DNA from: Norana najaformis
Lineage: Eukaryota > Annelida > Clitellata > Crassiclitellata > Hormogastridae
DNA: 64,000 nt
Reading direction: 5' to 3'
NCBI GenBank assembly: GCA_964023275.1
Contig: OZ029917.1
Location: 18,602,787 to 18,666,786 of the forward strand
In this document: in pieces, positions 1 through 64,000 of the stretch
Position numbering within the stretch: position 1 is the first letter of the stretch
Layout: each line of letters begins with the position of its first letter
Position numbers and translations under genes: made by a program
Notes under the pieces: generated by a model
What the model was told of the DNA's origin: nothing
Databases searched by the model: none
Seen by the model: the letters and a program-made list of their open reading frames with translations, nothing else

Positions 1-1634
1 TGATTGTTGAATTGACATTTTGCATGCCTGTTTGTTTATTTATGTACATTGTGTACATGTGTATCATGATAATTACTATCTCGGAAATGCTGCAGAAATA
101 TCTGTATACATTATATCTGTGTTTAGATATTATTAAGTACAGGTTCATAGATATGTACATATACATGTATTTAAAGACATATGTATATACGTGAATATAT
201 GTGCATGCGTATATACACACGCAGACATGTCAGTAAACATTGCAAGCTATCTAAGTCACACCTTTTAAAATCTGTTTGATAGCCATGTTTTAGCACTTTT
301 GTGAGGTTTCTAAATAGCACTATATAAATAGCCCCATATTAATACACACATACCAATTCATACATACCAGTACAGACATACTGGTGCATATGTATATATT
401 TATTTCTGTAAGTGCTTTCTTTACAATTTGTGCACAGATACATACATATATATATGTGCAGAGGAAATGCAATATAGGAAGGGTGAGAGGGAGGAACAGG
501 AGTATCAGGCAGTCTGACAGAAAGACAGGCAGACAGACAAGAGAGACAGACAGATGGAAGGGCATACAGAAAGGCAGGCAGACAGACAAGAGAGATGGAC
601 AGATGGAAGTGAGTACAGATAGACAGACAGATGGAAGGACAGAGAGACACCAGTTGGCAAAGGGAGCCAAGAATCTGTAAAACACAAGGTACAGGAACAG
701 CAAGGGAGTTAGATCGGGAGAGAAAAATCTGCATTGTAAATGTGCATGTAAATTCGATCTATTTTGTTAATAAATATTAATGGGTGAATAATCTTAGTAT
801 CCATGAAACTAATTCTTCTTTGTAGGCATTCTCCAGTACTGTTTATCAGATCATGAGGCTTCACTGTACCACAGTCTGCCAATGCACTTACCAGACACGC
901 TTGACATGTGGAATGGCATTAACAGTTGCTGCAGGAAACTCAGAATATCACCAGTTGACACATATCTTGTCTGAATAGACTGTCTGACAGGTTGCTATGA
1001 CAGTGCCATGCGTTTTGTTTCCTGTATCGATCTTTACACGGTTGATTTGCGTTAAAAAATTTTGCAATGAGTCACTCGATGTGGCACAGACTTGGTGCAT
1101 GTCTGCTGGGCGTAGGAAATCCAGAGGGATTCAGTGATGACAGAACTGTAAATGCAAATGTAGTTTGATTGGTGAGGTCAAAAGGATGTGAAGATAAACA
1201 AAGCTTTGAGTTAAACATCTCCTGTGAGGTAAACAGGATTTTGTAAAAACTGAATCTTTTTGAACGTGATCCTGAAGATAAATATCATTTACCATAAATT
1301 TATTGACAAGAAAGTTTAATCAGTGTGATTGCTTAAAGAGATGAGTGCTGACTAAAACAGTTTTGTTACCTCATCAATGCTGTGTGAGTGACTGAGAATA
1401 CAGCGTGGTCTACAAGATAGCTTGAATAAAGCGATACACTAAAGATTGAATAAAAACATGATCGATGATCTATGCTCTGACACATTTGTGATCATTGACT
1501 TATCATGTGACTGAACCTTTTAGATTATAATGCTATTCACCGCCACCTTTATAATATAAGGGTTAGTTTTGAGCAGAATGTTTGCTATACACAATCATCA
1601 GATAGAATTGGGAAGAATCAGGTAAAAACTGGAG
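1..1634. other. upstream region of dystrophin alternative first exon
   Basis: I see no gene here. It is AT-rich sequence with TATG/CATA-rich stretches and a short CAGA minisatellite at 521-618. A copy of the recurrent GCACTATATAAAT motif lies near 315-330. If the exon at 1635 is a first exon, its promoter and 5' UTR must lie in the last kilobase or so of this stretch. No TATA box or initiator stands out. Confidence 0.5.
521..618. repeat. minisatellite, two 49-bp tandem copies
   Basis: Two tandem units (521-569 and 570-618) of a CAGACAGA-rich sequence differ at only a few positions, each ending in a GATGGAAG...TACAG block. The open frames across it on both strands are repeat artefacts. Confidence 0.8.
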
Positions 1635-2393
1635 ATGCTGTATTCTGAGACAGTTGGAAAAGAACCACGGAAGATAGAACAGGATCCGAAGTGTAACAGT
1701 GTCTTCCACTGCAACAAGACAAATGCAAAGATGTCGCAGTCCACAGCACCTCAGCACCAGCCAGATGAAGCTCCGACAGTACTTGGTCCAGCCATTGTTG
1801 TCAGTAATCATGGCAGTTTTCCCAACGATGTGCGTTGCAACCACATGATTTCTGTGACGAGTGACCGAACTGGATTGTGGAAGTTGGAGGCTTCTGGGGT
1901 GGAAGAACCTCCGGCCCAGAAAGTGCTACATCAACTCCAGGAACAGGTGAGCTGTTACAGGAGCCAGCTGCGTCAGCTTTGCCAACAGGATGGGATAGAT
2001 AGACGATCTGGAGTGGAAAGGTTTGGTTCAGGAGCAGAAATTTCCAAGCGTAGTTCCACAGGAATGCTTCCGGGTGGATTTACGTTGTCGTCGTACACTG
2101 GAGAGGACGGTGCAGTCTTTGGACGCCGGTATTCAGTTGGACAGACACTTCCACAGAGGCTACCCTCGCAGAGATGTGGAGGGCAATGGCCTCGGCCTCT
2201 TGAGTCTGAGTCGCTGCCATCGCTAGTGGCAAAAGTCTGGGACAGGGGAGTCTGTGAGCACAACTGTGTCCTGAAACAGCTGGATAGTCTGGTGCAACGT
2301 CAGCAACAGCAGCTGCTGGAAGCACAGATGAGGCATCCGCTTGACGTGGCAATGCTGGAAAAGATCTACTGGGAACAGAAGAAAATCACCAGG
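1635..2393 (+). CDS. DMD: dystrophin exon 1 (isoform-specific first coding exon)
   Basis: This 253-codon open exon starts at the first ATG after an in-frame TAA at 1623-1625 and ends ACC AGG|GTGAGA in phase 0. That fits the phase-0 acceptor at 26983. The sequence matches no domain I know. It contains two glutamine/leucine-rich helical stretches, about residues 92-120 ([19 protein letters not shown]) and 212-253 ([31 protein letters not shown]), with a Ser/Gly/Arg-rich low-complexity middle. It occupies the place of the tiny first exon of vertebrate Dp116. The 5' UTR boundary is not known. Frame openness over 759 nt and the consensus donor support a real exon; the joining exon is inferred. Confidence 0.7.
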
Positions 2394-5300
2394 GTGAGAC
2401 ATCGTTTATCAGATATTTATGTATAAAGGCTTCTTCTGTTTATCTACATGCACATGTATGAAAGTATCCATACAAGATACTGTTTAAATGCCTTTTTCCA
2501 AATACATCTGGGACAGCTGGTTGCCTCTGCAGTCAAATCTCTGGGGTTTTGACGCAGTTTTTATGATGCTAGTGTTACTGCCAACCTGTAGTGGCTCCAA
2601 CGTTGTTCTTGCTTCTGTAGGTTGCATTATAGTAGTTATTATACAACAATGAATGTGAGTGCTTTTCATGCATTCATGTAGTTATCAAAAAGGGTTATCC
2701 AAATTGTGCCCGATTTTAAATTTATTTTGGTTTAAATTTAAAATCTGGTTTTCATTAATTTTCTTAAACTTGATTTGAAGTTTGGCTTTACTGCTAAATT
2801 ATCAGTGAATTTGGAAGTCAGTGTGAAATGTGCAAACAATTGCTTAGAATGATAAAGAATACTTATCAGAAATATGCCAAAACTGTTTAAAATGAGTGGC
2901 CTTAGCACAAAATGAATTTCTGTAATACAGCCTAAAATAAGTAAGTTAAACAAATATCACAGATGGGTACGAAAAAGTATTTGAAATTGGTTTGATGCTT
3001 GTTAGGTAAACTGTATGCAAAGTTGGTAGGAAAGTAAGAAAATTCTGCCTGTCGTGCCATGAATGGTCTGATTTTCAAAAAGATGAGTGCAGTTTTAAAT
3101 TTGTATCAACTGAATTTAATAACCATGCCTTGCATCTGGTCGGTCGGGCAATCGATTAGAAGAATGCTCTTCGGACTCATTCTACATGGCTCGCTGGCAA
3201 ATAGTTCCCGTCCGATAAGCCAATTGGCAAACGCTAACATCGTCTGAGAACGTCTTGAAGTTCGGTAAGGCCGACCGTCTAAGCCACAAAGCTTTCATCC
3301 TGTATGGCAAATAGGCCGTCCATTGGTCGGTCGGGGAGACCGGACAATCCTCGGGGTAACATCAGATGCACGCTGTCTGAATTTAACGACCATCGATCTG
3401 CCGTGTCGGAAGTAACAATGCCGAGAGTTTCACCGTGGTCATTTGTTTCTGAATCCGATCCCGACTCTAAGTCAAGCAGCTTCTTTGGAGTCGTGGATAA
3501 GAGCAACTTCTGGCAACCGAGTGGATTGGCTGGGCCATGCAGTTCCTTCTGTGGCATGTTGGCTGCGTGGTAATGCTGTATGAGCTTTCCTCACTTTATC
3601 TTCAGTTTGAGTCCTGATGTGTCTCAAAAGGCTGGAAATGCCTCGTCAGCATCTTGCTCCTTTCTGGAGTCTCAGCTCTGTGCTTCACGTTCTTTTTACT
3701 GTAAATGGTGTTGCACATGTGTGCTGGATTCCTCGACATTGCTTTCAGCATCACTGGAGAATGTTAAATTTCTTTCTGTGAAATGACTTTACTAAATGAA
3801 AGTTTCATATGGTTTCATATATAGGTTAATTATGGTGATTGCCTGCAGAGATAAAGGCCCGTGCCATAATATATACTGATATGCTGCCGTTGCCCTTCCA
3901 GACGCAGCTCTGTCATTAGAGGAGCTTTGACGTTTGCATTTACTGGAGAAATCCAGTTTGGCATTTGGATCCATGATCAATCACTCGAGTTATGATCGTG
4001 TCGTTAGAGCACCTAGGCAGAAAGCTGGATCTTGTGGACACTTCTTATTTTGGGGTTTGTCTCCAGTTGTTAGTGGGCGGCCATCTCTACCACGTATACT
4101 AGATTGTCTTGTCTTGTGCACCTAGACAGATTGGTGCTTTTGGAATTGATTTGGGAAATGCAGTTTCACCTTTGCCAGTGTGATTATTATTTTTGACAAT
4201 TGTGGCTGTGCGTAACTATTGTTATTTTTGTATTGTTGTTGTTATTAGCATGATGCTGTTACAGCTGTTACTTTTTATTACAGTTAGATTGTTTCAGTTC
4301 AGGTTTTAATAATTGGCTTTAGGATTTTAAAAAATCAGGCCACCTATGTATTTTTTGTATGTGCTGCAACATGCTTGTAAAGGAAATTGGGGAAGTGAAA
4401 GAAAATTGATACATGTTTCGTTGTTTTATTATGTTGCAACTCACTTTCTTATTCACAAATTTCTACGTCAGTAGAAGAGACGAGAAGATCTCGTCTTTCA
4501 CTGTTTTTGGATGTCTGTTAAGTCTACCATGTATATGAAGAATTCAATGTTTGGTAGGAGGCCAGTTTGCTAGACTGATAAAATATGTTTAGTGATTTAT
4601 GTGGCTTTAATGTGAAGACCTAGAACTCATTGTCACGAGTTTAGTACCAGCAGAACTATTTCTCTAAGTGATCACATGTTCCATTTAAAAAGATGTTGAA
4701 ATGGTTCCCAGCAGGAGTAGCATAATCTACGAGTTCTTTCACCCATAGTCAGTTCCTTAATTAGCACATCTTTAATGTCTCGCATCGCAGCTGCCTCGTC
4801 TTAAAGTTTGTGTCATCCATGATTTGTAGCCATCTAATTTGCATCTCCCTTGATTGAAATGGAGAGAGTTAGTAAGTGATAAAAACGGAAGTGCTTGTTT
4901 CAGCCCCCACTTGGGAAAGACAGATTGTAACAGACGAAGAATGTATATGGCAGGTCATCTAGTAAAGTGCTGAACCGAATTCTATGAATGTCCATAACAG
5001 ATCCTTTCCCTTTCGGCAGAATGAAACTTTTGTAGCCGTGTCATCGTCTGATTTATGTCATTCGTTCATTCGTTTCTTCATTCATTCGGCTGCTGAAGGT
5101 GATTTTCAATTGCTGTTTGGAAATTTCGTCTGTGTAATCCCTTGGTCATAAAGTTGTCCCGTCTGGTGGGTCGTAGCACCGTTGTTGTTGCCGTCTTAGG
5201 GCGTTCTCGCAGCGTGAAAGCGTCTGACTTATGATGCAGCTAATTGAGCGTGCGTGTATGCTCGAGTCTGTCACTGGACGAAAGCGTGGCATCACTTTGC

Positions 5301-8300
5301 ACGCCAGTGCACGGTGAAATTATCTGTGGGTGGTTTGCAGTGCTTTTGTGTAGCATGGTGGAGCCAGCCGCTTACTTGGAAATGCTTCTTAATATCTGTC
5401 ACTTCTCGCCGTTTGCCAGATCAATTGTCGATGGTCGTTCAGCAGCTCTAGCGTTGCAATTGAGCCTTGTTGTTGGGACTGTGCGTAAGTCCTAGGAATT
5501 TGCCGTCATTCTGAGAAGTACACCACACGCAAATAAACACACAAACACATCCACATACATACATACATATGTCATATACAGTACATCCACACATGTGCTT
5601 ATGTGCGTTTGAATGTGTACATTCAAATGCTCCCAAGAAAACTTCTTCTTGGTTCATATGCTGTCGTATAAAATTTGTGATTTCCTGGTCATGATTGAAT
5701 CTGGTGCAATCCAAATAATGATTTTCTTCAGCCACCTTATGTGGACCTACATTGGGCTCCTAGCTGACTACAATTTACCATCAGTGATCCCAGCTAACAT
5801 GGCTCTCTGGACTGATTGTTGAATTGCGGTTTTCATGTCTACTCTTTCATCATAAATATATCATTAGTCATGGACCGCAACTGTGGGGAGTAGTAAGTTT
5901 GATCTGAGTAGAGCTGACTTTACAATTTACATATCAGTTTAACTTATATTATTCAAATAATAAGGCATACATTTTATCCTTGTTTGTAGGCTACATACGA
6001 ATTGCGTTCTGTGGTCACTTCTCAGTTTTTTGTGCTTTGACCTCTGAACTTCTGCTATATTTATTTCCTTGAAGATATTGCAGTGGACTTATCAGGTGTC
6101 AAATAAGGACACCATACAGGCACAGTACAGCAACCCACACTGATGCCATAAAAACCCTGTAATTACCTGTATGGTGGTGGTTCTTGCTCTTGTATTATTA
6201 TGTGCCCTTGATGATGGGCATTTCCTTACCATTTTGGGCACTGAAGACTGTTGTGATCACAGATATCTTACTTAGCAAGTACCATGGTCATATTAAGATT
6301 GAACTGTAGGAGGCATATATAATGTCCTGCCATTTTGTCATTGCTAAGAAAAAGGTTTTGCTGAAGCATGCACCTTCTTCATGTCCTGCTGATTCAGTTC
6401 ACAGAGGGGCCATACTTATCTTTACCGATTTTTTCTTGTTTTGAGTTTATTAACAGAAATATTGTGTCTTTTTACTTCTGCTTTATTTCTTAGTGCCCGA
6501 CTTTTTGTCTGTTTTTAGTTTCCCAGAGTTTTATGGTCTTTTCTAAATCCCCTGTATTTTGTCATGATCTTTTAAATTTTTCATTGTTACTTTTTACTTT
6601 ACAAGTTTAATAGGCAAACTAACCTTAACCAGTTTGAAGACAGCTTAAGTGCTTTTGAGAGGTACTCAAAAGGTGCTATACTAAGTTTCTTGATACTAAG
6701 TTTCTTGATAGCTCAGAGGTGTGACCTCATATCAAATGAAGGCATTGATTGCAGGTTTAGAAGGCAACCTTCACCCTAAGCAGTTTGGGGTACATCACTG
6801 GCCTGCCTTCTCCAAATCAAATCAGCACATGGCCAGATTGCTGCTTTGGATCTGCCCTTGATGTCCTGCCAATTTCTGTTCACTTAGAGAATTTTGCTGA
6901 AACAGTTACGAGTGCTTATGTACTTATGTACTTGACATGGCATCTTTGGACAAACCCACAGACTTGATGCAGTGGTCATGAATAAGCTGATGCCCTGAGC
7001 TTAGCTTAGAAATTTCGAGTCTACGATTGCGATTATACACCTGTTATTTTATGAACATGATAAAATTTTAAACACTGTTTGTTTTAACAGTGTGCCCTTG
7101 TATGCATATATGTATCTGAGCATTTATATAGTGCCTTTTGGCTCCTCTTAAAGGCCCTGTGATCATGGCTGTCTAAGAGACCTAATCAGATGCGTCTCAA
7201 GATAGGAAGAGAATGTGACTTGAGCTGAATTAGTCAAAATAGTATTTGTGCTCAGAGGAAGACCTTTACAAGATGATGGGCCAACATAAGAGATTGTGCT
7301 GGTGCTGACATACAGAAGCGAGGGACCAGTCACATGTAGCGAAGGGTGCCCCTAATGACTCGAAACCGGTGTGAGCGGCTCACATATATGAATTTGCATC
7401 TCTAGAAGCATTAAGCACAATGTTATGCATATTATACTCAGCTACACGTATGAGCAGCCTGTGAACACTGATAGCACTGCTGAAATGATCAAGAGGACAA
7501 TAGTCAGCAGAGGCAGATACAATACCGAAGTTGTACAGATCAATGGTGAGGCCACATCTGGAATGTTGTATTCAGGTATGGAATCCGTAGCTGAAACATG
7601 ACATAGTTCCAAACCACTGGAGAAAACACAAAGGAGAACTACCAAAATGATTTGGGGTTACAGGGATCTGAGCTACAAAGAAAGGTTGAAAAGGCGTGGG
7701 GGCTAACAGCATTGGAGAGAAGGAAAAGCAAAGGAAATCTAATTGAAGCTTATTAGATTATCACTGGAAGGGAGGAAGTGCAGTGGGGGAGGTTCCTTGA
7801 TTTAGCACCAAACCACACAGCTTTAGGCCACATATATAAATTATTTAAGAAACCAAAAGGAAGATTAGGGCCGAAAGTCTTCAGTCCAAGAGTTGCAGTG
7901 GTTCTAACGCAGACTGCATGTCATCTGAACCACTTAAAACTCTTGTTATGCTATGTTGAAGATATGCTCTCCATTAGTTGGTTCCAGTTTCCTAATTATT
8001 CTTCCTGCTTCCACTTTGCATGGAACCCTTGTTATTAATCTGTGCAAAACACAACTTAATTTAGTGTTACAATTACACTTTGGTGTGGTCTAAATTTTGC
8101 TTGAATCTCTATGATTGAAAACTGTTTATGTTTTTATCTCCCTCCTTGCTTACCCTCATGAGCTGGTTGTTTACTTGGCAGCTTTTGTTTTCTTCCTCTT
8201 GCCAAGACACAACTGCCAGCAAAAATGAGCTAGCTCTATTATGTGGGCATCCCTGAGTAATATTTGCATCTAACTTGGCACGTGTCCACTGTCATTACTA

Positions 8301-11300
8301 CTAGTTTACGGCGTTGACCCCTAGTGCGGTGGAAAGATTTCTGCCATGGGCAACTCTGCCGGCTTCTTTCTTTGCAGCTGCTTCTTTTAGGATAATTAAA
8401 TCAGAATGCGTCTGGGTCGAGAGCCATTGAAACAGAGAAATGGATGAAGGCGCAGATTCAAAGTGAGTGTCTTCCTGAAACCTTCTATGGATCACTCCTT
8501 GCCGTATTGCCTTATGGGTAGCCATGATGTCCAATGCCATATCTGATTCTGGTTTCAGATGGTGACATCAGCTATAGGGTCAACTCATAGGTTGCATAGC
8601 CGTTCCTGGGCCAGATTAGTGGCAGCTTCTGGGTTAGGTCAAGAACTGAATGGCATTGTTAGAGTAGGAAAAGGGTTCCATTGGAAAATCTTTCCATATT
8701 GTTAATGTTTGATGTGTACAATGCTAGCAGGTGTGTGCAGTGAAGTTAAACATCAAGAACCTAGTTAGTAACTGTCGAATGACCTTCCTTGGAATGCCAG
8801 GCTGCATGGTGCCCATGACTAAGTCCTTCATTCTTTCATGGTTGATAATTAAGTGACTACCTAGTGGGGAGTTTTAAAATGGAATCCTGGGCTGCCAACC
8901 TTTGATTCTGGCAATCCAGGATGCCCGCATAGTCACTTGATATGCAAGTACCAATTTACCCTGTCCATATCACTGTATGTAATGAATTTTGCATCAGCCT
9001 AATGTAGGATCTACTGCGAATAATCGTTAAAAATTACAGTCAAATGATTTGACTCAAATCATCAAGAGACAAGTGGCCTATATATAAAATTTGAATCAAC
9101 TTCAAAAGCAAAACTTTTATTAAATTCCAGTAACCTACCAGGCTTCAGGGCCTAGCACGAGCGAAGTTCACGTATACATGCATGACGCATGCAATTTGCA
9201 GATGTCATTTATTGGGTCTACTAACCTAACTACCCTCTATCCTATGGTCACTGTGTAAAACTTATTTATGGCTGGCTGTTCAAGTATAGTGTGTGAAAAG
9301 AACAACATTTGGCGAAGTGGATATTTACACCAAGTTCTGGGACAATTTGGGATCAGTCTGGGACACGGAACACACAAGGCCGATTCTGGGATTGTCCAGG
9401 TGAATCTGGGATGGTTAGCAGCCCTCCTGTCACCCAAAAGATCCTTTGGGCTTGGGCCACACTTCTGCCTGAAGTATTTGTATAGAGGCATACAAACAAG
9501 TGTACTGCATTTACTTTTTTACATTAATCACTGTAATTACTTAATTATTGTAGCATACTTACATATACATATGTTTCAAGACACTTAGTATAGCACTTTT
9601 TAAGTACCTCTTAGAAGTGCTGCACACATACAGTATGTGTATGGATGTATGTGTGTATGGATGTATGTGTGTATGGATGTATGTGTGTATGTATGTATGT
9701 GTGTATGGATGTATGTGTCTAACTGATCAAAGCAAATCTTGTAGAAGGAAAGTTGGAATTGGGTCAGTTGTGCTTGATTTTGACAGAGAAATACGTACAT
9801 ACATACAGTGCATACATACAAACATACATACAAACATACATACATGGATCGTTGCATTCCTCTGATGCTGGCGTGTTGCTAGAACCGAGAGGTTGAGGAC
9901 AAATGTAGGATCACAGGCTTTCAGCTGCTGTTCTCCTCATATTTGGAATCATCTACCACAATAGGTTGGACTTGCTAAATTGCTTTCATCATTTAAATCA
10001 CTTGTGAAGAGTCACTGTTTTACTCAGGCTTTTGCATAACTCCTTCTTGGACCCCTAGCAAACATGCATCCATGCCTGTGATTATTCAGAATTACTGACC
10101 TTGCATGCATCGTAAGGGCTTTTAATAAATAATGAATAAATATATAATATATACGTACATACACACACATACATCTACACGTACATATGTACATACATAC
10201 ATACATGCATGCATAGATAAACATGAATGAATGCAGGAATTCCTGTTTCTCTGCCCCTCTCTTTTCCGCAGGCGTTTGAAGACCTTGTTATTCCCCATTA
10301 GTTCTGGGACATCAGGCCAGGAGCGCCTCTGACGAGTTTTATCTTGAAGTGGCACTTGATAAGTTTCTGATTAATTACATGTGTGTATGGTTGTTTGAAT
10401 TAAGGGTTTATTTGCAAATCGAAACTGTAAAGATTAGTTTAACTTGAATTTAGTTGACATCTTTCTTCTTTAGTTGCAGTTTTGCAGCATTTAAATGTTA
10501 TCCATTAGTTGTTTGAGATGAAGATGGATCCAACATTTTGCAGCTATATTCTTGTGAATGCTGACCTGGTTAGCTACATGTGTACGTCATGGCGCCTCTG
10601 GGCATAAAGATGTGGGTTCTTGTCCCGTCATGACTGATTTCAGAGATCTGAATCTTGGGCTAGCATGGTCTGCACACAGAGACCTTAAATGGTGTGGTGC
10701 CCATTCAAATGGGCAGAGGTGGTGAAGAATCTCACCCGATTAAATCATTGAAAAATGAGCAGGGTCGAGGACAAACAGCGTCTACAGAAAAACATTTGCA
10801 TTTGCATTTGTGAATCTGTATCATATTTAATCAGACAGAATGGCAAGGCTTGCACAGCATGAGTCATGTTTCTCGTCATTCTGTTTTTCGATGCATAGGT
10901 AGAGTGTTTGCTGATTTCCTGTCAGGTTTCCTGTCCTATAAATAGCCTGTTGGAACACAATACGATGGAAATAACTATCTGTGGTGAGACATGTTAGTGG
11001 AGATGCCAGAATATATGCTGCAAGGTCTAAAGAGCAGATGCTGTTCTGATTGTATTAACTTTCAGTGCTGCCTAATCTAAACACGTCATAATGAGCATGC
11101 TTTCTGGTAATTTTGGTTGTGTAGCAGTCTGAGGCTGCTAAAGATGTATTAGTCAGCTAAATGCTGATGAAGTAGAGACGAATAGAAACTATGACATTTT
11201 TACAGCGAGGAAGAGCTATGGTGCCTGCAGGACTTGCGTAGGTCCCTACCCTGTAAATGTCTCAGCAGCCGGAGGCTGTTAAAATCTGCACACTCCCCAT

Positions 11301-12246
11301 TATGCAGTTACAATCATTATAGTTTGTAATGTAAAGAAGGGGCTAATTTAATTACCCTTAAAAATCTGGAGGGATACTTTTTATCACTATTGAATTTGAC
11401 TGGAAAGCAATAAAGTAAAAGTTAGTCTTCATACACTTTTAAGGAGAAATTAACACTTAACCTTAAGCAGTGATATAGTAAGTGTTGCTGAGCGCTGACT
11501 TGATAATAATTTGGCAGCCACACTAGACCTATAGGATATGAGGGTTTAGACTGCATGTTGAAACACGGAATAGTAGTAATGTGAAAGTGTATCTACTGAC
11601 AGTGCAACAATAGGTGAGTTACAAATATTCCACTGCATTACTGCTGGAAGATTACTTTGCTAATGTTGATCAGCTGCTAACTGACAGAGCTTCTAATTAT
11701 CTTTGTTTCAGTAGTATTCTTAAGTTGCCAATTGTTCTCACGTTCTAAAACTGTTTTGCCATATTGCCTATCTGTTGCCATTTTATATCACCTTACATTT
11801 ATTATATTTTTCTGGCATTAATCTTTTTACTGGTAAACTGTGCTTTCTTTTGTTTCTTTTTTAGCAATAATCTTTGTCATTGGCCCAGTATAGTCACTTT
11901 TTCATAGCTGGGCAAATCTCACCATTAATTGGAAGTGCAAGAGACCTGAAAAGTTGGTTGGAGAGCGTAATCCGAAGTTTGATTAAGGGTCCAGATGATT
12001 TGGCGTGACTGATTGGTTGTTTTGCGAGATAGCCGCTTGCTTGAAGACTGCATTCATTATGCAAAGCCTTGATGAGTTGCCTTCTAATTAGATGATCAGT
12101 GCTCTGCCAGTATTCTGACATCCACATCACGGCTCGCTAGGCAAGCGGTTCCATCAGACGAAAGCTGAATTAACCCATTACAAAGAGCATCTCTGCTTTC
12201 TGGTAACTAAAGTGGAATTGCATTTTCCTCCACGGCTGAATGACTT

Positions 12247-12280
<34 letters not shown>

Positions 12281-15200
12281 GAGAGAGAGAGAGAGAGAGA
12301 GGCTTGGAGTGAAGCACATTTGTTGCCTGTTTACATCTATTTGTGAAATTTCAACTGTTATGGCTGCGGTTGAAATGAAGTTCTTCCTGGTCTAATAATT
12401 TAGCGCATGAATACAGATTTTAGTGACCCTGCACATAGAGGGGTTTGTCTGCTGAAATGAGCTGTGGGTTGTCATCAATATGCAAATACGCTGTAAACTT
12501 GGGCTCAGTTTCAAGAAAATTCATAAGGATTGGTGTAGTTGTACCACCAGTCACCTCTGCTAATACCAACATTAATCAGCTGCCTATTCTGACAGAAGTT
12601 TCACTACAATTCTTTGTTTCCTTTAGAGGTGTGAGGGATGTATGAGGTGTAGGTTATACAAGAACGTACAGAAACCAGGGGGGTGTTGGCTTACATGTGA
12701 AAATATGTTTTTTTATTGACCTTGACTGCTGTAAAATCCTGCTAAACGAATCTTGCTTTCTGAAGCCAGACTGTATGTTTTGGCTTGAGATCATGCACTT
12801 CCATGTAGCATGTCATCTGTTGCCCTATTATTTTTCAAAAGCCTTAAGAAGGTTTGTGATTACTGATGTCATTGCAGTCCCATCCATGCTTCTTGAATAA
12901 TGGCCAAGCTTTTGAGGAGTTAAAGAGCATATTGCAAACTACAGATCTATTGCTTTGTCATGCTTTCTGATTGCCTGCTGTGATGTACTTTTAAGGATAC
13001 ATGCCCATCTAATTTCTTACCAGCCTAAATTTTAGAGCTCTAACAAAGATGCAAGTTCCTTTTTCCTGAGTTTATTGCTGCTTATGCAGAGAAGGGTACT
13101 GGTGATAGGGTTGTGGTGATAGCGAATAAATTGACTGATGAAGTATTGGACTAGTGATCGATGATGATGTGAATAATCATGATGATAATGGGATGATAAA
13201 ATCAAGAAGAAAAATCTAATTAATATGTTGGGAGAAAGATGGGAAAATAGGAAGAAGATATAGAATGAGAAAGTAGATGAAGTTCAGGTTGACAAAGGAG
13301 TCATTATACAATTGTCTCCAAAGTTTGTAGCATGAAAAATGCACAAAAACACATGAACTGTCCAGTACTTCCAAATGCCATAATCTGATAATTGAATGTA
13401 TTTTGAATCTGCATTCCTTTATTATCTTTACTCTCTTTGCATATTTTCAGATATCCAACCTGCAATCAGCACCATTTTATTTTGCATTTCTGTGTCGGCA
13501 AGCAAGTATTGCTTTTCGAATTCAGTGGCAGTTGCAGTCTGTGCTATTGCTGATGCATGCGACCAGGTTATCACCACTTGCCTTTTCAGTCAGGCGTTGA
13601 GCCTCCTCCACCAAAAGCCCGAGGAGATGACATTTTCAATCTCGCTCCGGAATAATCAATTTAAGTCGCCTTGCAAACTAGCCGTGTTGGCAGAGATGTA
13701 GCAAAGATATGATCAATAAATGACTTGGCAAAGTGTGCAGAGGAAGCCGAGTCCTGTAACTTGCCATGGTGAGCGCAGATCAGTTTTACTTCTGCAAGCA
13801 ATGAGCAAGGGTTTCATTTGTGAGCATCGACAGTGTTGTTTGAGCGATGTAATTGTACAGCTCTCATTGGTTGTTTTCCTCTGTTCAATCTGCTACAATC
13901 CCTAATAAATGCATACTATGAATGTTTTGTCTCAACCTTGTAATTATGAAAAGTGATGGTGGATGGATGCTGCTGGTGATACTTCTCATTCAGTGGATCT
14001 TCATAATAATAATAAGAAAAAAATTAACATGCAAGGTGCCAAACTTGAAACAGAGGCAACCACATTAATTAATTAATTGCTTAACTAATTTTGCTTACTT
14101 CTTAAATAATTTTTGTAATTATCTGCTTTATTAGCCTTTCAATATGGGAATGCTTGCAGCTACTATACTGATCTTTTGCAACAGTTTAAACAAATTTATT
14201 TTCTGTCTTTCTGATATTTCCAGTTACTCCTCAGCTTGAATTTAGAGATTTGATGAGCTGTTTTTAATAGTTTATTAATTTAAGTTCTACACTTTAACTA
14301 CTAAAAGTGAGTTTTGGAAATTATCGACCACTTTTGATTATTCCATATACTCAAAGCCAGCCTTGGTAAGGCATTTCAGTATGTAGTTTCAGTTAGTTAA
14401 GCCTGTAACTGTGCAGTGCACCTAAATAATGGCATGCCCACTTGGTCATGATGTCTTAAAATGTTTTAGTGGCATAGGGGGCTGTTTTATGAAATGTGAA
14501 TGCATGGTGTGGGACTGTTTAGGATTTCTAACAGTAAACTTTTTGACAGGCTGCTATCTCAAATAATAATAAAATAATAATAATAATAATGATAATGATA
14601 ATAATAATAAATAACAATAATTATTATATATTATATAATAATAATTATTATTATTATTATAAAATTAATAATAATAATCTGAGAAATTCTATAACATCAC
14701 GGTATTGATGCTCAAGGCATCAATTGATGTTTGCTACTGAAGCAAAATCATTGTGCTAGCCAAAGAAGGAACACACAGAAGCAGCCTGTGGAGGAAATGA
14801 GTCCAGGAAGAGATGAGTTTTTAGTCAAGATCTGAAGGCCAAAGCAGACTTTTTGACAGGCTGATATTTCAAAATGTTAGCTCACAAAATATCAGTCATC
14901 TTCACTTAGAGTTGACATTTTTTTATGGCGCGGCTGACAGCATCGTTGACAAGGACATCTTGTCTTCCATTCAGAAAGGGTTGTCAGTTGAAGGAAACTG
15001 TGGCCTCTGATAATAGAACAAAATTTTATTTTCATATCATGATTTGGAATTTAGAATTTCACAACTTTCTTGATTGTTGCACAATCTGTCTGTAGGTAAC
15101 AATCACTGGTTATGGATATTATCACTATGCGTTTGCCATTATGTTGTCTGATTTCCCAGACAGCACTGGCTGGTATTATAAAGAGATTTTAAAGTAGGTT

Positions 15201-18200
15201 ATAGACAGTATAATGGCGCTTCTACATTATTTATTCTACAAATAATGGCATAGGATGGAGAAGGTTAGCTGGACAGAGCGCACAACAAATGAAGAGGTGC
15301 TTCAACAGGTGGAAGAGAAGATCTCTGACGGCTACAATAAGAATGAGACAGAGGAAATGAATTGGACACGTACTGAGAAGTGATTCCCTTCTGAGAAATG
15401 TCGTAGAGGGAAGAATGGAAGGAAAGAAAAGAAGAGGAAGACCAAGACAAATGCTACTAGACTGGATGATGGGGGATGGCTATAGTAAGCTGAAGTAGGA
15501 GGCCCAACAAAGTCAGGAATGGCACCATTGGATGTTCAAACCTGCACCGGTGGCAGAGAACTCAAAGAAGAAGATAGACATTATAACATGATGTGAAACA
15601 TGGCTGGAAATGTGTGAGCCTGATGAATGAATCAATGAAAGCGACATAATAAATATGCAGATAGTGTGATTCATTGTCGTCGGTGAAGGTTTCCCAGAGG
15701 AAAGGTTTCGACAAGAACGTATTACGTTCCGGAATACGGCAATGACTAATAGTTCTACTGATGAGTCTGTGAAGCATGTGGCAAGAAATGTTACAAAGCT
15801 GCATTATTTTTTTGATATGACCTGATGGCTTCGTAACATTATTGAATCAGGCCATGGGTATCTCTTATATTCCTTTAATTTTTTAGGCAAGGTAAATATA
15901 TATAAATCTGGAAGATAAAAAAAGCAGAGAAGAGGTAACAGCTGGTAGAATAAGCCTTGATGACAAGGAGCTGAAAAAGGTTTACGAATTCTGCTGCCTG
16001 GGAAGTGTAGTCACATAAGATGCAACATGGCATATGAAAATGAGGAGAATAGCAATAGGCGAAGTGGCATTTCGTAAGATAAAGGATTTATTGACAATAA
16101 ATCTAAGCAATGAGTTAAAGAAAGAAATGAAAGAAACACTAATGAGGAATGTGTTGCTTTGTGAATCAGAAACATGGACCATATAATTATGAGAAAGGAG
16201 GATATCAGAAGACTAAAGGTGCAAGAAAGAACAGGTCAGTTGGATGGAAAACAAAATCACCAGAAAGTGCTGAGAATGATGGAAGAATGGATTGCTACAT
16301 GATAACAAGTAGACAGAGGAAATGGCTTGGTCATATACTGAGGGGAGATTCTTGTTTAAGAAGGACCACCAAAGGCAAAATGGAGGGGAAAAACAAGGGA
16401 TAGATCAAGGGTGATAATGTTGGACTGGATAATAACCGACGGATACAGTAAGCTGCAGGAAGATGCCCAGCAGTGGCATCACTGAAAGTATGAACCTTTT
16501 CAGGGGCAGACACTTTATGGATATGGCTTCTTCAAAAGGTAGTGAAACCAATGATTTCTACTTTGAATTCTTGTTTCACTGTTCCAGTGACTTGTTGCAT
16601 TGCCACTAAGCTACTGAGAGTTGTGCGTGAAAATGTTGAAAAATATGAAAATAGGTAGATCTGTATTTAAGAAGAAATGCAGATAAAGAACAGCTGCCAA
16701 GATATTCTAAGTGGTGCAGTTTGTTTGAGTTTCCTCCACAGAATGCCTTGTTTGGAAGGACACCTCTTGTAAGCTATTTCATTGGATGCTTTGTACGTTT
16801 TAGCATTAAGTTACATTAGAGGTATTTTAAGATTGTGTTTCTTTAGAAACTTTGATGACAGGAAGGTTATTTGAGACTCGGGGATTGCACTAAGAGTTAA
16901 AAGGATATGCAAGATGATTTTGAATAGTCTGAGTGTTGAACACATGCCTGCAGATCTGTGTTCAATACATCTCTTCTTATATTTTATGATTTCAGAGTTT
17001 TTTAGTATCAGGTAATGGCACTCACTGTCAAAACTGCAAGAAACCAATGATGATTCTAATGGGTTGTCTTTGCAGATAGATTGACAAATATACAGATGAA
17101 AATCCAACAACATGCTTTGTCTTTTATATTTCATATTATGTTTAGACAGTGTTTTAAAGGGTTTGTTTGTGCTGATCTTTCTCCATTGCTTGAGCAAGTT
17201 TCAGTTTCAGCTCAACTGTAAATTAAAATTTTAAATCTTTCGAAGTAGTTATATTTTTGTAGCCTAATGGGACAAACTCAAGCTTTGTACGTACAGGAAG
17301 GTTTACATTTGAAGTCTGTTGTAGAATCTTTCTTGAAAGGACCTAATGTCACAAGGTTCAGTCTTGAAATAAAATTTGAGAGTTTGAAGAGTTGTGGAAA
17401 GTTTTAATATTTTGTTTCAGTAATTGTATTCTTGTCTTTCTGATATTGTGTATTCAACTTGAATACTCATTTACTGCATTTGTGTGCTGTGCTCCAAATC
17501 TGGCTTGTTCTTTTCATTTGCCTACTACTTTCAGTTGTGCCTCACAGTGGATACGAGATTCCTAGCCAATTGCTATGGTACTCGAGGGAATTTCTTCGAA
17601 CATCTGTGCCCTTAATAAATCCCCATATTTCATAGCTCTGGCAGAATGTTGAAACCGTTTGCACAAGAAACCAAGCGGGTCGTTCTTTTGTCCACGTGAA
17701 ACGTTTCAGGATCAATTGCCTCGTTGCTGATTCCACGGCTTTTTAGGGAGAAACCCAAACTCAGTTGCTCGACCATAATGAAGATTTGTATGGCGGCTGC
17801 TGACGTAAACCCTGTAGATTAGCGACACGGCTACTCGGACTGAGATGCGATCGTTGTGAATAAGCAGATTCACAGAAGCTGATACTCCATGGCTGTGTGG
17901 TGACATTGAGCAATGGATGTAGATTAGTCGTGATGTGGCAGCTATGTGATTTGGCCCTTGAATGCGTCCTGCACTGGCTTAATAGGTCTTAGTTTCCCTA
18001 GCTGCTTTTGGATATTAACACTGCCTTTTTTTGGTTCGTTAATGTGCAGACTTTATTTTTATATGTTTTACTACTTTCATGCTAATGAGGGTGGTAATGC
18101 TATTGTGGCTTTTTTCATGTCACTTATATTGCATTATGCCCTCTTTTAACTGTGTGAATTGTTTATGGTGCTACCAATCATTTGGCTGAAATTTGCCCTA

Positions 18201-21200
18201 AAGAAAAATAGCTGGTGAAATATATGGCCAGTCACAAGATCTAGCAAAAGGCTTCACGAGATGGTCAGATCAGTCATGATACTGTCTTGGGAAAAATAAT
18301 CAGAACTTTATGAATTAGAGGAAGGTACAATAATTACTATCAACTGACCTGGCCAATCAGAGCATACCCAGTCATGAATTTACTGGCTAACCTGACCTAT
18401 TGTAAAAAACTGATTAGAATATTTTTTTGAAAATCTAAATAATCAAATGATCATGGAAGAACAGGTGAAATCATGTAAGATAACAAAAGCTATGATCTGA
18501 CCAATCAGAAAATCCAGCTGTGCGCCAAGGTATGGCCAGGCCAGTGGTTAAGGCCATCAAAAGAGGCAACGAAATGCATTTTTAAGGGTCTGGCCAATCA
18601 GAGAAGCGCTTCCAATAATGTGCGGAGAAAATGCAAAAGCCATTTTAATTGCGTTGCACTGGCGGTGGCGTCGTTTGCTGCCATAAATTCTCGTGCCATA
18701 AATTATCAATCGTCATGGAGCATCCGTGCTTCTGCAGTATTGATGCAGACATTGACCCGTGCACAAAGAAGCCCTGCGTCGTAGCCGGAGGTGCTCCAGC
18801 GGTGGCGGTGCTGACAGAAGTCACGCGAGCCGGCTGGGTATAGATGCCTTGACACAGCCACTTGACCTTACTGAAGATTCCATCTGAAGAGACTGCTGCT
18901 GTGGAGGAAAAAGAACCAGATATATCGGTGAGCTTTTCCTTGTGACAGGAAAATTTTACCTGAACAGACATTAACGTTTGACTTGTCTGAGTGAGGAAGT
19001 ATTTATTGCAATTGCATGTGCTCATTACTTACCTGTTTGTTTACCTGCTTGTTTACCTGTTCAGCACCTGTTTCTCTTCTCGAATGTTACTTGTTTCTTT
19101 TTCAAGACGTAACTGCAGGTTCGTATACTGGTCGCTTTCATGTCATTGTTACCTATTGTTTTGTGCTTAGATTGAAAGGTTGGGAGTTTTCCATGATTAG
19201 TGTTTTGGCCATTTTCAGCTGCAAATTAATCTACTGTGTTTAACAGTATGGTATTCTGTGGTTTCAAGATGCAATGCATGCAGACTTGTGACCAACAAAG
19301 AATCAGTACACTGGGCGAATAAAGAAGGCTGATGATAATAAGCTGCTTGTCAGTGTTTGTGTTTTATAAAAGGTTGCCGTATACACAGTGGCTTTGAAAT
19401 GGTATTAAAATGTACTAAATAAATTCATCTATTCATACAGACCATTTATTTGGTGCCCTCACTGAACTTAGAGCTGTGGTGATGCAGTAGCAGTAGCAGC
19501 AGTAGTCAGATGTGGTGCACCAGGATGCGATGCTCAGCTTACTGAATGTCAGCTACGGCAGTCTGGCTTTGTATCATTAATCCTTGAAGCATCCTATGTA
19601 TAAGGTGGAACTAAGGTGTCTGATTATCTGGTGATCTCAACTGTTTTTTCTGCCTTTGAAATGTTTGCATCATAGAGCCATGCTGTAGTGGTTGAACCCA
19701 AGCAGAAGTGGCATACATTATTCATGGTACCATGATTGGCTGGCAGGAGGTTAATCTATAAGGTTCTTGTCATTTTGTCATGAATCAAAAATAACTCGGA
19801 GACCAGCAATGTAGCTATGGTTATTGCAGGGGTTGTGTTGACAATATCATCCTAAGGGCAATCCAAGTTTTCCAGTTACAGTTGTGAGTGAGGACCTGGA
19901 TGGGGTCTGCTAAGGGTCGTGAGGACATGGTAAAATGCCCTGCTCATAAACTACATTGTTTTACATTACGTTGCATTATGTCACATGTGAGAGTAACCAG
20001 GTCATGGTAAAAGATGTCTTCATACATCACATCAGATTATGTTGTGCAACTTTGAGCTATTGTAAGAGGGCATTATTAAATCAGTGGCATTATATTGTGT
20101 TGCATGTTACATTCCATTCCATTAAATTACAGGTCTTTCACTCAAAATTGAAAGCACTCCTCTCTTCCACAAATCCTAATCGAATTGCTCCTCTTCCCTT
20201 TCTTTATCTTGTCACTCCATTTCCAAGCACCATCCACCATAGCCATCTGACCATCTGCCTGCCTGATCCTGGATCTTGACCTGGAACAGAATCTGATCCT
20301 TTCTGCCTATCAATTTTGTTTTGACTGAGCACCTGCGAATGAGCTGGTTCCTGCCACTAGGCTTTTGTTGGGTTCTATAGAAATCTTAAGTTTACGTTTG
20401 TGATTATGATTACGATATGAAACCACAAGCTGAACTTCAGCCATCAAAAACTGTACGATAATCTTGGAATTGCAGTCTTGTTAACCTTGGGAAAATGTGA
20501 TCAAGGGATGTAAAAGTTGAGAGTTGAAATGAAGTGATGATACTTCTGAATGCTATGTGCATGAAATACTTATTAAAATGTGCATGCGTGAGGCACAAAT
20601 ATCCCAGACTGTGGTGCGCATGCAAATCACAAATCAGAATGGTTGTGATAAAGGCTACCAGTTGATGCACACGTACTGTGAACAAATGCATGCACATTTT
20701 AACATATAAGGATATAATAAATAAATAAAATTTTGTTGCAGGTAAACTTTAACTAGAATGGTTTTGGTTTATTTAGGTCGTGAGTGCCTCTGGTGAAAAG
20801 GCACTGTACAAATTCATGATTTTATTTACAGTTATAATTACAAGTTGGAAACACTGGTTAACCCAATGTTTCCAGCCCGTTGTCGTAATTCTTCTTCTGT
20901 TTATAAATTGAGGTGTTCTACGATGACGGCCTTTCATCACTGATGTCTACCACTGATGATGAAAGTGCATAGAAATGCAGCGGTTTTCGTGCCTTATTTC
21001 ACAGAAACTTTTTTAGAGTAATGCTATTAGAGTAACATCTGCATCATCTGTCACAGATGGCAGCATGAATAAATATCTGGCAAAGGCTTTAGATGGCAAT
21101 ACGGATCCAATTTATGGGCACATATCATCTGATCATGCATATCTGTAGAGAATGCGGGATAGCGTATTTGTAGAGAATGCGGGATAGAGAATGTGTCTGG

Positions 21201-22904
21201 ATGAATTATTCTCGATTGTAGATTGGAGTGCAGTGTTTGTGCTGCGCTTGCTATAGGTTGCCATCTTTGTTCCCTCAAAATTTGATTACAGGAATGGGAA
21301 TCTTGTTTGTTTCCGGTAATTTCATGTGTCCGACGCTTGGTTGTGTTCGGTGGCCTTTTCCTAGGTGGTCCTATGCCATTCAATTGGCCGATAGAAAACC
21401 TTTTGGGTATTGGAGCAGATTTGTCAAATTCTTCTGCTGATAACTTGCTCTTTTAAAGCTTGAAACAGGAAACAGGCGACTGTGGTTATTAATTTGATCA
21501 AATTGGTGGGGAGAGTAACCATGTGTGGTTGACTTGCGAGAGGACGCTGTGACCCTGTTCCGAACTACCAGATGCCACAATTCATAAATGGTAATGAAAG
21601 GACTGTCTGCTGCTGTGGTGGCAGTTTGAAGTTGATGTCCACTGATTTGTACAAAGGTCAGGTTACAGTGACTGATGAATTACTCGTAATCGTAAACTCA
21701 AGATTTCTATTGCACCCAACAAAACTAAGTCATGAGAACCAGCTTATTCACAGGTGCTCCGTAAAAACAAAATCATTAGGCAGGAGGGTCATTAACCGTT
21801 CCAGGTTAAGATCCAAGAGTCAGTCAGGCAGGCAGGCAGGCAGGCAGACAGGCAGATAGCAGGAAGTATGTAGCCTTTAATTGCAGCTCCTTAAACTGGC
21901 CTTAATATGTGCCCAACTGTATGTATCGATATGGTTACTGAATAGAACAGAGCCTAGATGATGCACCTCCATGATCCTGAGAGCCTGACAGATGTACAGT
22001 GTGCAGACCTATCAGTTGCTGGGAAAATTAGAAGTCAGAAACTGATTTCTTGCTTTCCATACCGCATTAATATATATATATATACACATATGTATATACA
22101 CACACATTTATATACATACATATATGTACACGTGTATATACATAATGGCATTTTTCCTTTAGACATTTCTTGTATTTCACAGATTTAATCTCAGGCAAAT
22201 ACTTTGCAGGTTCTTCAGTCCATGGCAAATACGTCTTTAATCAGTGAGATTTACTTCGATCAAATTGGCTTAATTCCTGATATATGCTTTCTTCCAGTCC
22301 AGCATTTTGTCATTCATATTTAGCCCTGTAGATTAAGTCGCATCTGTGTGTAGGTTTACTTCGTCTCTGACAGACTTAGATGTAGACTGGTATCTAAATA
22401 GTCTCTCATTGTTTTTAGATCTCTGCAATTTTGTGTTTATTATTAGTCTTTGCTATTTCTGTTTCTTCTTCTGTTCTCATTTTCTGCCTTTTCTATGATT
22501 TGAATTTTATTTAAGGTTCTCCATATCTTTCTCACTATGAACTTCTGTTGTAGGTAAGGTTAGTAGCTAATTGCTGATTTCTGACAAGCAATCCTCAGAG
22601 TGATTATTAATCGTAGTCATTGTAATTGTCATCACTGCAGTCATCATCGTCATAATCATCATTAATAATAATATTATTATTATCAATATAAATATTATTG
22701 CATTTATTATTTTATTCCCAGGGGTGTTGAAAAATTCTTCTTATTCTTGTGCTGTTTCTTGCTGTTGTTCATATAATTTTTTGTCTTGGGTACCCATGAT
22801 CCCTTGGGACTTATAAAAAAGGCTCCCTAAAAATAAAATGTCTGGGTTGGCTAAATATAAATATTATTATTGTTGTTGTTGTTGTTTTGTTGTTGTTGTT
22901 GTTG

Positions 22905-22962
<58 letters not shown>

Positions 22963-25900
22963 GGGAATTTATCAAGTTCATATGTGTGAGAACATGGAGA
23001 AAAGTTTTCTTAAAGTAAATTTTTACCAAAATGTTGAGGTCTAGGGTTGAAGCTTCCTTCTTGTCTTGTTGTTGTATGTTGGTTAGTCTGAGTTGGCTGA
23101 TAATTTTTAGTGTTTTTAGTGCACTTGGTGTTTTCAGTTCCTTGTATCTAGGCATTCAGTAAAAATTTAAATGTGTTTGTTCAGTTCCACAAGTTCTGTG
23201 TTTTTGCTGCAGTTCTCTAGATTTTCTTAAGCTCCTGGCTTTTAGCAGAATGGCAGTATGAAGTCTTTACTCCGGATGTTTGAGTGTTGGGTCTGGCCAT
23301 GGATACTGAAGCTTCCAGTCATCAGTTGCTCAGAGAGAGGAAGTTACATGAAAAGCATTTTAAGATATTTGCCCGTGCAGAAATTTGCTTTGCTTAGCTT
23401 CGATGCAGCACTTGAAGCATACCCGTAGATATAGTACAAGCATTGTAAATTTATTTCTTATCTGGCCTGTCTCCTGCACTTGTGATTTTTGAGGGATTTT
23501 GCTATTTTTGTTTAATGCCAGTCTTTCTCATTTCCATGAAGTGTTTTATCTGTGAAGCTGTGACCCTAATCATATGGGTTACACACACCTTTGCAAAACT
23601 TCTCAAAATTGTGGTCTCAGAGTTGAAGCATCATTTGGCTGAGAGTTAATCATAGCCACTCAAACTCCTAACTTGCACTGGTGCTGAATATCGGCTACTA
23701 AAGAATGGAGGGCTGAGTGTGCGCCAGGTACCGTGTTTTTCAATTGGAAAATTACTCAAGTACAAACTTAGCTCGATTTGACTTAATTTCACTGCACCTG
23801 CCCGCATCTTATCAACAAAACCAAACGGATTGGATTTTTGTGGCACTATTCAAGAGAAACTCCTTATCTAAGAACACAAAACCACAACCTAACATAGTAA
23901 GTGTTTTTAATTACTGACACGTCAGCAATTAAAATTAAATTTTAATCGAAGGCCGTGAAGCTTATGTCACAGATTGCTAGGCAAATGCGGCACTTATCAA
24001 CCTGTGGCATGAACTGACAGTGAACTTTGATATATTTTGATTACTTCTAGTTAAATTTATGATTGTTTCTTCTTTTACAAAAACTCTGTTCAGAGATGGT
24101 GTTTATAAAAATCTGATTGGGGGTTATTAATTAGCACACCAATAATTGTTTTCATGCTCTACTATTTATTATTTCAAATAAAATGTGCAAAATGCCTGAA
24201 GACTGTACCATTTTCAGAATGCTTTTAATTTTCAAATGTTTATTTCTGCAAACTACATAGAGATGTTTGTTGTTTTTTCAAATGTTTATTGCTGCAAACT
24301 ACATGGAGATGATTGGTTGTTTTGTTCTTGGTATTTTGTAATTTATTATGAAATACTATATAGGAAATCTTTAAAACTTGCCAGTAGGCCTACATCTGCA
24401 TTAATGAGATTTTTAATTGAGATTTTTAAAATACACTAGCTAAGAGGTCATAGCTTCCTATTTGTTATCAAATGTGAAGTTTATTATGAATCCATATTTA
24501 TCATTTGATCTGTATTAAGTGGTTGGCTAAAGTGTACATAGTTAGTATAATGCTTTAGTGTAGTATATATGTGTGTGTGTGCATAAAAAACAACATTTAT
24601 GTAGATAGATATATTAAATAAGTTTATGCCAGCATAATGGGCATAATAATTGGTAATTATTAGTCTATGGGGAACTGCTGAACACTATACTCTGGATTAG
24701 ACCAAGAGCAGGGATCCAGGAGTGGAAATTTAAACTCAACAGTTGAATGCCATTATTTTTGGTAATGAGCAGACGACTTTTATGCTTGTGCAGCCAAGCA
24801 CAATGCTTAATCTTCAGTTGTGCAGAAATCGTCGATGGAGGTATGCGTATAACTGGTGAACTCTGACAACTCCGAATCGGGGCTGTTCGACAAGTGGATG
24901 ATTCAAAAGGCGTATTATTGTACAAGTCATGTATTAGTTTGTGTGAAGTTCATTTGTGGATTGTGAAAATCCTTTAGCGAGGAACTAGCTTCCAGTGACA
25001 TTCTACGCAGAAGTGCGTTAAGTTCAAGTGACATATATCCTCGAATCTACTTCTACGATCGACACCACGTTGGACAAAGATTCAAGGTAGCTGGCGTGGG
25101 GTGAGTTAGGAAGAGATCATGTTCGGCTGTGGCAGCACTGATGTGTAAGTCAGACCTTCTCGTACGGCACTGCTGTTTTGACGGATTTCTTCATGAGCAA
25201 AAGAAGTGACTATCTATTAATGAAAAGAGTCGTCATTCATACACCTACCAAGACAGAAAGAGCCGAGTTCAAGCGTGCATGCCAACAAGGGAGGTTTATT
25301 AACTATGTAATATTAAGATAACTTAGAAACAATTATGGCCTAGGTAAGTAGGCTTTATTTTATGGTGCGTTGAAAGTGTTATGGTCTATTGATCTTACTG
25401 ACTGATTGAACTGTGGTTTGACTATCATTAAACATGCATAGTTTATTTTTTAAAACTGAAGGACCTAGCCTTGTGGTGACCCATTTATAAGTATACACTA
25501 TTCTCTACATTGATCATCTTCTATACATATAAAGAGTAATGGCTAGAAGATCAACTGGTGGTAACGTTACAATGACATTTCTGCACCGGTGTGTGCAGTG
25601 CATGTGCAAAAGCCAACGCTCATGTCGATTTTCACCACCACAGCTGTGGAAAATGATGGGATTTATGGAAATCGGATTATTTAAAGCAACGCCTATACAG
25701 AACGTTTATGTAGATTTCGTTACAGAACAGTGGAATATAGGTAAAAGAGGCATTTTTAAGATGCTCCAGGAAACGACCATGCAGCCTTTTGTAGCCTAAG
25801 AGATGTGCATTGGAAAAAATTAACCCGGATCATATGTATTTTTACTGGAAGTTGCAAAAATGGGTCGTACATTATGAAACCCTGAAAAGGATGGAGGGAG

Positions 25901-28900
25901 GGGTCACCCAAATGCAGACAGTGGGAGGGGGTTATGCCAATGTGGACTTCAATTTCTTGGTACATACTGTTATTTCAGTACAGCCTGTGCTTTTACACTA
26001 ACTTTGGCCAGACAACGGTCCATACTGCATTGATCTAAATTATTAGAGTTCCAGTGCTGGATGCAGCAGTATCAAACTACCCCACTCCTTAGCACAGCTA
26101 GCAATGCAAGATCAACAGGAAGTCAAAACCATAGGCCTTGGTGCTCTTTGGTGTATTGCCAAATACCAGTATGGACAAATGCGGACAAGGAGAGGGAGGG
26201 TCCAAAGTAGGTCATTTTTGCAGAAGTCCTGTGTGGGCGATCCCAAAGATGAACTAGAGACAGTCTTAATACAAGTTTAACTTGTCCTTATAGGTTTTTC
26301 ATTTTAAACAATGCAATTTTGTAGCCATTTAGTTTAGGCCCAATAGATATGCATTGTTACATGAACCAGGGCAAAGGTTCTAAATTGTTACTGACCAGTA
26401 GGCCAGTGTGCGCATGGTGAAAAAATTTAGAGAGGACATTGTTTAGAACATTTCTGTAGAAGCAAGTAATATGTGGAAAATGATTTATATGTTTATTTGT
26501 TTTGAATATTTCGTGAATAACTTTGAAAAGAATGAGCTTGCTACCTAGTCACGCACATTTCATTTGCACATTTCTACGTCTTCATGCACTGATATTTCTA
26601 CAAGAAACTTGATGTCAGTCTCCATCTGGCCATTCTGTGTCCCTATGTATGGTTCTTCCAAGGATCCATGCTTGCCAGCTGAGGCGTGTAAATACAGTAA
26701 TAAGTCAATACCATTCACGCAGAATTCGCTTTCATTGCTTTGGTCTCGTAATGCCGTTGGCAACACTCGCTTCGAGTCTTCCATTTGACGTGGACTCGCA
26801 TGTTAAGCTTGCGTCATCAAGGACGTAAGGGGATGACTGCAAGTTGAAGGAAAATTCATGGACAGAATGTGACTGCACCAAAATAACATTGGTAATCAGC
26901 TTTGAAGGATGCGTTGGACTTCACAGCCAGTGATTGCAACAAACATTTGAATACTGAAGCTGACAGTTTTGACATATTGCAGGACCTAGAGGCAGAAATC
27001 GAAGTGCATCAGAATGCTAATGACATGCCATCCCTTCTACCTGCTGGACAAGTTATCACAGGTGAATCAAAGGCTTCAGAGACGGAACTAGTGCGCAGAA
27101 AGCTTGATGAGATGAACAGACGCTGGCTTCAGCTGGAACACAAGCCATCTGGAAACAGGTAGAGAAGATTAATTATTTATCTGTTGCTTGACTGAATATT
27201 TTGCTCTCTAATTCTGCCTAGTGGACTAATAATTTTTGGACACAGATCAGAGTGTTTCATTTTATAAGCTATCAGTAACTGACTGTCAGTGGCTTATCAA
27301 GCATCGTGAGGCAAATGGATCAAACTATGCTGTCGGTGCTGTGGCACTTCCCCTGCAGTTTCTTTTGTCTTCTTTGTCAGTGATTAATTGTTATGTGTGA
27401 TCCAAGTTGAAACACTCCAAACACTTCAAACACTCCAAGGCTAACTGTTACAAACACCCCATTCTCTGTCATTTGCCCTCAGTCAATTTAATAAGCGATG
27501 TTTGTGACGGGGTGGGCACATGCAGACTTACCAATTTATTGGTAGTTTGTCCACTCACAAATTATGATTTGTTAAATGGATTATAGCAGGAAGTGTCCAG
27601 TTCTAGGCAGTTTTATGTTAGCCTGAATGACACTGACTTGATTATATGACTCAGCAATTACTTACTTAGTACATAGTCCTGCCTCTGCATATCAAGCTTC
27701 TCTGTTCGTCTCTGTTCTTTGCCAGTCCCATTGGCTTATATCCAGCCAGTTCTTTCTTGATCTTTCCCTTTTTCTTTTCCCATCAGGGATTCAGTTCAGT
27801 GTTTGGTTGACTCTTTTATAGTAAAATTTAGTCCATCAACTTCAGTCTGCTTTTCTGATAAAATTTATTATTTCTTCTTGTCCTCTTTCTCTCACTTTCC
27901 CTCTACCTCTCCCTCTACCTCCCATCTCTTTCTTTCTCTTATTATTGTTTTATTTGATATTTTGTCACATCAGAAATATGTACAAGCCAGATCTCCAGGC
28001 TCTATACAGTAGAGTGCTTGATATTGCTGATTCATACAGGTTGGACTCGGAAGAAGAAAGATTAATTATTAAGCTAAGCAAATAAGATGAGCAAATGTTG
28101 TTTTTGAAGGACTCATTCCTACAGCTCACCTTAAAAGATTGCTTTTATATCTTGGGTCCAATTATCACATCCATTATCACTGTCTGTCTCACTGAAGGTT
28201 TCTTCCCTGCCAGCTTTGTGTATACCATAGTTTACCCTCAGCGTAAAAGCCATCTTACTCTCCTGAGAATCTGTCAAAGTATCACCCCATCTCTACTCTC
28301 AATTTCACCTCCAAAGTTTTTGGAAAAGGTAGTAGGTAAGCTTAACAGACTTGCCAAGCTTACCCCCCAGCCTTAAGAGGCTGCCTTTTTTCTTCTTAAA
28401 CTAAACTATGGAAGGTAAAATGATAAATGTCAATTTTATATTTTGATCATAGTGCTTGGTAGGCACAGAACTGTATGTTTGTTATCTCTTTGTGTTTTGG
28501 TGTTGTCTGTCCATCTGTCCCTCGTTGTCTGTCCCTCATTGTCTGTCCATCATTGTCTGTTCCTCATTGTCTCTGGATATACTAATGACTTTTTTTGTTC
28601 CCGATAGATTATTTGGCTGGTTTTTTCTAACAGAGGTCGTCTGGATGCCAACACTGACCATTGGAAGCAACTGCTCAAGACTTTGTGTGATTTCAATGAC
28701 TGGCTAACAAAACTTGAAGCAGAAATGCGAGCCCTGCAGCCACCTGGTGGTGACCTTGAATCATTAAAATCACAAGAAGATGACCTCCAAGTTAGTATTG
28801 TCTATTTGGCTGTCATCAGGGCATTGCATTTGGTAAAAACACTGACCTGTATTTCACTTTTTGGATGAAAACTGATATTTTGCAAGCCAAATGTTGAAAC

Positions 28901-29909
28901 TCGTATGGTGTTTACACATATAGAATTCATTACATCAACTGATGATGATCCAAAATTTTGTCAGTCAGATTTTATGCCAATAGGACAAAGAGGGCGACAA
29001 CTTCCAAGGGTAGACATACCAAGTGTGGTAACACTCTTGGTATGTCATGTCGAAGCTGTAGAGAGTTTGTTCCATGCAGCTGAAAATGTATGACTGAAAG
29101 TGCTAAACTGCAGCTGCAAAACTTTTGCATCAACCATAGTGGCACTTTCTAGCTTTTTATGGATGTTTGCAGTTTTATTTCCATTTATTTGAACCTTTCC
29201 CAGTCGTTTGAGAGAACTTGAGCCTTGATAAGTAAACATAACAGTCTTGTAGCTTGTTGATGTAGTTGACAAAGTTTATATAATACCTGCTCAGATTCTT
29301 TTTCAGTCATATTCTAAGGTCCGTGAAACACAGCTGGTCAATACAATGTTTTCTTCTCACTTGTTTTCTTCTTCATCTTTGTCATCTTTGCCATTCTTTA
29401 GCTATTGTGTAAGAAGCCCCAAAAGGGCCCAAACACCAAGAAATGCTACTGTTTTCATCTTAGACAGTCTTTACCATTTTATTCCATTTCCTCTCACTCA
29501 GCTCAGCCATATACTAATTCTCTTTGTATCTGTCTACCAAATCTCACCACTTCTCTCTGCCTTTGAAATATGTCCTGCTACACTTTAAAGCTACTTTTCA
29601 CTGCTGCTTTTAATTATGATTATGATCAGTGACTAATTTATGATCCATCAATTTAGTTTTGTGCTCTGTATCATTGAAAATGAATGGCAATAAGAATGAA
29701 TAAACTAGAATCTTTTTTGTAGGCCATGTGCTTTCAGCTGGACAAACAGCGTCAAAATCTGGAGCTAGCTCTTGAGGGAGCCGATGGTGCATTTCTCAAT
29801 GAGGAGTCAATTGATCCTAAATTTGTCAATCTGGACAATTTTGATGGTAATGTATCTTGATAGCATTTTGCTGGTGATTTCTGTGCATGAATGTGTGAGC
29901 TAGATAGTC

Positions 29910-29993
<84 letters not shown>

Positions 29994-29994
29994 C

Positions 29995-30066
<72 letters not shown>

Positions 30067-33000
30067 CACACAGACAGAGGAAAAAACCACAATATGTGGG
30101 ATCTGAATCCTCCATTTTTGCAAGGATGGCTGTGATATTTGTGCAAATTCACAAATAATTTTAAAGTCATACTCATAAGGCCAAAATGTTTGACAAATTT
30201 TGTTACCCTCCACTTTTGCCGTTTTCATTAGCTGTGAGTGAAAGATTGAGCTTGTTTCATAGGAAAGGGAAAACATAAACAGACTAACAAACTCAGTGAA
30301 ACAAGGAAATGTCTAAGATTTTACCAGTGAGTTCATTTTAGTTGTGTGCATTATTATTCACTTGCACCAAGTCTCAACTGCTTCAAGAAACCAGGCCCCC
30401 CAGTGTGTACATTATTAATATCTTGATGTGGAAAATATGCCAAAGAACCATGGATTTCTTGTCCAAAGTTCAGATATTATGTCATAACCAAATAAATGTT
30501 TAGTCAGAAACCCAAAAGAATCAGTCAGAAACGTTCTAAAACAATGCAAATCTTGCAATAAAACACACATTTTCCAACTGCAAATTGCCTGTGTATGAAC
30601 GTGTAGAATTGTCAGCCTGTCAAATGTATATTTGTTGGGGTGTTACTCCATTTTCACAGTGAACTGATTTTACCAGAATCTCAAATCAGAACAAAGAATT
30701 TATGTGAAACTGTTGTCAAAATGTTTCAGATTGTGATGGTATATATGTCAACTCGACACCTGAGCAAGAAGCCATGTATACAATTGGAAAACTTCGATGT
30801 CTTATGGTCCTGCTGCCACGGAAATGGTCCGAGTTGCAACAGAAAGCTCAGGAAAGCCAAGGTTTATTGTACAACATAACAGAGGTTAGCAATGCTAGGC
30901 AGAAGGTTGATGGACGGTCGTGAAGACAAGTAAAAGATTGTAAGATCCAACAGAAACAAACTGATATACATTTGGGTTACTCTGCGTGAGGGATGGACAG
31001 GCACACAGACAGAAAGAGACATTAGCTCCAGCTGTTGAAACTTAAAGTAAATTCAGCATCAGTTCTGTTCGAGCAGTGTGCATTGTCTATCACTACGACA
31101 TCAACAGCTATCATCCAATCTCCAATCTCACATTTATCTCAAAGATTGTAGAGAAAATAGTGGCTCAGCAGTCAACTTGTGCAAGCTTCTGGCAAAGCTG
31201 CATTCCGGCTTCAGGAAGGGCCATTCAACAGATATGGTCATGCTCCAGTTTATCTATGATATCTGTGATACTATGGACCCTAGAGAAGTCATATTGCTGG
31301 CTCTTCTTGATGGTGCCACGTTTGACACGGTGGATCACAACATCTTGCTTACTCGATTTAGTACTTCCTATGGAATTGTTGGTCAGCTGTTGGAATAGCT
31401 ACAATCTTTTCTGGATGGGCAAATTATGAAGGTGGAAATTGGATAGGACAGATTGGAGCAGGAGCCCAGGAGCCATGGCGCCAAAGGCGCCGATGCTCAC
31501 ACAAGTTTTGGCTCTGTGATGCCGAGGCAGGAGCATGCTCACACAACATTTTTTACCAATGGAGATATCTACCTATTCTTATAGAATATATCGAATATAA
31601 TGTATCATTTTGTCCACCTTACATATCTGTACTTGGTTGAGGTTGGCTCACACAACTTTCAAACACTTCCCAGGCTACTGGATTGGAGTGGGCACCAATC
31701 CTATATGGTGTCCCATAGGGCAGAGTCCTTGGGACACTTCTGTACATATTGTACATAGCCAAGCTGACACAAGTCATCACAGGTCTTGGAGCCATGATTC
31801 ATCAATATGCTGATGATTTTCAGCTGTACTTGACTTGTCACTCTTTGGATGAACCTACTTGTGTATTAAAGGTGCAGGCCATTGTGATAGAACTAGAGTC
31901 TACAGACCTGGATGTCATTGAATTGGCTATGTTTGAATCCCTCAAAAACGCAGTTCGAATGGCTCGGCTCCTGACAGCAATGATAATTTAGCAGCAGCAT
32001 TCCAGAGTTGGGAACCATTACATGTCGTCCGGGACGTAGGCATGCTCCTGGATGAAGATCTATCGATGATGGCCCATGTCAACTCACAGATCCTGCTTTT
32101 ACAAACTGCTCCAGCTCAGACTCATTCGGCATAATCTGTCATATGATGCAGCAGTGATCCTTGTTCACTCTTTCATGATGACTCACCTCGACTAATGTAA
32201 TGCACTTTGTAATGCACTCCTTGCAGGCCTGCCAAAGTTTCACTATTTTTATTTTTATTCATGGATGTATTCTTTTTACATGATTCCAATCTTCTGTTTT
32301 AATCTGAACATTTGAGATTTCTGCATCATGTACAAATTAAATCTTCAGTGTAGTAAAGGAATCTTCTTGCATTCACAACCATGCACATTCATGGACTTCT
32401 ACTGTCCGTGACTTTTGACTAGACTGATTGCTTTGGGAAGCAACTGGTAAGTAGTAATACTGCATCTTAACTACCATTCAGTTTCAAGCTGTGCTGAATA
32501 AGAGAAACAGGTTGTCTGATTGAACTAATGCATATGTTGTGTTTCTGTTCTGCCAAAGGACCTTACAGCCACACTGGACAGTGCCTGTCAGGATGTTTAG
32601 TTTCTGATTATTTGTGATTTCTTCCATTGCCTTTGAAAGATACATGTAATTGATTTGGCACCTAGTAATTAAAGCTGTCCTGTCTCTGTTATCAGAGGAA
32701 GAGTTTAAGGAAACTGGTTTTCTTGGCAGAAAATGCAGGTTTTTCAAGAGTCGCTTGAAGGACTGTCACAGAACTTAGCCGAGGTACAAGACTTGGCCCT
32801 CAAGTCTCAGCCAGACAATGTCAAGGCAGAGCATCTACAGCAGGAGCTCAATCAGAGCAAGGTAATTATATATGTTCCATTCTGGAATTCATGCTTAAGT
32901 GCTTTACATATAAAACCTTCCAAGATTGTCAGATTGGGCTTCAAAATTTTGACTCACGTGACTCATGATTTGTAGCATAGCATTAACTCTGGGCAAGACA

Positions 33001-36000
33001 CATGGTCTTTGATGAAAAGTTCAATTATATCAGTATTTGAATCATCGACATACAAGTCTCTACACATACAAATCTGTTGGCAAAATTTTTTATGCAGAAT
33101 ATCACCCGAGCAAACGGCACCCACATGATAAACTGTGCACCAACTGACATCACACTGCCCCAGCACGTGATCAATATGTATACAAACAAGTCAATGACCC
33201 AATGACTCATCGATTTGATTGTGTGGAAAATTCCATGGCGCACTCACCAACAAATCAAAAACAAGTCAACAGCCCAATGACTCATCAATAAAAACACACA
33301 CCTAAACCCTGTTGATGAAACCAAGGAAAATTACTTTCACTTGTGATTAGATTCTTGAAAAAATTTGATGCAATATTAAAGGGCTTCGTACAACAGCTCT
33401 TCAGTTCATCAGCAGAGATACAGATAGGTTGTCTTCTCATGTTTGGTGTTAGATGCATCGAACAGTGGAAGATTTGTTTGGAGTAATTTGTTTGAAGGAA
33501 GGTACTGTTCTCTGGTTTAGCTTGGGCGTAACAACTTGAAGGTGACTGTATTGAATGACTGCCTGTTCAGCCGGCTTACTAACCATCTTTCCAGCTGATC
33601 CAGCGATTGATTTATGCACAAACTCCATTCAATATACAATGAATTTGTTCATAAAGTAACCAGGCCCGAGAAAATGACTGATATCTTGATGTATGACTCT
33701 TTTATTGGCCAGACAGTTATTCTGTCTCTAAATTAACGTGGTAACCATGACTGCAGACCTGGATGCATTAGCAGCGAAGCTGGCCTAACTAAATTTTCGG
33801 ATTTTATGGACATGCCCCTTTGGGCCGATTGTCTAGGAGCACTGGTTGGTCGGCAGGCGTCAATCCAAGGCCAGATTGATACTTTAAATGAGTGCGTGGA
33901 CAATTTTCAGGAAATTGATCGGTTGTGTACTTCTCAGCCTTCCTGGTTATCTGTCTGTCTGCCTGCGTGTCCTCCTTCCTATCAGTCCGTGTATTCGTGT
34001 ACCTGCCTCTGTCTGCATATCTGTTGTTTGCCTGCCTGTCTGCCAGCCTGTCATCTGTCTTTCTGTCTATCTGTCTGGCAGTTTGTCTACTTATCTACCT
34101 GTATGTCTCCCTGTGTGCTTTGATCATTTGATCAGCCTCTTGTCTGCTTGCTTATCAGTCTGCCTGCCTCATGTTTTTCTGCTGCCTGCCTATCTGCTTG
34201 TATGCCTATTTGTCTGCTTGTCTGTCTGTCTCTGTCAGCATGTTTGCTGGCCTTTCTTTGTCATTTTGTCTTTGTATAAGTGTTTCAATTATTTTCCATT
34301 TCATGTCTGCATTTTAGCCTGCCTGTCTGTACTTTGCTACAAATGCGATATTTTGATCTTTGCTTTTTGGTCCTTGTTTACTCTTCTGGCTATAATTATG
34401 TCTCTGTGTGTGTGTGTTTGCATGTGTATATATCTCTCTGTGTGAGCATGATTTTTCTGATGATGATTCAGCGTGTTTTAAACAGTTTCTTTTGGAAGAG
34501 TCCATGACCGCATGCCAATGAGATCATGGAGGCTGTTGTTGATGTGTGTGTGATTGGCTGACAGTGCCTTGTGTGCAGGTGGGCTGACGTCAGCAGCGAT
34601 CCTTGCTGATGTGGATTTTATCATGCGAGTGCTCACACAGGAAAACGTCAAGCCTATGTTGTGATGAGTCAGCAGGTGTTTGAAAAATCCACAATTAAAC
34701 AGTAGAGGGAGGCATGTCTAGGGGTGTCTGCTGACTTGGTGGGAAACAGCCTATTGCATTTCATTGATTTCATAGGTGGAATTAAGGGAATGGTAGTAAA
34801 TAGGGCATGGAGAAAGTTTACAGCAGTCATGAGGGAGATTATTGAAGAAAGCATACCTAGGCAAAAAAGAACCAATAAGAAGAGGCCTTTGGTAATCCAA
34901 GAAGTTCAAAAATAAGAAGGGTAAAGAACAAAGTATGGAAGAGGTTTCAGAAGTTAAAAAAGGAAAATAAGACCAAACTGGGTTATGAGAATGCTGCAAG
35001 ACTTGAGAAATTAAGAATCAAGTATTTGAATATAAGGAATATCTGCAATAATGCAAACAAAAAGGCAATAGAAAGTTTTTGAGCAGAAGTTATCTCGGAG
35101 TGTAAAGCAGGATAGCAAGAGTATTTACAAATATGTTAGAAGCAGGCAGAAACGGAAAGAAATTTATAGGCCCATTGGAAATGGGTGGGGGAAATGGAGA
35201 ACTCATTGTAGATGATGTGGAAGCAGCTGAAGTGCTCAATAAATATTTGAGCTATTTGAGCTTTATGTTTAATTTAGAAGAACTAGAAACATAACAAATG
35301 TCCAACAAAACATTTGTCACTGAAAGGATTGTGTGTTTCGAATTGTATGTTCGATATCTGAAGTACTGTTGTGATTGAACTGTTTATTTTATCAATTACA
35401 TATAAGAAAACAAGGACTGTCTTTTCTGCAGTTAACTCTATGCTAAGAGTCAAGCAAGTTGATAGTTCGAAGCTCCCTTGAAAGACAACTTTGAAAGATT
35501 GTCAGCACTCTGTTATCTCTCTATTTCTGTCTTTGTGTATGTCTCTCTTTCTTGCTATGTACTTCTTTATGTAGGAAGTCACTGCACTTTTGTCTATCTT
35601 TGAGCCTCTCCTTTTGAAAATGTTTTTACTCCCAGAGGCTGTTAATTAGCTGGCGGAAGCATTTCACCAATGTTTATGTTTTTTGTTTTGTTTTTGTCTT
35701 TATTTCATCTCTTTCTGTTTCTTAGTTTGTTGCACTAAAAAAGTGATTTGTTATGCAATGTAATTAAGTTTGGTGTTAACTGTTTGCCACTTTGGGTGTT
35801 TTTGTTGTAGAAATGTTTTTCATTTAACACTGCATTTACATGGGGAAAAAACTGATGAGACGTGTAATATGCTAAATGTTCTGTTTTGAAATTTGTCTAA
35901 GAAATCTGGTGACCCTGTTAAGTGGGACTTATTGTCCTTTTGGTCTCACCTTTGGATGCCTTTTAATGATTTTTTCTCTCTTTGAGTGGCTCTGATATCA

Positions 36001-39000
36001 ATTGTTTCTCTTTTGTGGTGTTCAATAAATGGTTCAACAAATGTATCTCTGTTTCATGTATCTATCACTATCTTAACCTCTGTTGCATTTATTCCTGTTT
36101 TTCTTTCTAGTCTGTTTGTATTTCTTCAGTCTGTTTGTGTCAGTCTGCTAGTCTCTGTTCTGTGCGACTGACTCTCTGTCTTTGTCTCTGTTCTGTGCAA
36201 CTGACTGTCTGTCTGTCTTTGCTATGTATATTTTTCCTGTCTCACCATCTCATACTCTCATACTGTCTGTCTTTCTCTGTTTCCATTGTTCTTTCTTGCT
36301 TACTGTCCCTTTCTGTCTGTCTATCTGTCTGGTTGTCTCTCTGTCGTCTTCATTCTCTTTCTCTTGTATAGTCTCTTTCTCTTTCTTGAATTTGTTGCTG
36401 GGCCTTTTGCGTGTTTTGTTTGGCATCTGCCAGCACCATCTGCTAATAAAGTAGTTCATTTTCTGCTTCCTTGCATCCATCGGTCAGTTGCTGCTGGCGT
36501 TGGTTGTGCTCTGCCGACCAGATAAGCTGCTGCGCTCGCTCGTCTGGGACTCTTGAAGTCCAAGGCTTACAGCATGACTCGTTAAATCATTCAGCATGAT
36601 AACGCAATTCTTCACTGGCCTACTGAATCATACAAAGACTTAATACCTGGCATTTTCTGTTGGCCATAAAGATTATAATATGATGTCTCTATATATGTAT
36701 GTATACATGTAGATATTATATAATGCATATGTGCATATAGGTTTATCTCTGAAATGGTGTTGTAGTATATGAAAGGCATCCGTGATAATACCATGGCTTC
36801 AGTCTACGTTTTCGTTTATCCATCATTATTCTCTTCCTAAGTAGACGTATTGAAACCATGCCCCTTTTGTCTTGCTTCTGTAAAAATTGGAATCGTCTTT
36901 TCCAAGCCACCTGTGCATTCGTCTTACATTAAATGGTTCACTATAAATGTCTGATTTTTTGGAGCAATACTGATGGGAACCTTAATGTAATATCAACAAA
37001 ATCATAGTGAATGATAATGTAAAGTCAGATATGTAATGAAATCACATATAATAACTTCTATTGTTGGTCTGTGCTAGACAATCTAATCACAGATCATCAT
37101 TATTCTTCATTTTCCAGAATCTTTGACATCCACTGAAGTAATATTACCCAAGGTTTTAAAGCATATGATTGTACCAGCGCTGCGTACATTTCAGTTTATT
37201 CTGATACTCTCCTTTTAAAAATGTTTTTACTCCCAGAGGCTGTTAACTAGCTGGTGTTTTCCAGAACAGATTCTTTCTTGCCCTAGTCAGAGCACCAAAT
37301 TAAATTTTTGACTCAATTACAGGAAGTTAGCCCTGAGGCCTCTAGGATATGAATAATGGTCAGAGGCTGACCTCTGTGGCTATAAGTAACAACCAAAAAA
37401 CCATTGAGGGTTGACCTGATGATATTTGTGGATGTCACATTCACTTTGTTCATGAACTGTTTTCATTCTAGACCAAATTTACTTGGAAGTGTAGTTGTTC
37501 CATGAGGAGATTGATTGGGATGCTGAGTACTGGATATCTTGAAAGAAGTGCTCTGATATCTAGAGAAATGAGTGGGAAAGCACTAAGTGTGATGACAAAT
37601 GATGCAGCGGATTTGAACTTTTGAACATGATGGAAGATGGAGACTTTCTGAGAGGAGTGATTTAGGAAAAGAAGCTCTCTGTCCAACTCATGTTTCAGTA
37701 CATTTGAGAGATTATAAAAAGGAGCTATATAAATGCATAATTATTTACATACATGATTCAAACACTGACATCATCTGTAAGCCCATTGATGATGCTGTTG
37801 TTAGTCTCTCCAGCACTGGCTGGTTGCCGTCAAAGCAAGACTGGACAGTTGCAATGATATGGCAAATGAGTTTCAGTATTCTGGAATCATTCTATCTCAC
37901 CGAAATGTCAACAAATTGGAAGTCCTCAACAGCAAGTAAGTGAACAAACCAGAAACCTTGAGACTTATTAAACTCTAAATGCTTGTTTTAAAATTTCAAT
38001 AGATTACATCTCCATATTTCAGTATGAATTTAGGGATGTTGGCAAAGCTGCATGAACCTGTGGGTGGCTGTTATGCAAACTAGATTTATTTTTCCTGGTG
38101 TTATTTTGTTACTAACTTGGTAAGGTTCTTCCTCACAACTGATTTACATAGCAGATGACGTGTATTCAGTTTTCTGTTGAGCCTCAGGTACATATGTTTG
38201 CTTGAATCCAAATAATTATATGATACATAAATAGATTTCATATAATATAATGATAGTTTGTGTTTGATTGAAAAACTGTAATCATGAATAATAATTTACT
38301 TCAATTTTACTGCATCACTATTAATTGAATTTTTCTAACCTAAAACATGTATTATATTATATTCAAGATTTAATCAGTTTTGAATTGCACTCAAAACTGA
38401 AACAACTCTTTTAATAATTTTGTTTTCGCTTATGGTAAAAAAATTGAAAATAAGGTGAGGAAAGCCTGTAGTTAGTTTAAAATGCAGCTAGTTGTTTGAT
38501 GAAACTAGTTTATGTATAGTGTTTGGATCAGGTGATAGCTCTACTGTCAATGAAAACATTTTGTTCATCCTATCAGCAACTTAAAAGTGCTATATCAATG
38601 TTTAGCTATACAGATACATGTCTGCACTCACATAAGACTACTGTAGATGGTGAAGATAAACACTTTCTGGATGTGCCTAGCCATTTGAGTCCCTCATTCT
38701 AGTGGACACAGTCAGCGTCAGTCTGTGGCTGAACTCGTCTTTTGGTCCAGCCTTAGGCCTAGCAGCGCAGTATTTATAAACTACCATATAACCTTTTTGG
38801 GCATGTGCAGTAGTCTAATAGTTAACATAATGGACTGTCTACCCAGAAGTTGGGTGTTGAAATCTCAAGGCATGTGCACGGGGACTTTAAATGGTGTGGC
38901 GCCCATTCAAACGGGCAGGGGTGGTGAAGTATCTCACCCAATAAATGCATTGCAAAATGAGCAGGGTCGAGGCCATATAGGCATACATTGGCTATATGAA

Positions 39001-42000
39001 ATCGTGTACATTTACATTTATAGGTTCCACAAGCAGAGCCCTTTAGCTATGGAATGAGTAAATTGTTTGTACATTGTGGGTGGGAAGATCACTGGGCAAG
39101 GCAAAGGATTGGCCACATGCCCTTAATTGCCAAGGCTAAGAATATGAAGTTGGTAACACTGTGTACCATCTTGAGGTTAGCTAAAGGGTCTGCTGTTCAT
39201 CAAAATTGAAATCCATTTTCTAATACAATCTTCTTATGATGTGCTGAGCAGTAATAATTGCTACCATTGTTGTCTTTGTAATAAACGCCTAAGCGTGGAT
39301 TCATTTGATTGCTGATGTATTAATTTTTATTGTTGTCAAATGGAAAAATTCAGACAGGTTAGTTGTTCTGTTTTCTGTTACTATTAGTTGGTCTTTCCTT
39401 CACTAGGTGGCGCACTTTAATGACAAATGCCGAAGGTCGGACGAAGCATTTAAGAGAAGCTCTTCGAGACTCTGTTGGCCACAGCTCACAGTCCCCACAA
39501 CCAAGTAAAATCGCTGTCCTGTAATTGAACTGTTATTATTGTTGTTGTTTTTAGTTATTTATTTTCATTTAGTTATCTATTTTAATACTAGTGTTATTGT
39601 TATTTATTTAGTTATTTATTTTGTTTAGTTAATTATAGACTGAACATATTATTAAGAGCAAAGTGTGAATTAGTGGCTACCAAAAACTTTATTTCTTTGA
39701 TTAATGACTTAGTGGTCAACTTAGCACAGTGCCTGTCATTTTGATGATGGATAGTGGTGAATTTTCATATAGATGATAATTAAAATGTAGAAATTTTGAA
39801 AAATTGACTTTCTAAATGTTTCAAATTGCTTGACAATGATTAACTTTTGATGCAGCATCGATGAAACATCCCTGGGAAAAAGCTGTTACGAGTAACAAAG
39901 TGCCTTACTACATTAAGTATGCATTCTGTTTTGGCTTTTTTGCTTCATTACCTTTCATCATTTTCAGTTTATCATCATCCATCATCATCGGCGTCGTCAT
40001 CATCATCATCGTAATCAGTGCTGCGTTCACACCACTTTTGATCAATGATATGTTGCTGTTAGCAACTTTTTTCAAATATGTGAGATTGGTAGAATTGATG
40101 CAGTAGCCCAATCAGTAAGCACTCTTGCTTGTGATCTAACAATTGCAAGTTTGAGCCTACAGCGCAGAGTCTGCGTGGTAACGATGGGCAAGTTCTTCAC
40201 ACATGATTGCCTCTGTCACCAAGCAGTGACAGAATTGGTACCGAATTCGGCATTGGAAAAGAGTAGTTGTAGCAGCTGACGTCGGACCTGGTTAATCACC
40301 AGATGGCCTTAGACTTTTAGATGTTAGAATCTTTCGCTGAGGATTGCTGTCTGTAGAATTACTATTGAAGCATATTGTTAATTCTTGGTTCAACTAAAAG
40401 ATGCTGCAAAATCTGGAGGTTGATTGACAGGAGGAGGAGAAGTTGGAGAAAAAGATGAAGTTAATGATGAAAAAGAAGAAGAAGAAGAAGAAGATAAGAT
40501 GATGATGATAGGATGTTGACAACAGTAATGCTAGACATGACAGAGATAATAATGTTTTTATTTGACCTGGGAAATTTACAGTTACATTGCCAGACCATTC
40601 ACTGAGAAACAATCCTGTCGCTGAAATTCAGATCCAGTCATCAGCAGAAGTTCTTTTTGTGTTGTGTGCATGCTTTTGGTCATGTTCGCATGAAGCGACT
40701 GATTAGTAACAAGATTACGCTGTGATACTGGCACATACAGCTGAGCTGTTTCATTTTGAAGAGCTTCTGTGGAATCACTTGTGGACTGTCATGGACAATA
40801 TCGACAGAATACAAGTGATTGCATTGGATTACTTTCTTACCAGAGGGAGTTGTTGCTCTTTGTTATCAGTCCTTTTGTTGCTTTTTCAGTCACAATATGG
40901 AGACTACGCACTGGGATCATCCAGAGATGAGTCGCCTGATGCAGGATCTTAGTATGGACGAAGTCTTTCCTTTCTTTCTCTACTTTGTTATTTTGCCTTT
41001 TCCAACACTTGGAATTTTTAGGAAATGTCCTAAAATTCTTAATTTTTATGAAATTGAGTGGTTTTCACTGGTCATAATGCTGTTAACCTTTTCTTCCCAG
41101 TTTTTTATATTGATTAGCAGTTAACTTTAAAATTACATAGCGTTTCTGCAGAGGCAATTTTTATTTTCATGTTCAGAGTTTCATTAAAGTCATTTTTTTA
41201 TTATTAAAATTACATGTTGTATCAAATGCAATTCTAATTGCTTATCAGTGCTGATGTCTTTGTTATTTATAGCTGAACTGGACCGTGTTCGTTTTTCAGC
41301 CTATAGAACAGCAATGAAACTTCGAATGTTGCAGAAGAGACTTTGCTGTTAGTGCAGATATTCTGCTAAAGAGAAGATTATGATGTAATAAATAAGTCTG
41401 CTTTAAGTTCAGAACCATTCTGGAACTATTGTATAAATAAAAATGTAGCAAAAACAGTTGGTATTGCAAAAGGTACACAGCTCTAAAACCACTGCTCATA
41501 AACTCACAAGGAAAGAAAAACCCCAGAGAAATTTAATCTATCTCGAGAAGTTGTTGTGTCTGTACTTCTGCTCTTTGATCTTCTTGGCCAGACCTTTTAT
41601 GTCTGAATTTAATGAGCATTTGAATTCAGTGACATTCTGCATTAACTTGCCTTAGAATACCTTGCTTGTGAAAACTGTTCCAATCCTATTCATGCTTCTG
41701 GTCTACCCTGTTTTGGATTGTCCAAAGAGCTAAGACATTGGAGCTAGAATATTTACAGGAACTGAATCAAGAGCAAAATTGGTGAAGTGAGTATGGTTAG
41801 GTTTGGTTCCTAGTCCAGATCCAAAGGTTAGGCAGGTAGCCAGACAGACAGCTGAGGTGGGTGGCGTTTGGAATTGGAGTGGCAAGACGTATGCCACTGT
41901 GCTGTGAAATACTTTAGTTAAAAAACGAGTAAGAATAGACTTTATTGACAGAGGCAGAAATTGCATCCAAGGTCATATACATATGGCTGTACTTGTTCAT

Positions 42001-45000
42001 GGTTTAATATTTATTGAAGTGGACCTTCTTGAAATTGGAAAAGCACAAGAAGTGTTCAATCATCACTTGCATGAAGCATATGACATTTCCATCAGTGTGT
42101 CCGATGTCACCGGCATTGTCACAAGTCTCTCTCGGCATCTGGCTGAAGGCAAAGCCGAACTGAATGTACTGCTGATCAGTGATCTTATCATCAATTGGCT
42201 GCTCAATGTATATGACCAGTAAGACTGCTTTTAACAATGTCATCATCATCCTCGTATCATTCACATAACTATGCTTATTTTATGATTTGTCTTTTAAGCA
42301 TATTTAAAGTTGTTCCCTTGTTTTTATTGTTAGTTGTAATGTTTGAAATTTTTATATAAAATCTTCTGGATTTGCTAAAATTGTTTATGATCTGCTGGAG
42401 TAAAAATGCCACCATGAGAGTTGATGGCTTTAAGTAAAAGTTGTCATGTCATGTAGGGGTAGCACTCATTTTCTTCTCTTTAGCCCTTAAACTGGCAGTG
42501 GATGAATCCCAAACGGGGCCAGTGCATTGCAGTATTTACCACTTAATTTCTAGCTTACACCAGTACCAAACTACACTGCTTGGTGGCAGAGATAAGTGCA
42601 TGTAAGCAACTTGTCCAGGGTTGTTACACAGAGTCTGCTTAGCAGGCTCAAATCCACAATCGTTGGATTACAGAATGAACACACTACTGAATAGACCGCT
42701 GTTCCACGTACATTGCCACTCATGGCATTGATGCATTTAGATTAATTGAGTCAGGAACTCTTAAACAGATATTGAGAATAATGATTGTGTTTTCTTAATA
42801 ATTGTAGCCTTCGCAATGGCCGTATTCGAGTTCTGTCATTCAAAGTAGCCATTGTTCTTCTGTGTAATGCTCACCTTGAGGAGAAATATCGATGTATGTG
42901 GCTATTTCTTGGCATAAAATGTTTATTTTACATGATATCACACATTACTTATGCACCTCATAAAATATGGTCTTTGAAAGCTAACTCCTGGGGGTGAAAA
43001 ATCTTCAGATAACATTGTATGAATCACAATAGCATGTCAAAAACTAGTTAATGCATTGGTTTCCAACAGGCTTAACTAGTGTCACTCACTTCTTATTGGC
43101 TTCACAAAGAGAGATGCTGCAACTACAAATGGTTCAAAACTTCCTGGCCAGAGCCATAACAAAAACAACTAAGTATCAGCATTGTATCAGTATCAGTATC
43201 AGTTGGTTGCCCATCGAGTAAAGAATCCAGTTTAAAATAGGTCTTATAGTTACAAAGTACTACAATTAATTCAGCCAACCCATCTCTGTTACATATGCAA
43301 CCTTCATGCCACCAAATGTTGCATTCGATCAGTGGACGCCATGACTCTTGTTGTGCATTGTACCTGGACAGGCTTCTAGAGAGTTCTGAGTTGCTGGTCC
43401 ATGGCTTTTTCATTCTCTGCCAAGTGCTATTCGTTCTGTCAGTTCTGTTCATTCTGTCAGTGCTCTGATATTATTCAGGTCTAAACTTAAGACTTATCTG
43501 TTTCAACTTGTTTACTCTCCACAGCCTAACTTCTGGTTTCTCTTACCTATAGGAATTCAGCCTGGATTCTCCAATGGATTATGATTTTTATTTCAATTTC
43601 ACTTGAATCTACCATCAATTGGCATTACGATAATGGTGCTAAAGAAGTCTCTAGATTGAAATCGATGAAGCCATAATATTAAGCACACTTCTGTATGGAT
43701 CTGAGAACTGGCCAATGACGGTGGCAAATAAGAAGAGACTGGAGGCAGCACATCTCTGATGGCTGAGGAGAATTCTGTGCACTTCGTGGTGTGATAAAAC
43801 ATGAAATAAAAGTATAAGAGAAAGGACAGGACAAAAGAATACAGAGAATATCATCAGTAAGAGAAGACTGAAATGGATGGGACATGTAACTCGTATGGAC
43901 AAAGATAGAAGAGCCAACCTAGAGATGATCTGTGTCCTTGAAGGGAAACGGAGGAAGGGAAGGCCAAGAGAAATTGGCCAGAGACCATCAGAGATGGTCT
44001 GAGATATTTGGAAATGTCATGGGACAAGGTAGGAGGACTGGTGATGGACAGACATGAATGGAGAGGTTGCATTGCCTGATGTGCAGACATTCATGGGAAG
44101 GACTAACTACTAAGTAAAAACGTGTCTGGGTCACCTAACCAGTTTAATGTCCTAATCAGAGATAAGTAACAGGATTTTGGATGTCACTGCAGATATATTT
44201 GGCCTCGTAGCTGGGTCAAAGGGCGTCATTGACCAGTCACATCTTGGGCTACTTCTGCATGAATGCCTTCAGATTCCTCGGCAGCTTGGAGAGATTGCTT
44301 CGTTTGGTGGCAGCAATGTGGAGCCAAGCATCAAAAGTTGTTTTGAGAAGGTCAGTGCTCATGTGTTACTAGGTACAGGCATCAAGAAAGTAATGTGGCA
44401 CTTGTGTGTTATTAGGTGTTAGAAATGTAAAGTGGCAGAGAAATTTATATGCCCTTGCATTCATATTTGGTTATTGGCCAAAGATTTCAGAGGTGCTATA
44501 TTAATGTTCAGACACATACGTACAAAGCTGATGTTTATTTTTAGAAAACTTTATTTCACTGTGCTGCTGTATAAGAACCAAGCAAACTGGCATTAAACGA
44601 AGAGGAGGATTTTGATGAAAATGGTGTTGATAGTGAATTTGTCGATGATTGTTGTGGATGCCTTTTCTGAAGCTGAAACCAATGTATCAGGCAAAATAAG
44701 CAGTTTTAATTTTGAAATGCCTCAGTGAAGCTTAGCTTGTTGTTCTGTCGATCAGGCACCGGGTCGATCAGAGATCGAGGTTTCCCACTTTCTGGACTGG
44801 ATGAAGCTGGAGCCACAGTCAATGGTCTGGCTGCCAGTGATGCATCGGATGGCAGCTGCTGAAACAGCAAAGCATCAGGCGAGATGCAATGTCTGCAAAG
44901 AATCGCCTATTGTTGGCTTCAGGTTTTTACTGATTTCCTCATGTACTTCTACCTTGTATGTTTATTACAGTTGTCATTTGCTTTTGATTGTGAATGGTTT

Positions 45001-48000
45001 CTTGTTTTCCTTCTAGTCTTTGTGATTATCTGCTAAAATGATCCATGTTCAATTGTTTGTTTTTGTCTTTGGCAACAGGTACCGATGTCTCAAGTGTTTC
45101 AACTTTGACATGTGCCAGAACTGCTTCTTCTCTGGTCGAAAAGCCAAAAGTCACAAGCTGACACATCCAATGCAAGAATATTGCACAGCAGTAAGATCAT
45201 AATTGAATGCTAGAATAATGCTTAGAAAGATCTAATCTAATCTAATATGCAAATTTCTGTAATGCCTTTGTTCTAACAAATGATGGTAATTTCTAAGCAA
45301 AACCACATTTTTTGCTTAATCGATATGATAGGTAAAATCTCTAATTGCTAAATTGCACTATGTAATCTATTAATCATATCAAATAACTTATATAGCGCTG
45401 TTATCATGATGCGTAAAGCATCAATCGATGGTTGTTTCATGTGAACTTTCATAGTCAGCATCATAATCCATAGAGAAACCAAAAGAAACTTGTCTTGTGC
45501 AGATGATGTTGGACAAGATTCTTAAATATGTTAATTTTTAGTTTATCTTAGTTTATGAATGAATCCACACTTAATATCACAGTTGTAAAGTATCTATTGT
45601 GGGTTAAATAGATGTTGATTTTGTGATGTAGCTGAGATGTTTAATTTTGAGATAGAGACTACACCAGAAGATGTCATAGTGTCAGTGGACACTGACATTT
45701 GTTGTACCTTGTACCAGAACAACAAATTGTTGGTTTCTTGAGTGTTCTTGGTTGCTGTTCCATGGCTTTGGAATTCGCTCCCAAGTTCGATTCGTTCTAT
45801 CAGTACTTTAATGTCATTCGGGTCTAAACTTAAGACTTATCTGTTTCAATTTTCTTACAGGAATTCGACCCAGCTTCTCCAATGTATTATGATTTTGATT
45901 ATGATTTCACTTGAAGTGACGATCGATTGATGCCTTGGGCATTATGATTATTGTGCCAAAGAAGTCATTCAGTTAGACAGATTTAAGTAGGTGGAGTAGA
46001 GTAGGTGATTACGGTGCTGTAGATATTATTAGATTCAATAGATTAGATTAGATGTCTCAACATTCTTAACGTAGTTCAGAACGAATCGGTGAGCTGGGCT
46101 GAAGCTAGTATACTTTCTTGTTGAAAATGTGTTTTTAAAGACAACATCTGGTGAAGATGTGAGAGACTTTACTAAGATGTTCAAGAACAAGTTTCGTTCA
46201 AAGCACTACTTCAAAAAGCATCCGCGGTTAGGATATCTTCCGGTTCAGTCAACTGGTGGAGATGTGAATCAAAGGTATAAGGAACAGTAATGCAGGGAGT
46301 TTACGTAAACTTTTGTGAACTAATTTAGTATATCATGGGATGAGAGACTTGCATTTTCCCATATAGATATAGATTATGGTGTATATATATCTATATAGAT
46401 TATGGTATATATATAGATATAGATTATGGTGTATATATATATATATATAGATTATGAGGGTTGAGACTATTCTTGCTGGCTTTGTAGTGATCTTAGCCCC
46501 AGTTCTTTATTTACAACTGCTAACTTATTATAACCAACCAGCATCGTTTGATCCACTGAATGAAGTAATAATTGCTCTATCTTCTTATGGATTATAAAGT
46601 CTCTTGTTGCCCAGCTTCAAAGTGCACCTCTGAACTATTGTAGTAGGGGAAACTTCAAATTTCCACTATATTCTGATTTATGATTGCTTAATTGCTGGCC
46701 AACGTCCTTGGAAAGGAAAAGAGCACCTGCTGTGAGCTGTCTTCAATGTTTCTTTTGTTGCTGTTGTTTGTTCTTAGTCCTCAGTCTTCGTCACCCTACA
46801 ACGCCTCAAATACAGAGATGCACTCACGACTTGAGATGTATGCCAGCAAACTGGCTGAGGCCGAGTCCAAGAGTCTACCACTAACTCCAGATTCGTAATT
46901 AAATTTCTATTAATTTCTCAACCTGTTTGGGGTTTTGGTTTAGCATGTAGGTGAGGAAACAGCCTAAATGGTTTTCAGTTTAATCAGAAAATTGAATGAA
47001 ACAAAGTCTTTTTAGTTGCAGCAAATGCACTGATTCCCAGCTACAGTATGTTTTCAGGGACAGCCAAAAGATTTGTCTCTGACATCTAAATTGTTATGGC
47101 TTTAAGTACTTGCAGTTAATTTGTGATGGTTTGATTGTTTATGAGTCTGGAAAATTAATTAGAATAAAGATTTATATGGCACCATTAAGACATAAAGATT
47201 CCAGTCTTAGCACAGTAGTGGTTTCAAGCTGAGTTGTCACAGGTTGTAGTTATATTTGCAGCTGATGCTTGCGTTGTGGTGAATTTCAGATCTTTGCAAA
47301 CATGTTCTTGTGCTTCTGAAAACATATTTGTTGTGAAACAGCTGAAATCATTCTACTGAAATATCTGATTAGTTAATAGTAATTAATCTGTTATTATTGA
47401 GATGGTTTTTCATGAATTTGTTATTATTACGGCTGTGCTGTTTTTTTTTTCAAACTAAATGACTGTGTTTATTTTAGGGGAAGCGAAGATGAGCATAGTT
47501 TGATAGCACACTTCTGTCACAGTCTGCACAGCACTGAACCGGGACATTCTGTAAGGAGGCCAAATGTTAACCAATCATTATGTCCTGTGGAGATTGGGGT
47601 TTTCAATCACCACTTTAGACAGAGGGCAATTTCCACAAATTCAATACTAAATTGTATTTATGGCATTCTTCTACAGGAAGACTAGGTTTTTGTTTAGTGT
47701 GTGTGCATGCGTGCGTGCGTGCGTGTGTGGCAAGCTATCACTTGCCTCCCATTATATCTTACTGTAAACTACAATGCTGTATATTAAATGAAATGTATGC
47801 CTGATGAAGGTCTTGAATGTAATTGGGCCATTGACTGGAGCCAATGTGTATGTTGGATGCATGCAAGAATTGTATCAGATCAGGTACAATTCAGGCAGTG
47901 CAGCTGATGATGATAACCCCACTGAATTTATTCAGCACTTGTGAATAAGCTGGTGTCGTGTGCTTAGCTTTTAAGTAGCACTGTAGAAATTTTGAGTTTA

Positions 48001-51000
48001 CGATTATGAGCCGTACTTGATTAGCATGAAACTTAGGAGGCCTGTGGTCTTGGCAAGCCTGTTATGTTACAAAAAATGATCTTTGGTTTTAGTCATCTGG
48101 TAATTCATCCAAAACACAACTGAATGTCAGCACCTTTTCACATTTTAAATGCAGTAACACTCAAGGAAACTGTCGACTAATACTTCGTGTAACATGTAGA
48201 ATGAATTATTGAAACTGTATAGCCTCCTTTAGCTTTATTAAGATCCATGTATAACGACACTATAGAAGCCATTAGGTGAATTTGTTTGTCATTATGATAA
48301 CAGTGCTATCTTCTGTTGAAGTCATCTGATGAGATGAGGTGACGTGTGAGATGCAGATGAAAGTAACCATTTCATGTTCTTGTCATCTGCATCTGTCTGT
48401 AGCTGCAGAGTCCAATGCAGATCATCATGGCAATGGATTCCAGTCAAAGAGCAGAACTTGAAGAAATGATTATGGATCTTGAGGAAGAGAACAGGTCAGC
48501 CATTGCTCATTCACAAGAAATTGCCTTAAATGGATGTATATATGTATTAGGACACTTCATATATCACCAATTTCATTATTTCTCGAAAGTATTTAAGTAC
48601 CCGTCAAAGGTACTAAGCTTTGGTAGAGTCTTATAAGTGGAATAATGGCAAAAATATAATTTATTTACATTGTAGTACAATATCAACAATTTTTAGATGT
48701 TTTTGAAGATAAGTTGTCAGTTTGCTACAGGACAGAACCCTCTGCAGTAGGATTGTTTACCCGGTGGTTTTGCGTACCTTCCGAAATTCGTCCTGGCTTC
48801 TCCAATTCTTTATGATTTTTTATTACAATTTCACATGAAGTGACCATTGGTCGAGGCATAACAATAATGGTTCTGTAGAAGTCATTAGATATGATTAGAT
48901 TAGATTTTGATACAGTTTAGTTAAACAAACACAGACTGAAATTAACACAGATAGACACAAACACAGATGGACATAAACACAGAATGACGTAGATGCAGAC
49001 GGAAGCAAACACAAAATGACACAAACACAGACTGATATAAACACAGGCTGACATAAACTCTGACAAACACCAAGCCAGCAGATAAATAAGACAAGCTTCA
49101 TATCTTAGTCGGGGCCAAAATATGAAGAAATGCAGGATCAGTTATACTTTGGAAATGCCCTAAAATGACAGAAGCTGGCTTCTGGTTCAATCTAGTTTGA
49201 TTTACTTACCCAAAATCACCCTACTTTAATGTAATCATACTCACCATAATTTCATCATCATTATCATCATGATTCATATTATTACATAATCTGCAAGGCA
49301 TTAGAATCTTTAGCCATTTTCATTTTATCCATTATTATTATTTTTTTTTATCCAAGTAGCATTGTCCCTTGGGATTTTTCAAAATTATTGTTTTATTATT
49401 TTGTTATTACTGTTATTATTAATAATATTAGTACTCTTAGTGTTAGCATTTGTATAACGTTGGTGTTATTATAATGATCAGTAGTATTGGTGTTATTACA
49501 CTGACATAGGACTCTTCAGGAGGAGTATGACCAGTTGAAGCAGATGCACTATGAGACTGCCAGTCCATGTGACTCTTTGAAAGATGGTAGTGCACTGCGA
49601 GATGGTGATGCCAATCCAGATGTTGAGATGATTGCCGAAGCACGACTTCTGCGCCATCACAAAGGCCGTCTTGAGGCACGCATGCACATACTTGAGGAGC
49701 ACAACAAACAGCTTGAGTCACAGCTCCATCGACTTCGACATCTTCTTGATCAGGTAGACGTAATCTACTAGAGTGCTGTCCTTCTACGTTTTAGAATTAA
49801 GTAAAGTAAATAAAGTAAGTGTCCCATAGCAGAACTTGTGGGAGGCACTAATTTCTTCTCTTAGGAGCTTTAGCTAGCAATGGACGAATCCCAAGGTCCT
49901 GGACTGTGCCCAGTGAATTGCAGTGCTTTACTTTCCAGCTTGCATCAATACCAAATTCTTCTTCTAGTCATAGAGGAAAGTGTATGGAAACGATTTGCCC
50001 CGGGTTGTTGCACCATCCGCTCAGCAGGTCTTGAACCTACAATCCTTAGATTATGGGCCCTGTGCTAAATGAATAGACAACTGTGTTGCACCTTTTCTTA
50101 GAACCTGACCCACATGTAACAAACCCATGTCTGGGTCACATAGGGTGTATGTCACTCTGGGTACTTTCTGAGTTACATTGGTATTAGGGTCTTATCTCAG
50201 TTGTTATATTGGATAACAGTAAACGCGCTACACCAACAGGTGGCATATGGTGGTAGGATGCTGCTGCTTTCACCATTCAGCTCTGCTTTGGATGTTTAGA
50301 TGCCTGTGCTTCGTGTGACATATGGTGACAATGACTGTGCTGTCTTGCAATGTATGTCCGTGAGAATTCTGGCCTGATGACTTTCAATAGTTTATGGAAA
50401 TCTAATCTATCGATTTTTCTTGACTTTTTCAGCCTGAAATCGATACTCGAATTGTTACGTATCCAATGTCATTTGGTGCTGCTCCATCTATGCCAGGACC
50501 AGCAGCACCGAGTGCTGTAATGCGACGCTGTCCTCCAAGCTTTCGGTCAGCATCGGTCAGTCAGTACAACAATGGTCATCAAGAGGGCAGAGGTCACCAG
50601 GATGGCAGAGGTCAGTCAGCTTCTGAATCTACACTGAAAGCTCCACTGTTCCGAGAAAGAGGCAGAGCCAAATCAAAATAGGTCAAATACATACATATAC
50701 ACCGATTTTTTTGTAATCTTTAGCCAATGTTCGGGATGTCAGATTGTCACAGTTGTTTCTTAATAGTAGCTTTGGATGAGCTGTAAACCCGCATGTGGTA
50801 ACGTGAAAAACAGATAATAAACAGATAATGGAGTGACAAAAGTCAAACAATTTTGAGCGCTACTGATTTTGGGATTGCCTACTCACAGTTAAAAAGTTTG
50901 TCTGTAAACATATTGTTTAATTTTACTGACCATTTATAATTAAACATATTTGTTTAATTATAAAATGGTGAGCTCTGATTCCAATTAATAAATTTTAATT

Positions 51001-51600
51001 AAGTGACTGTATTCTTTTAACTGACGAATGTTTAGGCAGCCTTGATCGCAGTTTATCAGATCATGAAATGTGGCAAGAACAAATACGGACAATTCAGAAG
51101 GCTTCAGGGACAAGAGGTAAGACATAGTTAATCAGCATCATTCACACTTCTGTGTGACTTAGTGAGCTTTACTAAGTTTTGTAATAAAAATAATGATTTT
51201 GTCAGTATTATCATCAGTTATTTACAGTGAATTGCCTTTCTGACCTTCAGATTAGGTCCTTGAATTCCAGTATGGTTCTGAGTGTTTTTTGAGGTCTGCA
51301 AGTTAGGAGTTTTCTTCAGTTGGAGCTATATAAATTACCAGGTATATTACAATGACCTTACTGTGTCTTCTGGAGTTGGTATTTTCTTTGGGAAACTTGG
51401 TATTTGAACATGCTCTAACGAGTCCTTGTCTTGACAGTTTTACTCTTGAAAATGCAGGCAGTTCTGGCAGCACAATGGAAAACCTCTTCCAGGTGGCAGA
51501 GGAAGTAGGAAAGGCTGTTGGAAGTCTTGTTAACATTATGACGGATGACGAAGACAGTCCATTCGAAGAAGATGGTGTGATCAAAGATCAAAAGCGCTAA
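1635..51600 (+). CDS. DMD: dystrophin, short (Dp116-like) isoform, 24-exon gene model
   Basis: Dystrophin links cortical actin to the beta-dystroglycan complex at the plasma membrane and carries syntrophin and dystrobrevin at its C-terminus. The exon chain (each exon listed separately) gives 1234 residues, about 140 kDa. Order: unique N-terminal region 1-253; last spectrin repeats about 254-570; WW domain about 578-610 (W581, W603, P606); EF-hand-like region about 612-790; ZZ zinc finger 832-873 (C832, C835, C847, C850, C856, C859, H869, H873); coiled coils about 1000-1035 and 1058-1101; conserved tail to 1234. The actin-binding calponin-homology domains and most of the rod are absent, as in vertebrate short isoforms. 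All 23 introns have GT-AG ends and compatible phases. A longer transcript starting outside the window is likely but not visible. Identity as dystrophin is very secure. The joining of the first exon is inference from phase. Confidence 0.93.
3120..3580. promoter_or_regulatory. CpG-richer intronic patch, possible regulatory element
   Basis: CpG dinucleotides (GGTCGGTCGG, GACCGTCTAAG, CATCGATCTGCC) are visibly denser here than in the surrounding AT-rich intron. Both strands carry open frames of about 90 codons (3304-3573 + and 3279-3557 -) with no recognisable homology. It could be a regulatory element or an unrecognised exon. Weak evidence. Confidence 0.25.
5160..5470. promoter_or_regulatory. 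CpG-richer intronic patch
   Basis: This is a second CpG-enriched stretch in intron 1 (GTCGTAGCACCG, GGGCGTTCTCGCAGCGTG, GGACGAAAGCG). It has no recognisable coding potential. The function is unknown. Confidence 0.2.
7500..8000 (+). mobile_element. LINE relic, C-terminal part of a non-LTR polymerase
   Basis: In shifting frames this reads [11 protein letters not shown], then [20 protein letters not shown], then [20 protein letters not shown] and [11 protein letters not shown]. That is the region after the reverse transcriptase palm in CR1/jockey-type elements, including the typical RATKMI...LSYEERL and F.L......RGH..KL.K blocks. Several stops and frameshifts show it is dead. Confidence 0.8.
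9630..9720. repeat. TATG/GGATGTAT microsatellite
   Basis: Tandem GTGTGTATGGATGTAT units. A complementary ACATACATAC array lies at 9790-9846, so the pair could fold into a hairpin with a loop of about 70 nt. Confidence 0.85.
9790..9846. repeat. ACAT/CATA microsatellite, inverted partner of 9630-9720
   Basis: Imperfect ACATACATAC repeats with interspersed CAGTG and AAC interruptions. Confidence 0.85.
9865..10050 (+). mobile_element. LINE relic, extreme C-terminus
   Basis: Across frames it reads GSQAFSAAV, then (P)LIWNHLPQ and [21 protein letters not shown]. This is the GSRAFSVAGP.LWN.LP...SFK..LKTHLF signature at the end of CR1/L2-type polymerases. Confidence 0.6.
10135..10215. repeat. ATAC/ACAT microsatellite
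   Basis: AT-rich lead-in followed by ACATACATAC-type repeats ending in GCATGCATAG. Confidence 0.85.
10565..10806 (+). mobile_element. SINE family A, copy 1
   Basis: The tRNA-like head contains a TAGCTACATG box A-like segment and a GGGTTCTTGTCCC box B-like segment. The shared body follows: ACCTTAAATGGTGTGGTGCC, then CATTCAAATGGGCAG and GAAGAATCTCACCC, then GAGCAGGGTCGAGG. The same body occurs at 38795-39025 and 56150-56385. The palindrome GCCCATTCAAATGGGC is its most conserved part. Confidence 0.75.
12247..12302. repeat. GA/CAGA microsatellite
   Basis: GAGAGA runs flank a CAGACAGACAGACAGA core. Confidence 0.9.
12840..13020 (+). mobile_element. probable LINE reverse transcriptase scrap
   Basis: Two nearby frames read SDVIAVP-like and then [12 protein letters not shown]. 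These resemble the ...VP..KK...NYRPI.L palm entry block of non-LTR reverse transcriptases. The piece is short and broken. Confidence 0.35.
14538..14874. repeat. pair of 26-bp direct repeats flanking AT-rich insert
   Basis: ACTTTTTGACAGGCTG plus its continuation occurs at 14538-14563 and again, with few changes, at 14848-14874. Between them are a TAA/ATA microsatellite (14565-14675) and about 190 bp of possible SINE tail with a TTGATGCTCAAGGCATCAA palindrome. Confidence 0.6.
15242..15580 (+). mobile_element. LINE relic, polymerase C-terminus and 3' end (family R)
   Basis: Frames read [20 protein letters not shown], then [20 protein letters not shown], then a QSQEWHHW-like end. The 3' end runs into AACTCAAAGAAGAAGATA. 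The same C-terminal block ([13 protein letters not shown]...EGRMEGK..RGRPR..LLDWM) is found at 15900-16550 and 60944-61215. Confidence 0.8.
15900..16550 (+). mobile_element. LINE relic, polymerase C-terminal third (family R)
   Basis: Reads LGSVVT...[59 protein letters not shown] and [18 protein letters not shown]. These are the successive motifs downstream of the palm in an endonuclease/reverse-transcriptase LINE. It is interrupted by stops and frameshifts. Confidence 0.82.
18165..18620. promoter_or_regulatory. cluster of CCAATCA motifs, possible NF-Y type regulatory element
   Basis: CCAATCA occurs at 18174, 18353, 18501 and 18593, all on the + strand. The last three share CCAATCAGA, preceded by TGG or TGA. 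A CpG-containing stretch (18640-18860) follows. The arrangement resembles a CCAAT-box promoter or a diverged tandem repeat. Nothing recognisable is transcribed from it here. Confidence 0.3.
21145..21190. repeat. 25-bp tandem duplication
   Basis: GTAGAGAATGCGGGATAG is repeated at 21145 and 21170. Confidence 0.85.
21825..21858. repeat. GGCA microsatellite
   Basis: AGGCAGGCAGGCAGGCAGAC repeat, a shorter version of the long array at 29912-30068. Confidence 0.9.
22065..22145. repeat. TA/CATA-rich microsatellite
   Basis: TATATATA runs interspersed with ACACATATGTATATACACAC. Confidence 0.85.
22863..22962. repeat. TTG/TTA compound trinucleotide microsatellite
   Basis: (TTG)n passes directly into about 20 copies of ATT/TTA. 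The poly-Asn and poly-Ile frames across it are artefacts. Confidence 0.95.
24231..24322. repeat. 46-bp tandem duplication
   Basis: Units 24231-24276 and 24277-24322 both start TTCAAATGTTTATT and share CTGCAAACTACAT, with a few substitutions. Confidence 0.85.
26983..27158 (+). CDS. DMD: dystrophin exon 2 (human exon 56 equivalent, spectrin repeat)
   Basis: Acceptor ATATTGCAG|GAC, donor AAC AG|GTAGAG; phase 0 to 2; 176 nt, residues 254-312. It begins [14 protein letters not shown] and ends [17 protein letters not shown]. This aligns with human DLQGEIEAHTDVYHNL ... LDNMNFKWSELRKKSLNI, with the spectrin-repeat tryptophan kept. Confidence 0.93.
28085..28375 (+). mobile_element. LINE relic, reverse transcriptase entry region (L2/CR1-like)
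   Basis: Reads [20 protein letters not shown], then [16 protein letters not shown] and PKFLEKVVG, matching the L..I.N.SL..G.FPS.FK.A.V.P....FLEKVV stretch before the RT palm. The (N)YRPISNL block is frameshifted. An unassigned open frame of 36 codons (27979-28086, [13 protein letters not shown]...) precedes it. Confidence 0.75.
28501..28575. repeat. 14-15 bp minisatellite
   Basis: About five TGTCTGTCCCTCATT-like units. Confidence 0.85.
28634..28790 (+). CDS. DMD: dystrophin exon 3 (human exon 57 equivalent)
   Basis: Acceptor TTTTCTAACAG|A, donor CTC CAA|GTTAGT; phase 2 to 0; 157 nt, residues 312-364. [17 protein letters not shown] matches human SHLEASSDQWKRLHLSL and [12 protein letters not shown] matches PIGGDFPAVQKQ. 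This covers part of a spectrin repeat. Confidence 0.95.
29013..29046. repeat. intronic hairpin
   Basis: GACATACCAAGTGT and ACACTCTTGGTATGTC form a 14-bp stem with a 2-nt bulge and a 4-nt loop. It is too short for a typical miRNA precursor and may be a MITE remnant. Confidence 0.6.
29723..29846 (+). CDS. DMD: dystrophin exon 4 (human exon 58 equivalent)
   Basis: Acceptor TTTTTTGTAG|GCC, donor GAT G|GTAATG; phase 0 to 1; 124 nt, residues 365-406. [20 protein letters not shown] corresponds to human AFKRELKTKEPVIMSTLETV. It is helix C and the linker of a spectrin repeat. Confidence 0.92.
29912..30068. repeat. long GGCA tetranucleotide microsatellite
   Basis: About 39 CAGG/GGCA units with a single CAGCC interruption near 29990, beginning about 65 bp after the exon 4 donor. 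Arg/Gln/Ala/Gly or Leu/Pro/Ala/Cys frames across it are artefacts. Confidence 0.97.
30730..30884 (+). CDS. DMD: dystrophin exon 5 (first part of human exon 59 equivalent)
   Basis: Acceptor AAAATGTTTCAG|AT, donor ACA GAG|GTTAGC; phase 1 to 0; 155 nt, residues 406-457. [15 protein letters not shown] and [14 protein letters not shown] match human PPEERAQNVTRLLR and TEWEKLNLHSADWQ. An earlier donor at 30862 (GTTTAT) would give the wrong phase for the next exon, so GTTAGC was chosen. Confidence 0.88.
31085..32235 (+). mobile_element. LINE relic, reverse transcriptase (L2/CR1-like), hosting a MITE
   Basis: Across frames the palm motifs are clear: [87 protein letters not shown] (the YADD catalytic box) and [14 protein letters not shown]. 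Stops and frameshifts are present, including TAG in place of the Gln of the VPQG motif. A 222-bp insertion at 31459-31680 splits it. Confidence 0.9.
31459..31680. mobile_element. hAT-like MITE, 222 bp, inserted in a LINE
   Basis: The exact 8-bp direct repeat GATTGGAG at 31451-31458 and 31681-31688 brackets the insert. The ends are imperfect inverted repeats: CAGGAGCCCAGGA at the left and CAGTAGCCTGGGA reading in from the right. Excising the insert plus one repeat rejoins the LINE frame from GQD/DR-LEW into APILYGVP. An 8-bp duplication and CAG ends are hAT superfamily traits. It has no coding capacity. CTCACACAA recurs three times inside it. Confidence 0.82.
32730..32861 (+). CDS. DMD: dystrophin exon 6 (second part of human exon 59 equivalent)
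   Basis: Acceptor TTTTCTTGGCAG|AAA, donor AGC AAG|GTAATT; phase 0 to 0; 132 nt, residues 458-501. [20 protein letters not shown] corresponds to human RKIDETLERLRELQEATDEL, and [11 protein letters not shown] to DHLEKVKALRG. It is in the last spectrin repeat. Confidence 0.9.
33950..34240. repeat. TCTG/CCTG/TCTA imperfect tetranucleotide array
   Basis: About 290 bp of pyrimidine-rich TCTGTCTG, GCCTGCCT and TATCTACC words. The Cys/Leu/Ser-rich frames over it are artefacts. Confidence 0.9.
34690..35290 (+). mobile_element. LINE relic, linker between endonuclease and reverse transcriptase
   Basis: Reads [30 protein letters not shown], then frameshifted [13 protein letters not shown] and [20 protein letters not shown]. 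This is the typical W..F...I...E.IPR...R...PLW...SFYKYVRSK...VG.L....G.L..DD...A..LN.YF region of CR1/RTE-like elements. Confidence 0.82.
35606..35653. repeat. 48-bp dispersed repeat, copy 1
   Basis: CTCTCCTTTTGAAAATG through GAGGCTGTTAATTAGCTGG matches 37207-37254 at 46 of 48 positions. Confidence 0.85.
36105..36360. repeat. TCTG/TCTC pyrimidine-rich array
   Basis: Degenerate CTGTCTGTCT and CTCTGT words; no gene. Confidence 0.8.
37207..37254. repeat. 48-bp dispersed repeat, copy 2
   Basis: Second copy of the sequence at 35606-35653, same orientation, two mismatches. Confidence 0.85.
37814..37935 (+). CDS. DMD: dystrophin exon 7 (human exon 60 equivalent)
   Basis: Acceptor TTAGTCTCTCCAG|CAC, donor AGC AA|GTAAGT; phase 0 to 2; 122 nt, residues 502-542. 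[20 protein letters not shown], then NKLEVLNS, aligns with human VNDLARQLTTLGIQLSPYNL, then STLEDLNT. The exon 6 to 7 join aligns with human almost without gaps, so no exon is missing between them. Confidence 0.93.
38795..39025 (+). mobile_element. SINE family A, copy 2
   Basis: tRNA-like head CTAATAGTTAACATAATGG with a GGGTGTTGAAATCTC box B-like part, then the shared body ACTTTAAATGGTGTGGCGCC, CATTCAAACGGGCAG and TGAGCAGGGTCGAGG. Confidence 0.78.
39407..39504 (+). CDS. DMD: dystrophin exon 8 (human exon 61 equivalent)
   Basis: Acceptor TCCTTCACTAG|G, donor CCA A|GTAAAA; phase 2 to 1; 98 nt, residues 542-575. [20 protein letters not shown] matches human WKLLQVAVEDRVRQLHEAHR, then a Ser/Gln-rich linker leads to the WW domain. 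Confidence 0.95.
39856..39916 (+). CDS. DMD: dystrophin exon 9 (human exon 62 equivalent, WW domain start)
   Basis: Acceptor GATGCAG|CA, donor ATT AA|GTATGC; phase 1 to 2; 61 nt, residues 575-595. [16 protein letters not shown] matches human GPWERAISPNKVPYYI. W581 is the first WW tryptophan. Confidence 0.97.
40090..40262 (+). mobile_element. SINE family B, 5' part, + orientation
   Basis: tRNA-like head TAGCCCAATCAGTAAGCAC with AAGTTTGAGCCTA as box B, followed by GATGGGCAAGTTCTTCACAC and TGTCACCAAGCAGTGACAGA. These match the reverse complements of the copies at 42470 and 49845. Confidence 0.75.
40890..40951 (+). CDS. DMD: dystrophin exon 10 (human exon 63 equivalent, WW domain end)
   Basis: Acceptor TGCTTTTTCAG|T, donor CTT A|GTATGG; phase 2 to 1; 62 nt, residues 595-616. 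[20 protein letters not shown] matches human [20 protein letters not shown]. W603 and P606 form the WW binding groove for the beta-dystroglycan PPxY motif. Confidence 0.97.
41273..41347 (+). CDS. DMD: dystrophin exon 11 (human exon 64 equivalent, EF-hand region)
   Basis: Acceptor GTTATTTATAG|CT, donor TGC T|GTTAGT; phase 1 to 1; 75 nt, residues 616-641. [20 protein letters not shown] matches human [20 protein letters not shown]. Confidence 0.97.
42020..42218 (+). CDS. DMD: dystrophin exon 12 (human exon 65 equivalent, EF-hand 1)
   Basis: Acceptor TTTATTGAAG|TG, donor GAC CA|GTAAGA; phase 1 to 2; 199 nt, residues 641-707. It begins [20 protein letters not shown] and ends INWLLNVYD, as in human LDLLSLSAACDALDQHNL ... 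LNWLLNVYD. Confidence 0.96.
42470..42715 (-). mobile_element. SINE family B, - orientation
   Basis: On the - strand it starts with a tRNA-like head (GATTGTGGATTTGAGCCTGC box B). The body TGCCACCAAGCAGTGTAGTT and TGGTACTGGTGTAAGC follows, and it ends GGGATTCATCCACTGCC. The body is shared with 40090, 49845 and 56395. Confidence 0.75.
42808..42893 (+). CDS. DMD: dystrophin exon 13 (human exon 66 equivalent)
   Basis: Acceptor AATTGTAG|C, donor CGA T|GTATGT; phase 2 to 1; 86 nt, residues 707-736. [20 protein letters not shown], then HLEEKYR, matches human [20 protein letters not shown], then HLEDKYR. Confidence 0.97.
43090..43665 (+). mobile_element. LINE relic, polymerase C-terminus and 3' end (L2-like)
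   Basis: Across frames it reads [40 protein letters not shown] and [15 protein letters not shown]-like sequence. The 3' end (CTCCAATGGATTATGATTTT ... TCACTTGAA) is shared with 45860 and 48785. Confidence 0.75.
43665..44110 (+). mobile_element. LINE relic, polymerase C-terminus (second family)
   Basis: Reads [52 protein letters not shown] and [12 protein letters not shown]. This is the classic LLYG.E.W......RL.....R..L...W.D.....RL.W.GHV.RM...R.....L....GKR..GRPR ending. It directly abuts the preceding LINE fragment. Confidence 0.82.
44193..44350 (+). CDS. DMD: dystrophin exon 14 (human exon 67 equivalent, EF-hand 2)
   Basis: Acceptor GTCACTGCAG|AT, donor GAG AAG|GTCAGT; phase 1 to 0; 158 nt, residues 736-788. 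[20 protein letters not shown], then [14 protein letters not shown], is nearly identical to human [20 protein letters not shown], then FGGSNIEPSVRSCF. Confidence 0.98.
44756..44922 (+). CDS. DMD: dystrophin exon 15 (human exon 68 equivalent, EF-hand end and ZZ start)
   Basis: Acceptor TCTGTCGATCAG|GCA, donor TTC AG|GTTTTT; phase 0 to 2; 167 nt, residues 789-844. [20 protein letters not shown], then [19 protein letters not shown]832 and C835 are the first ZZ zinc ligands. Confidence 0.98.
45079..45190 (+). CDS. DMD: dystrophin exon 16 (human exon 69 equivalent, ZZ zinc finger)
   Basis: Acceptor TTTGGCAACAG|G, donor ACA GCA|GTAAGA; phase 2 to 0; 112 nt, residues 844-881. [20 protein letters not shown] supplies C847, C850, C856 and C859. 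[12 protein letters not shown] adds H869 and H873. The finger stabilises the dystroglycan-binding WW/EF module. Confidence 0.98.
45680..46065 (+). mobile_element. LINE relic, polymerase C-terminus and 3' end (L2-like)
   Basis: [20 protein letters not shown], then [14 protein letters not shown] is the intact end of an L2/CR1-type polymerase. It is followed by the shared 3' UTR (GACCCAGCTTCTCCAATG..., TTCACTTGAAGTGACGATCG) and a GATTAGATTAGAT tail. Confidence 0.85.
46141..46274 (+). CDS. DMD: dystrophin exon 17 (human exon 70 equivalent)
   Basis: Acceptor GTTTTTAAAG|ACA, donor CAA AG|GTATAA; phase 0 to 2; 134 nt, residues 882-926. [20 protein letters not shown] and [13 protein letters not shown] match human [20 protein letters not shown] and FAKHPRMGYLPVQ. 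Confidence 0.98.
46375..46455. repeat. TATATAGATTATGG minisatellite
   Basis: Tandem TAGATTATGGTGTATATATA units in the intron after exon 17. Confidence 0.85.
46778..46894 (+). CDS. DMD: dystrophin exon 18 (human exon 71-74 region)
   Basis: Acceptor TTTGTTCTTAG|T, donor GAT TC|GTAATT; phase 2 to 2; 117 nt, residues 926-965. [18 protein letters not shown] matches human HSRIEHYASRLAEMENSN. In vertebrates this is the alternatively spliced syntrophin-binding region. A symmetric phase 2-2 exon could also be skipped here. Confidence 0.95.
47478..47550 (+). CDS. DMD: dystrophin exon 19 (syntrophin-binding region)
   Basis: Acceptor TTTATTTTAG|G, donor CAT TCT|GTAAGG; phase 2 to 0; 73 nt, residues 965-989. 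[20 protein letters not shown] matches human IDDEHLLIQHYCQSLNQDSP. Confidence 0.95.
48403..48494 (+). CDS. DMD: dystrophin exon 20 (first coiled coil)
   Basis: Acceptor CATCTGTCTGTAG|CTG, donor AAC AG|GTCAGC; phase 0 to 2; 92 nt, residues 990-1020. [19 protein letters not shown] matches human SEERGELERILADLEEENR. A second AG six bases downstream (CTGCAG|AGT) would remove two codons. Confidence 0.94.
48785..48905 (+). mobile_element. LINE 3' end (L2-like)
   Basis: Third copy of the CTCCAATtcTTATGATTTTT ... ATTTCACATGAAGTGACCAT 3' UTR, ending GATTAGATTAGATT. Confidence 0.7.
48915..49065. repeat. 22-bp minisatellite
   Basis: Degenerate AAACACAGACTGACAT-type units repeated about seven times. 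Confidence 0.85.
49510..49753 (+). CDS. DMD: dystrophin exon 21 (human exon 75 equivalent, main coiled coil)
   Basis: Acceptor TTACACTGACATAG|G, donor GAT CAG|GTAGAC; phase 2 to 0; 244 nt, residues 1020-1101. [20 protein letters not shown], then [20 protein letters not shown] is the dystrobrevin-binding coiled coil, nearly identical to human. Confidence 0.98.
49845..50090 (-). mobile_element. SINE family B, - orientation
   Basis: On the - strand: tRNA-like head with GTAGGTTCAAGACCTGCTGA, then CAACCCGGGGCAAATCG, then the body ending GGGATTCGTCCATTGC. Same family as 42470. Confidence 0.75.
50433..50610 (+). CDS. DMD: dystrophin exon 22 (human exon 76 region), spliced form
   Basis: Acceptor TTGACTTTTTCAG|CCT, donor GGC AGA G|GTCAGT; phase 0 to 1; 178 nt, residues 1102-1161. 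It is a proline- and arginine-rich low-complexity tail ([20 protein letters not shown], then [13 protein letters not shown]). If the donor is not used, the frame runs on to TAG at 50679-50681. Confidence 0.88.
50433..50681 (+). CDS. DMD: dystrophin exon 22, read-through alternative C-terminus
   Basis: Ignoring the donor at 50611, the same frame stays open for 23 more codons ([20 protein letters not shown], then SK) and ends in TAG. An AATAAA at 50816-50821 could serve as the poly(A) signal. This would give a protein lacking the conserved terminal segment encoded by exons 23-24. Inference from sequence only. Confidence 0.45.
   Translation, partial: PEIDTRIVTYPMSFGAAPSMPGPAAPSAVMRRCPPSFRSASVSQYNNGHQEGRGHQDGRGQSASESTLKAPLFRERGRAKSK
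50682..51035 (+). other. intron or alternative 3' UTR after exon 22
   Basis: AT-rich. It contains AATAAA at 50816-50821 and an ATTTATAATTAAACATATTT-like inverted repeat near 50930-50965. No coding signal. Confidence 0.5.
51036..51116 (+). CDS. DMD: dystrophin exon 23
   Basis: Acceptor GACGAATGTTTAG|GC, donor ACA AGA G|GTAAGA; phase 1 to 1; 81 nt, residues 1161-1188. [20 protein letters not shown] is likely helical. The exon is symmetric, so it could be skipped without changing frame. Confidence 0.85.
51458..51600 (+). CDS. DMD: dystrophin exon 24, conserved C-terminus and stop
   Basis: Acceptor GAAAATGCAG|GC, stop TAA at 51598-51600; 143 nt, residues 1188-1234. [20 protein letters not shown], then [16 protein letters not shown] resembles the acidic terminal segment of dystrophin, where human has LEEVMEQLNNSF. 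All upstream phases converge on this frame. Confidence 0.93.
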
Positions 51601-53215
51601 TCAAGAGCATGATCAAAGGTCATTCATTTGGATTGAAGTACACTAATATTGTTGGTTGCGTCAAAAGTGCAGGCACAGTTTGACACATTGGTCAAGTGAG
51701 GTGTGTTTGGTGTCTTGGGTTCAAACCCGTCCAGGGCAGAACTTTAATTTTAGAAACTTCTGTTTCACTGCCCATCGTTGTTTGATGTAATGTGGTGAAT
51801 GTGTGCATACAACTACTGTTTATGGCAATGTTATGCTTTCGTAAACACTTTGTTACATGTGTCTTGTGGTTCCAGCAATAGAAATAATTAAATAAGACAT
51901 AAAGTGATAATTTAGTTAATGGCAACAGAAAGCTAATCACATGAAGCATCTGTACCTGGCATACTGAGAATGACTGAAGTGAACACTGATTGAAACGCAA
52001 AAGGCATAAACAAGAATTAACCGAGCTGATAGTACCCAGAGTGCTAAGTTTTGAAAATTAGAGAAGTGTTGTTAATTAGCATCACGGAATTGGTCTACCT
52101 AAGTCATTTGCATGTTGTATGAGGTGAAAACACTTATTTTGTGTGCAATAGTTCAGCTGTTTAGAAGATTGTTCAGTTAGGTGAACTGTACAATACGTGA
52201 TTTGTACGTTATGTCAAGGTGATGGAATAGTCTTTTCCCCTGTCCTTTCTTAAATGCTCTGAATTTTAATTTGTAGAAAAAGAAACTGTTGGGATATTCG
52301 TCGTGACATTGTTACAGAGTTAGCAACTGCATTTTGCGCTGCTTGTTTTGTCTGTGAAATTGTGAATCGGTTTGACGTTGAGATATGCTTTTACGATGTA
52401 TAGCAAATGGTCTGTCGTTTGAAATTGTTGTTATATAATTTGGTGCAGGTGGCTTGAAATTTATACCTGTGGTGCAGTTTTGCTGTCAGCTGATACCTGT
52501 TTGCCAGTATGGTATGGTAATAGTGCTACAAAAGCTGCCCTTCTACTTCTTAGGAATTTATTTCAGAGGTTGTTATGCAGACAAATTCAATAATATGAAT
52601 CTGAGGTGAACTTACCAGCTAAAAATGTCAGCGTGTTGGACAATTCCTGTCTCTGTAACTCTGCAGACCTTCCGCCAGTTAATAGAATCTTTACAGACAT
52701 TTGTGATTTTTGCGGTTTTTATGAGATCTTTGATTGTAGTTGTACAGACTAAGTTGGCCGTGATTTTCACGTTTTGGTGTCTAGGTACAGGACCTTTTCG
52801 ATGACTTTGTTCTTGAAACAGTTGACATTTAGCCCTTCAATACTGTACACTTTCATACTCTTTCAAAGTAATGATTTCTCTTGTTAATTAATCTTGTTGT
52901 GAATGAGCACAGCCAAGGTCCTTGAAAGTTTTCATTGTTTTTGTGATTTGGCCTCTAGGTTATTTTATGCGTACAGTGCTTGTTTTCTCAATGTATATTT
53001 CCATGTTGTTGGCTTGCCCGTCAGATGTAGAAAGAGGACAGAATAAAATCAGAGATAAGCAAGTGTTTGAAACAATAAGAACAAAGGGATTGACGATTAC
53101 TGAAACAGGACCAGAGATTGGGGGGGGGTGTTGGAAATGGTATTAACCATCATGAAACGCAACCAGTGCTGATGATGCTGGACAGTAACGAATAAAGTGG
53201 CTTTTTGTTTATCAC
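51601..53215 (+). other. probable dystrophin 3' UTR
   Basis: Non-coding, AT-rich sequence after the stop. AATAAA hexamers lie at 53042-53047 and 53191-53196. The second is followed by a T-rich stretch and is the better poly(A) candidate. The 3' end is inferred. Confidence 0.5.
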
Positions 53216-54852
53216 TGGAACAATCAGCAAAACAATTCGTCTGTCTTTATTTGTGATTTCTTCTTCTGAACGCAAACCAGCATATGGATGTCATTCAAAC
53301 TCTTCCAGAAATGTTGAAACATCCAGATTTTGATAAATTTATTATTGTTTAATGTAGTAGATTTCACTTTTGAAGTCCACCTAAAGTATTTTTGTTTCAT
53401 GTAAAAGTTTGTGAATGCTTTGAGGAATAAATGCATAGCTCTTTTTATGCTAAGCAAATCAACACTGGTAGCTATTCTAAACATGTGATTCTGGAGTGTG
53501 AGTTAACATGAGTGCCCTGCAAGTCCACCTATATATGTCTTCACATTTCATTCCTGTAGTTTGCAATTTTTTTTTGTATTTTGCTTTTTCGCTGCATTTA
53601 ACTTACGTGTAGTACACAGAAATTATTTTTTATGTCCTCAGTTCTGTGCTGTTGACCTCCACATCCTGGCTAACCACCTCTCTAAAACTTCCCAAGTACA
53701 CAGACAAAGGCAAAAGAAATGATGCAAGACCACAGTGTGAACGATTCATTCCAGCCATTTATGGAGCGAGTCACGTTCGGCAGGGGAGGAAACAAGACCT
53801 CTTCGGCCATCGCCCAGCGAAATTCTTGTAAAAATAAAACAAAGCTCAGAATAGGGACGTGGAATGTGAGAACAGTGCTGAGACCGGGAAGGTTAGCCAA
53901 TGTCATCAGAGAGATGAAAAGAAAAGGTTTGGATATACTGGGACTGTCAGAGGTGACATGGAAGGAGGGTGGTTAAACAAAGATATAGAAACAGTGTAAA
54001 GAACTCCAGAGTGGATGCAGATACGGATCACAACTTGGTAGCCATGATGGTTCATCTACAATTAAAATTCATCAAGGAGAAGAGGAAACAAGTGAAGAAG
54101 TGGGATCAGGAAAAATTAAAGACTAGGAGTAAAGAACTATCAGAAAAGATCCAGGAGCAGTTAGTAGAAAGAACTACAGCCACAAGAGAAGAAATATGGA
54201 GAGGACTGAAGGAGATTATTACCAAGGAAACATTAGAAACGGTGGGATATCTAAAAGGGCAATCTCCTCAAAAGCCATGGATTATGATGGAAATGCTTCA
54301 GGATACGAAAGAGAGGAGAAAATGGAAACATCAGAGTATGGAGAAAGCTAAAAAGTTATATAGGGGACTAAATACCAAACTATGAAGAACAACAGAGAAG
54401 GACAGAGAAAAGTGGTGGGAAGAACAATGTAGAGATTTGGAAGAATTACAAAAAATGGGAAGATATGATCAACTGTATGGAAAAGTGAAGACGACAAAAG
54501 GGTCAACCAGAGGAAGTGGAATAGTGGTAGAAGATGGAAGTGGAATAGTGGTAGAAGACAAGAATTCCAGGATCCTACAAGACCCCAATGATGTAAGAAG
54601 ACAGTGGAAGGAATATATAGAGGACCGCTACCTGAGCGAGAACAGACCTACGCATCTTAATCAGGACTCACCCCAGAGGATGGGGAAGAAGTAGGACCAG
54701 ATGTGCTGAACGATGAAAGATGTACTGGCAGCCATCAGCGAAATGAAAAATAACAAGCCAGGTGGAACTGACAACATCCCGGCAGAGATACTAGAAAATC
54801 TGGGAGAAAAGCAATGGCTGAACTGGTAAGGCTGTGCCAGGAAGCAATAAGT

Positions 54853-55620
54853 ATTCCGTACAGGGTTTCAGATATGAATATTCATGAGTTATGATGTCCT
54901 GCTGGTGATTGGATGTGAGACTCTGTTAATACATATTCATAAGTAATGGCGTCATTGCTGTTGATTTCAGACCAAAGGAAGATGAATGTATCGTAGATAA
55001 TGTCATGTAATTGAAATTACAGTTTTGCTTCTTGAATTTATGAAAATTAAAATTTCATTAGCCAAATTAGAAGTTTTGTTTCATTTATATCTTTCATATT
55101 ATAGACATGATACAATTAGGTATGAAGTCTTTCCCACTACAATGAAGGACTATGGACCTGGATACGGCACTGGATCACGTCTGACTATGGAAGAGAAGAT
55201 TCCAGGTTCGACTCCAGGAGGGTTCAAATTTTGTTCGTTGCATCATTTCAAAATCTTTTTCCCTTTAGCACATGATCTTTGACAACTATATACAATGCTT
55301 TAATTTATATTTTCTGCATTTCGTAAATAATCTGCACAGCCTCTACACAATGGAAAGCTCATTAATACGTAACGCATTTATTCAGTCTTGCTCCAAATCT
55401 TACATAAGTTCACGAACTGCATAGAAATCTGTTTCTAAGAAGCAAAACTGTCATTTCAATTAGACCTACATGACAATATTCACGATACATTTATTTTCAA
55501 ACATCAAGTCTTGAATCAAAGACCAGTATTATGTTAGAGATTCCTTAGTCTCAAATTAGTCAATACAACACAAGACTTCATCACCCATGAATATTCCATA
55601 TCTGAAAACCTGTACGGAAT
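54853..55620. mobile_element. non-autonomous DNA transposon with about 45-bp terminal inverted repeats
   Basis: The left end ATTCCGTACAGGGTTTCAGA... (54853-54899) matches the reverse complement of the right end ATTCCGTACAGGTTTTCAGA... (55574-55620) over about 45 bp, with one gap and a few mismatches. It separates RLCQEA from YNTGV of the host LINE. A core TGCCAGGA plus neighbouring bases occurs on both sides, suggesting a target duplication of uncertain length. There is no transposase. An internal tRNA-like relic lies at 55154-55225. Confidence 0.82.
55154..55225 (+). pseudogene. tRNA-Arg(ACG)-like relic
   Basis: GTCTGACTATGGAAGAGAAG, then ATTCCAGGTTCGACTCC, matches the anticodon-to-T-arm part of eukaryotic tRNA-Arg(ACG) (known family: GTCTGACTACGGATCAGAAG...). 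The T-loop TTCGACT is perfect. The outer GGACCTG/AGGGTTC can pair as a weak acceptor stem. The anticodon position reads ATG instead of ACG, and the anticodon and D stems are degraded, so it is not a functional tRNA. Confidence 0.65.
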
Positions 55621-56149
55621 GCCTATAATATGCCAGGACATATACAACACTGGAGTATGACTGGAAGACTTCTTACAGTCCATCATGATCCCGATGAAAA
55701 AGAAGAATAATGCAATGGCTTGTGAGGATCATCGAACAGTGTGTCTACTCGCACATGCTTCCAAGATTATACTAAAGATTATCACGAAAAGAGAACAAGC
55801 CAAGACAGAAGGGACCGAGTATTTGGGACAAGACCAGTTCAGATTCTGGAAGGGCAGAGGTACAAGAGATGCCAATGAAGCACTAAGGGTGTTGACAGAA
55901 AGAAGCCTTGAACATGATCAAGATGTTTACACGTTTTGTGGACTACGAAAAGGCATTTGACACAGTAGATTGGAAAAAACTGATGCATGCACTCACGAAA
56001 CTGGGAACTGATTGGAAGGATAGAACACTTGTTGGAAATCTGTACATGGACCAGAAGGTTAGAATAAAAATAGAAGGCAAATACTGTATTCAGAACTGGG
56101 AATAATTGGTAGAGGAGAACTTAAAGAAGAAAGAATCCTGGCCTAGTTA

Positions 56150-56385
56150 GTTCATTTGGTAAAAGTGTTGCATCACAATGTTACTGTGTATGAGGAAGTC
56201 AGTCTGCATACTGATCAGTTCTCCATTTCAAATATTTGCATCTCAGGCACAGAGACCTAAAATTACGTGGCACCATTCAAATGGGCAGCAGTGAAGAAGA
56301 ATCTCACCCAATAAATTTACTGAAAGAAGGGTTTCGGCTGTACAGATGCTGTAGAAAAAAATGTACATATATGCACATAGCTTGA
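56150..56385 (+). mobile_element. SINE family A, copy 3
   Basis: tRNA-like head (TTAGTTCATTTGGTAAAAGT), then GTGGCACCATTCAAATGGGC and GAAGAATCTCACCCAATAAA as in the copies at 10565 and 38795. Confidence 0.7.
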
Positions 56386-56394
56386 AATCAGGAG

Positions 56395-56530
56395 GGTGTT
56401 CATTTCTTTAGCTGGCAGGAGACAACTGCCAAGCCAAAGCCCTGGTCAAGGGGCCAGTGCATTTCAAGGCTTGATACCTCCAAACTCTACTGCTTGGTGG
56501 AGATAAGAGTCACCCATGGTGTTTGCCTAA
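56395..56530 (-). mobile_element. SINE family B fragment, - orientation
   Basis: GGGGCCAGTGCATTTCAAGG and CTACTGCTTGGTGGAGATAA match the bodies at 42470 and 49845. It abuts SINE A copy 3. A GGCACTATATAAATG motif follows at 56575. Confidence 0.65.
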
Positions 56531-56599
56531 TGCTGCTGCATCATTAAGCAAGCATCTTTGACAGGTTCTTAAAGGCACTATATAAATGTCCATATAGCT

Positions 56600-58518
56600 C
56601 ACTAACTAATTAAGAAGTGCAATAGTGACTAAGCCACCACATCAGGCATCAGATGTGTTAATGCAAAACAAACTGTTACCGGTAATGCAAACAGAAATTC
56701 TCTGATCAGTTCAAATCTTCATAAACAAATCACGGAAACAGAGACTAATAACTCATTTGAAACATTCATTCACATAACTCAGTCCTGCAGTCTACAGTTC
56801 TCCTGGTGTTGAACTTTCACACAATGACATTAACGAATTTTATCATGCATCTTTCCTGCAAATAATGCAGGCTTGTCTCTAAACAGTTGATAATATTAAA
56901 TCAGCACTGGCTGTTGATAGCACCAAGAAATCTGTCCAAACTTAATTTACAGCATTTGACATAGCATTAGGCAAAAGTATAAACAATAGTGACTAAATAC
57001 AATTACAAATTTTTCATTCCAACCAACAGTGTGGTTCAGCTCTTTATACTCTAAACAACAGCTAAAACAAAAATATTTGGAAAATGGTCTAATTTGCAGC
57101 AATACTTTAGAAATGAGATAGTGATGCTATATAAATTATGAATTCTAGTAAATTCCAAGAAACTTTCTCAGATGCTCCTTCTATACTAGCACACAAAGAT
57201 GCCTCATCTGTGCTGATTCATAAGCAGCACTATGAAGAAGTTGGTTTGGATAAGTGCAAGATCCATGTACTATGAGAGACCTCGCAAGCTGGGTTGGCTC
57301 TGCACATCTGTCTGACTCAAACTGAATCAATTTTTCTAAATACATTGTCTGCCCTGAATCAAACATTTAAAAACTAACATTGTTGAAAAGACTGCAAATA
57401 ATTGAATTCTTCCTTGAAAAAAGCCAAAAATTTACACATTTTTTTACAAATTAGTATTTTATTTACACATTTGCAAATTAGACAAACATTACACCTGTTA
57501 CATGATAAAGTAAAATTGTTAACAGGTAAATTTTAAACTATAATTGTACAACAAATTCACATGCAAACAATTTACATCAATTTCTTCATTATATAAAAAT
57601 CAGTTTCTTGTTAATGTACAGAATCTGACAATATTGCAGTAACATGTGCAGACCTGTGCACATAAAAATATATCTCATTCATAATATTTAACAACCTTAA
57701 CTCGTGCTGCAAAGACGAACAATACAAGCTTTTAAAATCCAATTAAAAAAATAATTACCTCAGAATGGAGCTACCGTTACAATAACTAATATTTTCCTTC
57801 CTCAGATGCTATAGTACCCTGATATGTATTGATACATTCTATGCCTTGAACTTTAATCCCTAACACATCTTTCACCCAAATTTTCATAAACTTGCACCTC
57901 TCCTCAAACATCTGCTACTAAAAACCGACCTACAAGAGTATCAAAACAATGTATAGAGAATGGAAATTGCTACAAGTCACTCAAAAAATAACAATCAAAG
58001 CCCTTCTGTGAGAAGCAATATTATTATTACACTACTGGTACACAAAACTAGTCACCTAATGACCCAAAACATGTAACAATCTATTCTTTTAGGTGTGATA
58101 TTAGTTGTCATTCACTATTAAATATTAGTCCATTATCCTCGGTTATCACTAAACAGATATTTGCTTATTTCTATAATATTTAGAAATTGAAAAGGAATCG
58201 AACATTTTTGAAGTCAGTAAAACTATGATTTAAAATCTTTTAACACATGTCACTGCAACCAATATTCAAAGGAATGCAAAGTTTCATTTAAGAACACCAT
58301 CACAAGTATTTACAGGAAAAGACCACTACCCATGCTCATATATAATAATATATATATACAGAACTGACTATTTCTATTTATTTAATTTATATAAACTCTG
58401 ATTTTAATTTGCTGTTATCAGTTTGTGGTACTTATATCTATATTATTTGTAGTTATGTTTATAAAAATGCATTATCTTGATCTCTATATAAATGACATAT
58501 ATATTTTAGAATTTCTGC

Positions 58519-58563
<45 letters not shown>

Positions 58564-59401
58564 ACGTTTATGCACAGAAGCTATATTCACTCTATAGATC
58601 AAAAATAGTAACAGCTGCAATTTCTACAAATACAAATACTACTAATAATTGTAGCACCATAACATCAGAAATTTTACAAGGTGGAATGCTCACATTTACT
58701 GTAATGTAAATGGCCAGAATCGCCTTCAGTCTGATGAAACACTGGTCAAAGTGTCCATGGAATGAACGTTCTATGACGAGATCAGACTGCAACACGTGAT
58801 ACAAGTGACATGTTGTGCTAATTGAAACAGCTTCCATTATTTAAACACAAAAGGTATACCAACTCACTGCAGAATAAGATGTTTATAGAGTCTTTATAAA
58901 GTCTTTATATTTATAAAGAACTTGGACATAATCATTTCCTTTACCATGTGTCACTCAGGGGTGAATACCTCAGTCATTAAATAGATTATCAAATCAATCA
59001 TTTCAACATTACTGGATACGAAGATATGGAGGACCAGCATGTGGACTGGATGGATGGATGTACAAACGAATGTGTCTATGGATGAATAAAAAAGATACAT
59101 TTATGCCTGGAAGAATTTACAAATCCATAGATACTGCAGGGACAAATGTACAGTTTGTGTGCCAATAACAATCCCAAACAAAGCCCTTGGATTTGCAAAA
59201 TCCAGCAACTTTAAATGCCAAGTCTCTTCCAAAAACTGTAACACAACAGACACATCGCAAACATTCCAGCATTACAAGGCCTTTTTAACACAGTTCAACA
59301 CAAAACAATACCAAATATCATTGAAAACTCAAAACCTGAGGCCAGTTTAGCAATAAAAGCTTAATCTCATTTGCTGAAAGTCTGAGAAATGGCTGGTCAG
59401 A
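56600..59401 (-). other. intergenic region and probable 3' UTR of the JIP gene
   Basis: AT-rich with no coding signal on either strand. I looked on the - strand for the beta-propeller half of JIP3/JIP4 and found none. Reverse-strand AATAAA candidates lie at 58382-58377 and near 57460. A CA dinucleotide repeat is at 58530-58560. Confidence 0.5.
58530..58560. repeat. CA dinucleotide microsatellite
   Basis: ACACACACACACACACACAC-type run followed by ATACACACG. Confidence 0.95.
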
Positions 59402-59501
59402 TTAAATGACGGTTGGACGTTTGGACGAGGACGAAGGTATGTCCGGTGTTGTTGGTGTCTGTCGTGGCGTTTCATCACTACTGCTAACAAGGCCACTAAA
59501 A
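59402..59501 (-). CDS. MAPK8IP3/SPAG9: JIP3/4 terminal exon with stop
   Basis: Acceptor ATTTTATTCAG|T in reverse orientation, stop TAA at 59404-59402; 100 nt. It completes [16 protein letters not shown], then [26 protein letters not shown] corresponds to FFSRLFSSSS of human JIP4, after which human continues. This is likely an alternative last exon or the end of a truncated gene. Confidence 0.85.
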
Positions 59502-62500
59502 CTGAATAAAATAAGTGCATTTTATAAACAACAGCAATGAAGTTCTAGTATTTAATACAGATTTAGCATGTTTCAAAAGAACTGGCCTCAAAGCATGGCT
59601 GCCAATCGTGGATGTTGGTATGCCATTCCCATGCTCTCAAACTCTAACTCTGTATCAATTACGAACCTTTCCACTTTTGAACCCTTTCAGCATTTACCTT
59701 AAAACACAACTTAAACATTCTTCCACTGCCTGCAAAACTCATGAATGCCAGTGCTGTATCTGGTTTTAATAATTACAGTAATAATGGCACTTCAGAATCT
59801 GCGTAATGACAAGAATAATAACAAATTTAAATAACTGCTCTGTCTGAAATTTTAATCCATTTATATATGTATGAGTATATAATAAATATATATATATATA
59901 ATATAAACAACTAAACATTCTTGTGTAAATAATAAAAAGAATTATTAAAAAATATAAATACACAATTACATGTGACCGTGCCTGAGAAAACCCTCACAAA
60001 ATCTGAAAAAAATCAAAAATGAGTTTGATAATGCACTGAATTGGGCTGGAATTGCTGAATAATTAGATGGAAAGCACATGCTTCTATCACAAATAGTAAA
60101 ATTGTTACAATTTTTTAAAGACGTTAGTATCTTCCCAGATACTCTTGAGAAATTGCAACCCAAAGTTAACCATAACTACAACCCAATCTAAGTCGATGTG
60201 CCATGGGGTCATGAATGTTTATGAATTCATTTTGACCCATTTTATGCCTACTTGCCTTCTGAGCATGTTTCAAGCAAAATTAACTTTTCCAACTTTGTGA
60301 GCATTTTCTCAGGTATGGTCACAAATAATAATTATAATAAAATAATAGTAATAAAAATATCTTCTACTTACAAATTCCAAAAAGAAGACTTTTTCTTGCC
60401 TCCCTTGATAAGGTCTGGATGTTCTTTTGAAGCACGAATTATTCCAGCCAGTCGAACGGCCTCTTGCAGTTCCATCAGCTTCTCCTTGAATTGGTTCCTT
60501 TCCATCACCACCCGGGTCATGTCAATACGAGTAAAACACTTCTTTTCTTCATCCTTCAAATATCAAACATGTCATTATTTAATTGTTCATTTACTCATTC
60601 CTTGTATTTTTCACCAAGAGATATCCTGATTTAAGTCCACCAACAAGGATACTTAAAATGGACAAGATCAGAAATCTTCTGAAAATTAAAACAAGTCTGC
60701 AATATGATTCTTACATGTCTACTGAAAATTGTTACAAAAGTTCAATAAATTCATTACCTCATCCTGAACTGTTGCTTTTGCTTTAAGCTGTTCTAATTCT
60801 TCTTTCAGGTGCTTCACTTCATCCTCGAGTTCAGCAATGTGAGCTACATGCCTGTCACAAGTCTTCTGCAGCACAGACAACTCCTCACGCAACAAATCTT
60901 GCTCGCTGTAGTAACAGACACAATCAGTATCCAATGAGCAGGTGCTGAAAAGAGTTGGGGAAGAAAGATCTATGACAGCTACAATAAAGAGTCGACAGCG
61001 AAAATGGATTGGTCACATTTTGAGAGGGGACTCACTCTTGAGAACCATAAGGGCAGAATGGAGGGGAGGAGGACAAGAGGAAGACCCAGACAGATGCTGC
61101 TGGATTGGATGATGATGGACGGATACAGCAGGTTGAAGGAAGAAGCTCAGCACCGAGAGGAGTGGTGTCATCGGACGTTTGAACCTGCCTGAGGGCAGAG
61201 AACCAGAAGAACAAGAAAGCTATCATCACTTTAGCCATCAATCCATCCTTGTGTTCTTTAAATACCAATTCGTCTTAGCACTTAATTGTAAAACACTGTT
61301 ATTAAGATAGGGAACATTGCAGAGTTTCTTTAGCTTCTAAGTGCTTCAACTTCGCCAACACTATACGATGTGACAAAACATGTTTTTACAAATGGAGTTT
61401 GTTCCTGGACCATTTTTTCCAGGATAGCGGCGGATCAACCAGAGTCTAGCTAGTGTGATGCATTAATTGTTCAAGAATCCATTCGTATGACTAAACCTAA
61501 CTGTTATGCTAATAACTGCCTAGCAACTGCACCGCTCAAAGTGCTAAGCTACTATACCCAGAGGAAAACAAATGAGACAGTCATGATGACTATTTGCTCT
61601 TTTCTGCTCTAGTAAAATGACTCTGCAAAGGTTACTGGACATCATAACTTTATGTGGAAATGCGTGGTTTGAGATCTGTCAAGCCATGCAAGAAGTTAGA
61701 GATAATACTGCAGTCTTTCACCCAAATGGCAATGCCACTTCTGTCCCTCCAAAACATGACCATATGCAGAGTTCACTCCTGCCTCAATAACATCAATGAC
61801 CACAGGAGATTTGCATACCACCCAGATTGTGAAGTGAGTATTGAAGTAAGCAGTGGTCCATTACAAATTTATGGTTTTCATCACAAACCAGCCAAGACAA
61901 AGACAGTCACTACTTTTCTAGTTTTATCTGTGACATAATAATAACAGGAGAAACAGTACATGTTAGTAAGAAATTAATTTAAAACATTGGTAGAATGCAA
62001 ATAGACAGCATGACGTTATGAACACATATCCCACTCCAGGGTTTTTGACTTTCTGAAATACAAGTATAAACTTTTAAATGACAGACGTTTGTTCAAAATT
62101 CATTTCTAAACAAATTTCATGATTATATTTTAACTCAAACTTCAGTGGTTTCTGAGATATTATGTGTTTACCTTAAAGAGGTGAAAATCTCAGTATTTGG
62201 CAGGGACCATATTACTGGTTAAAAATATGTGGCAGGCAAAGGGTTAATCTCCATCTGCACATCAACAACTGTGTACATCTGAGAAAACACAAACACACCA
62301 AGTCTTCTGCAGCACAGACAACTCCTCACTCAACAAATCTTGCTCGCTCTCTTGAACAGCACATAAGACGAGAAATTCAGAAACACTGGTAACTTACCCA
62401 AGAAGTTCATCAACTCTAGTAATGAGATCATCTTTCACAACATTCAGTGCATTTCTGTAAACAGGTGAAACAAAAAGATAATGAATTAAAAAGAAATGAA

Positions 62501-63399
62501 AGGCGAAAAATAATGAAAAATAATGAAAAATGACAGCCAATCAGTCAGAAGCACGTCTTAAAAGGTTAAGTGCTGTACAATAGCATACGCCAATGTAAGT
62601 ATGTTACATCAAGGTCCACATTCTGCATATCAAAGTGTGTCATATCTATACTGACTTGGTTTCTAAAAGTTCATTGTTTTCTCTAATAAGTTTCTCCACT
62701 TCGGCAGAAACTCCTAAAAAAACAACCATAAAACACAAGAATTAGAAACTAATACTCAGGATAATGTCATTAATATGTCACACTACAAAGAAGTCGTACC
62801 TAACATCCAATTCCAATCATTTAAATATCCACAATTCAAATGTTCCAGTCATCTGATAGCATGCATTCTGACAGTCAATGGGTTTCTAACCGCACTCCAC
62901 ATTGGTGTTTTAATCCATTTTAATGTAATTTTCAGAAATGCACAAACATATCAAACAGAATGAAATGAATTAAGAAAGAAACATGGACTAATGAACAAGA
63001 AAATCCATTGATCAGACTGCTTGCATCTAAAACAAAACAGAAGTATGGCTTGATAGAGATATCAGTTACAAAATCAGGATGGGGAATCTCTGATTCTCCG
63101 TAAGAGCAGAAAATACACATATATATACGGGAATATATTCTCATATATCACGGCAAATTATAGCAGTGTTTCAGTGGTACCAGTATGTATGGCAAAGAGA
63201 AGAAAAACTGCACTACTTTGTTTGAACTAAGCTTCTCAGTTAAGTTACTAATAACATGAATGAATAAACTAACAACAGTTTGACAAGATGGCTATGAACA
63301 TCACCTGCAAGACTGATGCCTCCATCAATTTCAACGAGAGCCTTGGAGTCTTGTTGTGACAGCTCATCGTAAATAGAGGACATGTTATGAAGTTGCGCA
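59402..63399 (-). CDS. MAPK8IP3/SPAG9: JIP3/JIP4-family protein, leucine zipper II/RH2 part (six-exon model)
   Basis: JIP3/JIP4 proteins (SPAG9, MAPK8IP3, sunday driver, UNC-16) are coiled-coil scaffolds that couple kinesin-1 and dynein/dynactin to vesicles and bind JNK, ARF6 and Rab GTPases. Six exons (640 nt) keep phase throughout. In order they match human JIP4: SIYDELS... (SLFEELSSAG region), [33 protein letters not shown], a heptad-rich coiled coil, the RH2 core [20 protein letters not shown], then [20 protein letters not shown], and [17 protein letters not shown]. The frame then ends after about 30 Ser/Thr/Pro-rich residues. Full-length family members continue for several hundred residues into a beta-propeller, absent here. 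The N-terminal RH1 domain is also absent; it may lie beyond the window, or this may be a 207-residue short form starting at ATG 63383. Identity is secure; the gene ends are not. Confidence 0.88.
60372..60553 (-). CDS. MAPK8IP3/SPAG9: JIP3/4 RH2 exon
   Basis: Acceptor ATATTTGAAG|GAT, donor AAT TT|GTAAGT; phase 0 to 2; 182 nt. [20 protein letters not shown], then [20 protein letters not shown], then KKKSSFWN closely matches human [40 protein letters not shown] and KKRSSIWQ. RH2 is the Rab-binding helix pair. Confidence 0.97.
60758..60905 (-). CDS. MAPK8IP3/SPAG9: JIP3/4 coiled-coil exon
   Basis: Acceptor CTGTTACTACAG|C, donor GAT GAG|GTAATG; phase 2 to 0; 148 nt. [20 protein letters not shown], then [20 protein letters not shown] has heptad Leu/Ile spacing. 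It corresponds to the leucine zipper II region. A LINE 3' end lies about 40 bp upstream of its acceptor, and its first 48 nt are duplicated in the preceding intron. Confidence 0.94.
60944..61215 (+). mobile_element. LINE relic, polymerase C-terminus and 3' end (family R)
   Basis: [53 protein letters not shown] and [19 protein letters not shown], ending GGCAGAGAACCAGAAGAAC. It lies antisense to the JIP gene. Confidence 0.88.
62299..62348 (-). other. duplicate of the first part of the JIP coiled-coil exon, candidate 48-nt cassette exon
   Basis: 62299-62348 equals 60858-60907 at 49 of 50 positions, covering the acceptor AG and the first 48 nt of the exon. Read on the - strand, AG|CGAGCAAGATTT ... 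AAGACTTG|GTGTGT defines a 48-nt unit (62346-62299) that enters and leaves in phase 2. It would insert a second [16 protein letters not shown] before the original [16 protein letters not shown]. Whether it is spliced is unknown. Confidence 0.6.
62398..62454 (-). CDS. MAPK8IP3/SPAG9: JIP3/4 coiled-coil exon
   Basis: Acceptor CTGTTTACAG|A, donor CTT GG|GTAAGT; phase 2 to 2; 57 nt. [18 protein letters not shown] matches human NALNIVKNDLIAKVDELT. Confidence 0.95.
62656..62713 (-). CDS. MAPK8IP3/SPAG9: JIP3/4 coiled-coil exon
   Basis: Acceptor TTGTTTTTTTTAG|GA, donor ACC AA|GTCAGT; phase 1 to 2; 58 nt. [20 protein letters not shown] matches human GMGREVENLILENTQLLETK. Confidence 0.95.
63305..63399 (-). 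CDS. MAPK8IP3/SPAG9: JIP3/4 exon upstream of the coiled coil
   Basis: Acceptor TTTGACACACAG|T, donor CTT GCA G|GTGATG; phase 2 to 1; 95 nt. [17 protein letters not shown], then [10 protein letters not shown] aligns with human TESLFEELSSAGSG, then VDEGADLLG. It contains the ATG (63383-63381) that would start a short isoform if the upstream exon is non-coding. Confidence 0.9.
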
Positions 63400-63597
63400 C
63401 TGTGTGTCAAATTAAACCACTTAATTAATAAAGTAACCATTTAAATCAGTATTGATCATGCATGTAATTAAGTTATGTATGCATGCATGTATCGTAAGCA
63501 TGCATATGGTATGTGTGCATGTTGTTACATGTTGTCTAGGGATACGGAAGAATATAACAGCCTTAGGACAAAATGTTTAAATTTCTAAGCTACTTAC

Positions 63598-63830
63598 AAG
63601 CATAAGATGACTAAAACAGAAACAAGATCTGTAATTCAGGCGGCGACAAAACCATCGAGCAGCCTCTCAAGAAAAAACACAATGTTCACCAACAGACGGT
63701 GATGAAATATGGCTCAAAGAGAACCAAAATGGCAGAACAGCTCAGAACCAAACAAGTCATCCACACAGGGAGACTTAAACACGACTAGCCAAAAAAGATA
63801 GGAAGTCACAGGACAAAACCCAAATCCAGT
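63598..63830 (-). other. candidate 5' UTR exon of a short JIP transcript
   Basis: Ends with a good donor (TGCTT|GTAAGTAGC, reverse strand) 198 nt before the acceptor of the first recognised JIP exon. The frame entering that exon is closed by an upstream TGA, and short upstream ORFs are present, so this would be non-coding. The start is estimated from the TATA box. Inference only. Confidence 0.35.
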
Positions 63831-63853
63831 CTGAGCCAAACTTAAACACAACA

Positions 63854-63879
63854 CCTTTTATAAGTTCGGTTTTCCCGCC
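63854..63879 (-). promoter_or_regulatory. TATA box with upstream GGCGGGAAA motif
   Basis: On the - strand TATAAAAGG lies at 63862-63854, and GGCGGGAAA, an E2F-like site, lies just upstream at 63879-63871. They point toward the JIP exons, with initiation expected near 63830. Confidence 0.45.
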
Positions 63880-64000
63880 AAAACGTACAGTAGGTGTACA
63901 ACGTATGACTATTCAACCTACGCAGTCCTATGTTATAACCCGAATGTAAACAATGCATGTATCTGTATATTCGTGCAGCAATTTTCAAGAACCTCTCAAA

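What the first reader, a model, noticed from the sequence alone, without database searches (positions are those of the whole stretch)
1635..27158. Dp116-like internal first exon conserved in an invertebrate dystrophin
The 253-codon exon has an in-frame stop just upstream and a phase-0 donor. The next recognisable dystrophin exon, 24.6 kb away, has a phase-0 acceptor and is the equivalent of human exon 56. In vertebrates, Dp116 arises from a promoter in intron 55 whose first exon splices to exon 56. The same promoter position here would mean that this short-isoform architecture predates vertebrates.
Basis: partly seen in the sequence, partly recalled or inferred. Interest (0 to 1): 0.75.

Follow-up and report, generated by a model that had tools for sequence, protein, structure and literature searches.

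The report
Probable short-dystrophin first exon
An invertebrate dystrophin gene carries a long open stretch that probably starts a short form of the protein at the place where other animals also start one; this is an already known kind of gene layout, although the stretch itself resembled nothing we could find.

Summary
1635-2393 is a 253-codon open stretch with an in-frame stop 9 bases upstream and a phase-0 donor. It lies 24,589 bases before the equivalent of human exon 56. I rebuilt the gene as 24 exons to a stop at 51600. Codon use, phases and the very long following intron fit a first coding exon. That it is internal, in 'intron 55', is not shown: no equivalent of exon 55 or earlier was found in the window. 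The exon's sequence is not conserved as far as tested: no match in Pfam or a capped protein search, nor to the vertebrate Dp116 or G-utrophin exons. Its end weakly resembles a long insect first exon (a profile test failed). That this promoter position predates vertebrates was printed in 2007 (PMC1790709, passages). By-product: a 17-residue first exon apparently shared by G-utrophin and snail, spider and insect dystrophins, not found here.

The parts
1635..2393 (+). candidate first coding exon A, long form, 253 codons, phase-0 donor AGG|GTGAGA
   Evidence: longest frame in the window; codon score 0.133 per codon in frame, negative in the five other frames; donor among the best 24 of 3937 GT sites by a generic matrix, 1.8 by the gene's own donor matrix (known donors 0.4 to 9.0)
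1635..1946 (+). exon A, short form, 104 codons, phase-0 donor CAG|GTGAGC
   Evidence: best of 3937 GT sites on the + strand by a generic donor matrix (frequencies recalled); 7.0 by the gene's own matrix
1947..2393 (+). 149 codons that only the long form keeps; open in frame
   Evidence: chance of staying open about 1e-4 at the intron's stop frequency; 0 of 1531 intron GT sites are followed by 149 open codons
1550..1559 (+). TATA-like run upstream of the ATG; no evidence of use
   Evidence: TATAA occurs 94 times on the + strand of the window
2394..26982 (+). 24,589-nt intron; no spectrin exon and no G-utrophin-type first exon recognised
26983..27158 (+). equivalent of human exon 56, 176 nt, phase 0 to 2
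   Evidence: E 4.7e-9
28634..28790 (+). equivalent of human exon 57, 157 nt, phase 2 to 0
   Evidence: E 2e-12
29723..51600 (+). 21 further dystrophin exons: last spectrin repeats, WW, EF hands, ZZ, coiled coils, stop TAA ending at 51600
   Evidence: splice sites placed by hand

Best explanation
Exon A (1635 to 1946 or 2393) is the first coding exon of a short dystrophin. A promoter upstream (inferred) starts a transcript whose exon A is spliced over 24.6 kb to the exon-56 equivalent (phases shown, junction inferred). The product has 1234 or 1085 residues. It lacks the actin-binding domain and most of the rod, and keeps the last spectrin repeats, WW, EF hands, ZZ and the C-terminal coiled coils. 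It would therefore dock on dystroglycan, dystrobrevin and syntrophin without the N-terminal actin link, as Dp116 and G-utrophin do (inferred from domains and from general knowledge of dystrophins). The two phase-0 donors would give two N-terminal tails. By descent the exon is lineage-specific or too diverged to place.
For: Frame length against chance; in-frame-only codon score in both halves; two phase-0 donors, ranked 1 and within 24 of 3937 by a generic matrix; in-frame stop at 1623 and weak acceptor score at 1635 (-1.7, against -0.4 to 9.2 for the gene's 23 acceptors); phase-0 acceptor at 26983 and human-like exon phases; no intervening spectrin exon recognised; this intron 24,589 nt against 21,672 nt for the other 22 together; intact downstream gene with WW, EF-hand and ZZ domains; other animals' dystrophin models with diverse unique N-termini at the same boundary.
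Against: No transcript data. No homologue of exon A found. No dystrophin exon upstream in the window, so 'internal' is untested. AGs upstream at 826 (7.7) and 935 (7.1) allow a non-coding exon before it, and AGs inside the frame (1792 at 6.0; 1961 at 6.5) leave an internal-exon reading possible (10% of intron AGs score 5.4 or more). A donor-like site after 1621, 13 bases before the ATG (95 of 3937 GT sites score as high), could bypass the ATG. The gene's own donor matrix gives 2393 only 1.8. A phase match alone is a 1-in-3 event.
Confidence: 0.68

Rival explanations
1. The gene is a short-only dystrophin (like DRP2 or the sea-squirt dystrophin) and exon A is its ordinary first exon, not an internal start in a long gene.
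For: No equivalent of exon 55 or earlier was found in 1-26982; sea-squirt dystrophin is N-terminally truncated (PMC1790709 passages).
Against: Only 1.6 kb lies upstream in the window. PMC1790709 calls a single invertebrate dystrophin gene almost universal. Gene models read into exon 56 from upstream spectrin sequence in snail, chiton, insect and echinoderm proteins.
Confidence: 0.12
2. Exon A, or part of it (for example 1792-1946), is an internal exon of a longer isoform.
For: Moderate acceptor scores at 1792 and 1961; very strong donor at 1946; the end at 1946 aligns slightly better than shuffles with long-form ends (z 1.7, fraction 0.056).
Against: The frame was not matched by the long-form profile; the codon score is positive from the ATG onwards; over 5% of intron AGs score as high as these acceptors.
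Confidence: 0.1
3. Exon A is the first exon of a different gene nested in, or upstream of, this intron, or a decayed coding remnant.
For: No homologue and no Pfam domain; 24.6 kb separates it from exon 56.
Against: Intact frame with coding-like codon use; phase match; no other frame of 150 codons or more in 2394-26982. Short exons of unknown genes were not sought.
Confidence: 0.1

Closest known systems
Dp116 (human DMD, exon S1 in intron 55) and G-utrophin/Up113
   Same: Alternative first exon joined in phase 0 to exon 56; same downstream domain set.
   Different: Human S1 lies 755 bp before exon 56 (PMC5664101 passage), here 24.6 kb; vertebrate Dp116 N-termini seen here have 10 to 26 residues against 104 or 253; no significant sequence similarity.
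Sea urchin SuDp98 and Drosophila Dp205 (PMC1790709 passages)
   Same: Isoforms said to arise within the orthologous intron of an invertebrate gene.
   Different: SuDp98 uses an internal translation start; Dp205 is larger. I did not examine a Drosophila sequence, nor establish which listed sea-urchin protein is SuDp98.
Long first exon of insect dystrophins (P0005, P0009, P0012, P0023, P0036; P0064 has only its end)
   Same: Long unique N-terminus, Ser/Pro-rich by eye, ending directly before exon 56; weak end similarity.
   Different: A profile of the whole exon does not find exon A.
17-residue first exon MIxLNFxLxxLLxxFEx of G-utrophin, snails, spider, butterflies and a scale insect
   Same: Same exon-56 boundary.
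   Different: Not found in the window's intron; exon A's ends do not match it.

Membership tests
[quoted passage not shown]
   no exon 55 equivalent found in 1-26982; upstream sequence outside the window not available (genome search did not complete)
Dp116-class short dystrophin (first exon in intron 55) | first exon joins exon 56 in phase 0 | tested here: met
   phases and reading frame fit from both donors; the junction itself is not observed
Dp116-class short dystrophin (first exon in intron 55) | own promoter and transcript | not testable with these tools
   no RNA or chromatin data
vertebrate Dp116 / G-utrophin first exon by descent | recognisable first-exon sequence | tested here: not met
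   donors 1946 and 2393 rank 126 and 131 of 653 for the 17-residue motif; against Dp116 ends z 1.5 (1946) and 0.4 (2393), against the 17-residue kind 1.3 and 0.4
insect long first exon | sequence similarity of the exon | tested here: inconclusive
   negative (117 of 898 scored shuffles as good); positive at the end only (22 of 5000 shuffles, 8 of 5000 random segments), after 8 comparisons
dystrophin (the gene) | spectrin, WW, EF-hand, ZZ order and human-like exon phases | tested here: met
   the Spectrin hit is below Pfam's cut-off (25.6 against 29.9 bits)

The most novel reading that the evidence does not exclude
Exon A is a strongly diverged copy of one ancestral long first exon also kept in insects, with an alternative donor that makes two N-terminal tails. 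Protostome dystrophins would then descend from a gene that already had this promoter and its own coding exon. Together with the 17-residue G-utrophin-type exon shared by vertebrates, snails, spider and insects, this would mean that at least one first exon, not merely a promoter position, is as old as the bilaterian ancestor.
Probability: 0.25. Interest if true: 0.55.

Novelty: new member of a known kind. Interest (0 to 1): 0.35.

Why it matters
If transcribed, it adds a long-branched invertebrate, probably protostome, case of a short dystrophin starting before exon 56. It also separates two questions: the age of the promoter position, which is already in print, and the age of the first exon's sequence, which is not recognisable here but appears conserved for the G-utrophin-type exon.

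Tried and rejected
Homologues of exon A: Pfam; protein database, region 1-253 of the 1234-aa model (744 candidates, none with E up to 1; the search only reaches proteins sharing exact 5-residue words and 0.55 to 1.75 times the length); phmmer and BLASTP against the 121 retrieved dystrophin-family proteins (best phmmer E 2; BLASTP printed no line). Whole-exon profile of the insect long exon: no signal. G-utrophin-type exon in the window's intron: a candidate ending at 20587 is no better than chance, 35% of 40 simulated sequences reach its score; rejected. Exon-55-like exons in 1-26982: none recognised. AlphaFold of exon A without an alignment: mean pLDDT 36.8, not used. Placing the organism: in a tree of 29 rows the window is a long branch (0.57) in an unresolved, weakly supported (68/75) group of protostome rows, midpoint-rooted; nearest by path is an annelid. 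Region search from a snail short form: 7 proteins of 12 candidates, one of them new (P0122, its N-terminus not inspected by eye). tRNA and Rfam scans: nothing. The promoter scan is for bacterial promoters and was disregarded.

Limits: the 8 sequences behind the 17-residue motif were picked by eye from the 120 proteins listed after seeing the motif; splice boundaries in those species are inferred from alignment to exon 56, not read from genomes. One search lists the best 120 of 1122; only those whose match reaches the exon-56 region could be compared (the output was cut and filled in P0038-P0068). Human exon numbers, lengths and generic splice frequencies are recalled.

Full report
Observation. 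The frame 1626-2426 is stop-free for 266 codons, the longest in the window. It starts with ATG 1635 after TAA 1623-1625 and has GTGAGA after 2393 in phase 0. Sixty simulated 64-kb sequences gave longest frames of 163 codons on average and 227 at most. Codon use, scored with the gene's other exons against intron triplets, is positive only in this frame: 0.133 per codon, against -0.05 to -0.16 in the five others. Both halves are positive: 0.193 for 1635-1946 and 0.091 for 1947-2393. The 23 other exons, each scored with itself left out, range from -0.26 to 0.56.

The gene. The frame stays open for 1234 residues. The part from exon 56 on carries EF hands (1.2e-35, 2.1e-33), ZZ (7e-17), WW (1e-7) and a sub-threshold spectrin repeat. 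Over residues 590-900 it is 67% identical to an annelid protein and up to 68% to insect ones; the protein with the best E-value, a bat dystrophin, is 49% identical over 93%. Exon 56 and 57 equivalents have human-like phases and lengths (human lengths recalled). In a tree of 29 rows the window is a long branch among protostome rows with weak support (68/75), so 'lophotrochozoan' is plausible but not shown.

First exon or internal exon. The AG at the ATG scores -1.7 with a matrix from the gene's 23 acceptors (their range -0.4 to 9.2). Better AGs lie inside the frame (1792 at 6.0, 1961 at 6.5), at scores that over 5% of intron AGs reach. Upstream AGs at 826 (7.7) and 935 (7.1) could take a non-coding exon, so exon A is best called the first coding exon. 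A donor-like site after 1621 lies just before the ATG. The intron to exon 56 is 24,589 nt; the other 22 introns sum to 21,672 nt, median 766. [quoted passage not shown] that paper itself not seen). A profile of the region upstream of exon 56 from 15 proteins finds no exon in 1-26982 (best E 1, at 15246-15380), while the matching downstream profile finds exons 56 and 57. So no recognisable rod exon separates exon A from exon 56; whether rod exons lie further upstream cannot be seen.

Second donor. Inside exon A, CAG|GTGAGC after 1946 is also in phase 0. It is the single best of 3937 GT sites on the + strand by a generic matrix; 2393 is among the best 24. With the matrix of this gene's own donors it scores 7.0 and 2393 scores 1.8 (22 known donors 0.4 to 9.0). 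The 149 codons between the two donors stay open: chance about 1e-4, and 0 of 1531 intron GT sites do so. Alternative 5' splice sites giving 104- or 253-residue N-termini are the simplest reading; neither junction has been observed.

Conservation. Exon A has no Pfam hit and no relative with E up to 1 among 744 candidates of the protein database. That database does hold dystrophins: 1122 with E up to 0.001 for the WW-EF-ZZ part. Among those of the best 120 whose match reaches exon 56, unique N-termini directly before it fall into several kinds: vertebrate Dp116 (MLHRKTYHVK and variants), a 17-residue kind, a long insect kind, and singletons in sea urchin, nemertean and lancelet models. The 17-residue kind aligns without gaps to the boundary in 8 sequences picked by eye: 2 utrophins, 2 snails, 1 spider, 2 butterflies, 1 scale insect. 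In the 23 between-group pairs, 0 to 0.7% of 20,000 random segments reach the observed score. Left-out scores are 8.4 (spider) to 41.1 bits. In the window, 653 open donors in 1-26982 reach at most 6.2 bits, and that one is low complexity. The next, ending at 20587, is within chance: 35% of 40 simulations reach it. The two exon A donors rank 126 and 131.

Weak link to insects. The last 45 residues at 2393 score above shuffles against the ends of the long insect exon. In one search the z was 3.3, the best of 8 comparisons made there. In one search, with one more target, 22 of 5000 shuffles and 8 of 5000 random dystrophin-family segments did as well. The whole-exon profile test is negative: 117 of 898 scored shuffles are as good. 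I hold this as a lead only.

Known. [quoted passage not shown] So the evolutionary claim of the finding is not new. For the 17-residue exon shared with protostomes I found no statement in print: searches of the open-access library (listings), and passages only of PMC1790709, PMC5664101 and PMC10293626. Subscription papers are not covered.

Noticed in passing
P0013, P0021, P0047, P0055, P0057, P0062, P0067, P0076 (N-termini; not in the window): A 17-residue first exon ending directly before exon 56 (MIxLNFxLxxLLxxFEx) appears shared by vertebrate G-utrophin and snail, spider, butterfly and scale-insect dystrophins.
   Followed up: partly
50433-50681: The exon 76 equivalent can be read through its donor (50610) into an in-frame stop, giving an alternative C-terminus ([23 protein letters not shown]).
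   Followed up: no
46275-46777: The gene model has no counterpart of human exons 71-73 (numbering recalled): the exon 70 equivalent joins the exon 74 equivalent in matching phase 2. Exons there were not searched for.
   Followed up: no
30730-32861: Human exon 59 (recalled) corresponds to two exons here, 155 and 132 nt, split by an 1845-nt intron.
   Followed up: no
51458-51600: The last exon encodes [24 protein letters not shown], by eye like the C-termini of an annelid (P0003) and an insect (P0037) dystrophin printed and unlike the recalled human end.
   Followed up: no
31040-32200, 53690-56000: Decayed retroelement-like frames on the + strand, judged by eye; 55661-55960 has a sub-threshold reverse-transcriptase hit (E 0.049).
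   Followed up: partly
60719-61012 (-): Open frame on the other strand with a coiled-coil stretch; only weak, unspecific Pfam matches below their cut-offs.
   Followed up: partly
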